Part shown: positions 1 through 64,000 of the stretch, in pieces | Layout of the letters: each line of letters starts with the position of its first letter | How positions within the stretch are numbered: position 1 is the stretch's first letter | NCBI GenBank assembly: GCA_903813345.2 | Contig: CAIIXF020000009.1 | Location: 12,084,030 to 12,148,029 of the forward strand | Origin: Owenia fusiformis | Taxonomy: Eukaryota; Annelida; Polychaeta; Sabellida; Oweniidae | Length of the DNA stretch: 64,000 nucleotides | Reading direction: 5' to 3' | The notes under the pieces: model-generated | What the model was told of the DNA's origin: nothing | Databases searched by the model: none | Seen by the model: the letters and a program-made list of their open reading frames with translations, nothing else | Made by a program: the position numbers and the translations under genes

Positions 1-784
1 TAATTTGATAGATAACTTATGCACGTATAAGTCTCTTAGTAAAAAATTTAAGGGAAACGATCCTGGTTCACGCTATTTATTTACAGTTTGTAGATTAAAG
101 ATCCTTATTTAAAGACAACGTCGTCTTTATGAATTATTTAAGACATCAGTAGTCACAGAAATTGATTATCCGAAGAGGATACCGAGTTCTGACCAGCAGA
201 CGAACAATTGCAGACATGGGCTAAGTTTGTTTATTTAACAGTTAGATTTGTTGACTTACTGATCCGTATTGTAATCTCTGGGAAGACGTTATTTTTATTT
301 ATTCTATACTTTGTATTTGCGTCCAATGTAATAAAGTTGATACTTTTATGAACAAGAATTTCATTTTAATGGCCATTTTGTATGCCTTTTATTTCCACAC
401 CATGTTTTGATTTTGCCTCGATGTTATTGTGTCATAGTGTTTTTGCTGTAAAATTCAAGAAATGTCAACTTTTTAATTAAGGAATGTTGGTTACTCTCTT
501 GTGGTAAATCAAATTGTTGATGATGTCAACGGATCATGAGATAACACATTGCCCGGGGAAAGATATCAATATCAGTTGTATATCGGATATAAAAATAAAT
601 ATTATAGTAGATGCTAATTGTTTGCTCTGAAATAATGTGACTAATGACTATTCCAGCGAATCAGGTAGATATTTCAACGGTTTTCGCGTAATGAAAGAAT
701 TTAGTTTTCGTTTCTATTAATTTGACAAGTAGGGTCGTTGATAAACACATATAACTGTAAAAGTATTTATTGGAAGTACTTGTT

Positions 785-1368
785 TTAACAGTCTTTTCGC
801 TTCTCTTTTTGTCTCTCGACAGGCATAGGCGTAGCCAGGGGGGTGGGTTGCGGTGCATAACCAATAAAATAGAACCTTTTTATTGGAGTTTTTGGTAGAC
901 TTTCTCTTGCTTTTTTCTTGAACCTTCTCTCATTTCTTTCAGTTCCAAATGGGTTTTCTTGGTTTTTTTGCTCTAATTTTATACGCATCCTCCAACGTTG
1001 TACCCTAGATACTTCCGCCTTTTTTTCAGTCTGTCTTGCAGTCTCTGCTTTCTGTTTTTAGCTTTTTGTTCTTTTCTTTTCTTCTCTGCCATTATCTTTT
1101 TACCTGCAGAAATCCTTTTGTCTTTTTCTGAATCTCTTTCCACATTTTTCTTCTTTTTTCTATAAGCACGCATTCGTTCTCTTTGTTTCTCCTTCATTGC
1201 TTCGTGTAAAGGCTGATTTTTCATACATCTTTTTTTCAGCTCTTTTCTTGCTTTTTGATTTCTTTTACGATCAACTTCTTTTACCTTTTCATATTTAGAT
1301 TTGTCTTGTTTTAATTTCTCTCGATATTTTCTCACATTTTCTCTGTTTTTCTCTGCTGAAAGTCCCAT
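785..1368 (-). pseudogene. Lys/Arg-rich ORF with a frameshift, probably repeat-derived
   Basis: On the minus strand an ATG at 1368 opens a 129-residue reading frame that is almost entirely Lys, Arg, Glu and Gln (for example NRENVRKYREKLKQDKSKYE) and should form charged helices. The frame ends at 979, but a second frame overlapping it (988 to about 870) carries on with a similarly basic stretch ending in ESLPKTPIK. A single shift near 985 would join the two. The overall pattern, a charged helical start followed by a 'SLPKSP(x)K'-like motif, resembles a large family of uncharacterised, transposon-associated invertebrate proteins; that match is from memory and not searched. No downstream domain is visible. 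A first exon of an expressed gene is possible, but a degraded element copy is more likely. Confidence 0.4.
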
Positions 1369-1467
1369 TTTGTCCTATGTTGCTCTTAGTCTTGATCTAT
1401 TGGTTTCATAAGTTCACTTCTGAAGTCAGACTTTGTTTTTTTACATTATGTAATATAAACAAAATAT

Positions 1468-1976
1468 GTAGCATCCGTAATATAGTGTGTTTGATGTTAT
1501 TAAAGAAATAGTGTCCAATTTTTTTATTGTGCCAGTGTAATTTTAATTGAATGAATGATTCCTGAAATAAAAATGTTCATCCTTTCTATAGTTTGATATG
1601 AGAAGTTTAAAAAAGAAAAATATGGTTTTGGTTCTTTGTCAACTCTCATAATTAAATACCCCTTCTGTTCCTAAGGATATCAAGTAATTCTAGTCTGTAT
1701 CAATCAATGTTGCAATATGACATGTTTCATAATACTGAAGGGTTGTGTTTATTTCTCTTTAACTGGGAATAAAGGACATTACGGATGCTACATTGTCTAT
1801 TACGGATGCTACACAACCTAGATCAGCTCAGGACTCTGAAAAGGAAAAAACACAGAATATTTAAATATGCTATTTTCTTGAGAGCGGGGTATTTGTTAAA
1901 TCTAGAACAATAAAAATTAAAAATATTTCTCAGTTAACATGTAATTTAGTTTTTTCTACAGATTACGGATGCTACA
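1468..1976. repeat. Four copies of a 14-bp motif, one inverted
   Basis: The motif ATTACGGATGCTAC occurs in forward orientation at about 1778, 1799 and 1963 and as its reverse complement at 1468. Four exact or near-exact copies within about 500 bp of AT-rich DNA are not expected by chance. The inverted outer pair could be the ends of a small element, or the copies could be protein-binding sites. Confidence 0.6.
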
Positions 1977-1999
1977 CTTTTTTGTCTCTTAGATATATT

Positions 2000-3480
2000 T
2001 AGACTTTAAATAATAATATTTCTGTTTATTTGAAAGATTTACATGTTTTCATATTTTATTTGCTTATAACTATCAAAAGGCTTTATTAAAACACAAAAAT
2101 AAAGAAATAAAAATATATATTTTACCTGTTAGTTGATGAATCAAAAATGTTAGTGCTGAAAATTCAGAAAGTCGTAACGGAGGTAGGCTTATCTAAAAAT
2201 GCTATAACTTTTCTGTTGTTCAATGTTATTTGTTGAAATAAACGGCAAAATAAAGGAAACTGAAAATACTAAAATAAACATATAACTTTTATACATAAGT
2301 TTATTCAGTTTTTTCTCAAAACTTATTCTAAAATAGCTTATTTTAAAATGTCCGTTCGTAACGCTGAAAAAAGAGAGAATTTGACTCTTATTAATGCCAT
2401 ATACAATTTAATATGGGTTCCCATAGTTCTAAATGTGTTTGATTATGTAGAGTATACCCCAATGTAACATATTATAACTCCAACACCAACATATACCTCT
2501 TATTTATTAATTTACAGACCTGTAACATCATTTTTCTCAAAAGTGCTATTTTATGTGAAAATTACCGTATACTTGTGCAATTTGTAATATAGGAGGCATA
2601 CAGTACAGCAGGAGATCCAAAGGGCAAATTGTGCTTCGGTTAGCGACATTTCTATCTCCGCCGTGGCGTGATATAGTCCCGATTTCTCGGTACACGAGTT
2701 CGTAGAAAAATACGACACCTCAAATCAAGAGGCCATAACTCAACCCATAAATTTTCAATTTTGATTCTGTTTGAATTTTTAGGATGCCAGATACGAGAGT
2801 TGTGATATATAAAGCCATCGTTATGTTTTATAAGGGATAAAATAGTGTATTTGGTGTAGGCCCGACTTGAATATTTTTGGAAGATTTTTCCAAAAAAAAA
2901 ATTTTTCCGCTAAAAAGTTGGCAGAAATTTGTCTTCAGGGTTTTCAGCACTAACCTTCAGGTGTTCTCGATTATTTTGGATATCTCTGATCTTTTTGTCA
3001 GCTTAACTTTTTTAACCTACCTGTAGTTCATGGAGAATATGATATCGAAAGTGCACTATCATTTTCACCCTAAATCGTATTTTTGGCGAGTCATGACCTC
3101 ATGACGTAAATTCCGGTTTTGAGGTGGAAGTTTTCAAATTGCTGTCGAATATGCCCGAATATGACGACAGTAACAATAAATTGGACCCTAAGGTATTGCT
3201 GTCTGGTGTATAAAGTATAAGGGAACAAACAGATAACATTGAAGTAAGTATATAACAGGTGCTATCGATAAAAGTGAAGGAACAAGTCGTAAAAGTTCAC
3301 TAAAATTATTCCAAGATCGAAGATGGCTTCCAATTTTCTAAGTTGAATTTTGAATGACCAGTTTTGCCTTTCCAATCTGAATTATTGTGCTTTTAGGATA
3401 TAACTAGATGGTTGATATTACCCTGGGATATTACCCTTATTCTTGATCAACTTAAGACTTTTATGAATCCCGATCTAGAC
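2000..3480. other. Non-coding stretch
   Basis: No gene is seen here. The only recognisable item is a short stretch near 2917-2942 containing GTTGGCAGAAATTTGTCTTC, which also occurs in each unit of the 12-kb tandem repeat. Part of this block is therefore probably repeat-derived. Confidence 0.5.
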
Positions 3481-3529
3481 CAAGGGCCAAGCAGAGACAT
3501 GAAAAACTGTTTTCCATGTCTCTGGGCCA

Positions 3530-3905
3530 TACCCTTTGCATTCGTTTGACTTCACTTCTTAAAAGAGAGCTTCGTCTTCACTCTTTCAAACTAAAATAAA
3601 CCTGTGAACTCACCGCGCCAATCAGTGTTCGTCGGCCAAATTTGACCGACGTTCTATATATAGTCATTCCTTCTGACGTCATCCTTGAGCCCGGAATCGG
3701 CCAATGACATGCGCATATTTAATTAGCACGCATTTAGCGTATGTTTCTTCAAGCTCGCTGATTACGTCAGCGCGTAGGTCAGAAGTGATTTATTTCCAAA
3801 ACTGTCACCGGTATCCGTCGTGGGGGCGGGGCTACTAAACTGTAATATGGTTTATACTAGGCAGAGTGTAGTTTAACTAGACTCTGCGCGCAGGGTACTG
3901 GGCCA
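3530..3905 (+). repeat. Dispersed repeat, copy 1 (CpG-rich)
   Basis: A block of about 375 bp that recurs in diverged form at 15160-15475. Shared landmarks run in the same order: TTTGACTTCACTTCTTAAAA, a CTGACRTCA site, CTGTAATATRGTYTATACTA and a closing stretch with TAGACYCTGC. This copy keeps many CpG sites that are TG or CA in the other copy, so it looks younger. A small hairpin (AGAGACATG / CATGTCTCT, about 3494-3524) precedes it. No coding capacity is seen; a non-autonomous element is likely. Confidence 0.7.
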
Positions 3906-5587
3906 AGGCATTATTACGGTCTACAACTTGTGGACTGCGATAACTAAGGCTCACCAAGTTTTCTTTCTTTGACTTTTCATCAGGATGATTAAGCCTAGTT
4001 GAACTAAGATTGCTGTCATGTCTGCATTTCACAGTTCAAAATCAACTTGTGTAGTAATTTGACACCGACTTCTAATTTGCCTCATTGACTTATCGTTTCT
4101 CAAACATATTTCCAAAAATCAGGAAATAAGGGTGACGAGCGGGGAAATTTTATTGGGAATTTCATTGTGAAAAACTACAGAGTGACAATTTAAACCACAG
4201 ATCCGGAGCCAGATCCCGCTCCTATTGGTAGTAGGCTCAAAGGATAAAAAATATTTATTGAGCATAGACACAGAGCAGGTAATCTGGCAGAGGTCCGTGA
4301 TTTCCTTCAAGTGTAGGGTGACATGACATTTCTTTCTCTGTATTGTCTTTATTGTTTTGATCAACTGAAATTGTTATTGTTTATTGGGCATATTTTTCTC
4401 ATTTTGATGCAAGAAAAGCTCCTGGTAATACTGCTAATACTTATATCTGGCCAGCTTTAGAGAGAGCCAGTTTAATTTAGCTACACTTAATCTTTCAACA
4501 TAATTTCAACGGTTGGTGTGAAACTTTTTCATGTAGTGACATTTATAAAAGCAAGTTGATCTGTGGAATTCATTTTCATATTTTGATCTAGCATCATTGA
4601 TGAAATATCTCCAGATCTTCTTAAGCCTTTACTTGCAGCTTTCTCATAATTTTAACAGTTGGTGTGAAACTTTTTCATGTTATGAACTGAGTTGAACTCT
4701 GGCCAAAAAGCCTTGCTTTTGATGATCTGTGGAATTCATTTTCAAATTTTCATATTTTGATCAAGCATCGCTGTAGAAAAATCTCTTAAGCCTTTACTAT
4801 CAAAAGGTCCAAAATTAACAGACATAAGCAAAAATATTGGAAATGTTTTTCAAATATCCAAATATCCAACCATTTTTCAATAAAAGGTGAAATTTTTTAA
4901 TCATCAAATAGTCCACTTCACCGTTTACAGTGCAAAACACTTTATCTTTGCACCATTGCATTTAATGCATTGTCTTATTAATGTTAGGTATAGGCAATAT
5001 TTATAGCCTTTTCAGTCAATTTCACTTTTGAGAAGGGTATTTTTTATATTCTATGGGGAAAATGAACTGAAAATGTCATTAGCCAGAGAGCACAACTGCA
5101 TTGGCCAAATAGGATGGTAAGTTAGCATTTGAATGAATCTAAATTTCAATATTAGATGCTTTTTTACAGATGCAAAAGGACTATTTCCATGCATAACATA
5201 TCCAAGAACTGACTGTATACTAAATGCTCTTCACACTTTGATTTTCAGGCAGGCAAAGAGTGGGTACTAAAGCTCTGGGTGTTATATGAACATGAAGTGA
5301 AAGAACCCATGCAGATTGCTTGAGTAGAAATGATCTATAGTTACTCAGTTCCTCAAAAAACTCTAAAGATGCAGGTTTGTTTCCTTGTTCATTTAAATTA
5401 GTTGAAGTCATGATAATATTAGCTCACGTGGGTTCAAATGATCAAAAACCTGAATGTTTGATATTGCTAAAAGCATTATTGTTACTAAAATTAGGCTGTT
5501 GGCAGTCAGAGACTTCAAGATGTTACACTTTTGTACACACATTGATTTTATGTCACTACCTACTAAAATGGTAAGATATTTAAGGAA

Positions 5588-5750
5588 TAAAGACCCAAGA
5601 TTTTATAATTTATGGCGTAATATATGACCGAAAATTTTATTCTGCTCATTGTTAAAAGACCGAAATTGCGAAGCGATTGACGTCTTTGGCAATGGCCAGA
5701 ATAAAATTTGAGGTCATATATTTGACATATATCATAAAATCGAGGTCTTT
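5588..5750. mobile_element. MITE-like hairpin
   Basis: An imperfect inverted repeat with arms of roughly 50 bp. The left arm runs from AAGACCC through ATGACCGAAAATTTTATTCTG; the right arm runs from CAGAATAAAATTTGAGGTCAT to GAGGTCTT. The central part is short. No ORF is present, and a short non-autonomous DNA element is the simplest reading. Confidence 0.6.
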
Positions 5751-6087
5751 GTTACGATTCTAATATGATAAACAGACAAGAAACACAACTATTTGCATTT
5801 ATGAATTTTAGCAGTCATGCATACTCCAACATCCAGTTGTCAGCAGTTAGCATGTTTTCATCTAGAACAAATTCTTAGAACTTGAAAAAATTTAACTAAT
5901 AGTGTTTAGATTAGATGTAGCATCCAGGTGGCTACATTTTGTCATTTTAATGCTTTGTTAGAGATTGCTTCAAAAATATTTATTGTTGCCTTGATGATAT
6001 TGGAGTAATAGGTATTGAAACAACCATAAACCTGACTGTCATCTATGTACTAATTTTCTCTAACAACTTGTTTAAATATTTCTTTAG

Positions 6088-8492
6088 ATGCCATAAAGTA
6101 CATCATCATTGTTGTATCTGGCACGGCTTTCTGATGCTGCTCCTCTCTAACACCTGACTCCTTACTCTGGCTGTGACATCATGTGAGAATACTTCAGAGA
6201 TAAGCAAAACAGGTGAGAAAGTCCTATTACGTGGGTACTGTAGATACACTTAAAGGGGCAACAAGGACTGTAGAGAGAAACTTCGAAATTTTTATTTTTT
6301 CTGAGCTATCAGGTCAATATTTAGCTTTATATCTTCTTTGACATATCTATTTTCTTGAAATGTATGGATAAACTATCAATTTCAGCATTAAGCAGTATAA
6401 ATTCAGTTCAAAGCTTCTATAAAGAGTGTCCCAATTCATAGTTTTTAAGATTCACGTTTCAAGAGGAATATCAGCTGAACTAATGTTCATCCAGGGGGTT
6501 TCTTAGGAGATAATAAAAAAATAATTTTAGTCTTGATGAAATATACAAACTTAAATATATTTTGACACTGGTCAATGATCATTTAATGCCCCCTATGCAC
6601 TAATTGTTTCACCTTTAATTTGGCTACTGTTTAATTTGACGGATTGAAAAGGTCTGCCAAACAAAAATCCACCAATTTTCAGGTGTATTTTGGAAAATCT
6701 CCAAATCTCTGAAAGATTTCATTTGTGTAAGCCTTTCTATTTGGATTTCATTGCTATACCAAGACTTACAATATGCTATACACCTGAGTTTGAAATGCTG
6801 ATTTCCAGATCAATGATAAGACTTAAAACTCAGTTCTTAATCTCAGTTCTTAAGTGTGATAATTAACTGTATCTACAGTATGTTTCATGAATTAAGTTGA
6901 GTGTTCATTTTCAAATTATAAATATGCAGGTCAAGGTACATTCTGATATACATGTTCATGATATACTGTACTCCCACTAATATTTGACACAATTATATTT
7001 TGCGTTTTTGGTATTTTGTTTCACGGCTATTATATTTCGCTAATTTTCTGGATTAAAATATTGTCAACATTGAAATCCCCGAATTAGAACTGCTGGAATT
7101 TTCGCGCCTTTTATAATTCGCGAATTTTCCAATTTTTGCGAAAAGCCCAAAATAAAGTAGCGTGCCAAAATTAACGGGAGTACAATATTATCATCGCACC
7201 GTAGGTGCTATATTGTGATCAATTTAATGGGCGGGTGTGTGGTTGCTCAGGGGTCCCTTAATTTGCTTGTTTGTAAAAAGTACTTCAAGGTGTTTGACTG
7301 CATCGTTGGTCCACAGCTGGTACAAAAAGCCATGACAACATGTTATGACAACAATTAAAGCTTGTGCAAAGCTTTAAATGATATATGACACATGCAATGG
7401 AACCATTGGTATATGTCTGCTTATGGGGGGCCCATACTGCCTAGGGGGGGTGGGGGACACGCTGTATATGCAGAACAGGTTTTGCCAACCCTCATTACTG
7501 GTAAACAAAATACAAAACAAAAAAGAACATGCCCATTTTGAAACTTACATTTTTCCCATTACATGTGCTTTATTGCATCCTGATGCAAAGACTAGTTATA
7601 ATCTACACTAATTTACACATTTTTTGGGTATTTCCAGAGCTCCATTCACATATCCAGATTCCTAAGATCAATGACTTCTATAGTAGATCCCTCCATCAAT
7701 GTGGGTCCCTGAAGTCTGTATCATGTGTAGGATCAGATTTAAGCCATGAAATAGGTAGGTTCAAGAAGACAGCTGAGTTTCAAAATGGCCATTATTTTTT
7801 ACAAGAAAACATGTTTTTTTGAAAATTGAAATACCAGTAAACTGGTAAAAGGTCGGTTCAAGGAGAAATTTTTAAGACGACCACTATTTATCAAAAAAAA
7901 ATTACTTCACTGTGATTTGCTTCTTGTTGAGTTAATCTTTTCTTAACTTAAGGTCAAGGTCAACATTTGAAATGGTATATGATTATTTTACATATAAGGA
8001 CGCATACTAGTAGTTTTGATAAAAGATTGGTCTGACAGAGTGGTCAAAAATATTATATTAATTGGCCTACTTCATGTTTTGCACATGCTCTTATTTCACA
8101 TTGCACATGTGTGTTATAAATATTTACCAGAGTTTCTCACGTTTAGGCCCATGGGCGTTTATCTGAAAAAGGTGTATGAAAACGTTTTTTCCCTCTTTGT
8201 GAAACCCCATGGGCATTCATTTAAGATACTTCAAAAACTCACAGTGGGCGAAAACATTGAGAAAAGGAATAAAATTGAAGTGGCAAACAGAGCAGAGAAT
8301 AGAGGTGAATTTGACAACTCATTTGTCACACATTTCCTTGAAATTTTATGTTTATGATATATCTTTGCAGTCCCCATGGCAGTAGAGGAGCAGGTAGCCA
8401 TCATATTCTCTGGAGTTGAAGATAAGCTGACGAAGCTGACATCTGGCAAAATTGCAGATACAAAAGAAGGAAAGCTACAGAATGTGTTCTAA
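6088..8492 (+). pseudogene. Unprocessed ATP synthase alpha-subunit pseudogene
   Basis: Three separated segments match the mitochondrial F1 ATP synthase alpha subunit in the right order, each bordered by splice-like sites. Segment A (6088-6212) reads DAIKYIIIVVSGTA, then after a frame change SDAAPL*HLTPYSGCD and EYFRD, with stops where the family has Gln and Gly. Segment B (7638-7754) matches the 'SITDGQIF...RPAINVG...VGSAAQTRAMKQ' region at DNA level but is full of indels and stops. Segment C (8371-8492) reads PMAVEEQVAIIFSGVEDKL, then after an internal deletion SGKIADTKEGKLQNVF and a stop. Preceding AG acceptors and, in A and B, following GT donors show that introns were kept, so it arose by DNA duplication and not by retroposition. 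The exon expected between A and B and all N-terminal exons were not found. Confidence 0.8.
6968..7183. mobile_element. MITE with GTACTCCC termini
   Basis: Terminal inverted repeats GTACTCCCACTAAT and TTAACGGGAGTAC bound about 216 bp of AT-rich sequence with several CpG sites inside. It lies between two segments of the ATP synthase pseudogene, so it probably inserted into a pseudogene intron. No coding capacity. Confidence 0.65.
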
Positions 8493-8953
8493 AATTCCCT
8501 CCATGGATTCAAAACCTGAATATAGTTCATTCTATAATGAACATGAACTAAGAGAATTAGTTCCAAATGACACTGCCAGTCTTCCTGATTCGTTTCAATG
8601 AAAAATTTAAATAGACAGTGGATAATATGTGCAGTAGTATGATCTTCTGGAGTAGCTCAACAAATTACAATGATTTGTGTTATGTTATACAGTAAATCTT
8701 GGCCCATCAAGAATTGGGAGATTGAGGTATCTCTTGGAGCTGTCTGCTATACTACACTGCTGTGATACTGTACTACATACACAACACTGTCTAATAGCAT
8801 AATTGTTAGTTTGAACCTTTGAGCCATGGAATAAGCTTCTGATAAGAATGTCTAAATCATTATTTGTCATTGAGAGAACATAGAATAGAATCTTTACATT
8901 TGAGAAATATTACCATACACATGTTTACTGAGTATTCATTCATAGATATTTCA

Positions 8954-8980
8954 GAATCGGGGGGGGGGGGGAGGGGGATT
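8954..8980 (+). repeat. Poly-G tract
   Basis: A G-run interrupted by one A lies immediately upstream of an AT-rich block. It is a simple repeat with G-quadruplex potential on the plus strand and no associated gene. Confidence 0.8.
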
Positions 8981-10618
8981 AACCTCAGAGTTCAAAGGTG
9001 ACTACATTTATAATGTAAACATGTATTGCGATGACGTACAGTTGGTACACCTCTGATTGGTCCAAATCGATAAACAAAAATGGCGGATTCAAATTTTCTA
9101 ATAACATCATAGCTTTGATTTTCACATCAAGATAAAGAAAAGCGTAATGAATATGCTTACATCCATTAAAACATCACAACGACGTGTAATATTAGAAAAC
9201 TAACTCGTGAGAAGGATGTGTCCGGATATATGCCCTTTTGGTCCCTCAGTCAAATGTATGTGAAATATGGTTTTTATTACTGTCCTAGTTATATTTGATA
9301 AGTATATTTACTTTTTCACGAGTTTTGATGCAAAATTAACCCCCTGCTGAGAGTCAGAATAAATATCTGAACAAATAAAGAGGGTCATTATAATAGAAAA
9401 AACACCAATGGCAACATGTATGACATACAAAGGAGAAATAACCCATGAAGAATTAAAAAGAAAATCATATTTTTGAAATGTATTTTAGGATTAAAATTTT
9501 TTTCAAATTTTTGAATTTCCCGCCAGTTTAATTTGAAGGGGGAAAAACAAGATGGCTGCCATTTGATGTAAGAAATATCAGAAAAAAAGTTGCTTCACTT
9601 TTAGTTTTGCACAATGAGCACAGTTTTCCGGTTTAGGTTTTTTGACTGATTCTGAATCTTCATCACCAGGGTCATGTATAGAGATTATAATATTGAAACC
9701 AAAATGTTGTGCTCAGCATGAATTTGACTGAAATATGTGTAAAGGACGATTCTCGGTTTGGAGAACGAAGTTCATCAATCTAAATGAGCATTATCCCTGC
9801 TTCGGACAAATTTGATTTTTTTTACATAATATAGATTTAAATGTCCTCTTTTCAATAGTCATAATTTAATTTGGGTAATATTTCTAGATTTTTCGCAAAA
9901 AAATATTAGTGCAGTACACTGATGAATACAAATATAATTCATTTAATATTTGCCATTGATTTGTCTTTGATGCCAATATTCTTCATCAATTGTGATACAA
10001 ATTGATATTTTTGTAATCTCAGAATAGAAGGATAAGATATTGAAGTTTAATAATATGTGTGATTGAGTTGGTTTATCAGACATTACAATTTTCAATATTT
10101 TCTAAGTCGATACCCAGACTCATGGTAGGTGGTAGGCAGGAGACTAATATATCAGTCATCGCTAAAGCTCTGGGGGTCCACCCCTCTTTTTCAGAATTGA
10201 TCTCCACAAAAGACATATTACTGAGTATTTGTTCCATAGCCTAGCATATTATGAATGAATATTATTTGGTACTATATAACTGCACTTTATCTTAATTTTT
10301 AGAATTAAAACCATGTCAGCATGCTGGCATGTCAGCGTCATGATTTTATGATTACTAGTATTGATGAAATGAAATAAATGAATAATTGCATTCAACGGTC
10401 AGCCTATATTGTTGAGAAATTATTTACTATGTATAATTTTTTCCACAATATTTCCTAAAATAAGTTCATTTTCCGTGTGAAACTCCTGTGCACAGATCTA
10501 TGGGCAGTATACCAGTATACGGGTATAGCAATAGGGGAAAAGAGTCTTGTTAGGTGGAACAGGGAAGGTTCGTGAAAACGTCAGGAAAACACGGAAGGGT
10601 AGGGGAGTTTTGTAGGGT

Positions 10619-10850
10619 AAAGGACCGTGAGTTGTTTGTAGAATGATACACTTTAAAACATTTAATTGACTTTAAGATTGCACCATATAATCCCCAAAAA
10701 TATCTCATTTTCAAGTATTATCTATGGATTAACACCCAAGTATTGTTACATAGTGTTTTAAAGTGTATTGATGTTTTTTAGATGAAAAACACAAGTGGAA
10801 TGCATGAACAAGCTCCCTAGATTCATTCTACAAACAACTCGCGGTCCTTT
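10619..10850. mobile_element. MITE with 28-bp terminal inverted repeats
   Basis: The left end AAAGGACCGTGAGTTGTTTG and the right end CAAACAACTCGCGGTCCTTT are inverted copies that extend to 28 bp each (through TAGAATGA on the left) with one mismatch. The element is 232 bp, AT-rich inside and flanked by TA-like dinucleotides. It has no ORF. Confidence 0.75.
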
Positions 10851-11983
10851 AAATAACCACGAAATAAATGTGCTTTTTCGGCAGTATGTATTGTATTCGA
10901 ATATTTCGTTAACTTCACTTCCTTTCAATTATTAAATAAATAAAGTCGATGTACTATTGATTTTCCTAAGGGCAAGGAAGATTGCCTCCCAGAGTGCAAT
11001 ATCCATATTCTGTCTCATATATGGGAATGTGCTTCAAAATTCGAATTCCAACAGCCGCCATTTGTTCACTTCAACATTTGGATCGTGAATTTTGGTCTTA
11101 TTTCCTATCGAAACATTCCAAAAATGAAATTCTTGGAGTCAACCCTCCTTGCACCAACTAGTTGCACGTCGACGTTGTGCAAACTGCTACAAATTATAAA
11201 AGGTGCAATATGCGGTCAGCGTCACTGATCCATACGCTAAGCGGCTGACAGACTGAGGATGCACAATTTACAAATTATGGCTATTAGGTGAGTGGCTCCT
11301 CGGAACATAATGCTGAAATAACCAGTACAATGTTTTTTAAAACCAATCTGTCGAGATAGTGTTTTCGAAAATTTATATCTGCATAGCCTGATAGCGGTTT
11401 TATTGGATGATTTTTAATAGCGTGTTGACTTAGGGGCGTCGGCAGAATTGTTGAATTGAAGCCGGGCACAGAAGGCATTCACAGCTCATCCGAGACTAAA
11501 CAGGGGTCATTATGCTATGAATGAATATGTATACGTGAGCTGATCATTTTCGAATAAAACATGCCTTCGAAATAATGCGCTTAATTCGGATATTTATTCA
11601 TCGTCGTGATATCCGGTGTCCGGTCTTGATATAAAATCGATTTAAATACACAGCGAGCAATGATTGCACAATTATAGAATGTATTCCCTCATTCGACAAA
11701 TCGAGAAATAGAGACGGCCGCCGACCTCACAACGTAAAATTAAAAGCCGGGTATTTTGACTTTCATTGTTCAAAGTTGGAAAAGAATTCTTACTGATGTC
11801 CAACCATGCTTCAATTAATGCGCTAAAACGAGTCACATTTACGCATTTGGCGTGAAGAACGGTAACACGTAACCTGGTTTTATTGGCTGCATTCCATCGG
11901 ATCATATGTAATAAGTCCATCAATGTGATGTGCTTGTGATACTCTTTTATGTTGTATTAGATTCATACTTAATCATTAATGCA

Positions 11984-12870
11984 TATTGACCGAGATATGG
12001 CCATGAACAAATACATACGCGTATCAAATCTAATCTTGGTTTAAAAATCGAGAAATACGACGTCGTCATTGGTTTGCGGTAAAAACCATGATTTTTCACT
12101 CGTCGTTACAGAAAGTTGGCAGAAATTTGTCTTCAGAGGTTTCAGAAAAAAACAATCGTACCATTGGAGAGAGCTCATTGTGGGCTAAATGTAGAGCGAA
12201 AAACATTTTTTAACTCAACGAGATTTAATAGCCCAATTAACGCGCGAATGTGATACACATTTGTGCATTTTCAGTGAATTTCTGTGAAAAAATGTTTTAC
12301 ACGTTTGTACCCGTAGCTGGGTGGTATTTAATCGGGTCGAAATAACTTATCCATATGCGCATTGCCCTTGTAATAAGCTTTCATTAACTATAAAAATGAT
12401 CATTCAATGACGAATATTGACCGAGATATGACCGTGAACAAATATCATACGCGTATCAAATCTAATCTTGGTATAAAAATCGAGAAATACGACGTCATTG
12501 GTTTGCGGGAAAAACCATGATTTTTCACTCGTCGTTACAGAAAGTTGGCAGAAATTTGTCTTCAGGGGTTTCAGAAAAAAACAATTATACCATTGGAAAG
12601 AGCTCGATGCGGGCTAAATGATGAGTGAAAAACATTTTTTAACCCGACTTGTTTTAATAGCCTATTTAACCCGCGAAAATGATACACATTTCTGCATTTT
12701 TAATGAAAAATATGTCAAAACTTTAGCACCCGTAACTGGTTGGTATTTTATCTGATCAAAATAATAAATTCACATACGTAATGCCCTGGTTATAAGCTTT
12801 CATTAATTATCAAATTTATAATATAATGATAAATATTGACTGAGATATGATCGATTAGAAATGCATGTAT
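11984..12870 (+). repeat. Two-copy tandem repeat of about 420 bp, with start of a third
   Basis: Unit 1 (11984-12414) and unit 2 (12415-12833) both begin TATTGACCGAGATATG and share landmarks in order, including ACGCGTATCAAATCTAATCT, CATGATTTTTCACTCGTCGT and GTTGGCAGAAATTTGTCTTC. A third unit starts at 12834 and soon diverges. One landmark also occurs near 2917. There is no ORF; it is a satellite-like or element-derived array. Confidence 0.75.
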
Positions 12871-13198
12871 ACACCATGACGTTCAAAAGCGTGAAATTTA
12901 AATGGACTGATCACCGTAGATTACTACGCGATTTTGCCGAAAGAACAATGGAAATGACGTCTTGGATCTCCTGCTGAGTACCCTGACCATTTCTGTCTTG
13001 ACTTATTCAAGGCCGCTACTTTTTTATTATTACTGACTATATACCATTCATGAATAGTATGATTGACAATCTAGAAAGACAGGTAAACTAATAAAGTGTC
13101 CAGTAAACTGGGTGTGTAAGACACGACAGCAATGCTTGTTGATGTGGAAAAGTCATCTGGTACTGTTGGCTTAATGGCAGAGTACTTCTTTTTCACAT

Positions 13199-13310
13199 CA
13201 GCTCTAGGCATAACGAAACCCATCTGGCCCAGTTATCTACTCCTGAAGTCATAGATCTACGACGTCAGGAGTAGATAATTGGGCCAGACGAGTTTGGTTA
13301 CTCTAGCCAT
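13199..13310. repeat. Long stem-loop (arms about 49 bp)
   Basis: Two nearly complementary arms flank a 10-nt loop (ATAGATCTAC, 13251-13260). The inner arms TCTGGCCCAGTTATCTACTC and GAGTAGATAATTGGGCCAGA pair almost perfectly, and weaker pairing extends outward to about 13200 and 13310. It sits about 35 bp upstream of the first visible kinase exon. A MITE remnant or a small hairpin RNA precursor are both possible. Confidence 0.7.
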
Positions 13311-13345
13311 AGTCATTTTCATTACCTCTATGTTTTATATTGTAG

Positions 13346-13441
<96 letters not shown>

Positions 13442-13803
13442 TAAATCATATAGCTCAGTTTAAACTATGGCCCTCTGTACTAAGTTTGGTTTAATCAGTT
13501 CCTCATTTCATTGAAAAAATCTATTACTGATCATAAATCCACTTTGAAAGCAAATTACTGCGAACTCTATTATTTTTAACCCACTGAGAAGTCTTGCATA
13601 CTTTTACACACACAGACCAACATTTTGTTATGCTAATCCTAGTCTAGATTATTTTTACCTCATCCTTTTATGTCTCCACTTAGAAATAGTGACATTGTCT
13701 ACACTCATCATTTTTTTAGACTAGAGCTGTGCATTTGTAACAGATCATTACATGGGGTGGTGACATTTTGTCTTGTTAATGAGATGTTCTTGTTCTTTTC
13801 TAG

Positions 13804-14208
<405 letters not shown>

Positions 14209-14674
14209 TAATAGTGATCTCCATTGAAATAAATGATTAATGCACCCATTTGAGCTTTTTAGAATCAACCAGCTACTAATTTATGAGCACCAAAATGAGG
14301 ATTTTGAAAATTTTGTTGGAATATTGCGATCAGTTTCTTTTAGTATTTTTAATGATGGAATCCAAAATGTCACATTTACTGTTGACAACACAGGAGTATA
14401 TTACAAATAAGTTTGTTTATTTTACTTTTTGTCAAAAAAACATTAAATAATTTCTGTTATTATTTCAAAATTATTATAATCTCATTTCAAACTATGAAAG
14501 AACACAGTACATGATCAGTGTTGTACAAGTTACATTATAACCCAAAATGATAATAATAGATAACTAGACTACTTGGGGTCCCTGTACACGTAGAATATAT
14601 TAATGGATTCATCAAAAGATATCAACTTTTATAAAACTTTTTCAGGAATTGACTTTTATTCATCTTCATTTTAG

Positions 14675-14842
14675 AGTGGTCGCTATGATCTTCCAAGTTG
14701 GCTGTCCAAGGAGAGTATACAGATTTTGGATGCACTTCTTCAAGTCGATCCAAAACGACGAATCACAGTCCAGCAGCTGCTGACACACCCCTGGTTACTG
14801 AAACAGGAGAACATTCCCGTAGATTATAGCTCAAAATATAAG
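14675..14842 (+). CDS. MELK: MELK exon: end of kinase domain
   Basis: 56 codons, phase 0. Encodes SGRYDLPSWLSKESIQILDA, then LLQVDPKRRITVQQLLTHPW and on to DYSSKYK. DPKRRIT...HPW is kinase subdomain XI, closing the catalytic domain. Acceptor TTTTAG, donor GTAAAC. Confidence 0.95.
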
Positions 14843-14930
14843 GTAAACAGGAGAGATTGCAGCTCATAATATAAGGTCAAAAGGAGAACATTCTTGAATT
14901 TTTAGCTCAGAGTGTAGGATAAGAGGCTCA
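14812..14930 (+). repeat. Decayed tandem copies of a MELK donor junction
   Basis: The exon end plus donor (GATTATAGCTCAAAATATAA then GGTAAACAGGAGA) is followed by a copy reading GATTGCAGCTCATAATATAA then GGTCAAAAGGAGA, and by a third, weaker copy around 14896-14930. The donor is GTCAAA in copy 2 and GATAAG-like in copy 3, so both have decayed. Confidence 0.65.
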
Positions 14931-15159
14931 GAAAGATGTCAAACGGTGATAAGTAAAAAAATAGAGAAAAGCAGAATGTTTTTTCCCAAACTTGATTTCT
15001 TTTTGAACAATGTTTCACTCCTAGGACTGGTGTTGGAGAAAGTAATTCAAAACACAATATACAATTGTAGACCTCTCTTGAGGTCAACTGGCAAAATTGT
15101 ATACTGACCTTGTAAACCTTGAATTGAGTATTTCATTTGAGGTACTAACAATGTATTTT

Positions 15160-15475
15160 GTACCCTTTGCATTTGTTTGACTTCACTTCTTAAAAGAATG
15201 CTTGTCTTCACTCTCAATTTACAATAAAACTCTGATCTCACCGAGAAATACAGACGAATTTCTATATGGCAATTTTCTCTGACATCACCGCATAGTTAAT
15301 GATCATGTGTTCCTTCCACTTCGCTGATTGGTTGAGAAAGGGTAAGGGTGGTAGATTTGAAATAATTTATTACCTGGGCTGTCACAGGCACTAATCTTTG
15401 GGGCAGGGCAGCTAAACTGTAATATAGTCTATACTAAGCAGAGGGTAGTTTATAACTAGACCCTGCACACAGTGT
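15160..15475 (+). repeat. Dispersed repeat, copy 2 (CpG-depleted)
   Basis: Diverged copy of the block at 3530-3905, in the same orientation. Most CpG sites of copy 1 appear here as TG or CA, for example CTGACATCACCG against CTGACGTCATCC and CCCTGCACACAG against CTCTGCGCGCAG. It ends about 46 bp before a MELK acceptor, so it occupies most of that intron's 3' part without disturbing splicing. Confidence 0.7.
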
Positions 15476-15521
15476 ATGTATTTTGTGAGATATCTTACTA
15501 AATTGTGTTTCCTTTTTGCAG

Positions 15522-15611
15522 ACATTTGAACACCTTGATGAGGACTGTGTCACTGAACTCGCTGTCCATTATGGTCAGACCAAGAAAGAAATGAAAGAAC
15601 AGCTATCAGAG
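15522..15611 (+). CDS. MELK: MELK exon: UBA-like region, part 1
   Basis: 30 codons, phase 0. Encodes TFEHLDEDCVTELAVHYGQT then KKEMKEQLSE. LDxDCVTEL is characteristic of the autoinhibitory UBA-like segment that follows the kinase domain in MELK. Acceptor TTTTTGCAG, donor GTTAGT. Confidence 0.95.
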
Positions 15612-15958
15612 GTTAGTTGATTTCATTTGAGAATTTCTTCAAATTGTTCTAACAAAGGCTTTCTTAACAGGCAAAAGTAATGAAATGACAGAAAAAGTTG
15701 AAAAAGTGAAATTGTAATCGTTTGAATTATATAGAAATAAATAGCAATAACCTAAAAAAAAAAAATTCCAAAATAGGCAAAACAGTGACAAAATTCCAAA
15801 ATAGGCAATGTTAATTGCTGTTGTTAAAAAGCCTTCAGTACATATAAAATTTTACTGTTTTGACATTGGAGTAATACTGACTATAAATGATTTTTTTAAA
15901 CCTTTGACACCCTTATAAAAAAGAGATTATTTCAATAATTTTTTTGTTAATATTCCAG

Positions 15959-16069
15959 TGGAAGTATAACTACCTTACTGCCACCTATCTGCTGCTATTG
16001 AACAAAAAAACTTGCAATAAACCCATCAGACTTCTACAACAGAAGAAAACACTCAAAGAAAACAATAAG
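15959..16069 (+). CDS. MELK: MELK exon: UBA-like region, part 2
   Basis: 37 codons, phase 0. Encodes WKYNYLTATYLLLLNKKTCN then KPIRLLQQKKTLKENNK. The LTATYLLLL core is diagnostic of MELK. The donor used here is assumed to be the first AATAAG|GTATGT at 16069. It is repeated downstream, so the exact exon end may vary. Confidence 0.9.
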
Positions 16070-16215
16070 GTATGTATCATGTACTCAAAGAAAACAATAA
16101 GGTATGTACTCAAAGAAAACAATAAGGTATGTACTCAAAGAAACAATAAGGTATGTACAAAGAAAACAATCAGGCATGTACCGGTACTATACACTAAAGA
16201 AAACAAGGTATATAT
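16048..16215 (+). repeat. Tandem repeat of a MELK splice donor (about 6 units)
   Basis: The exon end plus donor, ACTCAAAGAAAACAATAAG|GTATGT (two parts of 19 and 6 nt), is repeated in units of about 24-32 bp. Six donor-like sites follow one another: four GTATGT, one GCATGT and one GTATAT. The frame after the first donor stays open to 16249, so use of later donors would lengthen the protein instead of stopping it at once. Confidence 0.9.
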
Positions 16216-16402
16216 TAGGGGTACCGCTCACCAGTATGTAAACACTTAAAGCCATGCTCTGTTTTCCAAAGATTGAAAGTGAAGATATTTTTCTGGTATA
16301 TCGAATTTCATGGTCATGGTAATATCAGAAGATGATTAGGTTCAATGTATCAAATCCTATGCCATGGACATTGAGGCTAAAAACTGGAGATTCTTGGGCT
16401 TT

Positions 16403-17040
16403 AACTGCCCTAATGCCCATCTATTTTCCTCACACTAAATAGACTTCTCCAATGTTCTCCAATGTTCAACACAGTTAAGGTAAACAAATCGAAGACCTGC
16501 GCTACAACCTCAAGATGGTTCCAACTGCCCTAATGCCCATCTAGTTTCCTCACACTAAATAGACTTCTCCAATGTTCTCCAATGTTCAACACAGTTAAGG
16601 TAAACAAATCGAAGACCTGCGCTACAACCTCAAGATGGTTCCAACTGCCCTAATGGCCATCTATTTTCCTCACACTAAATAGACTTCTCCAATGTTCTCC
16701 AATGTTCAACACAGTTAAGGTAAACAAATCGAAGACCTGCGCTACAACCTCAAGATGGTTCCAACTGCCCTAATGGCCATCTATTTTCCTCACACTAAAT
16801 AGACTTCTCCAATGTTCTCCAATGTTCAACACAGTTAAGGTAAACAAATCGAAGACCTGCGCTACAACCTCAAGATGGTTCCAACTGCCCTAATGGCCAT
16901 CTATTTTCCTCACACTAAATAGACTTCTCCAATGTTCTCCAATGTTCAACACAGATAAGGTAAACAAATCGAAGACCTGCGCTACAACCTCAAGATGGTT
17001 CCAACTGCCCTATTGCCATCTATTTTCCTCACACAAAATA
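16403..17040 (+). repeat. 120-bp minisatellite containing a piece of a MELK exon
   Basis: Five full units of 120 bp start at 16403, 16523, 16643, 16763 and 16883, nearly identical, plus a partial sixth at 17003 that runs into the real intron end and exon. Each unit carries CCAATGTTCAACACAGTTAA followed by GGTAAACAAATCG, which matches coding sequence inside the next exon (about 17106-17138), and the same upstream intron stretch (TCTATTTTCCTCACAC) but lacks the 65 bp with the true acceptor. The unit is therefore a deleted intron-plus-exon copy. Confidence 0.95.
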
Positions 17041-17063
17041 CATGCCTTTTTGATTCATTCCAG

Positions 17064-17307
17064 AACAAGGCACTGAACCAGAGTAATAGTGACCCATTCG
17101 CCTCGCCAATGTTCAACACAGTTAAGGTAAACAGATCGGTGAGGAGACGACTCGAGACAGACAGTAGCGATAATGAGGGGAAAGAAAATTTCATTGTGCC
17201 TCAGACTCCGAGGACCCCCAAGCCTAAGCGCACTAAGAGTCCATCTTCAACACAAAAGAGAAGAGTTCATAGGTCACCTACCACTCCTTTATCTAATATG
17301 TTAAACA
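17064..17307 (+). CDS. MELK: MELK exon: linker with TP motifs
   Basis: 244 nt, enters in phase 0, leaves after one base. Encodes NKALNQSNSDPFASPMFNTV onwards, including SSDNEGKENF and IVPQTPRTPKPKRTKSPSS. The basic, Ser/Thr-Pro-rich, low-complexity sequence fits the unstructured MELK linker, a likely phosphorylation target. Acceptor ATTCCAG, donor GTGAGT. An internal AAG|GTAAAC at 17126 resembles a donor and is the one copied in the upstream minisatellite. Confidence 0.92.
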
Positions 17308-17664
17308 GTGAGTATCTACTCTCATAATTGATTTTATCGGGAATATATAACCGTCATAATTTCATAACTAAGGACCCAAATTCTCATAATAAAGCTGAGC
17401 AATGCCAGCTAATAATTAAATAAATAAATAAATTTTTCAATTAAAACGTTGAAATGAAAAACACATGCCTTTGTCAGTTTTGCATATTTTAATATTCAAA
17501 CTCATTATAAGTTATCAATCATAAATCCTGTAGGAAGCCACCACATTACGGTTTTGTGTCTAATATCAAACTTTTGAATAATCTCCCGAAGTTTATGAAT
17601 TTATAAATTAAACTCCATTTACTAAATTGAAGAGTAGCTGAAACTAGCTGTATATTTATTTTAG

Positions 17665-17794
17665 CACCAAGCAAACAAAAGACAGATGATCATTTAATCA
17701 ATTCAACGTTGTCGCCATCACGCTCTATGGATTCCCAGCTGAATGCTATTGCAATGAACACTCCAACCAAAACCCCAGTCAGCGCCACAAACAA
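17665..17794 (+). CDS. MELK: MELK exon: linker
   Basis: 130 nt, phases 1 to 2. Encodes TPSKQKTDDHLINSTLSPSR then SMDSQLNAIAMNTPTKTPVS and ATN. TPSK matches the human linker motif. Acceptor TTTTAG, donor GTAAGC. Confidence 0.9.
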
Positions 17795-17840
17795 GTAAGC
17801 GAATTAAGAATATTGGACTGTACTCAGTCTAGGCATTTTT

Positions 17841-17995
17841 ATGTCACCACCACAACTTGTGACATATTGTTATAGTCTCTAAATATTTTTGTGTGGATGG
17901 TGATCAGTGGTTGGTGTTCAGCATTAGGCGTTTGGTGTTCTGTGGTTGGCATCTGTAACAAATGGCATGTGGTGACATTTTGCATGTTAATGCCT
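17841..17995 (+). repeat. Dispersed repeat with GTCACCACC / GGTGACAT, copy 1
   Basis: ATGTCACCACC, TGTGACATATTGTTAT, GGTTGGCATCTGTAACAAAT and GGTGACATTTTG occur in the same order at 34613-34770. The unit is about 150 bp, non-coding, in a MELK intron. Confidence 0.7.
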
Positions 17996-18398
17996 TGTAT
18001 ACCTTACCTTTAGACAATTCAGTTTCACATTGTTATATTAAGTTCTTGGGATTGTTTCAAAATATTGATGTTTGGGAAGAATGTAATTGATGACATTTGA
18101 AGACCAGAACCCGTGAATAGATTTAATCGAACAAGAACTTTTGAATAACAGTGCAACAATTTTAAACTGAAATTTTCTGTACTACCACCAGATCTAAAGA
18201 TGTATCTTTATTTGGATACTGGTTGCTTTTATTGTTGTATGCATGTAGAATAGAACATTTCCTCATTTTTTTCTTACATTTTTATTCTGTTTTCTTCTTT
18301 TTTTTTATTGCTGTTAGATTAGAAAAGAGATATTGCAATATCATAGGATTCTTGGCTAGTTTAGTTTCAATTGATAGTTCTTGTATAATTCATTTCAG

Positions 18399-18566
18399 GG
18401 AAACTTTAAATCCTCCCAGCAAGTTCTACTCTGAGACACCAGAGGTCTCTGACAGTGAGGCTTCAGAGCTAGAGATAGATTCAGGATCTGATTTTGTATC
18501 AGATGATGAAATTATTACACCCATTCGAAATGACATAAAATTTAATATCTGGCCTGAAAATGATAG
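18399..18566 (+). CDS. MELK: MELK exon: acidic linker
   Basis: 168 nt, phase 2 in and 2 out. Encodes ETLNPPSKFYSETPEVSDSE then ASELEIDSGSDFVSDDEIIT and PIRNDIKFNIWPEND. Rich in Asp, Glu and Ser. This part is poorly conserved in the family; it is assigned by phase continuity and splice sites (TTTCAG, GTATTG). Confidence 0.85.
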
Positions 18567-19332
18567 GTATTGGTTTCAGAGTACAAGCGCTTTGGCTAAG
18601 TTAACCTGTTCATAGTATTAACTTGTTCATATAGTGTTGCCTAATGTGGCTCAAGGGGTGCTTCGGATATGCGTTAATTGTTAAATGCTTACCTTTTGTT
18701 TATTTCTTTATAGGTTGTGGCTTTACCTAAATTACAGTAAAACTTGTTAAAGATTCTGAAAACACTCATTATTGTAATAACAGGGGCAAACAAGGTTTTG
18801 AAACATTGTTTTTTTGCAAAATAGTCTTACTGTAGCTTACACCAGCTAGTTTCTCCTAAAATCTTTTCTTTGGTAGATTATCATAGCTAGCTTTTCCTTG
18901 ATATATCACTTAATTTTACATTTGAGGAATAGTTGAACTGTACAGAATAATTGTATGGAATATTTAAAAATGTAATGATTACAAATGTACATAATTATCT
19001 AATGCAATGTTTTAACATAATTTTTCAGTACTTGCTTATTCCATGCACACGTAAGAATAAGGTTCACTTCGCAAATAAAAAACTATGTCAACCAATCATA
19101 CCTACATATTGTGCTACTAATCCTCCAACTCTTAAATGTATTGAAGTAATGGACAAACATAGAAACATCTGTCTACATTCAACACATATCTACAGTTAAA
19201 CCTGTACATCTAAATTGTGAGAACACCTTACCTTATATTTATAAGTTGTATTGTATTATAAATATTAAATCAATTGTGACGAGACCTTAATTTTCTCTAT
19301 TAATTAATAATTTATAAATTTTCTATCTCTAG

Positions 19333-19498
19333 GTGTTCTTCCATGGACGGTGGACTGGACAGGACCAGTGATCGAAGTAGCGGTTTTGACACCCCCAGTA
19401 AACGCAAGGGCTTTGGTAGTATTGAGAAGGGACTGAACAAAATGATCAACATGTTAACACCAAGAAAAAAGAATGCGGATGGGCCTAGGAAAGTCAAG
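19333..19498 (+). CDS. MELK: MELK exon: KRKGFGSIEKGL motif
   Basis: 166 nt, phase 2 in, 0 out. Encodes SSGFDTPSKRKGFGSIEKGL then NKMINMLTPRKKNADGPRKV K, matching human 'TPKRKGAKVFGSLERGLDKVITVL...DGPRRLK'. This conserved segment precedes the KA1 domain. Acceptor CTCTAG, donor GTATGT. Confidence 0.95.
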
Positions 19499-19541
19499 GT
19501 ATGTTCAGAGAAATGTCTAATTACAGAAGGGATCAATAATA

Positions 19542-20536
19542 TACAGGGTGTCTCAAAAAAATTTACCCAAAAGTATATCAAGAGCACAGATAAACCAATC
19601 AATATTTTCAGACATTTTTTGCATAGTCATGTTGCCAAAACTTGAAAGTTTTCTCCCCAATACACCATTTTTATTTCAGTCTTGTCTTCTTGATGCTTTA
19701 ACCCTTTACCTTTTACACCACATAATCGATGTAACCTCATATTTCGATGACAGCCTTTATCTTCACTGCTACATTGTTCATCATATTTGATAATAATTCC
19801 GGTGGAATGTTTTGGATTTCTCTTTGGATGTTGCCCTTAAGTTGTTCTAGGTCTTTTTGCTTGGAATGAGCATTAAAACACTCCCTCAAGTAGCCACAGA
19901 GAAAGATGTTCGAGGATGACTATGGCAGAACAAACACAGATAATCTGGTCAATTATCGGCAAATGATTCAGGAGTTACCTTCCAGAGTTATGCAGGCTAG
20001 CCTGGAGACCAAATGATATCCAAATGAAAACACAGTGGTCTCAAATTGATACACACAACTAAAGCTACTCTAGAATCCCAACCAATGCAGTTTCTTGATC
20101 CTCTGACCTCTTTGTATAAGGGGGCTATAAAACATTGTGGGGGCCTCCCTATTAACCATATTTAACGGCCCATACTTTTTTCTCTGAGGCTATTTGAAGG
20201 ACCATTTTTATGCTAAACCCAAGCTAAGAGACCTAGAACAACTTAAGACCAACATCCGAACAGAAATTAAAACATTCCACCAGAAATATCAAATGTGATG
20301 AACAATGTAGTAGTAAGGATGCAGACTGTCATCGAAATATGAGGTTACATTGAATATGTGGTGCAAAAGGTAACAGGTTAAAGTATTAAAAAGGCAAAAC
20401 TGAATTAAAAACTGTGTATATGGGAAAAAACTTTCATCTTTTATCTACAAGACCATGCAAAAAATATCTGAAAATATTGATTGGTTTGTCTATGGTGTTG
20501 ATATACTTTTGGGTACATTTTTTTGAGACACCCTAT
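19542..20536. mobile_element. Mariner-type element arranged as an inverted dimer
   Basis: The ends are ACAGGGTGTCTCAAAAAAAT and its inverted counterpart ending ATTTTTTTGAGACACCC. Inverted arms of about 330 bp face each other. The left arm, read on the minus strand, encodes DLEQLKGNIQREIQNIPPEL, the C-terminus of an IS630/Tc1/mariner DDE transposase. The right arm, on the plus strand, encodes FFL*GYLKDHFYAKPKLRDL then EQLKTNI, the same region with a stop. Two transposase 3' ends thus point outward in opposite directions. Both copies are broken. The element sits in a MELK intron. Confidence 0.85.
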
Positions 20537-20539
20537 ATA

Positions 20540-21860
20540 TGTACAAGTATGTCCGTAATTGATTGTGAGGTGGAGGGATTAAAGATCCATTATGTTTTGA
20601 TTATGCACCATTCAAAGGTTTGTGTAAGTTGTGGGGGTCGGAAATTATTAGAATTTTGACTCCTATTTGATCAGCCATTATTGTTCATAGCATGGGGAAA
20701 TTGACAATTTAGATTGCTTGCTACCAGGTAAGGGGATAGGATAGCCCAATTTCTGTCAAAAATCCACCCCTTCCTGTGTTTTGAGACAACATTTAAATAT
20801 TGAATATGTCCATTTAATTCATACAATAACAATTCTTTCTTGCTTAGAATGAAAGATGGCGTGCATGCATAAATGTCTGAACTTGTCTGTAAAGATGGCA
20901 TATCATTTGCAAATAAATACGATATACCACTTATGTATTTCTAAAAACAAACAATGCATCATTCCTCAATAAAGATCCTCATTAAAGAATTTTAAATGGG
21001 TATTTTGCATTTTTATGACATCATGTTTTCATCAGAATTTCTGAAAATAGACAAAATAATGAATGGAAAAAGTTGCAAAATTCCTTAGAACAACATTACT
21101 TGTCATTTAACAAAAGAAAATTGCCTCTGCCCCCTCTTCAGTGTTCATCGAATCACTATTATGATGCCTACAAGGTAACAACAAAACATTTTGGGTTATC
21201 TTTGTGAACAATGTTTCGTGAAACCTAATGATCCATTGTACGTCATATAACTATATGAATGCATACAGCAGACAACTAGGCAAACAGTAGAATCACTGCC
21301 CACTTATTGCTAATTTCCCACTGGATTATATGCTTTGAAATCATATTCATCATCTTCCCTGCCTGAGTTTGAAATACAAATCTGGTCTTATTTTTATGCT
21401 CTAAAACTGAATAATATCCAGTGTTTTGAGATTATTTTCTGTTCTTTGCAATTTGTAGTTTCAAATGCACACTATGCCAACTTAAGAAATTGGGTTAGAT
21501 TGAAAATAGCACTTGCATATGATATTGACCACTAGAACATCATATTTTTGGGTATCGATTGGTTTCAATTTGTGTAGAAGTCTATTAAAATGAAAATGAC
21601 CATCTATGCTGCTTCATGTAATGGTATAACATACTAGCCATTTTTGAACCAATCAAATTGCAACTATCAATAAGTTCTACTTTATTGGGTTTTTTTCAGA
21701 TTTCAGTTGATTCACTCTTGTACATAATCTCTGGTCTTCCATTGTTATCTACTCCAAATTAAGGAAGGTTTGATGGGTAAACACGGGCACTTGGTGTGAA
21801 ACGTTTAATTTCAGAAGAATGATTTAAGAATATGTTTTGTTTTTAAAACATTATGCTTGA
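20540..21860. other. MELK intron without recognisable features
   Basis: AT-rich, with short open frames only. No repeat, RNA gene or exon was recognised between the mariner element and the acceptor repeats. Confidence 0.5.
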
Positions 21861-21863
21861 CTC

Positions 21864-22131
21864 TTTGTTTCTTTGTATTTCAGCTGATACAGACTTGTTT
21901 CTTTGTATTTCAGCTGATACAGACTTTTGTTTCTTTGTATTTCAGCTGATACAGACTTTTGTTTCGATGTATTTCAGCTGATACAGACTTGTTTCTATGT
22001 ATTTCATCTGATACAGACTCTTGTTTCTTTGTATTTCAGCTGATACAGACTTGTTTCTTTGTATTTCAGCTGATACCGACTTGTTTCTTTGTATATCAGC
22101 TGATACAGATTCTTATTTCTTTGTATTTCAG
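21864..22131 (+). repeat. Tandem repeat of a MELK splice acceptor (9 units)
   Basis: Units of 30-32 bp read TTGTTTCTTTGTATTTCAG then CTGATACAGAC. Each contains a pyrimidine tract and an AG acceptor; eight of nine end in CAG and unit 5 has CAT. The ninth is the junction of the KA1-side exon at 22132. The exon start CCAATGCAGAAT resembles the unit's CTGATACAGACT, so the repeat probably began as a copy of intron end plus exon start. Confidence 0.95.
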
Positions 22132-22235
22132 CCAATGCAGAATGTATCCAACACAACATACTATAATGCTGATGGGGTCATGGACAAATTGAAAGAAGCA
22201 ATCACAGACAAGAGGGTCCACTACAAACAAGTCGG
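22132..22235 (+). CDS. MELK: MELK exon: KA1 domain, part 1
   Basis: 104 nt, phase 0 in, 2 out. Encodes PMQNVSNTTYYNADGVMDKL then KEAITDKRVHYKQVG, aligning with human 'YNVTTTRLVNPDQLLNEIMSIL...VQKG'. Donor GTAGGT. The acceptor shown is the last of nine tandem acceptor-like units. Confidence 0.93.
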
Positions 22236-22722
22236 GTAGGTGGCACATTGTTATTTTTCATACATACGAGATAACCACTGAAAAAAGGCATAATCACTTT
22301 CAGTTTGTAACTCACCTTGAATAACATCAACTCTAAATCAGAGTACTCTTTCAGGCTTGTATGCTGCGGGACTATTATAATACATTCCATAAGAAATCCA
22401 TCCCTTCCCTAAAGGTTTTTGAATCATTTAGGGAAAGTCCCTTAGATACATATATTACCTCTTTTTATAAGGGCGCAGTGTTACCTTGATTTAAAGATAT
22501 GATGTACTTTTTTGCCAAAGCAAAATAACGCCTGAGGTTGGTCATTGAAAAGTGAAGGAAATATCAAGAAATTTCCATGTTAAAACATTGAAACGAGTAC
22601 AGAGAATCCTGTTAAGTTGAGCATCTCTGCTAAATGCCTCGCCAGTGGAACACTATTCCAAGGTACCAAAGGCATTCCACCTTCCAAGATTTAACTGCTT
22701 ACCTGCCCTTATATGGTTGCAG

Positions 22723-22900
22723 ATACACCCTCAGATGTAGCGTGATGGATGACTGGGGCAAAGTACACCTTGCATTCGATTTAGAAGTCTGCCAGCTCCC
22801 TAAGACTGAAGCTATGGGGGTGAGGAGGAAGCGCGTCAAGGGAGACACATGGCATTATAAACGCCTGTGTGAAGACATCTTAGTCTCTGCTAACATATAA
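22723..22900 (+). CDS. MELK: MELK terminal exon: KA1 domain and stop
   Basis: 178 nt with TAA at 22898-22900. Encodes YTLRCSVMDDWGKVHLAFDL then EVCQLPKTEAMGVRRKRVKG and DTWHYKRLCEDILVSANI. This is a strong match to the KA1 domain of MELK (membrane and autoinhibitory module). The exon begins after TTGCAG at 22722; the open frame upstream of that is intron. A possible AATAAA polyadenylation signal lies at 23382-23387. Confidence 0.97.
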
Positions 22901-22917
22901 AGTAAGTATATAAGCAT

Positions 22918-23123
22918 AGGGTGAGTCAAAAAATCAGAGAATTTTATACGTTGTTATAGTTTCTAATATTTTATGAAAAAAACATAATGTAAAGGACAAT
23001 ATTTGAAGAAGGCATGCATATAAAAGATTTTAAACCATAGCAATCAATATTAATATATTGTAAACTTAAAAAGAAAAATGTCAAATGAATACACACAAGT
23101 TCTCATTTTTGTTGTCCCACCCT
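22918..23123. mobile_element. Short mariner-like MITE
   Basis: Inverted ends AGGGTGAGTCAAAAAATCAG and TTTTTGTTGTCCCACCCT bound about 206 bp of AT-rich DNA, starting 18 bp after the MELK stop codon. If the MELK 3' UTR runs to the AATAAA at 23382, the element lies in the UTR. Confidence 0.6.
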
Positions 23124-23739
23124 GTAGATAAGTTTTCCCATGCATCAGTCATGCTTAACTCATGCATTGGCAATGCATCTACCATGCATTATCTATGTTC
23201 ATACATTGAGAAAAATGAAGTATTTTAAAATGTTCAGACCTGTGGTGTTTTTATTTTCATATTTGAATTGTTATTCAATCCCTCTATACTAAAATATATC
23301 ATATTATTCATATGTTTTATGGGGCTTCTATCATAACATATAAACATGAATGTTATACACACACATTATTATTCATTAAATAATAAAACAATATATACAT
23401 AGTTTTATAAATAATGATAGTTTGTAATTTATGCATGTTTACCTGGGGGTCATTAAACTTTGTAAAGTTATGAATTCATAAATCAATTGTTGTTACCATG
23501 GAAATAATGATGTCATAGTAAGAGAACAATGGACTTTACGAATTCGTAATTTTATGAAGTTTCTGTTAATGGCCCCCTGATTATTGTTTTTGCATTATTC
23601 CATGTTAGTATAAACTTATTTTTAAGTTATTATTTTTATATAATTATTCGTTTTTTTATTTATTTATTTATTGCTATCTTTGCAATTTTATATCACATAC
23701 CCTGTCAACAGAGTGCAGAATATAGCTTTTTATCCCATA

Positions 23740-24100
23740 CTTGGACGTGTTACAGGTACATAAAGCCGGTTTGTAAAAACTTATATTTTCATCAGCGGGC
23801 AGATATAGCTATACGTCCCGCTCTGAGCGGGCAGATATAGTATATCTGCCCGCTACGTCATAATCGCCGCTCGCATATTTGTTCATAATTTGTAACGTTC
23901 GCGTTATGACTGTACACGACAATGGAGAAAACACAAACAATCGGGATCTGTTTGATGGTTTAAAAAGGGAAGGAGCATCCACTTAATCAATCAAAAATTC
24001 GAGAAAATAAATGGTGGAATATTTGAGGGAACAGGAAAACCCGCCCACGGCCAAGAAAACAAAACTGGACATGAATATTCTAAAATATTTCCACGATTGA
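23740..24100 (+). mobile_element. CpG-rich patch with short palindrome and Crypton-like scrap
   Basis: This patch has many more CpGs than its surroundings. A perfect palindrome with 14-nt arms, AGCGGGCAGATATA and TATATCTGCCCGCT, spans 23826-23854, and the half-site is repeated at 23794. A 29-codon ORF (24011-24100) reads MVEYLREQENPPTAKKTKLD then MNILKYFHD. It resembles the N-terminal part of Crypton-type tyrosine-recombinase proteins of invertebrates. That match is from memory and weak. The patch is probably a fragment of a recent element. Confidence 0.45.
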
Positions 24101-24130
24101 ACAATGTGAACCAGATGACCAAGATTGGTA

Positions 24131-24298
24131 TGGGATAAACATATTATCCTATAGTCGGTTCAGGATATTGGGATTATCCCTTGGCCAATATAATATATTT
24201 TCCCTCGGGACCTACGGCCCTCGGGCAAATATATTATATTGGCCTCGGGATAATCCCAATATCCTGAACCTCATATAGGATAATCTCTATACATCCCA
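24131..24298. repeat. Large palindrome (arms about 80 bp)
   Basis: Left landmarks TATTATCCTATA, GGTTCAGGATATTGGGATTA and GGCCAATATAATATATTT are mirrored on the right as AAATATATTATATTGGCC, TAATCCCAATATCCTGAACC and TATAGGATAATC. The loop is only a few bases (CCTACGG, near 24214). A further partial right-arm copy lies at 24318-24370. Fold-back element; no coding capacity. Confidence 0.9.
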
Positions 24299-24399
24299 CC
24301 TGAACTGGTGGATATATCTGATTTGCCTTTGGATAATTTCAGTATCCTGAACCTCATATGGGATAATTCCTATATTTCCAAGTAATTATGGTTAGAAAT

Positions 24400-27300
24400 C
24401 TACACATCAATCTGCTAAACTTTAGACATGGGAACTCGAAAACTTGGTTGTTATGATATGTATTTGGATTCAATTATAAGCTAGAGATTATAAATTATAA
24501 ATTAGAGATTCAATATATTTTGTAAAGAATTCAATTTAAAGTAGAATTTATATGACTCGGTTTACTGTGGGAACCTAAGTAGCGATTCATTTCAAACCAC
24601 ACTTAAATCGGTATGGAAACCATTGATTGGTCATCAAAGAGGAAAATGACCAATGAGTATTGTAAATGAGCACCATATTTTTCAAACCCATTTTCAAATT
24701 TCAATTTTGCATTTAGTAACTTATTATGATTTCTATTCATTTTATTCAAATGAAGGTTTTATCTTTTGCATATCTATGCAAATTAGGATGCTTTACTAGA
24801 TGCGGATATTTTTTATTTGTTACTTAGTCCTCTCTGTTTTACATTCAATATATTTCCTATGTATTTTTTGCCTGGTAATACTGAGTATTAATATAATATG
24901 TATTCCGTAGATGGGACAATTTACCTGTGAAAATATTACCTTGATTACTATTCATTTTCTTGTTTTGAGAGAAAATTGCAAGGAATGCATTTATCAAAAA
25001 TAGAGTAAAGAACAGGTTTTCCAAGATTTAAAAAATTTAGGTTTTCATCCTTAATTTTGACGAGAATTTTGTAGAATTATCCAGGATACGATGAATTTTT
25101 CAGAGGGGTGGTAGGTGGCTGATATCAGACATAATAAAGGAGGGGACATTATGCAGAGCATTAAATGGACCGCCATTGTCCGAATATGGACTTGGGGTAC
25201 ATTGGCCTTTGTCAAAATCTGTCCGCTTAGCCCGACCCCATTTATCAAACCCTGGTCATATTTTGGGGCTCTGTTCTTTAATTAACTCCCAGACTTTACT
25301 ATTGATACTCCATGATATTAAATTAACTTTGATAAGACAAAGTTCTTTATTTGTGGTTGTCATTGTTGTGACATTTTCATCAATTTGCGCTTATGAATGG
25401 TTATTGGAGCTTTTGGTCAAGTTTTACTGTTGTTTATTGAATTAGTTTTGATGGTTATCATGGGAATATTTTATCAGATCAAATTCAGGAGATTTTTATG
25501 TATTAATGAGGTCATTAAAGAATGGGTTAGAAGATTGATATGTTTTGTACCAAGTATCGTTTTATACGGGAATGATATCTGAATCATTTGTCTACTACAA
25601 GAAATCATTTGAACCTACATTGGCTAAATGTTGATACAGAATCAAATAGGTATTTTCTCATCTTTTCATATATTTTTCATATTTCCAGTCATCTCATTAT
25701 CTTTAGAGTTATATCAAGTAATGCACCTTTTCTAAGATTTCAAAATTATGTGCTACTCTTTTGAAAAATCTATTGGCACCCTGCCAAAAGGGTGAACAGT
25801 TGAGATATTTTGACCAAAATAGTATAATGAGAATAAAACACCCTGCTGAAAAAAAACCTGGTGGAAATTATTGATTTCTATTCCATTTCGATTGTCAACT
25901 ACATGTCTGTTTGGTTTATTCCTTGCTCATTTCACTCTTGTTCACTTTATTTCACATTTCAAACCATGATCACCTTGTTGGTTTTCACAACCAGTTATAG
26001 TTTATACATGGGAGTTTATATATTCAAAGAGAGTCGTCACTACCCAGAACTCCCTCTTTAAAGTATCATTAGGAGAACTTTCCCCGCAGCAAACTGATTT
26101 TTGGTAATTCCGACTCATCTTAAATGCGTTAATTGATAGGGTTAAATCCCCAAATAGCCTTTTAATGTTTTCATAGTTCCATTTTTGAAACTAAATGACC
26201 CGTGTCTACGACTGTTTGGAATACATTCTACCTGCAAATGGCATCCGACCCGTTTTTAAAAGATTACTCCTTTTAACTCTATTTAAATTATTTCTCGTAA
26301 ACAACTCAGCAAATTCAGTGAATACTTAGATTTTTGACAATCCAGAGTTTTAATGTATTCTCATCTACTCACATTTATGCTTATAATTTGAGCTGGACAT
26401 ATTATTTATTCCTTTATTCTGATTTGTATGTTTCCAATTTGAAGTGTTTTATGGACTGGTTGTCTATTCACATTTTCAAGAGCTTAAAGGTGTAGCTATT
26501 TTGTCATTAAAAAGCATCGTATTGTTATGTGACGTTTTAATTCATTGATACAACTTTATCTTTATACTTTAATGTATCATGCTTTTAGTTTTTTTATGAA
26601 AGAATAAAAAGGTAATGGTTGTAAATTTTTATTTTTTGCAAACCAATATTTCTTTGTGTAATGAACTGAAACTGTCTCATTTGACGCAACCAATAATTTA
26701 GAGTGGGGTAAAAGAAAAGAATATAATGTACATTTTACATTATGTTCAAATGATAGAGTATTTTGTAATGAGAATCCTTTAACTCTGAAAATGTTTAATC
26801 ACCAGGATCTGATTTTATCCTGGGAAATCCACTACCTGAACATATCGCTAGATTACGGTAAATTACGCTAGATCGCGTGATTGTTCACTTAACTTAGATT
26901 TCCTGGTTTTACAATACACCTTAGCAATAAGTGACAGTTGAAAACAAATTATCGACATTTGCTTGGTTACCCTTGGCTGACGAAGAAAGGTTGGTCTCCA
27001 TACCCCTAGACCCTAGTTTGTTCAAATGTAATCACGAATGCATTAAATACTTGAAAAGTTAAGCCGTGTGACAACAGGAAAACACGTTGCATTAACAGAA
27101 ATTGCTTTCGAATGAACTCCCGAAGTTAGTTGCCCTATCAAGATTTAATTAATACATAAATAAGAGTGTTTAGGACGCAGTGTGGATCATTTACGACGCA
27201 ATTTATTTTAAAGCCATTTTAGAAGGAAGTCAGAAATGGCAGAATACGGGGATATGATAGTATCTGATTGCATTTAACCTTAGTCTGGTTCAGTAAAATT

Positions 27301-30300
27301 AGCAATATGATCTTATCCATGAAAAATGTCTCGGATGTAATCGCCTAAATGTCACAATGAAGAAAAAATGAATAAGCAAAAAAAACTGAAGAATCAGGTT
27401 TCCCCAAAGAAAATATTTCCTGAGGCATTTTTATTAAGATATGTATCAAAATGGCAATTTGATTTTGATTGTATCTAAAAATAAAACAACTACAACCTAT
27501 TAGTTGAATCAACGTATGCTGTTTTAACCTCTCTGAACTAGAGTATCCCATTTAAAAAAAACACTTAACATTTATGATGTCTTTGATACCAAATAGCGAG
27601 TCTTATTATAAGAAGACTATGTGCTTCAGGATGATTTTTTATCGACACATTTTGGATCAGTGTGAAGACATAGTAACCAACTTTACATATTTGACCAAAC
27701 AGTTTTTGCCAATGACAGTCTGACATTCCTACCTATGATGGGTTAATAGGTACACACTCAAAAAACTGTTTTCTCTTAATGGCCTAATGGGCCAAGAGTC
27801 CTCTTAATGTATATATACTCAAAGTGCCATCCTGGATGCTTTTCCTCACAATTATTATCACATTCATCAACTTTACGATCTAATATATCATATAGATGCA
27901 GTTCATTGACACCAGCACAACTAGACAAAGTCATAACCAAATTTTATCAACTTTAAGAATCTTGACAACCTTTAACAATGGCTTTTATTTTCGTCTTTGT
28001 AAGATATTTAATCAAGAAATTTGTTGATCAAATGCTATATTCATGACCCAGCTATTGATATTGTTATTCAAGGTAACCCTGATAGAAATTATAATCGTAG
28101 ATGTCACTTTCGTACGTGGATTTGATAATTTAGCTATACAGCTATCATGAAGATCATTCTGTAAATTGTATTTTATTTATTTATTTATTTGCTAAAACAC
28201 ATACAACATTATAGCGCGGCATTTTTACAGTGACATCTATGTAGTAAAACATACCTATTAAAAATATGCACAGTACTTTAAAACAATAACTAACAATTTT
28301 TGTATAAATGTTATGAATAAATTGGATGAGAGGGTTGGGTTATTAACATGAGTTATCACGTCAATTAGTTTGGTTTTCTTTCACATAGTTCTTGTTTAGC
28401 ATGGATTATAAGAAATATATTGTTTGTTTGTTTTATTTATTTCCTAAGTTCCAAGTACAATCACAATAATATTGACTTCGTATTTGCACTTTTCTAGCTT
28501 TATAATTGAACTTAATGTTTATTTGACTTTATGATTCTTCAAAATTGTTAACAATTTAATTTATTTGGTTACACAACAATAATTTATGAATTTGAGAATG
28601 GTCAATGGTAATTGCAGCTTTTCTGAATCTCTACTTTGAGGAGCGTGTCTGTATTAATTAGCAACATGTCCAAGTTTACTTAGTCCTTTCTTAAGATACA
28701 ATCTATTTGTGATTATTTTGGGCATATTTCTTTAAATATGAAACAAACTTTGTTTTCTGACATTTTGATACAATATATAGCATTTAACTTGTGCCTCGTT
28801 TCAATAACTTTTTTCATTTTCGTGAAATGTTATACTTTCAGATAGACCTGTTAAGATGTTTTAACATTGGGGTCTATATAAAAAACTATTTCCTTATCTT
28901 AGTTAAAGTAAAGAGATAATCGTGGCTTCTCTTGCTAATTATATTTAATTACGTTGGGCATGTGTGTCAAATATTTTGAGCCTGTTTTTTACCATATGCT
29001 CTGCGTAACTCTGTTTATTGAATTTTTCACATTATCTTGATTGGTCGCTTGATTAGCATCACTAAACAAACATTAATTTACTCGTCCTAATGGAAACCAT
29101 TCAATTCTATATCTGTTTAACCGAAGAAAATATTAAAAATGCTATAAAAGTTTATATAGGTAAAAAAGGTTGAAATTTTCCCAAAGAACATTTGTATAGC
29201 TTCTCACAACTATGCAAATATTTCGCAAATATGTTAAAAGTATTTTACTTTATCGTCATCATCTTAACCAAGAAAGATGTGTTTTGGTTTAATATTGAAG
29301 TTTTGTTGCATAATTTGAAGAAAATAAAACAGATGATAATGAATGCCTCATAATAGTTAAGAAAACAACCAACCATGTGTCATTAGCAACACATGTTAAC
29401 ATCATCAATTAAAAGAAGTCTTTCTAGATGTGTATGTTCCATGTTTGTATAACTAATTAAACAGCATGACAATTGTTGTGGAAAAGATTATACATGTATG
29501 TAAAGGATTGGTATGGATATGGCGAACTGAATTCAACATTGTTTTTCTCTTAAACCTGAATTATTGAAAATATTTTGTAAAAAAGCACAGATGTTAACGT
29601 AATGGTCACCGATTGACATTTTTTATAACTGCTTTTGCTATTATTTTTGATTTTTAGTGCATTGTTTTTGGTTCTTTTCTACCAATTCTTGAGAATGAAA
29701 TAAAATACCTTTCCGAACCTTGTTGGAACAAAATAAAATATCCAACATTTTTTAGACCTCTGAAAGGAAAATTTGTTCGATACAACAAAAAGTTTTCAAA
29801 AAATTAAAACAAAACCCACTAAGATAGATACAAATTAAAGTAAACCTTATATTTCATAATCAAGATACTTTTTTTAAATCAACCAAACTTTCAATTGTAC
29901 AATTAAATATTGAGAGACCTAAACACGTTGTGTATATGTCGTTTTGTTCCAATGAGGTTGGGATAGATAATTCGTTTCATTCCGAACATATTATACCAAG
30001 AACAAAAGAAGTGTCTGATGTGTTTTCTAAAACAATGTAGAGAAAAGTACATATTTTTTGCAAATTAAACTGTTATCATTCAAAAGATTGACATTGTGTA
30101 AAATTTTCAGAATTTTTTGATGACTGGTTTAAGAGAAACATGTGTTCTATTCAGTTTGCCATATCGATTCCAATCCTTTGGTATTGAACAGTAGAACAGC
30201 AAATACGTCTACGTGCTCTGGGTAGCTACATCACAATTATCAACAGGTATCTATTTCACAAATATAATAAACAATTCTATTGATTGGTGAGATAACAGCC

Positions 30301-31000
30301 GCGCAACCTTCGTGGTTGCATCACTACAGTTCCTTGCATTCAAACCCATCAAATTGTCAGCGTTCGTTTTTTAACCACCAATTTGTGGCTACATAAAAAA
30401 TCACTTAGACTCATTGGAACAATTGTTAGATGAAGAACTACCCCACGGCACCGACGTATAAAATCTCTCTTGTATCATTTCATGTGTTTATTCTTTTAAA
30501 TCTGAATGAATAAGATAGTTTTTTGGTTTTATCACAAATTGATATGTGTCCTTCATGCCCGTGGCTTTTATTCCTTACTAATTTTTTGTTATTTGCTCAA
30601 AAGTGTTTAAGATTTATTATATTTTTCGCTGGCTAATTGAAGTGTTGTAACAAATCCGTATCAGGTATCAACCATAGTTTTATAGTTGTATAATCACACC
30701 GCAAACATATTGTTAGTTGCTCTATATGTCAATTTGTCATGAGACCCTTGCATTCAGATTATACAAGGTCATCACATTTCAGAGTTTATGGCCTTTGTTT
30801 CATGGCCTTTGCTCTCTTGGGCGTATGGACAGCTTCAGGGTTTGCTCAGAAGTTTGCATGGCCATAGCCAGGCCTTAATTAGGAATGTGATTTTTTTAGT
30901 TGGTAGCCATCTAGATTTATAGAGTAACAATTGTTTTATTTGATATGTTTTTTAGTGTTTTATGATACATAAGCTCTGCTGTATACAAAATAAACCATTG
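24400..31000. other. Intergenic stretch, mostly featureless
   Basis: AT-rich DNA between the two convergent genes. Apart from a partial copy of the fold-back repeat at 25860-25975, I see no exon, RNA gene or clear repeat. Open frames here are short and show no similarity to known proteins. Confidence 0.5.
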
Positions 31001-32320
31001 TCAACAAAACACTGGATTTTATGATGTATCTAATTGTGTTCATTGTTTTAATGTGACCTTCACCTGTTTTCTAAATAGGTCAAGCTGAGAGTTCTACAGT
31101 AGAACACCATTGCTACCTTGAAATGACTTTAATACTCTACTAACTTGGAATTTTATTCATTTGCTGAGATTACCACATATGTCCATCTGTCAGTGTGTGT
31201 CACTCACATTTCTTGTATGCCCATTTCCAGACAAAGCATTTGACAGATTGATTTGAAAATTTAAAAGATCTTTCTTTGTAAAAAGAGGAGGGAAAACCCC
31301 ATGATTCAGTTGATGACATACGATTTCCTCCTTCGTGCACCTCCTTTCCCGGAAGTATGTATATTTATACTTCCCTCCATCTTGGTTTTCAAAGTTTTCA
31401 AATTGACCTAGTTTTAAACCAATCAACGATCGACTCACTAAACCAATCAGCGACGATGTCATCTCAATACAGATTTACATTATAAGCATATGTCATCTTT
31501 GAACCCTGGGGTTTCTCCCCCTCTTTTGGTAAATATGCTGTTTGAGAGGTGCGATATTGTTCTCCTTGTGTAGTTATTCTTCTAGTTGTAAATGGTACAC
31601 AGCAAAAATGCTTTGTAATGAAGGATTTTTGAGGTGCAATTCTTCAATTTGAAAGATTTTTGTCAAAATGCTTTGTAACACTAACCAATGACCGTGTCAC
31701 GTTTAGGTCAATTGCAAAAAAACTTCACATCTCTTCTCCACATGAAAGTGTTTCATCTGGAAACTGAACATCCTTCGAACGCAGGGTTCCAGACATCGTC
31801 CACTACGTTCCTTCCATCTTCCAGGGGCCTGTGTTCGGAGGATGGAAATTAAATAGTAAGGATTACCAGAATAGATGAGATGGGTAAAATTTGAAAATTT
31901 TGTTCCAGGTCCGAGGCGAGATGATTCAACAGAAACTGTGCAGTAAAACTAGAGAGATTCGAAAATATTGGATGAAATCATGGAAAACATGTACAATGAG
32001 GTTGTGAGTTCAAGTTGATGAACCAAAATCAAGATGACAAACTTTATCTGAAAACTGTATATTCAGATCTATGATGTGAAGAAAGCAGAAGGAATATTCA
32101 AATGAAATTTGAAAATAGATGAACAAGAAAGGGCTCATATTCACCTCGGAGCCACCTATATTGTCAATAATCATTATGAAGATGGGCAATTCTACACAAG
32201 GTCACTCAATACTCACCCAAGAGACACAAACATAAAAACTCATAATATAATATGGGGAAAACAAAAACTAACACAAAGTGAAGCATGCACACTGAAATAG
32301 CCTTCACGGATTATTTTACT
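31000..32320. other. Intergenic stretch, no gene recognised
   Basis: Slightly richer in GC than its surroundings around 31300-31950, with no recognisable exon on either strand. A conserved non-coding element is possible but cannot be judged from one sequence. Confidence 0.35.
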
Positions 32321-32394
32321 GGGTGGCCAAAAAGTAGATTTACACTCATTCAACAATCTTTCTGTAAAGTGAAAACCTATGTTTGAGCCACCCT
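32321..32394. mobile_element. Tiny mariner-like inverted repeat
   Basis: GGGTGGCCAAAAAGTAGATT and AACCTATGTTTGAGCCACCC are imperfect inverted copies separated by about 34 bp. The ends resemble the mariner-like MITE at 22918. Probably a deleted remnant. Confidence 0.55.
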
Positions 32395-32913
32395 GTATAC
32401 ACAAATACTGACATTTTAAGAAGTGTGTAAGACATCTCAATGAGTGTTTGTAAGGTATACCCCCAAAGAACAATTTCTAGCGATAGAGAATTAATTATGT
32501 GGCTTTTTGAAATTTGATTTTAGTTGTCAAATGTAGTACAGTATATTAATGTTATTTGTGCAAATACTGTTTTTACTGTCTTAAGTTTTTAATGTTGTCT
32601 TTTGTGAATATACTTGTGCAATGGTAAGATGAATGAATATTTTTTGTTTGAAATAAAACATAGAGTCAAATTAACATTGAAATAAACATGTAGTGTTAAT
32701 GCCAAAACAGACTGCTCAAGTTGAAAAAGAGAACTTGGGTTGAAACAAAATGTTCAAGTGAAAATTGTGTTCAAGTCAAACTCAAGTTTAGATAGAATGT
32801 TCAAATAAGAATAAGCAACAAGCTCAAGTTGAAGATATACACTATATCTTAAAAGTGTGTTTATTCTAATGATTATACTTATATGTTGTAACCTCGATGG
32901 CCAATACAATTAT

Positions 32914-33025
32914 GATGGTCAAACCAAAAATGTTCATGATGGTCAAACCAAAAATGTTCATGATGGTCAAACCAAAAATGTTCATGATGGTCAAACCAAA
33001 AATGTTCATGATGGTCAAACCATTA
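32914..33025 (+). repeat. 24-bp tandem repeat, about 4.7 units
   Basis: Units begin at 32914, 32938, 32962, 32986 and 33010: GATGGTCAAACCAAAAATG then TTCAT. The length is a multiple of three and both strands stay open across the array (DGQTKNVH on plus, GLTIMNIF on minus), but no gene structure surrounds it. Confidence 0.9.
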
Positions 33026-33639
33026 CTTTCAAGATGATCATGTTTTACTAAATACAAAATAACTTCTGCTGTGTTCTCTTGGGATTTTTTCTCAAGTGGG
33101 TTTAAAATTCACATTTTCACAATTTTTAGTCTTAAGGTTGATCAAAATTGGCCATTTTCTAATTTTCAAATGGGTGCAAATGTGTATTCAGATGGGTGCA
33201 AGCCTTGTTAAAATTTCAAGTAGGTGGAGTCATAGAGCGATACTTGCATTGCTAATGATCATCTAAATGGATAAAAGACTAGATTTTGTAGCTTTACACT
33301 CAGAGAAAAAAGTTATGGAAGTTTGTGAATTTGACCTTATTATATTAATATAGGCCTTTATAAAGCAATAATTCAACAAGTGTTTATTTATCATTTAGTC
33401 TCATTTTGCTATAATAGATAATGTGATTTTTTTGAGTCACCATTCACAGGATATTAATTTCAAAATAATTATAAGCATGAATGGGCACTGTTTATTTTAT
33501 CATAGAATCATTGATGTTTCGTTTATACAATGTGTATATATTGTTCGCTTTTTAATTTGTGAACCGTGATGAATAAATTCAGCAATGTTTGAACAGTCGG
33601 GAGATCATGGCTAAAAATTCATCTCGTTATTCTTATTTA

Positions 33640-33800
33640 ACGGTGCTTTTCTCAAAAAATCTTAACAAAATACTGGATTTTTTATGTTTCTATACAATTT
33701 AGAGTATCAGCTTCATGCCTGTTTACTTTATTCCTTGCCAATTCCACTCTTTTCCACTCTATTTTGCATTTTAAAATATGACTACCTTGACGTTTTGTTC
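33640..33800 (+). repeat. Fold-back repeat family, forward arm
   Basis: Good representative of the family. Landmarks in order: CTATACAATTTAGAGTAT, a CTTCATGCCT stretch, TTTATTCCTTGCCAATTC, CACTCTTTTCCACTCTATTT and TGCATTTTAAAATATGAC. The landmarks recur at many places between 33 and 61 kb. Confidence 0.75.
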
Positions 33801-34612
33801 ACGAGGGAAACATGCCAAAAATGATTTTAGTCAATAACTCACTGAGGTGTATCATTCACTTTATCCCGTGAGTTGAAATCTTGCATTAATAAATGATTCT
33901 TTTGAAATTATTGATAAAATTATGTTTTTGTTGTCTATTTGTATAAAGACAATAGCCTTATGTACACAGCGCATCATGAATAATTTCCAAATTCATGATA
34001 TTATTTGTCTGTTAAATGTCATACAACAAAGAGGGAATTATTACCCAGAATGCCCTGATTGATCAAGCTGTAGTAATAAATAAGGCACCTGGGTTCTGTC
34101 ACCCTCCTTTGGTAACTATGAGAGCCATCTATTTAGGTTAATCAGGGCCCGTATATGTATTTTATATAATTTATTTGCATTCTGAGAAATGTGTTGATGC
34201 ATTGTTAATAATATTCTTTGGTGTAAGATTTTAATTATATATTTTGTGTAAATAGCTTTTTTGCTCCAAGCTTTTTGCTCCAGTGTATCATTTTACATTC
34301 ATTTGGTCTGGTGACCTAGGATTTAAGTCTTGCATCATGTCTCTAGACACTCCATTCTCACCCTTGTTAACATCACCTCCAAATAAGGGAGAGAGCAGTC
34401 ACAAGGGCATGAAGCAAGACAACAACGGTATACTTTTCCACACATTCCTCAATAAAAATGGATTCTATTTTGATATGGTCACAACCAATATATGACCAAT
34501 GATGATCACAACCAAATAGCGATGGGTTCAAGGAAATCTTGAAGAGAGTTCTGAAAAATATAATTGGAACCACAAATACAGAATTACTGTTTATGTCATT
34601 TGGTCATTTTGT

Positions 34613-34770
34613 CATGTCACCACCAGAAGTGGTGACATATTGTTAGTGTTATGTCACCACCAGAAGTGGTGACATATTGCTATTGTCTCTAACTTTTTGT
34701 GGACAATGTCCTATGGTTGGCATCTGTAACAAATGGCATGTGGTGACATTTGGTATGTTAATGCCCTGTT
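34613..34770 (+). repeat. Dispersed repeat with GTCACCACC / GGTGACAT, copy 2
   Basis: Same unit as at 17841-17995. Its first about 38 bp are duplicated in tandem here (ATGTCACCACCAGAAGTGGT then GACATATTG, at 34613 and 34651). The start is itself palindromic (TCACCACCAGAAGTGGTGA). Confidence 0.75.
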
Positions 34771-37700
34771 TAACATAGTAATCTATGGCAGAATAAAAAT
34801 AGACCTGAAAGCATTCACAATAAGAAGTGTTCAGATCATAAAGGTGTTCATATATACAAGTTTTACTGTAATGTAACAATGTATTGTAATGTAAAAAGCA
34901 ACTGTGCATTAAAATCTAGCAACATATATTTAAGCTTTAGTGAAAAATGGGGAACTTGTGTGGCCAGAACATTTTGGACAAGAAACACACTTGGTGGTTA
35001 ACCATTATTCATGATGTTAAATGACCAAAAGGGTACTATTCTTAATTCAGCCACGCTTAATATTCTGGACATGTTTAAGAAATATTTCCTAGATTTTTCC
35101 AGCTCATAAATTATACTGGACATACAGGGCACTAGAGAGAATGATGTATTACCAGTTTTGTCAGTTTTATATTGGGTTCACTCTTTACTGTGGATTAACT
35201 AGATGTTTCATCCATATCTGTATTTTTTATTTTTGTCACATGCTCCTTTCCATCAATTTCTTTTTCGGTCGAAATTTCTACAAATTTTACATGTATCATT
35301 TATGTTTTAACAATTATTAGTTGTAAATAAACATATATTGTATTTATCTGAATATACTTTAAATCACATATTTGTGTTCAATTACTAATATAAGTTTCAA
35401 GTGATCTTCTGGACTTATACATCTGACGGATATTCAACATTGTTCAAAATACTTGAAATGTGAAATAAGTCCTGGGGGGGGGGTTATTCTGTGGCTTCTT
35501 TTGTTTAACTTCGGGAATGCACAAGCACATCTGGAAAAATAGTACTGAGGGAGACAGAAACTTGAGATTAACTAAGGGAGAGAGAGTATAGATTTCTCCT
35601 TTAGGAGACCTCATGAATTTAGTTATATTGATACTAGATGAGGAACAACTGAAATAGAATTTCCAAGTTTTTACACACTTGGTTTAAGAGGTACCCACCC
35701 ATGTTAAAGTTGACATGCTTGACCAAGAATTTGAGGACGTTGGGGGCTATATTGTAATCAGTTTTCTTAAAATTTTGTTTTAAGAAAATTAAGTTCATAA
35801 CTTATTTCATTTAGAGTTTCATTGCAAGTATTTTTTACTTTTTAATGAGTAAGTCAAAGGATGTTCATTTTATTCCTGAATTCAAGCATGTTTGTCATGT
35901 TTTTAAAAGTCCCTAAAATCTTTCTTGAAAATTTGCAAAGAAATTAATTATCATTATTATAATTAAAAAAATATTGCATTAAACCAGTTATTTTGTACAG
36001 GTAGTGTTTGCATATGAAGTGCTCATTTTCAAAGACGATTATTAATTAACTAATTGAAGCTTTAAATGGAGAAGTTATAATTGATTGCTCATTCCAAGTT
36101 TAGAGTCCAATTTATGAAATAAAAAATTATTTCCATTTGAAAACTTAGTTCAGAAATGTAATAAATTACGAAATATGATAATCCTATAATTAAAAGTTCG
36201 TTGACATTTCAGGGAATTTTTTTTTATTTTGATGATTTATGCGTCACTAAGTGCCGATTGTTGTGATGTGTCGAAGATAGTAATCTTTAAAAAAAACTGC
36301 TAGGTCACTTTTAATGTAATTGTGGGAACCTTTAAATCTTTTTAACAGACTCGTTTTTTTATAATAAATATTGAAATCATATTGTGTACAAGTCTTATCA
36401 TGTTTTTTATTCACACATAATTTACATCTACCCTTTTCAATTATATAAACACAATTTGAGAATTTAATTTTATTATCAATTTTAATTATTTAAATCATAA
36501 AATATCTTTTGTAGATTTAAAAGTGCATATAAGCTTTCACACAAGTTTATCAATTCCATGTTATTTTGTTATTTTTCTTGTTTTTCATGAATAATTGAAT
36601 ATTATTTGTTTGGGGGAAAACAATGCAGTTTTGGCTATAATTATAACATGACAACCCTTTGTTTTAGGTTTAAGACAGATGAGGATTTAGTTAATACTCG
36701 TGCTGTGTGCTTTCTTCATCAAAACATTAACTTGTGAACAAACTATCAAAATGTTCACACTTATTTCATTCCAATTTCACAAAAGTTTGACCAAAAATAT
36801 GATTTTTTTACATTTCTGAACATTTCAAAATCTGCTTTGATTTTGTATTGATTTAACCACAGAGATTGTTGCAGATTTCATGATATTCTGAGTTTGAAAA
36901 AATAAATGTTGTATTATTTTTATTCGGGTATATTCATTTTGAATTTTGATTGAACTGGTGCACGGTTTCAATATGAATCCCGGTTTTGTTTGCCTTATAG
37001 ACAACTGACTGAAAACAAACTCTTTGATTATGCTCAATGAAAAAGTTGGTAAATATATAAGCATAATGTATCAGCATTAATGTTTTCTTTGTTGTGGATC
37101 CCGGGTTGTGGATATGATTGTTATCCAATGGCCTACATAGTTTGACCCTGTATTTTCATTCATTGAGGTTAGTTAAGATTGCAAAAATGGATATTTTCAT
37201 ACAACGAAACTATGTCTTCTTACTTTGTTTCATGTTGTTCTATATCACACTTATGCGAATGCTCCCCCTCATTCACCAAATAAGAACATCTATGTTAATG
37301 CAAACCACTTTTTTCGAAAATACTTCCTTTAAATTGCTAGTACATGACTAACCAAAAAAAGGAAAAATAAGTCAATCTTGAAATGTCAAAATGGACATCA
37401 TTTATGAAAATATTTCAAAATTTTTTTGTAAAAAAGGACCGTGAAAATCTATGAAAATATATATGGAGATACCTCATACTGTTAAAAGGACAATAATATA
37501 GCTGTTTCTTCACATTCTGCTGCAAATTGAAAGTAATTTTGATTCATTATTCACATGTCTTATTAATCACACTGTCCCCAAGATAATGTAAAATTTCTGA
37601 ATCATCTAAATATCTGGATTATTAACCGCAAATTTATGGATTATCGTCTTTAAAAACCCCAGAGAATTCCAATTTAGCACCAGTGAGAATAATATTAATA

Positions 37701-37940
37701 AGATAATTAATAGTTTAATTAAACTGAGATATTGTAAGTGACTTTCAAATGATTATTTAATTTAATCGCTGAAATTGTCTGTATTGACGGGAGGTTATAT
37801 TTGCAGAGGTGTTTAAAGTGTTTGTAGATGATGTTTAAAAAAATAACAACTTCAGCTTTCTATCTCAGTAAATTCATAAATTACAATAATGTTTGATTTT
37901 GTGTCATCATTATATTGTACTCATCCAAACGATTTCAATA
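34771..37940. other. Intergenic stretch, no gene recognised
   Basis: Very AT-rich. Short open frames only, none with recognisable similarity. Confidence 0.5.
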
Positions 37941-37949
37941 TGTCCATAC

Positions 37950-38110
37950 GGTTTTCTCTCATTTTCTTGAAAATATTTGATTAAACTGGCTCATGTTTTT
38001 GTGTTTCTATACAATTTGGAGTGTCAACAAAAAGCCTAGTTGGTCCATTCCTTGCATTTTCCTTATTTTCTTGGAGTATTTCTCATTTTAAAGCATGACC
38101 TTTGTGTTAA
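37950..38110 (+). repeat. Fold-back repeat family, forward arm
   Basis: Carries CTATACAATTTGGAGTGT, TCCATTCCTTGCATTTTC and TCATTTTAAAGCATGAC in the family order. A weak reverse arm (38425-38520) follows about 300 bp later. Confidence 0.65.
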
Positions 38111-39840
38111 GTTCCACGAGGTGTTTGATTTGTTTTCAATGATTCACATAAACTGGTCATCAATTAAATTGAATTTATACATGACATAAAAGACATTGTA
38201 CTTGTAAATAATATGTATTTAAACTATAATCATCAATTTGTCATGTTTGTATAAATACAAAAATATGAAGTAAAAATGTGAAGTAAAAAAACAGAAATAA
38301 TATTGAGAATAGATATTTATGGGTGGAATTCTTGAAAGAAATAAAAATCTTTTGGTAACTTATTTAAATGAATATTATTGTATTACAGCAAATGGCCATA
38401 AATCTGTACAACCTTGATTAGATCTGTCTCTTCTGTTACAAATTATAGAGAAATAAGAGTGGAATAAGCATGGAAAGTGGGGAATTTAATGATATTTGAA
38501 TTGCCATGGAGATTGAGAAATAATCGAGACTACATTTCCCATTTTTGAATATCAAACTAAAATATCAATTTCAATAACCAAAATTCTGTATGTTATAATT
38601 TTTTTTTGCACCTTGAATTTCTTGCAATTTTTACAAAACATGATGCTTGTAATTTTTTCTCTTATTTCACTACTTCTGTGCTTTTTTCATGTTTTATAAA
38701 TGACTATTGTGCTATTTTTCACACAGGTATGTATACATCGGGAGAGTGATTAAGACGTCACCGTCATGCATGAACAGAGCCCTAATATTGGAAGTACAAA
38801 TTTATGACAATTTTTTTATTTCTTTTGTCAACAATATTCAGCCGTTGCATTTAACATAAATATTTCTTTGTTATCCAAACTCTTGAAACTTAGGAAAATC
38901 CCAGTGAAGTCTAGAAATAGTTCCATGGGGATATCTTGTTTTGTAGAAATAAAAAATGAGATAGGCCTATGTTTTATTCAATCATTTATGATTAATTGAA
39001 AAACGTATATTAATCTTCATAAAACAAATTGGTGATTTTAGTAATGTTATGCATATATAAAAGAATAGACAGACAATCACTGTAGTGGTATAGTATAAAA
39101 CATATGTATTTTATAACTTTATGTAAATTGTACAAGAGTTCAGCGAACATAGGCAAGATTTCAATGAATACTGGCAAGATTACATTGAATCCTAGCAAGC
39201 TCTTCAAATGTCTGGCAAGACTTGTGGCTAGCTTAATATCTTAGAAAATTGTGTCATGGGCGCATTATATATAAATGTTTCTCTCTTAAAAATGATAAAA
39301 ATACCATTCATTTCATGCTTACTCATTTCTACATCTGTATTGACCCATTGTCATTTCTAAACAGCATAAACTAAAATCCTCACTTAATATCATTGTAATA
39401 AAATATTATGACTACATAAAAATCATAGTACATTTTTGAATATAGCTTAAGTTTGCAAACGTCCCAGCTCGTTATTGCAGTCAAATCCCTATAAATCAGA
39501 ATAAATGCTAAGTCCCAAAAGGACATCATGTTTTATTGGAACAATCTTCAGATTAATGATATCATAACACTGAAACCGAATTCATAAGATCCAAAATATA
39601 ATTTCAATTTCCAATCCTGAAATGTTGCATGATCTTTTTTATTGTGTTTTATATAGCCTTATTTTATTTTGATTAATGAATAATTGTCACTCAGAATTTG
39701 AAATGATATACAAAAATAGGCTTATTGAAATATTGAAAAATATGTTCCTTACTCCCAACATCTTTGGAGAAATACCAAGAATTGCACTTTTCCTTTAATA
39801 TTTGATTATTTTTCAGTCACATTGCACCACCTTTAATAAC

Positions 39841-39916
39841 TAGGCAAGATGCATGGCACCTAGGCAAGATGCATGGCACCTAGGCAAGATGCATGGCACC
39901 TAGGCAAGATGCATGG
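39841..39916 (+). repeat. 20-bp tandem repeat, about 3.8 units
   Basis: TAGGCAAGATGCATGGCACC repeated without change. Related but degenerate GGCAAGATT motifs, spaced about 25 bp, occur at 39145-39225. Confidence 0.9.
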
Positions 39917-40649
39917 TTTTAAATATATACATACACTGGTTCGTTAGCATGAATAACAGTTTTAAAATGCAGTCTAAAAAGTCTAAAAACTTTTTTCCTT
40001 GTAGGATCTGAGAAATGCTGACTTTAAAATGGTATATCCAAAATGGAATTTTTCTTTCTTTTTAAGAAAATACTAATTTTCATCTTGAGTACACCCATTT
40101 AATTAAATGTCTGTAAGTTACAATCCTTTAATGATCTCTTAAAGCATTTATGTAAGCCACACCCCTTTAAAGGATCTCTTAAAGCATGTATGTAAGTTAA
40201 TCCTAAAATGCTAATGTAAATGAACTTTAAAAGAAATACATGAAGATCTACTGTATAAATATGTACAAATATCTTACAAACATGGAGTTCATACCCCCCC
40301 CCTAACATATAAATTGAAATAGCTACCACACTGTAGCTGTTGTATAAGTAAAAATAGCTGTTGTATGAATAAGCTATTTTACAGTTAATTAAATCCACTG
40401 TAGTTGCATGTTTCTCACACATTATGTAAACCCCTCATATTGTCCATTTAGTCCTGGGGATTATGATTCTCCATGGCACGGGTTTTGAAGTTCATGACAG
40501 GATTTTTGATCCTGGAGATTTCAGTCCTCAGATATGACTCATCCCATATTATGATCCAAGGATTTATGGGACTGTAAGTTGGTGCTCAGCACAATGGGAC
40601 ATTTGAGTATTTAATGTCCCAGTGTAAAAGGTCCTATATATAGCTAGTG

Positions 40650-40732
40650 TTAGCAACGTTCTGACTTGTAATTGGTTGAGGTGGGGGACGATTCTCCAGT
40701 TCTTGATGGGGGTGCGTAATAGTAGGACGGGT
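40650..40732 (-). CDS. Pax2/5/8: Pax2/5/8 terminal exon (YYY motif and stop)
   Basis: Minus strand, after acceptor TTTCAG. With one base from the previous exon it encodes NPSYYYAPPSRTGESSPTST then NYKSERC and TAA at 40652-40650. The SPYYYS-like start is the invariant beginning of the last exon in vertebrate PAX2/5/8, and the intron phase is the same. Confidence 0.9.
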
Positions 40733-40990
40733 CTGAAAGTACATGATAAATTCATTTAAACATATATGATGTTGAAAAGAAAATTGTATCCCAGAAAATG
40801 AAGTCTCACGTACATGCTCGTGTATTTCTTTCTTTTCAAGGAACCATCTAATGTTATACTATGCAACTGTTTAAAAATTTATAATCTTGTGATAAAATGT
40901 CCCATTTGTATGCGTTTATTAATTGAACCATCTCACAACTGTATCAGAAACAAATGTCCTATGACTAAAAGTCCTCTTTCTATTACTTAC

Positions 40991-41104
40991 TCATTAAAGC
41001 AGCACTAGATCCTGCATATCTCATAGTCCATGCTGAGTCTGCGTAGGGAGGGGTGGTGCCGTATTGTGTGTAAGGGACTGATGCATATGTACTGTAATCA
41101 CTAC
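40991..41104 (-). CDS. Pax2/5/8: Pax2/5/8 exon: C-terminal TYA/WTMRY
   Basis: 114 nt, phase 1 in and out. Encodes SDYSTYASVPYTQYGTTPPY then ADSAWTMRYAGSSAALM, corresponding to vertebrate 'PYSHPQYSSYNDSWRF'. Donor GTAAGT at 40990. If the donor is not used, the frame ends two codons later (SK stop), and a minus-strand AATAAA lies at 40920-40915. Confidence 0.93.
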
Positions 41105-41114
41105 CTGTAATCAT

Positions 41115-41270
41115 ACAAAGTTGAATAATATGAAACAATGTTGAATAATCTGATTCAAAGTTGAATAATATGAAACAATGATGAATAAATTGATTCTAAG
41201 TTAAATAATATGAAATAATGTTGAATAATCCAGTTCAAAAATGAATACTATAAAACAATGTTATTTTTAC
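41115..41270 (-). repeat. Tandem AT-rich repeat beside a Pax acceptor
   Basis: Units of about 40 bp (plus strand: AAAGTTGAATAATATGAAAC then AATGTTGAATAATCTGATTC) repeat about 3.5 times and stop about 11 bp before the exon. Unlike other arrays in the window, the splice site itself is not in the unit. Confidence 0.75.
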
Positions 41271-41749
41271 ATTATTGTTTTAAATAAATAATTCATTTTT
41301 ATACTTTATCCTATGCATGAATTTGCATCATTGAATAATACTGAACTTAAAAATGGTATTTAGGTTTTGAAAAAATGAGATTATCTTGAAATTATCAAGA
41401 TTATTGGCCAATTCTCAGATAAGTCAATTGATATTAGCAGTTATAATTCATAATTCATCCATTACTGTTAAAATTGTCAATTTTGTTTTACTTCACACAT
41501 TAATTTTAAATCTAAATGGATTGTTTTATTGTTTATGGTGTGATTTAAAAGTGATAAATATTTATTGTTTATTCTTTAATTATGGTGATTATAAATTGAA
41601 ATGTGGATATAGGTTGAATAGTTATTTTTCCACAAATCGAAATTAATCGAATAAAATTTATCTTGATGTATTTTTGTGTCTAATAATAAATCAAGATTAA
41701 AGAATGATCTAAATAATAATGTTAATTCAAGGATAGTATGTTTTAAAAT

Positions 41750-41895
41750 TCAAAAGGGCATGAGAAATGGAAGAAATTTGGGGATATGAAGTAAATGGGG
41801 ATGTAGTCAACACTCTAAATTGTATAGAAATGCCCAAAAATTAGACACTTCATTCAAATTTTAGAGAGAAATAGAGTGAAAAAAACATGACTTGG
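41750..41895 (-). repeat. Fold-back repeat family, reverse arm
   Basis: Reverse complement of the family: ACTCTAAATTGTATAGAAAT, TTCAAATTTTAGAGAGAAAT and AGAGTGAAA on the plus strand. Confidence 0.7.
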
Positions 41896-43324
41896 ATTCA
41901 GATTTTCTGAATGGGATTCCTCAAAACAGCTGGCAACTGAATCCACACACAACTAAGAGACTGACAATTTCATATCCGTTGCTACGGCAACAGTTTCTCT
42001 TGGTTGATCATGCGAATCTTAAAAGCGCATCATTTAATTAATGGATTTAAAGGCAAGTTTATCATAACAGTGTCAGCTTTATACTGAATCTCGCTGCCTA
42101 GTCAACCGGAACAACTCAGTGTTATGTATATAGTCATTAACAAATTTCTTTATGAAGGGCCGGGATTATAAATATATCCATGGTTCATTGATTTCATCCA
42201 TTAAACCTTGCAAGCAATGCGACAAATTGAGATAATCCAAATTATTATGTATCTTTTATTCATGTCTATCTAAAGATCCCCAGCTAATTTTTAAGTCTCT
42301 TTGATTTGAAAATAAAAAGTCTGGGAAATGGGGTATGTCTAATGCAGTGACATCGGAAGTGTCAATTATAAGATGAAAAAATGTTTCATCTTTATGTCGA
42401 GTTTGTTTTAATCTATTTTTAGAAAACATCCGGAATTGAAAAATGTTCTCCCAAGACGTTATTTATATCAGAGCACTGGATTATCCCGCATTAAACAATA
42501 ATAAAAATATCAATTTTGAAATTTCCGACAAACCTAACGGGGATTCATGTTGGGTACATTTCTGATATCACAGTTAAAAAACTTCTGTTTTTCGTGAAAG
42601 TCACAAATTTATTTCCGGGTTTGAAGTTTCTTGGGTGTGGTATATATTTACTTAACTGTCAATTTAATCTACTTCCTGGTTAAGTGTTTTTCTACATGAA
42701 CAGTTGAATGGTTCCAGGGTGGTGTTCACTGACCCCAGGTACAAAAAAATCAAATATGATAATTCCCAGATTAGTGTTCGCTTACACTCCAAATATCTGA
42801 CTCCTGGGAAATTTAAATTTTGGAAAGTGTCACTGTCTGATCTCATTTATTTCAATACACTTTCTTTCAAATTTGAAACATTTATCTGAATTTCTGTCAT
42901 TTGATAAGTTTTGACTGTTCTTTTGAGATAACTGTACATTTTGTTCTTTGATTTTTTTCTATCATTGAATTTCTAAAACAAAGCAATTCTATTGAATAAG
43001 TCGTCAAAGCAAAATACTGAATTTTTTCTTCTATTTAATTGTATATTTGAACATAATTCCTTTAGCTAAAAATCCTTACATGTCATATTTCACTTTGATA
43101 TTATCCTGGGATATGTTTAGAATTTATTCATATCTCTATTACAAGACAAAATAATGGGAAGGTTATACTTAAGTTCACCTTATGCATATAACTAAAGATT
43201 ACCAGAGTATTATCTTAAAAGTTTTGGCATTTTGTTTAAACGATTGATAGATCTAGGGTGTTATATTTATTGTTGTTCAATTAGGCCTAAAGTGACGTCT
43301 GCATATGCCTATATCACTCAAATT

Positions 43325-43460
43325 CTCTCTAAAATTTGGATGAAGTATTGAATTTATGAGTATTTTTATACAATTCAGAGTATTGACTACGTGTTGGTGT
43401 ATTTTATTCCTTGCTAATTCCACTCTTTTTCACTCTATTTTGCATTTTAAAACATGACTA
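43325..43460 (+). repeat. Fold-back repeat family, forward arm
   Basis: One of the best-preserved arms: CTCTCTAAAATTTGGATGAA, TATACAATTCAGAGTATT, TTTATTCCTTGCTAATTC and TGCATTTTAAAACATGAC. Confidence 0.75.
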
Positions 43461-44924
43461 TATGATGATTTCTTTGCAGGTCAGATATAAGTTTATGTTT
43501 TACATCACCCATTAATCACAGTCTTCACCCATGAATGCTTTCACCCCCACACCCAGAAATAAAATGTTTTGGCTGACATTTTAAATCTCCAAACAATAAA
43601 TAGTATAATCAGCAAGTAATAAACAACTAATATTGTAGATTGTAAATGCATTTCATTATTACAGGATAAGATTATAAAATTATTATGAGCTGAATAATTT
43701 TTTTTAAATTTTTTATTTGTGCATCCATGAATTTATGGAGAATATTAGAGTGTAGTATAAACCTTTAGTATTTACTTATTCATTCTTGAATATTGTAGTG
43801 CTATGATCATTATTTTGGCTCTTGGAATCTGGGTGGCTACTTTTTGTTTTCTTGGATACCAGTTAGTAACATGTTACTTGCATTATTCAATTTAGATAAC
43901 ACCTGGCTTGATAGCACGCCTTGGTGAACACCTAATTCTCACAAGACACTATCTAGACTCTAAGATTTTACAAAACTGCACAGAACATATTTAAATAAAC
44001 ATTTAGTGACAGATCCTAGGTAGGATGATAACCTTACCGTCTTCTTGAGATATGACCCCGTTTTATCAAAACCAAAGATTGAGATTTTAATTCCTCAAGA
44101 CAACCCTTGTTTCTTAAGATTAATGAGAATTTGAAAACTGACCAGAAATTTTTTCTGAAAAGTTTGAATCAACCATAATTGACTCTGAGACTCTAGCATG
44201 GTTAACCAAAAATATTAGAATTTAATAATGAAATTCCATTTGTTAATGTCAGAATAGACCAAAGCATAAATTAGTTCATAGTCTATTCATAATCTTTTGG
44301 GAATAAATAACCAATAAATGTTCATTTTTTGATTTATCCAAATTAATCATATTCAGAAATTGATGGAGGGAAATGCCTTGGTCACTTTTTAATGAAAAGG
44401 ATTAAAGTATTTTTTTGCTTTTTATACAGTTTGAATTTGAATAAAAACTGAACTTTAGTAAATCCATGTATAGAAACTGTAATCTATGAGAGCAATTTTG
44501 ATCTCCTTATATGGGCATATACTTTTGATCGCCTTTGATTTGTGCTAAAATTACAGCAAACAATATATCTTTTGGAAAGGTTTTTAGAATTTTGTATAAA
44601 ATTATAGTCATTTCCCCTGGGGTAGTTATGAAATCTATCTTATGTTACATAGGGGGTTTAACAGAAACATAACAAGTGTTGAAATATGTAAACCGCACCT
44701 GCCAAAGGTGTAAAAAGTCAGCACCACATAATTTTCTAAATCTACGATTACAAAACTGCAATTATAAAACAATACTCGAATCATCAGTTTTTTATTTCCT
44801 GGAGCATATGCTATTAGGTGTTCACTTTCAAGTTTTGGAAATTAAACTGTTTGAAGTTGAGGCTCCCTTCCCCTCAAAGAAATTCCACAATGCCACAGAT
44901 ATTTTAGTGTATTCCCCCAAAACT

Positions 44925-45060
44925 TGAATGAAGTGTATGCTTTTCTGGTATTTCAAGGCAATTTGGAGTTTTAAGTACCCTATTATATATCGTATTCTTC
45001 TATTTTTCCATTCTTGATTCCCACATTTTGAGTTTTAAATCATTTCAATTGTGATATTTT
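44925..45060 (+). repeat. Fold-back repeat family, diverged forward arm
   Basis: Weaker copy with CAATTTGGAGTTTTAAGTA, TTCCATTCTTGATTC and TTTTAAATCATTTCA in the family order. Confidence 0.5.
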
Positions 45061-45934
45061 TCCATGATTTCAATATGTGAGATATCAATCTAAACAAAGT
45101 GAGCCCCTATTAAATGTAAATTTTAGTCGATCAATGATAACCAGTTTCAATATTAATTGTATATGCTGACAAGGAGAAATCAATTAAAAACTCATTAAAG
45201 TTAATAAGATAATAAAACCAACTTCAAAGAGATAAATGGAATTGAATACAGGTCTCCAGTGTTTTAATTCAATGACTTTTATAAGGGACTTTTATATCGG
45301 AAAACACAATGATAAATATATTAATTTCCAAATTTCCAATACTTTTTATTTATTTTGCATACAATTAAAATCATTTACCAATCATAAAATTTGAAAAATG
45401 TTTTTTTATGATGAATAAATGTTTGGTTAATCATTTGACATTAGTAATTAAAAAATAATCTCAAATATTAATTGATTTTATTTACAATTAATCTATAGTT
45501 CCAAGTACATTTTGTGGCACATTATACATATACTGTATAAATATAAAAGTAAACAATTTTATTTACCATGACGGAATTAACAGAATAAACAATTTACAAT
45601 ACTGATAACCATTTAAAATTAAAAAGAACAAAGGGCAACATACTAATAAACAACGACAAAAAGTATGTGATCAATTTGTGATTCCATAAGTTTTTTTTAT
45701 CACCTATTACCTATATTTAAAAGTATTTACATTTAGAAAAGTATTTTATTTAAGAAAGCTTATAATATTGTTGAGTTCATAGTGTGTGATAAAGACTGGA
45801 ATGAGTAAAAAGAAACGTAGGTGGTAATAACATGTGGTGGTACCAAAGGCATAGCCAAGAGAGGTGAGGCAAATGTAAAGTCTTGGTGAGGTATTTCTCT
45901 CCTGGTTGGGCCTCTGTGTACATTAAGTGAGTGT

Positions 45935-46374
45935 GAGTTACTTACCATTAGTTGGTGGGCTATAAGTAGTGGTGAAGTGAGTTACTTACCATAAGTTGGT
46001 CGGCTATAAGTAGTGGTGAAGTGAGTTACTTACCATTAGTAGGTGGGCTATAAGTAGTGGTGAAGTGAGTTACTTACCATTAGTTGGTGGGCTATAAGTA
46101 GTGGTGAAGTGAGTTACTTACCATTAGTTGGTCGGCTATAAGTAGTGGTGAAGTGAGTTACTTACCATTAGTTGGTGGGCTATAAGTAGTGGTGAAGTGA
46201 GTTACTTACCATTAGTTGGTGGGCTATAAGTAGTGGTGAAGTGAGTTACTTACCATTAGTTGGTGGGCTATAAGTAGTGATGAAGTGAGGTACTTACCAT
46301 TAGTTGGTGGGCTATAAGTAGTGGTAAAGTGAGTTACTTACCATTAGTTGGTGGGCTATAAGTAGTGGTGGACC
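45935..46374 (-). repeat. 44-bp tandem repeat of a Pax splice donor (10 units)
   Basis: Ten 44-bp units start every 44 bp from 45935 to 46331. On the minus strand each reads CACTACTTATAG, CCCACCAACTAATG and GTAAGTAACTC. The unit copies the last coding bases of the Pax exon at 46342 plus its GTAAGT donor, so ten donors follow each other. Each unit also has an acceptor-like TTATAG 14 nt before the donor. The first unit in transcript order (46331-46374) is the real exon end. Units are nearly identical. Confidence 0.97.
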
Positions 46375-46461
46375 CAGGGGGCAGGACAAGTGGGGGAACT
46401 AGACTGTTCATTGGTTGACTGCTAAAAGATGTATGAGTGTTAGTATAGCCTGGCTGACCAG
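46342..46461 (-). CDS. Pax2/5/8: Pax2/5/8 exon: linker with PPTNG end
   Basis: 120 nt, phase 1 in and out. Encodes GQPGYTNTHTSFSSQPMNSL then VPPLVLPPGSTTTYSPPTN, matching the vertebrate PGYPPHVPP...-type segment loosely. Acceptor CTTTCAG, donor GTAAGT. Both ends of this exon have been duplicated into the neighbouring introns. Confidence 0.92.
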
Positions 46462-46870
46462 CTGAAAGAACATAGAATAATACCCAGGTGAATAATAGTT
46501 TATTGACCTCAGTAGAGGTGAATAATATAGTTTATTGACCTCTATAGTGGTTACCACGTTGCTGTTAGAACATAGAATAATCCAAAGGTGATAATATAGT
46601 TTATTGACTTCTATAAAGGTCAATAGGTGAATAATGTAGTTTATAGACCTCTGTAGAGGTTGACTATCAACATGTGGTTGTTAGAATATTATAATCTTGA
46701 GGTAAATGGTAGAATTTATCGACCTTTATAGAGAGGCTAACATGTGAAAGACATGTGAGTGTTAGTTTAACCCATTTTACCAGCTGAAAGAGCATATTAT
46801 AACCCCAAGGTGAATAATATCATTTATTGACCTCTGTAACATGGAATAGATCCAAGGTGCATAACATAGT
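46462..46870 (-). repeat. Duplicated acceptor side of the Pax exon, with AT-rich repeats
   Basis: A block near 46750-46840 copies the real acceptor junction at 46461: plus-strand ACCAGCTGAAAGAACATA at the junction, ACCAGCTGAAAGAGCATA in the copy, with GTGAGTGTTAGT on the exon side of both. Between them a GGTGAATAATATAGTTTATT then GACCTCT unit occurs about five times with drift. Confidence 0.8.
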
Positions 46871-47528
46871 TTTCATAAATATATTTGTTAGTTTTGTATT
46901 AAGTTATTTGACCATACCAAATGGCTTTATTTTTCAAATAACAAACCCGGTCCAGAAGATTCCAGGATGAAGAAATGCTTAACAACATGTAATTGTATTT
47001 CACTGGATGAACATCGGGGATTTTGTTGAGCAATTTACCTGAGCCACAATCCCTCGTTGGATTGCACCGAGTCACATTATGAAAATCAGTGAACCATGAT
47101 ATCAAAAATATATCACAAAACAATTGCTCAGAAACGTCCTCATTCAATCTTTCTTTTCTTTCTTAAACTCCATGGTCAGGAGCTAAAAATTATTTTATAC
47201 CTGTGTTATAATTCACAATTATTTTACATTAAAAACCACAAGAAATGGTAAAAGCGTGAAATTGTATTGTTTAATAAAAAATTGTCATGAGTGCCTAACA
47301 AGTGAATGACCTTAAGAAATAAATCTAGAAAGATCTACATAATAGATGTGGTCCAATAAATCAGATGATAGTGGTCATAAAATATTATAATGAATTATTT
47401 TCTGTCTTATTTGTACATCATTCAACTGACACTCATTCAAAAAATAAATATTTTTCGCGAATTGTTATTTCAATTTATGTATGATGGAGACAGTTCAAGG
47501 ATAATGTTTTCTACGTTGACACGAAAGA

Positions 47529-47547
47529 GGGGGGGGGGGGGGGGGGG
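47529..47547 (+). repeat. Poly-G tract (19 G)
   Basis: Uninterrupted G-run in a Pax intron; poly-C in the transcript sense. A shorter G-run lies near 47714. Confidence 0.9.
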
Positions 47548-48289
47548 TTATAATCATATTAAGAACTATGGCCATGCTTTATTATTATCTAATTTGTCAC
47601 TGAATTTTTGAAAAAATGAAGTAACAAAATTGAGCTTCAAACATTGTCAGGGTTTGATATTGTATTGCTAAACTTACGTTGTGTAGTGTAGCTGAAGGAC
47701 TAGTAAATAAGATGGGGGGGGGCTTAGAGACCTGATGCACTATATGAACTGAATAGTGTTGTTTCCCTTTATCAATCTCACATCAACATGTTTACATCTC
47801 TCCAGGAATGCAAATCTGATATTTCTCATGCAATAAGATCACAAGAAGAAAATGTTCGTCAAATCTCACCTCCCAGATGCCTCATATGTGGCCGCTATCA
47901 AAGAAAATGTGGGGATTGAATTAATTTTCACCTTAACTCAGAACACCTTTAATTATGATCAAATTTCCATAATTTTTGCTCATAGTGCCAGGTATCTTCA
48001 AGAAATTTAGTTGTGTTTCCATGAAGTTTTGAAATACGGTGAAAACAAAAGAAAAAACAAAAGGATTAAGAACATCAGATGAATGAATATCTTGGAACTG
48101 TTTTATTTTGACGGGATAGGATTACAAATAAAGACATTCCAATTATCCTGCTATATTTTTTATTCAAAATGATATCTCCTTGAGTCATAGGTACATTCAT
48201 AGGCCATCCAGATTTATAATTTCCCACAGAGTTGACTTGGAGGGGTGAAATCCATGTCAAATTCTCCACTTTTGAGAATGTCAATTCAC

Positions 48290-48785
48290 TGAATTTCTCA
48301 TGAAAATTTGACTGAATTATCTAATTTTTGGGCATTTCTATACAATTTAGAGTATTTACTTCATGCCTACATACTTTATTCCTTGCTTTTTCCTTTCTAT
48401 TGGTGTCTATTTTCCATTTTAAAACATAGCTAAAATGCAATTTTCGCAAGAGTTGAGTATAGGTAATAATTGCATGAGTATGCTTTAATTAAAACATCAT
48501 CTCTCTCTTGGATCTTGCTTGATCTTACAATTTAATAATTAGTGAGCCAATTAAATCCTAATGACTTAATGAAACATCAACCAGAGATCAGTGTAACCCC
48601 AGAGGGTCAATAAGAACTTAAGAATAGGTCATGTTTTGAAATACAAAATAGACTGGAAACATAGATATCAACAAGGAATGAAGTAGATAGGCATGTAATC
48701 AATGCCTTCAATTGTATAGAAATGCAAGAAAATTATACTGTTCTATCAAATTTTAATCAGAAATGTAGTGAAATAAGCATGAGCA
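48290..48785. repeat. Fold-back repeat pair (two arms, inverted)
   Basis: Forward arm 48290-48430 and reverse arm 48620-48785 face each other across about 190 bp. Forward: CTATACAATTTAGAGTAT, TTTATTCCTTGC, CATTTTAAAACATAGC. Reverse: TCATGTTTTGAAATACAAAA, CAAGGAATGAAGTA, CAATTGTATAGAAATGCA. This is a complete fold-back unit of about 500 bp. Confidence 0.8.
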
Positions 48786-49419
48786 GACGGCCATTCTAAC
48801 CCCTTCCACCTTCCAACTTTAAGACAACTACATTGTAAATAAATAAAGATCAAAGCAAAGGAATATAAAAGGAATATGTATTCAAAACAACAACATATGC
48901 TAACAAAAACAAGTATATTTGCTAGCTTGTAAAGATGATTAAATGATTAAATAGTGATTATTAGGTGATTAATCAGATTTATATTGGCCACCACGTGATG
49001 AGTGGACCTCCACAACAAACCACTTTCAACAAGTCCATAAATCACAAGTACAGTTGATAATTTTATAAAGCCACCAAAGATGAGGAATATCAAGGAAAAT
49101 CATGAAAAACTAAAATTGCATGTATTTTAAGCTCTTAATATCTGAGTATTTTAAGACTTTATGATTCAGATATTTTCAGAAATTATCTTGGAAAAGGGAA
49201 CAAATAAGAGATAAACAAACAAACTCAAAAATAGCCTGGAAATTCAAGAATCCTTCAAAAGATGAATAATGTGAATAAGTCCAAATAAAAATGAATAATT
49301 GGAGAAAATTGCAATAAGACATGAATAATTGAGATCAACTCCTTCTCAGTTAGAGATTATCAGTTTGAAATCTTTTGGAGAATTACCGTCTGCTTTATGT
49401 TGATTTCCATGTTATCTCT

Positions 49420-49985
49420 CAAAAATTTGAATAAACTACTTGATTTTTTGACATTTCTGAACAATTTATTGTCTCAACTACATAACTATTAAATTATTTC
49501 TCGTTTATTTTACTCCAATTTCTTGAATTTTGAATTTTAAAACATGACCCACCTCCTGAGGTTTTATCTTTTGGGTAACCAACTGATGATGTGAGAGGAT
49601 AAATGCCCCATGCTTTATCATTTAAAACTGTCAATTGTACATTTAACAACCAGCAGCCAATCAATCTTCATTGTAATACATCCCCATATTAATTGTTTTC
49701 CCATGTTTTAGAGGGGCAGAGATTATGTTAAATGTCTTACTAGATTTAAACATGTGTCTTTGAGTAAACAATGACATTGCAATTGGTGTAATCTGTAAGT
49801 GTAGAGGAGGTTGGAAACCTGATACAGTAGTCATGATTTTAAATGAACAATAAACTGAAAAATATGAAACTCGCTAGGAATAAAAGGAATACATATTTAG
49901 AGAACACTTTAAATTGTACAAAAATGCTAAAAAATTAAGTGTTTCATTGATGCTTTTGCAGAGAAAAATGAAATTAAAGTGACAA
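49420..49985. repeat. Fold-back repeat pair (two arms, inverted)
   Basis: Forward arm 49420-49555 (AACAATTTATTGTCTCAACT, TTTTAAAACATGACCC) and reverse arm 49835-49985 (CATGATTTTAAATGAACAAT, TTTAAATTGTACAAAAATGC). About 565 bp overall; arms more diverged than in the 48-kb pair. Confidence 0.7.
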
Positions 49986-50508
49986 TTTGCTATGAATTTG
50001 AAAATGAAATTTAAACCTGTAGATGATATTCTCTTGCAGACAGGTCTGTGACAGATTTTGTGTGGTTATAATTTTCAACTGTATTTTTTCTAATGACTCA
50101 GTCCTCCCAATCACAACATATAATTTGTATACTATGAAATTTGAAACACATGCGGCATGCCATGTAGAGGTGATTTAGAACAATATTGTCAGCTAAAAAC
50201 ACTAAAAAAATTACCGGTAATTGACAGTTGAGACTATTCACATGCAAAGCCTATATCTCCCTTCAAGACAATGAAGAAAGAATATTCCTATGTATAACTT
50301 TTAGTGCATGCAGGATTTCCCCAAAAATACCCATTTTTCCACATACCATCATAAATTTAAAAACATAAAATCAAAAATCATCCCACATCTATGTCCCAAC
50401 TCAAACTTAGCATATAAATCATATAAGATTTAACACTGACTGGTTTCAGAAATTTAGGCATAATAGAAATTCTAGCATGAAAGAAATGCTGGCATAATTC
50501 TGACTTAC

Positions 50509-50649
50509 TAGTTGTGTAAAGTTGACTTATTCCAGTTGTAGCGAGAGCAGGTTTGAGTTCGACCAAATCCCCTGGGGAGCCATGGTGTGGGGCCTCGCTG
50601 GCTTTCCCGGGGGAGGGGACTGTTTCACCTTGAATGCTATTATTGTTGG
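50509..50649 (-). CDS. Pax2/5/8: Pax2/5/8 exon: linker
   Basis: 141 nt, phase 1 in and out. Encodes NNNSIQGETVPSPGKASEAP then HHGSPGDLVELKPALATTGI and SQLYTT. No known domain; part of the Ser/Pro-rich activation region by position. Acceptor TTACAG, donor GTAAGT. Confidence 0.9.
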
Positions 50650-51449
50650 CTGTAAGAACATGCACATGCGCAAAATGAAATAAACAAAACAAAATGCACA
50701 AATACCATACCAAATAAATCCATTTTAATATTATTTTAATGTTGCAGTATACAAGAGAATTTTGCCTGAAGGGAGAAACACAGAATTATCTGAATACCCT
50801 GAAAATTAGCATCAGAGGAAAAAATAAATTCTTAGAACGTTTCACTTGATTTTAAGACTTACTAATTATTTTATTTTTTATTTCATATGTAAATTTTTTA
50901 TATGTGAGATTATTTACATATAATCTATGGGCAAAATGTCTTTCTCATACAGTTAAGTGCTTATTAGCAAAATGTTAACAGATGATCTTTTTTAGATCAA
51001 CATGCTTTTATTGTGAAGAAATTGCATATAAATCACCAAGGAATCCAACTAATATTATAATAACCTCCTCAAAAAATGAAAAAATAAAAAAATCAAATAA
51101 TATAATGTAAATGGATAAGATGGAAATTATTGTAATAAGACAGTATCAAATGAACCGTAGACTAGTTTGCTAATATTCCTTATTGGCATTTTGTTTTAGT
51201 ATAATACCATAATAAAGTGCTATAGTTTCTCGAATTGCTTTCATCGCAGGCTCACTTAATGGTCTATATGCCAAGCTATAGTCCATTAATAAAGACGAAC
51301 AAAAGAAAACGACATTATCATAAGGGTTTACCCATAACGCAATAAAGTAAAAACGGAAAGTCAAATCAATTAAACGCAAAGCTAACCATAACATATACCG
51401 AAGCTAGAAAATCATAAACATCAAGCAAATTTCATCTTTTTTACTCTAA

Positions 51450-51810
51450 ATCTTCAATGACGTCACTGATTTTCTTTGATTTCTGTACAATTTAGAATAT
51501 CGACTATGTCCCTCTGTATTTTATTCCAAGCTAATTCAAGTATTTTGTGCTACTTTTCATCTGAAAATGTGACTCTCTTGAAATTGTATTAATGGGAAGG
51601 CTTACTCATGCAAATGAATGTCACTAACAGTTATAGCATATCCCAACCAGCAGATTTTATCCTGGCCACAGATATTTTAATATTTTCTTGAATTAATTTG
51701 ATTGTAGCAAATTATTTCTTACATTTTTACACAATTTAGAGTTTGGGTTACCATAAATTATTACAGGGAATTTAATTATTCATCATCCTCTTTCTCTGTT
51801 TTGCATTTTA
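51450..51810 (+). repeat. Two fold-back family arms in direct order
   Basis: Arms at 51450-51575 (GTACAATTTAGAATATCGAC, TTTATTCCAAGCTAATTC) and 51690-51810 (ACACAATTTAGAGTTT, TGCATTTTACTCC). Both are forward, so this is a tandem and not an inverted pair. Confidence 0.6.
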
Positions 51811-52501
51811 CTCCGTTGTTCTTCAATATTTCAAGAAACCGCTTTAAAATATATAAAGAATAAGATATCTGAATAATGAAAGGTGACAATTATAATTTGA
51901 ATTACGATGCAAATTCTGAAGAAAATAAAAAAATTCTTAAATTCTTACTGAAATATATAAATGCTTTCATTTCTTGAGAATTGTTATTTGGAGATATTAG
52001 CTGAAAGAAATGGGAGGCAATGTTTTTATTTATCTCAAAATATGGAGAAATTCTGGAAAATCAGCAAATTGATAAAGACGAGACATTGAGGCTCTAAAGT
52101 TAAGAAATCTCAGAAAAAGTTTGAATAATTTGAAACTTTAATGAGGACGTTGCATGGATTAAGCAAGAACTTGGAGAGATTTTCTGCATTAGTAGGTATT
52201 TAACGTGAACGTGGGATTGAATTAAAGGATATACAACTTATGGTTTACTAGCACACAATTCTCTCTTTTAAGACACAAGGCTCTGTAACAGAAACCTTCT
52301 AAAAATATTTTTTATCGCAATAAGATAAATTTACCCAGCATTTTTTATTGTTTAATGCCATATGCAAATTCAAATATATTTTGGTCATAACACTGGAAAT
52401 AGAACACCATATAACCATGAGGATATTCCTAATATGATCCCTGAATATGATACCTGAAATTTTTTGGGTGAAAATTGTTCATGCAATTGAGCCATGCTTA
52501 C

Positions 52502-52612
52502 TTTCTGAGTAGTGGGCAGTTGAGGACGTGCTTTGGACCTGACCATCTGGACCAATCACAGGCTTAACATCACCTTCTGTTGAAACGGGAGTAAGGGTGG
52601 TCAAAGAATTGC
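52502..52612 (-). CDS. Pax2/5/8: Pax2/5/8 exon: SLTTLTPVS segment
   Basis: 111 nt, phase 1 in and out. Encodes NSLTTLTPVSTEGDVKPVIG then PDGQVQSTSSTAHYSE. NSLTTLTP corresponds to vertebrate YSLPALTPG. Acceptor TTGTAG, donor GTAAGC. Confidence 0.92.
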
Positions 52613-53454
52613 CTACAATTAACATTCTCACAATACAACATGCACTAAATTAAAGAATAATTAAATAAAACATACAGCAAAAGCAGATATCCACATTCCA
52701 AGAACATCCTCCAAATGCAGGGCTACAAAAATCATCAGAGAGTTCCTCGTTGCTTGGAGAAAGGGATTTGTGTATGAGTCCATTTGGAGAATGTCTTAAG
52801 GCAAATCACTCTGGCCATGTGATGTTATTCAATTGTCTTGAAACTTTTTAGAGTTTCTAATTTTCTGAGAATTCATTCCCATTCACTTTATCTCATATTA
52901 AATTCTATTTGCTTTAAGAAACACGTGACCAAAGTGATTTTCTTGTCCATGTCTTATGCAACACAAACCATGCACCAATAATCATGCATTATTCCAAATG
53001 TTTTTCAAAAAAGGTTACCATGGTAATCAATTCATGTTTACGTTTGTTTTGAGTTGCTAAATATAATAATAATGATCCTTTAAGTATAAAACAAAAAACT
53101 AGCCTTTAAGTTGTCAAATTGATTTATCATTATTAATAATTATATTTATATGTAATGCTCCAATTAGGAAAATAAATCAAAGTATTTTGATATATTCAGC
53201 TGTTTTAAACAAAGACATGTCATACATACTCTATTCACGTTACCCACAATTAATTTACCAGAACGCCACAAATTAGATCAGTTACAAGTCGCGGAAAATA
53301 AAATGGTCTAAATATTAGCGGAATAAAAATCATAACATTGTCATATTTGTTTAGTCCGTGAAGCATGAAAATGTAAATCTATAGTTTGACGGCTTTTCAA
53401 CCTAGCATGCCCATTCTGCTTATATCAGTCGAATCAAACTAATTACACTATTTT

Positions 53455-53590
53455 TCTCTCTCAGAATTAAAAAATGACCATTAATCCTGATTTTTCCATA
53501 CAATTTAGTACATCTATTTCAAGTATATGTTGTGTATTTGTTTCTCACTATCCTCTCGTTGCTTTAGTTCACATTTATAACATATCAATT
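53455..53590 (+). repeat. Fold-back repeat family, diverged forward arm
   Basis: TCTCTCAGAATTAAAAAATG, CATACAATTTAGTACATC and TTCACATTTATAACAT in family order. Confidence 0.5.
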
Positions 53591-54715
53591 TTGATATTTC
53601 CTTGATGTACGTCGCTGTCTGAACTAAGCAATAATTTATGAAGTCAATCATCCGGAGCAAAGTTGATTGCAAACGGAGAAAAAGCAAAACCAATGAAAAT
53701 TGAGTTGCGTGCTACTCAGTCACAGATATCAATGTTCTCAGGGATAAAAATGATATCCCCCTCTTGAAAATCATAGAATATGTGTCATATCTGTTTTATA
53801 TCAAACGTTCAGATGCATTTGATAATGCCAGGATTATGAGGGGGATGATTGATTCTTGTTGTCTTTTGTTAATTGTCATCAATGTGTTGCGTATCCAATC
53901 ACCAAATATCTCAAATTTGTTATGCCTTATCATCTATAAAGTCTATATCTCAAAAAAGGACACTAGTATTAGGTCATAGTTCACCAAATCTCTTTATAGA
54001 TGAACAAATAATTGATTGAGTTAAATATATTTTAACTGTCATTCCATTAATTAATGCAGATGTACCATATCATTTACAATTATTAAAACTACACACATTG
54101 CCATGGTAACGTAAATCAAAAGTGACACAATTGACTGTACAATGGGAGGCAAATAAAGCAGAGACAACAGAGGCATACTGTACAATAACTCAAGCACAAG
54201 CGCATGTGTATATTACGAAATATGGTCATGAAAAAAATGATTTGTGGGTACACAAAAAAATTGTTTGTATAATTATTTTTTTCATATTCTTAATGCAACA
54301 TTAAAAGAGTTTTTAATAAACACCATCACACACAACAAATATAACTCAAAACTGACAGATCTTTATCTTAGAGTACTCAGAGACATGTCAAAACATGTTA
54401 TTATATGCCTCTGCTATACTAAGGTGAGTACCCTACAAATAAGGGGCTCAGATGGATCTGACTAACCCCTCCACCTCAATGTTCAGAAGAAACAATTCTA
54501 ATTCCTTCTATTTTAACCGTAAGCATAAAAGGGGCATTTTGAGGTGTCACTTTTGAGTGTTCATTTTTTCGGAAAACGGGCCTAAATATTTGAAACAATG
54601 GGTCCAGATTTTCTGGAGTTGGACCCAATGTTCACTGAAGGGGCATTGCACCATGTTGGGATTTACAGGTACGTTACCTATACCCATGATAGAATATATG
54701 AACCAATAGACTTAC

Positions 54716-55016
54716 CAGTTAGACCAGCCGGAGGGGTGTAGTTTCCGGGAGTGCGGTTATTTTCTGTGGTGGAGTTGTTCTGGCCTGAGGTGGTCTGTAC
54801 GGTGATGCCTTGTATGTTTTGATAGACTGCATCTACAGCTGACGATTTCATCTCCGCCCCAGCAGTCTGATTACGCGACGTAGCACCAAAATTTTGAGGA
54901 TGTTGCGTGTATTGAAGACTGTAGCCATTTGTTGTCATATGACCTTGACCTTGGGTCATGTGATCACTTGAGGTATCTACCACTTTTGCGAGTTTCGTTT
55001 GACGTTCAAACCACAT
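54716..55016 (-). CDS. Pax2/5/8: Pax2/5/8 long linker exon
   Basis: 301 nt, phase 0 in, 1 out. Encodes MWFERQTKLAKVVDTSSDHM, then a Gln/Asn/Thr/Ser-rich 80-residue stretch ending NRTPGNYTPPAGLT. This is where vertebrates encode the partial homeodomain. Only FERQ, reminiscent of the vertebrate 'LDRVFERQ' helix, can be matched, so the homeodomain is lost or unrecognisable. The Met is internal to the exon and not a start. Acceptor TTTCAG, donor GTAAGT. Confidence 0.9.
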
Positions 55017-55699
55017 CTGAAAATTGTAAGCAGGAATAGATTTATTGTAATGTTGAAATGATGTTCTCAGTTAAGAAAATTATGGTGGAACACATGCTTT
55101 GGGGCGATAAAATAACCATCTTTCTTTTTTGATTTTATGGACCTTTTTATGAAATCATCCAACAAGTCTGCAGCAATTAGGATACTTTATGAGGAAAAAG
55201 CATTTTCTTTGTCATTTAAATTTTTATCACCAAATATTAAGTCTGTTTTAAACTAGTAAATCAACCATAAGAATAAAGTGATGTTTTTTTAAATCTTAAA
55301 AAAATATGCTCGTATCCTTGATTGCATTCAATTTACCAGTTAAATTTATAGTTTATAAAATTCAGAACTTGTGTTAAAGATATAAAGACCACTTGAATAA
55401 CAAAGACATTCTCTGAGTATAAAGTGGAAAATGCAGATCAACATATGTTGAAGGCCAAGATACAATAAGAACAGTGATGATCCTGTACAAGTACCCTGAT
55501 TAAGGCCACTTGAAATTATTTGTCTTTCAAATGTCTTAATAACAATAACCTCAAGTATCATTCTTAAGATTTGGTTAATTTTTAATCTTTATTTACCATC
55601 TAGAAATGACACTTGACTTTTTTAATTTGTTCAGCTTATGTGGGATTAGATATTCTTCAGATAATTTTGAAGTGTGAAAGTACATGTAAAGTTATTTCA

Positions 55700-56183
55700 G
55701 GGCTGTCAACTTGGGACCACCTAATATGAGTGACTTCAAAATGTTGGACACCTAAGTCCAAATCTGAACACTTCTGTCCAAATTTTGAACACCTTTGGCC
55801 AAAGTTTGAGCACCTTTGCCAAAGTTTGATCACCTCAAATTTTTCGCGCTAGCTACGCTCGCGATATCGTCAACGGGGGGGGTGGGGGGGGGGGGGGGGG
55901 GGGGGGGGTAGGTACGAAAAATTCCAACGAACATGCGTGACATATACGGGATTCGCGTGACAAATCCGAACAAATTGCGTTCGGTTTTTTCCCGACGTTC
56001 GTATTTTTGCCGTATCGTAAACATATTTTGAAAAATTTTCTACAGAAATATTTTTGCTTGACAATGACCAGGTAAAATGCGTATTTGCGTGACATTTTCT
56101 GTCACGCAAAAAAAACTGGCGTGACTTCAAATTCTTCAGCAAATGCGTGACAAATACGCAAAATGCGGGACAGTTGACAGGCC
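55700..56183. mobile_element. CpG-rich element with inverted GGCTGTCAACT ends
   Basis: Ends GGCTGTCAACTT and AGTTGACAGGCC are inverted. Inside are degenerate 20-22 bp repeats (AAAGTTTGAGCACCTTTGCC, 55737-55835), a G8-T-G25 tract at 55875-55908, and a CpG-rich segment with repeated GCGTGACA and GCGTGACAAAT. CpG density is far above that of the surrounding intron, so insertion is probably recent. Open frames through the G-tract are artefacts. Confidence 0.6.
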
Positions 56184-56480
56184 TGTTATTTCTTTGTCAA
56201 TTCATGTAAATGTGTGTGATTTGAAACGAGCACTATTTATTTCAGAATAACAGTGAATTGCATGGAACACTTACTGTAAGTTTTTTGGGGATATTTGGCA
56301 TGCTTAATGTTTTATGTCCATCAAGTAGTGTACCAACATTTCCCATTATCTCCTAATGGAGAAGCCTTAAAGGGAGATAACCCCAATTTAATATTGAATG
56401 ATGTTTAGGTTATATAACTTGATTTATGGTATAATATGGAATATATGCATCATGAAAGGTCATGCTAGTAGGCATCTTAC

Positions 56481-56530
56481 CTGGGGGTCTTCTGTGTTGT
56501 TATTTGTAACCTCTTCTTGGCCATTTGGAA
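56481..56530 (-). CDS. Pax2/5/8: Pax2/5/8 short exon (50 nt)
   Basis: Encodes VPNGQEEVTNNNTEDPQ, joining the KRKRDDG motif on one side and the long linker on the other. Vertebrate proteins have the same KRKR(D/E)...VPNG order. Phase 1 in, 0 out. Acceptor TTTCAG, donor GTAAGA. Confidence 0.93.
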
Positions 56531-56589
56531 CTGAAAATATATGAAAAACAAAATCATTTTTTATTGTTCCAACTTTTTTTTCCAAAGTG

Positions 56590-58010
56590 TCTGACTAAGA
56601 ATTCTTCCATTATTGGATTGACAAAATTCAGAAATTAGTTTTGGATCGTTAAGCAGTGTTTTAATATCACATGATTACTCAATTTTATCCCATCGACTTG
56701 TGTGACCATTGAATGTCTCCTTTATGTGGTTTGAAAAAACACACTCATGCAAGATGCAATATAATTTGAAAGATGCATTTTTGGTTTCTTATTTAATAAC
56801 ATGTCAAATGCATAATTGATCATATACATCAAACATTTGTGTCATTCTACCTGTGTTCTGTTATTGCTAAAAATATGATTGATATTAAAAAATTATGAAG
56901 AACTTCAAATCAAATCAGAAACTGTTTAGTGCTATGACACCAAAAATGAGTAGATTACAAAATAATGTTTATGAACTATCAATTGATTTCATTACAGATT
57001 TTTGTTCATTAAAGGTCACAAATGGAAACTAGACCAAAATCTTTAACTTTCAATTAAATATTCCCAAATGTTAATTGTTAATTATCTAAATGGAATGTCA
57101 AGGGAGGTTTTATGTAAACGGCCAATGGTTGGGCATTTGGGCCATTGGAAGAGACATGTTCACACACAAGGCATGCTGGTCATTTAAGACATGCCATATT
57201 TGCAGCATTTCCCAAGAGTCTGATGGATGGAGATTTTTCCCATCAACAAAATCTGAGTATTGTAATTTTAAAATACAATATATAGGACAGATGTATTAAA
57301 TCTGAATTAGGAATAGAAAAAGCAAGTTTTACGATTATTTCAATGAATTTAAGTGGAATTATTTATTTGTTGTTTGTAAGAGAATGAACTGAAAGGAGCG
57401 TTGAGATTCATAATTTTTTGGTTTGGTTTATGACTGTTAAAAGCTGGTCAGCTTTAATTAAACGATTGCCAGTGAATGGTTTCGAGTAAATGATGCATTT
57501 AATATCTATTGTCATTGTCCACATCTCAACACTTAGCTGTTTTACCATGAGAAAAATATTAATCTTAACCGCAGTTTCTATTGTTGTTGAAGCATTATCG
57601 TTTGGACATGTCTTTAATATAAAAAGCAGTGAAAACAATTTATGCCAATTATTGTGTTCATTTGCATGTGCAGTGAATAAAAAACCTGGAGAGATTATTT
57701 GATAAAATACAGAGTTTTCAATTAATGGTGATATACTTCATAAGGGGCCTCAAACTCCAAAAGCATCCATTGTCAATCGACAAGAAACGGGTCATTGGCT
57801 TTGTGTGTAATTGTATTCAGTATCACTGTTTAAAAAAGTGTTATAGCAATTGTATGGTACGTTGACCATGACTGGTTTGCTATAGGAGTCCACACATTGG
57901 CAGCAGAGCGCTCAGTGTTCAGCAGATAGCGTTAAATAGTGTCTCCCCTGGCTGGTGTTTTGGTAGCAGACAGTCAAAAAATATCATTTATGTGATCATG
58001 TTAATAAATC
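56590..58010. other. Pax intron without recognised features
   Basis: AT-rich intron sequence. Short open frames only, with no similarity recognised. Confidence 0.5.
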
Positions 58011-58014
58011 AAAA

Positions 58015-58930
58015 TATCTCTTTAAAATTTGGATAAAGTGTTTCACATTTTAGCATTTTTATACAAAACAGAGTTTTGTTTATGTCCAAGAATATTTTGT
58101 TTTGTGTTATTCCAAATTCTTTTAAGTGTAACTTCTGTTTTAAACCATGACCATTTAATTTTATTTACAGGCCTAACATCCATCAATTGCTATCTCCCCA
58201 ACACACTCACAAGGAGCTGTCAAACCAGCAATTTCCAAACATTTTATTGCCAGTTACAGAGAAGCTATTGGTAAAATTGATCATCAAAAATTGAGTCGCT
58301 TTGAAATATTCCCATCTTGAGGTTCTATGAGTTATTTCGACTGACATTTATAGAAATTACTCCAGTTAAATTATGGCAGGAGCTAGAATGATGGACTGGA
58401 GACTTTGTGATTAATCTAGGAGGTTATGATTGGAATTGGATAAATTAACCTTTCCATATTTCTCTTTTTGGTCTATAGACCTTTCCAAATAGAAATCTCT
58501 TGTCACTAAAAATGTAACAATACTGGAGTGGGTTTCATTCAAGTTTTGCTTATTTCTTTGAAGTTGAGGTTTAAAATCATTTTGTCTAAAACAGTTTATT
58601 TTGAATCTATTACAATTTTGTACAAAATAGGAGTATAAAAGAATTTTTAAATCTCCAATAATATGAATACTGTTTAGTTTAGGTATGAGCAGGCTTGTTT
58701 CATATGTTAATTCACCAGTGATTTGTGTGAGCATTTATTTGAGTATACACCTGAATATGATATTGCAGACGGTCTCATTTTCAAATGCAAAATATAGAAA
58801 AATATAATGAAATAAACAGAAAAATAAGCAGATAGATGTTTAGATAACATTTCAAATTGTATAGAAATGTAAGAAAATTTGATACTTTATTCAAATTTTA
58901 GAGAGTTATTTAAGAAATAAGTGAAAAGCA
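58015..58930. repeat. Fold-back repeat pair, widely spaced
   Basis: Forward arm 58015-58155 (CTCTTTAAAATTTGGATAAA, TTTTAAACCATGACC) and reverse arm 58765-58930 (CAAATTGTATAGAAATGTAA, TTCAAATTTTAGAGAGTTAT). The outer ends are both CTCTYTAAAATTTG when read inward, as in the other pairs. Inner spacing about 600 bp. Confidence 0.75.
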
Positions 58931-60054
58931 GACGTAAATTCTGTGTTTGGGGTATGCCACAAAATGGAGGAGATGTCACTTGACTCATGACCTCCACAAA
59001 TAAAAGCTAAATAAAAGTTGGTATTTGCATGTGTGTGCTTTTTAAAAACACTTTCATAAAAATGACAATTTATGTTGCTTTAAGAGAACATTAGTTTTAA
59101 ATTATCTGTTTATTTTTTATCTCACCAACTCATCATTATTAACGTTTATTTTTTATACGATAATTATGAGGCAAAAAATTATCTGGTATTTGCTAAAGGA
59201 AGCAATGTATTACTGCATGTGATAGTTAAAAGCCTTCCCACTCGATTTTTGTTTAATTGATCAAATTTCAATAAGGATAATACTCGGACATTTGAAGAAT
59301 AAAACCAAAATTGAATAGTAATTTTAAAACCATCTTGGAATCACCATGCAGCCATATTTTCTAGAGTAAAATTATGAAAGGAAATTCAGACGAAACAAAG
59401 ATGAATGTATCTATTCAAGAAACAGTGTCATTTGATATTATTGAAGAATGAAGTAGCTTCATGAGGAAACGTGAACAATAGCTTCAAGCAACTGTGCCTG
59501 AAAGCAATATTTATCAAATCAGTCTCTTTTTTAGAGAGCCCACTAAGAGCAGTACATTTTTCTCCGCACGCTCCAATTGGACCAAGTAGCAGTATTAACA
59601 GATAATATTTTTTTGCTATAATAAATGCACTTTAGAGAAAACATATGTTATGTATATAGATCCAAATCACTTTTCCCAGTTCACTTCTCGATTTGTAGAC
59701 CCATAAGAATTTATCGAAGGTTTATTCAAAATTGTCTCATAAGGACCATCATGTATATTCATAATCTAGTGACATTTTTTGTGTAGTAATAAACTTATTT
59801 TCTGTAATTTATTAAGTGTTATCTATTTAATGAAACTAAGTGCCTTATGTGTGTCAATATCAGACCTATATTGACACCTAACAGATTCTCCCATTGTCTG
59901 ATACAACAATATAAAAAAACACTTTGTGAATATTTTATGAAGTTGGAAATGAGTGTATAAAGTCCCAATTACCAATTGTTATAAGCAATAGTGATGCAAT
60001 GTGACATCCTAGGAAAAACATGACATCATACTCATTTTTTAATTGAAAATACAT

Positions 60055-60560
60055 CAAGAAAATGAGAAATTCATAAGGAATGGAAAGAAATGCACAAGGT
60101 TTAGACTCTAAATTGTATGGCCATACCAGAAAATCAGCAATTTCATTCAGATCGTAGAGAGAAACGGTGTAAAAAGCAGTGACTGGAGAAATTATTTGGG
60201 GAAGGGGAGTTGTGTTTTATACATACTACCATAATGTAGTTTAGAAATACCTTGGGAGTTGGCTTTAATGAAATGCTATCAATCTACAGATTAATTCATT
60301 CGTTGTGAATAATTGTTTTATGTTATTACAATAAAGCTGATCGGAGAATACACTATGATTTCTAATTGAAAGTGCCAGAAAATACAAAAAGTCCAATTCG
60401 AAAATTTAGAAATGTTTATTCATACAAATTTTCTCAAAATTTGAGGTTTCTAATTTTGTGATGTTTCTAATTATATACAATTTAATGTTGTCTACATTCA
60501 ACTGCATATCTCTTAATTTTTATGTAATTCTCCCTCTGTGACATTTGACATTTCGAGTCA
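60055..60560. repeat. Fold-back family arms, outward-facing order
   Basis: Reverse arm 60055-60190 (GACTCTAAATTGTATGGCCA) precedes a diverged forward arm 60430-60560 (TATACAATTTAATGTTGTC). The order is opposite to that of the complete pairs, so these are probably halves of two different units. Confidence 0.6.
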
Positions 60561-61036
60561 TACAAGTAATACATTGTACCTGCTCAACGTTATGTCAAAT
60601 AGGTTTATTGATGAAAAATAGCGACGTTGCAGTTGACGTTTCAATTTGCGCTAATGGTATTATTTGCATGTAAGACAATTTTATTGTTGCATATTATACT
60701 GAAAAAATCTCACTTAGTGTTTAATGAAGTTAGGATTTATACTCACTTTATACCATTGTAAAATTGTCGTACAAATAAGAGATCATGTCATTCTAGTTAT
60801 TGTACTGTGTTTTCCTTTTTGAGTATAGAGGCTTGAAAATTCATGCATTTTTGTTTATTGTTAAATGCATTTGTTTCTAGGATCCTTTGTATAGTAAGAG
60901 TCTGGGTTGTAGGCATTTAGTGATAAATAAAGCTCACAATACCCATTTGATTTTATCTCTTCATTCATAGTTCACTTCAGATTGTCAAAAAGAACTGTAG
61001 GGAAACATTGGTATTTAGAAGTATTCATCAACTCAC

Positions 61037-61245
61037 CCCCATCATCTCGTTTCCTTTTGTTGCCTGTGGGGTCAACTGGGTTGGGCATTGGCACCCCCTG
61101 ATTGACACTACTAGGTATGCCCAAGATCCCGTTAATGCTGTAACCCCCTTGCCCCTGGGTGGGGCCTGTTGGTGACTGAGAGATCACAGGGTTAGGGCTC
61201 TGACCAGTCTGTTTTGCCTTCTCTGCTGCTTGATTTCGAACAATC
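61037..61245 (-). CDS. Pax2/5/8: Pax2/5/8 exon: paired-domain end, octapeptide, KRKR
   Basis: 209 nt; its first base completes a codon from the exon upstream. Encodes IVRNQAAEKAKQTGQSPNPV, then SQSPTGPTQGQGG, the octapeptide YSINGILGI (61142-61116) and, at the end, GNKRKRDDG. The start is the last turn of the paired domain (vertebrate 'SSINRIIR'). The octapeptide recruits Groucho-type corepressors in the family. Acceptor TTTCAG, donor GTGAGT. It begins after intron sequence at 61246. Confidence 0.97.
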
Positions 61246-64000
61246 CTGAAAATATTGAAATTCTCTTTGTATTGTTTATAGGGATTTGTCAAGTTATTAC
61301 ATGCGATCTACAAATATTTAATACACGGTTGTTTATTATATAAACTTGATGAGGGTGTTATTGAGTAAAAATATATTTTAAATATTGTTCATATGATTTA
61401 TTGGTCTTTTTATTGTTGTCTTTCTGAAGTTATACCTTTTTAGTACAAAGTTTACCAATGTTTTCAACAGTCATAATATACAGCAACATGGTGCGCTATT
61501 TGCATCAATTCTACTTGATCTTATAAATATTTTATATGAAAGTATCATATCATGTTGAAGTAGTTTTTATTAACCAGAAATATAATCAATTTTTTATCAG
61601 GTGTATTTACCCGCAATATAAGATCCATTGTAAGATAAAGGATTTAATATTGAGATGCCTTATGTTGAATTCAATACACAATAACACATATGAGATCAAT
61701 AAGAAATACAATCATTAGCATAAGAATATCATTTATAAAGCAAAATACAGTTATTAGACACGCAATATACACTTAACCTCAATGTCGCTATGGCCGTTGC
61801 GTTTCTATGCACTTCAAATTGTTGTAATGTTAGAACCTATATTAAATACTGAACTGTATATTTTACCTACCTAAATGAATGCACATTTCAAGCATAAAGA
61901 TGGGTTCAGTAGGTGACTAAATTGACAAGGTTTTCTTCCGAATTAACCCGAGGAGCTATTTTTGTAAATTATCTAATGTTATATTACAATATTTATTTGG
62001 TATAAAATATATCCTTGTATAAAATAAGCATATATTGACTAAGGATAAACATCCTGCTTTTGACATATTTTGTACACAGTTCTTTTCTCACATAATGAAA
62101 TCTTATATTTCATAAAGTATTATATGCTGTAAACATGTATAGGAATATCATTCATTTAATTAGCCACCTACTTCAGCCATTTTAAATTCATACCTTGGGT
62201 TTAAACATTATTCAGCAACTGGAGACTTTTTAAATACAACAGTATAATATGACTGGTCTCAGACCAATGAATTGTCTCAAACCAAATTACAATAGTACAA
62301 AAATGTCTCAAAATCAGAAAAAACAGTGCAATGTTTCAAACCAGCTTGCCACACAAATGGATATATTTCCTTGATTCTTTTATCGTAATATATGACATAT
62401 CCAAGATGTAAATGGATATTCAATTCTTGCTTTGAGTGGGCATGCTTATAGGAAAGTGGTCATTCCAATATGCAACCTTGGTTATATTCCTTTTTAGCAA
62501 GCTCCCACAAAGAAAAACACTTGAAAAGCTCAACCTTGGGATCAATCCTTCGAAACATGATAATCCAAATAGTTTTATTCATCAATATAACCACTCATTA
62601 TTGCCCCTATACAGACCTACTATGACCATTAAGAGCATTTCCTGGTGGATGTTCTTAAACTGTAAATTATTGTCCAATATTAATATCATTATCTCATTTT
62701 AATCAACTCAATCGCATTCTTAATTAAGCTACTGATTGTCCATAATCAAATTAACGATAATCACAACTAAAGAATCTGAAGTATCCACAAGGGAGTCCTT
62801 TGAGGACGATTTGAGTGACAAATCATGATAGACTTGAACTGCAGAAGATGATAATGAAGATGGTATTAACATCAAAGTCAATATTACAAAATTGAAAGCC
62901 AACAATAATTTGGCATGGGGTTGATGGGGTGATGTCATTGATGATGCTATGAGTGTAAGTGCTAGTGTCAAAATGGAAAATTTCCCAGAAGAATTAAAAT
63001 ACACTTAGATAAAGGAAATATATAGAACTACATATGGCAGCCTAACCATCACATCTTAAATAATGATCTGGTGTAAATAATATGCAATTCCTAATTCATG
63101 CACATCTACCTACCTAATTTCATTCATGAATAAATTTAGAAATATATTCCTTCTGTCCATACTGTGTATTTGCTTCAGTCATGAATATCAAGATTTCTAT
63201 AAGAAATGGGAGTTTGATATGAATCTGATGACTTATAGGGATTTAGGCAGTTTTGAGCTGTTTTGATTTGTGATTTCTAGTGCATCCATAAAGTGAATGT
63301 AAAAGTGAAATTAATCAAATTGCTACTGTCAATGAGAATTGAACATTGTTGATCTTCTAAATGACAAAGACAACAAGCCAGTTGATCTTCTAAATGACAA
63401 AGACAACAAGCCAGGTTACAAGTAAATGGCATACAAATAAAACTAATCCTGTTCTACATAAAACAAAATAGCTTTTGAGCTTGAGTAAATATAAAGAAGG
63501 AAGCATCTCAAGAGGAAGGATTAACAATTCTTAAGTTATCAATAGAGCAGAGAGATATGATGATCTTAATGATGAATCAATTGATACAGATGAAGCAATC
63601 CAGCAGAGTTCTATTGGTCAGTTTAGTAAATGTAATCTTGTCCTGTTAATCAGATTAATTGTGATTAATTCTTAATTGTAATTCGAAAGGAAAAATAAGG
63701 CATTGAATTTATTCTTCCATTTGTTCAATTCATGACAAAGAATTGATGAACATTCAGTAAACTGAGATAGCTGTAAATAAAAATGAGGTCATGGAAGCAA
63801 AGGTTGACTTCAACTACCTGATTAATAAAGGGGGAGTTTCCAAAATTGTTTTTTTGCTCGAGCGATGAAATCAAGGTGAAATCCACCCCAAGGCTCGAGA
63901 GTCAAGTTATTGCCACCTTAGAAATGAGAAGTCAAGTGTCGCAGTACGAGATTGTATGAAAACAGGTGTGAATTCCTAACTTGAAACTCTCATTCAACAA
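61246..64000. other. Upstream Pax intron, no paired-domain exon seen
   Basis: No minus-strand paired-box sequence (GGVNQLGG, RPCDISRQL or VSHGCVSKIL type) was found up to the window edge. The stretch is AT-rich intron. It contains an exact 33-bp duplication (63348-63380 and 63381-63413, starting GTTGATCTTCTAAATGACAA). Confidence 0.6.
63348..63413 (+). repeat. Exact 33-bp tandem duplication
   Basis: Two identical adjacent copies beginning GTTGATCTTCTAAATGACAA and ending ACAACAAGCCA. Recent duplication in the Pax intron. Confidence 0.9.

Follow-up and report, generated by a model that had tools for sequence, protein, structure and literature searches.

Tandem repeats across exon-intron junctions of MELK and a probable Pax2/5/8 gene resemble the mirages of amphioxus

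In two adjacent genes, MELK and a probable Pax2/5/8, tandem repeats cover five of the 36 splice junctions (three donors and two acceptors) and extend at least 6 nt to either side of each. The genes occupy one window, by which we mean the whole 64,000-nucleotide stretch of DNA that was analysed. Repeats of this kind are called "mirages" in amphioxus. We consider it probable that the present arrays are mirage-type minisatellites, that is, neutral duplications across junctions which are spliced out with the intron and whose lifetime is prolonged by the conserved exon copy.

Results

The exons of MELK were located by tblastn and joined in frame, which gave 11 exons on the + strand between 13346 and 22900. 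Its product matches the Pfam families UBA_MELK (E 5.7e-23) and KA1 (E 2.9e-12), and the best PDB match of its first 187 residues is to MELK structures (E 1e-70). We sought the N-terminal MELK kinase exons in 1-13327 with a human probe and found no convincing match there. The second gene lies on the - strand, with 8 exons from 61245 down to ~40648, and its sequence suggests that it is probably Pax2/5/8. The stretch 61301-61038 matches a human PAX5 sequence at E 0.008, and the octapeptide YSINGILG also supports the name. Because no Pfam family matched the protein and the PAX5 match reaches just E 0.008, this name is weaker than that of MELK. A search against Rfam returned 0 matches. Together the two models hold 19 exons, the number that a sequence-only reading of this DNA had counted. 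Both are in frame throughout, with AG before and GT after the internal exons (this includes the Pax last exon and the exon 2 end). The GC content of the window, 28-35% per 4-kb bin, is lower than the ~41% of amphioxus, so that the host is probably some other animal.

The repeated junctions are the MELK donors at 14842 and 16069, the MELK acceptor at 22131, and the donor (46341) and acceptor (46461) of Pax exon 6. At every one of the five, at least 10 nt of exon sequence lie inside the repeat. The sequence-only reading had proposed repeats at exactly these places (14842, 16069, 22132, 46342 and 46461); TRF and inspection of the donors and acceptors verified all of them, together with the decayed state of the exon-3 repeat and the counts of 6, 9 and 10 units at 16069, 22132 and 46342. 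Across the five junctions, the units measure ~25 to 107 bp and straddle the junction, and the tandem copies run from the exon into the adjoining intron.

In MELK, the donor of exon 3 (14675..14842, + strand) is copy 1 of a decayed two-copy repeat (14821..14887, + strand; TRF) whose 33-bp unit combines 22 nt of exon with 11 nt of intron. The copies are 85% alike, and the donor of copy 2, GTCAAA, keeps its GT and scores below the weakest real donor. Exon 5 (15959..16069, + strand) ends in an array of six donor copies (16051..16207, + strand; TRF, 91% alike) spaced 23-34 bp apart. GT is present in 5/6 of them, and 4/6 carry the identical AAG/GTATGT, which is also the sequence of the real donor. 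The acceptor array of exon 10 (22132..22235, + strand) spans 21863..22141 on the + strand and holds nine copies, 90% alike, whose spacing is either 30 or 32 bp, the two being intermixed. Its unit consists of a ~20 nt tract and AG (present in 8/9 copies), followed by 10-12 nt of the exon start; the exon part of the unit, CTGATACAGA, agrees with the real exon, CCAATGCAGA, at 7/10 positions. A borderline two-copy repeat (13901..14133, + strand) begins at the exon-2 donor, CA/GTAAG. Its copies, 13901-13981 and 14046-14133, are ~145-152 bp apart, and the part touching the donor reaches p 0.048.

Pax exon 6 (46342..46461, - strand; our numbering, in a gene that is probably Pax2/5/8) is repeated at both its donor and its acceptor. 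The donor array (45933..46370, - strand; TRF) contains 10 copies of 44 bp that are 96% alike, and all ten donors read ATG/GTAAGT. The acceptor array (46425..46838, - strand) is decayed and built of ~107-bp units, its best stretch being 73 nt at 78%. A single extra copy had been proposed here; we count ~3 decayed ones, near 46560, 46672 and 46782, with AG in 2/3 (the copy at 46672 was placed by eye).

A further array lies beside MELK exon 6 (17064..17307, + strand). This 120-bp minisatellite (16403..17040, + strand; TRF) has 5.3 copies that are 98% alike, and its units do hold the piece of a sixth exon that had been noticed in them: 17103-17138 of exon 6, matched at 34/36 nt. Aligned to 16984-17138, one unit first pairs its intron half with the incomplete copy that ends the array (16984-17040), next skips 50 nt (23 of intron and 27 of exon, with the acceptor among them) and goes on to match exon 6; the alignment has small gaps of 1, 3 and 5 nt. 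The array is probably a sixth junction repeat; it would have arisen across the exon-6 acceptor, and its units would have lost that acceptor. We infer this from a single alignment, and its independent support consists of the exon piece, its order and its distance. This case and the exon-2 donor repeat were left out of the junction counts.

We compared the placement of repeats with random expectation in several ways, all of them post hoc and on a single window selected for its odd appearance, with p values not adjusted for that. Merging of 31 TRF rows gave 23 arrays; 118 rows at score 30 were left aside. A junction falls inside four of the 23 arrays, where 1.24 such arrays would be expected (p 0.03), and six arrays lie at most 12 bp from one, against 1.52 expected (p 0.002). 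Two of these six, at 41115 and 50448, were rejected as junction repeats, being 10 bp off and sharing no sequence with the junction above shuffles (p 0.69 and 0.71). With each array taken as a single seed of unit length, 4 fall at junctions against 0.39 expected (p 7e-4). A second repeat detector found 5/18 loci at junctions, where 0.76 were expected (p 0.001); its null was one Markov sequence, and on 20 further Markov sequences it returned no hit scoring at least 20.

The spans of the two genes hold nine repeat loci. By our reading, junctions are part of six of these, a seventh starts at a junction, an eighth is 6-10 bp from one, and the locus at 55760 is far away from any. When stratified by gene, the 5/9 loci that straddle a junction compare with 0.95 expected (Poisson p 0.003). 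Simulation within the gene spans gave 0.86 expected if at least 1 nt had to lie on each side (p 3e-4) and 0.74 if at least 6 nt had to (p 5e-5); at 6 nt, the genes taken singly gave 3/5 for MELK (p 0.009) and 2/4 for Pax (p 0.004). These tests used units of 40 bp at 41110 and 107 bp at 46425, where the smallest offsets were 20 and 69, and the longer units raise the expected count.

Tests that ask position by position whether a junction resembles its flanks gave a weaker result. Over 15 settings, 2 to 9 of the 36 junctions did so, with p 0.05-0.48. A gapped version found 4/36 against 1.5-1.8 expected; a mask of 30 bp to either side hid the 33-bp exon-3 repeat from it. By our own arithmetic from the array lists, much of the repeated intron sequence consists of the junction arrays themselves, so per-position tests count array growth as background, and we therefore give more weight to tests that place repeat units. 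An excess at junctions within this window is supported, and its size depends on the test, with p from 5e-5 to 0.48. The sequence-only reading had called the clustering far more than chance predicts; the excess stands, and the wording was too strong for a post hoc comparison with this spread.

An excess of this kind would arise if, as the sequence-only reading offered as one possibility, duplications begin preferentially at splice junctions, for instance if exon-intron borders form structures or suffer breaks linked to transcription. Such seeding draws support from the 5/9 straddling loci, where 0.74-0.95 were expected, and from the location of six of the nine loci at a junction and the start of another there. 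It is weakened by the choice of a single window for its looks and by the per-position results, and longer persistence of arrays at exons would yield the same picture; we regard seeding as rather unlikely. Chance would require ordinary minisatellites to have landed on junctions in a repeat-rich stretch. The plain overlap of just 4/23 arrays, the position-based p values and the selection of the window after the fact all leave room for it. When repeat units are what is placed at random, however, the gene-span count exceeds expectation, every one of the five junctions has its 10 nt or more of exon within the repeat, and both genes are affected, so that we judge chance improbable. Seeding and chance both concern placement, and either is compatible with copies that splicing hides; our estimates for the various explanations are thus not exclusive of one another.

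The spare copies were then considered as splice sites in their own right. All ten Pax donors and 4/6 MELK exon-5 donors score equal to the real donor. Used as acceptors, the upstream exon-10 copies lead to an early stop in 8/8 cases (one of them has no AG), and the spare Pax exon-6 donors do so in 3/3 tested of nine. Among four exon-5 spare donors tested, those at +57, +81 and +138 keep the frame and could add residues, and one gives a stop. Changes in the splice core of spare copies, compared with the rest of the unit, number 0/81 against 7/315 for the Pax donors (p 0.20), 2/36 against 4/56 for exon 5 (p 0.56; 4/5 spare copies used) and 1/24 against 8/216 in the remaining array compared (p 0.78). 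Spare-copy cores thus show no significant difference in conservation from the rest of the unit; the unchanged Pax donor cores point in the direction of selection, not significantly. The real copy differs from the array consensus at 4/30 positions in exon 10 (copies average 1.12), 1/44 in Pax (0.78) and 0/23 in exon 5 (1.5), a mixed picture with regard to the mirage trait of arrays that are homogenised internally while the boundary copy is spared.

These data also bear on the idea that spare donors and acceptors are retained as functional arrays that regulate splicing or vary the protein. The full-strength Pax and exon-5 donors and the three exon-5 spare donors in frame would suit it. Against it stand the lack of significant extra conservation in the splice cores, the stops that follow from the tested spare Pax and exon-10 sites, the exon-3 copy, whose donor scores lower than any real donor, and the 120-bp units, which hold no acceptor. 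We find a function of this kind very doubtful. False tandem copies introduced by assembly are hardly credible, since the copies differ by scattered substitutions and length changes, unlike duplicated assembly paths.

Discussion

We favor the explanation that the arrays are mirage-type minisatellites. Each would have started with a single tandem duplication across a junction. The outer copy joined to the exon (the first donor or the last acceptor) would supply the junction that is used, leaving the protein unchanged, and the spare copies would be removed along with the intron. Slippage or unequal exchange may later have made the arrays grow and homogenised them, and mutation would bring decay. 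Similarity among copies ranges from 96% (Pax donor) to 78% (Pax acceptor), which we interpret as a range of ages. This scheme works without any function for the spare sites. Since spare sites mostly give stops where tested and their cores are not significantly better conserved, neutral copies hidden by splicing are the best reading of the data. This agrees with the earlier suggestion that repeats are tolerated at junctions because splicing hides them.

The least certain step concerns the excess. Junction arrays may look commoner than arrays elsewhere in introns mainly because their end copy is an exon under selection. Such a copy could not be deleted and would offer an intact template, so an array anchored on it would persist longer and might re-expand. 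As a conjecture, we favor persistence by exon anchoring over seeding at junctions. Several observations sit awkwardly with the mirage-type reading as a whole. Equal tolerance of repeats throughout introns would predict no excess at junctions, yet an excess is seen. Many spare sites also equal the real ones in score, and the silence of splicing towards them is an assumption. The exon-5 spare donors that keep the frame, and the Pax donor cores with their non-significant lean towards selection, likewise count against it.

Because a single window holds five or six such junctions, the cause of mirages becomes testable. If junctions are seeded or protected, they offer a concrete route to intron gain through tandem duplication. 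It is conceivable, and we put it forward tentatively, that throughout the genome of what is probably a non-lancelet animal, splice junctions are where tandem duplications preferentially arise or are retained. Alternative exons and new introns would then have a constant reserve of duplicated splice sites to draw on.

Repeats at splice sites have been met in several other settings. Work by Turri from 1995 reportedly describes an interferon-induced transcript, that of human 6-16/IFI6, in which a minisatellite supplies multiple splice donors. Like the present arrays, it holds several splice donors, and there the title says that it provides the sites; the present spare donors, if used, would mostly break the frame where tested. 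In human segmental-duplication genes, the accessible part of one report describes internal tandem repeats at exon-intron boundaries and 27 intron modifications that passed manual inspection (PMC2812944). Those repeats are minisatellites with units of ~30 bp on average, some of them at boundaries where they change introns, and the case differs from ours in that it concerns recent primate duplicates with transcript support (PMC2812944). In potato RdRp, according to the text available, a new intron arose from a tandem duplication that ran across an intron-exon boundary; the present repeats also cross a boundary, but their copies sit within the intron (PMC4974935). Earthworm metallothionein has first-intron minisatellites and duplicated fourth exons, which the available portion of the paper does not describe as junction repeats (PMC12783039).

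The sequence-only reading knew of no standard name for such repeats, and amphioxus provides one. "Mirages" have been named in Adh3 and in the globins BflGb6 and BflGb9 (PMC3087553, PMC3902484); the second of these papers extends the list to troponin C and sets similar repeats of PGBD5 beside them (PMC3902484). As far as the accessible text of the two goes, the reported hosts are cephalochordates only. RT-PCR of amphioxus globins and the Adh3 data suggest that mirage copies leave splicing undisturbed, and copy number varies between haplotypes (PMC3087553). Mirages are treated gene by gene in the parts of that paper available, and their cause is termed unclear (PMC3087553). In the literature searched, mostly outside subscription papers and in part only, we found no account of tandem repeats being overrepresented at splice junctions across a genome, and no mirages by that name beyond amphioxus. 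Judging from the accessible descriptions, mirages and the present arrays are both tandem copies of exon-intron boundaries, at 5' or 3' boundaries, and in both many, not all, copies keep AG or GT; mirage units range from 10 to ~160 bp. The present repeats fit mirages in having a unit that spans the boundary, in occurring at donors as well as acceptors, and in partly retaining AG and GT. What sets them apart from the amphioxus cases described in those sources is that they affect several junctions in two adjacent genes.

MELK gene structure and neighboring repeats

The final 12 codons of MELK exon 5 (16034-16069) fall outside the tblastn match to human MELK. The tandem array that straddles the donor of this exon may have extended the end of the exon itself. 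With a human MELK probe, we recognized no N-terminal kinase exons in the upstream interval 1-13345; these exons either lie beyond the window or were overlooked by the search. MELK intron 9 contains an element of about 1 kb (19539-20540) with long inverted arms (254 nt at 85% and 99 nt at 80%); by inference, it is perhaps a DNA transposon.

Duplications also occur elsewhere in the window. A perfect 33-bp duplication at 63348-63414 resembles an acceptor on the minus strand (tract plus TAG); we saw no coding evidence there and therefore left it out of the tally of junctions inside tandem repeats. Two long direct copies, spaced 429 bp apart, occupy 11973-12862. At 8358-8489, a short open frame that weakly resembles the C-terminal domain of ATP synthase alpha/beta (E 0.015, which does not pass the cut-off) is perhaps a gene fragment.

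Gene order

MELK (13346-22900, plus strand) adjoins the probable Pax2/5/8 gene (40648-61245, minus strand) in a tail-to-tail arrangement. This pairing may represent a very old gene order, because MELK and PAX5 are neighbors on human chromosome 9 in the same orientation.
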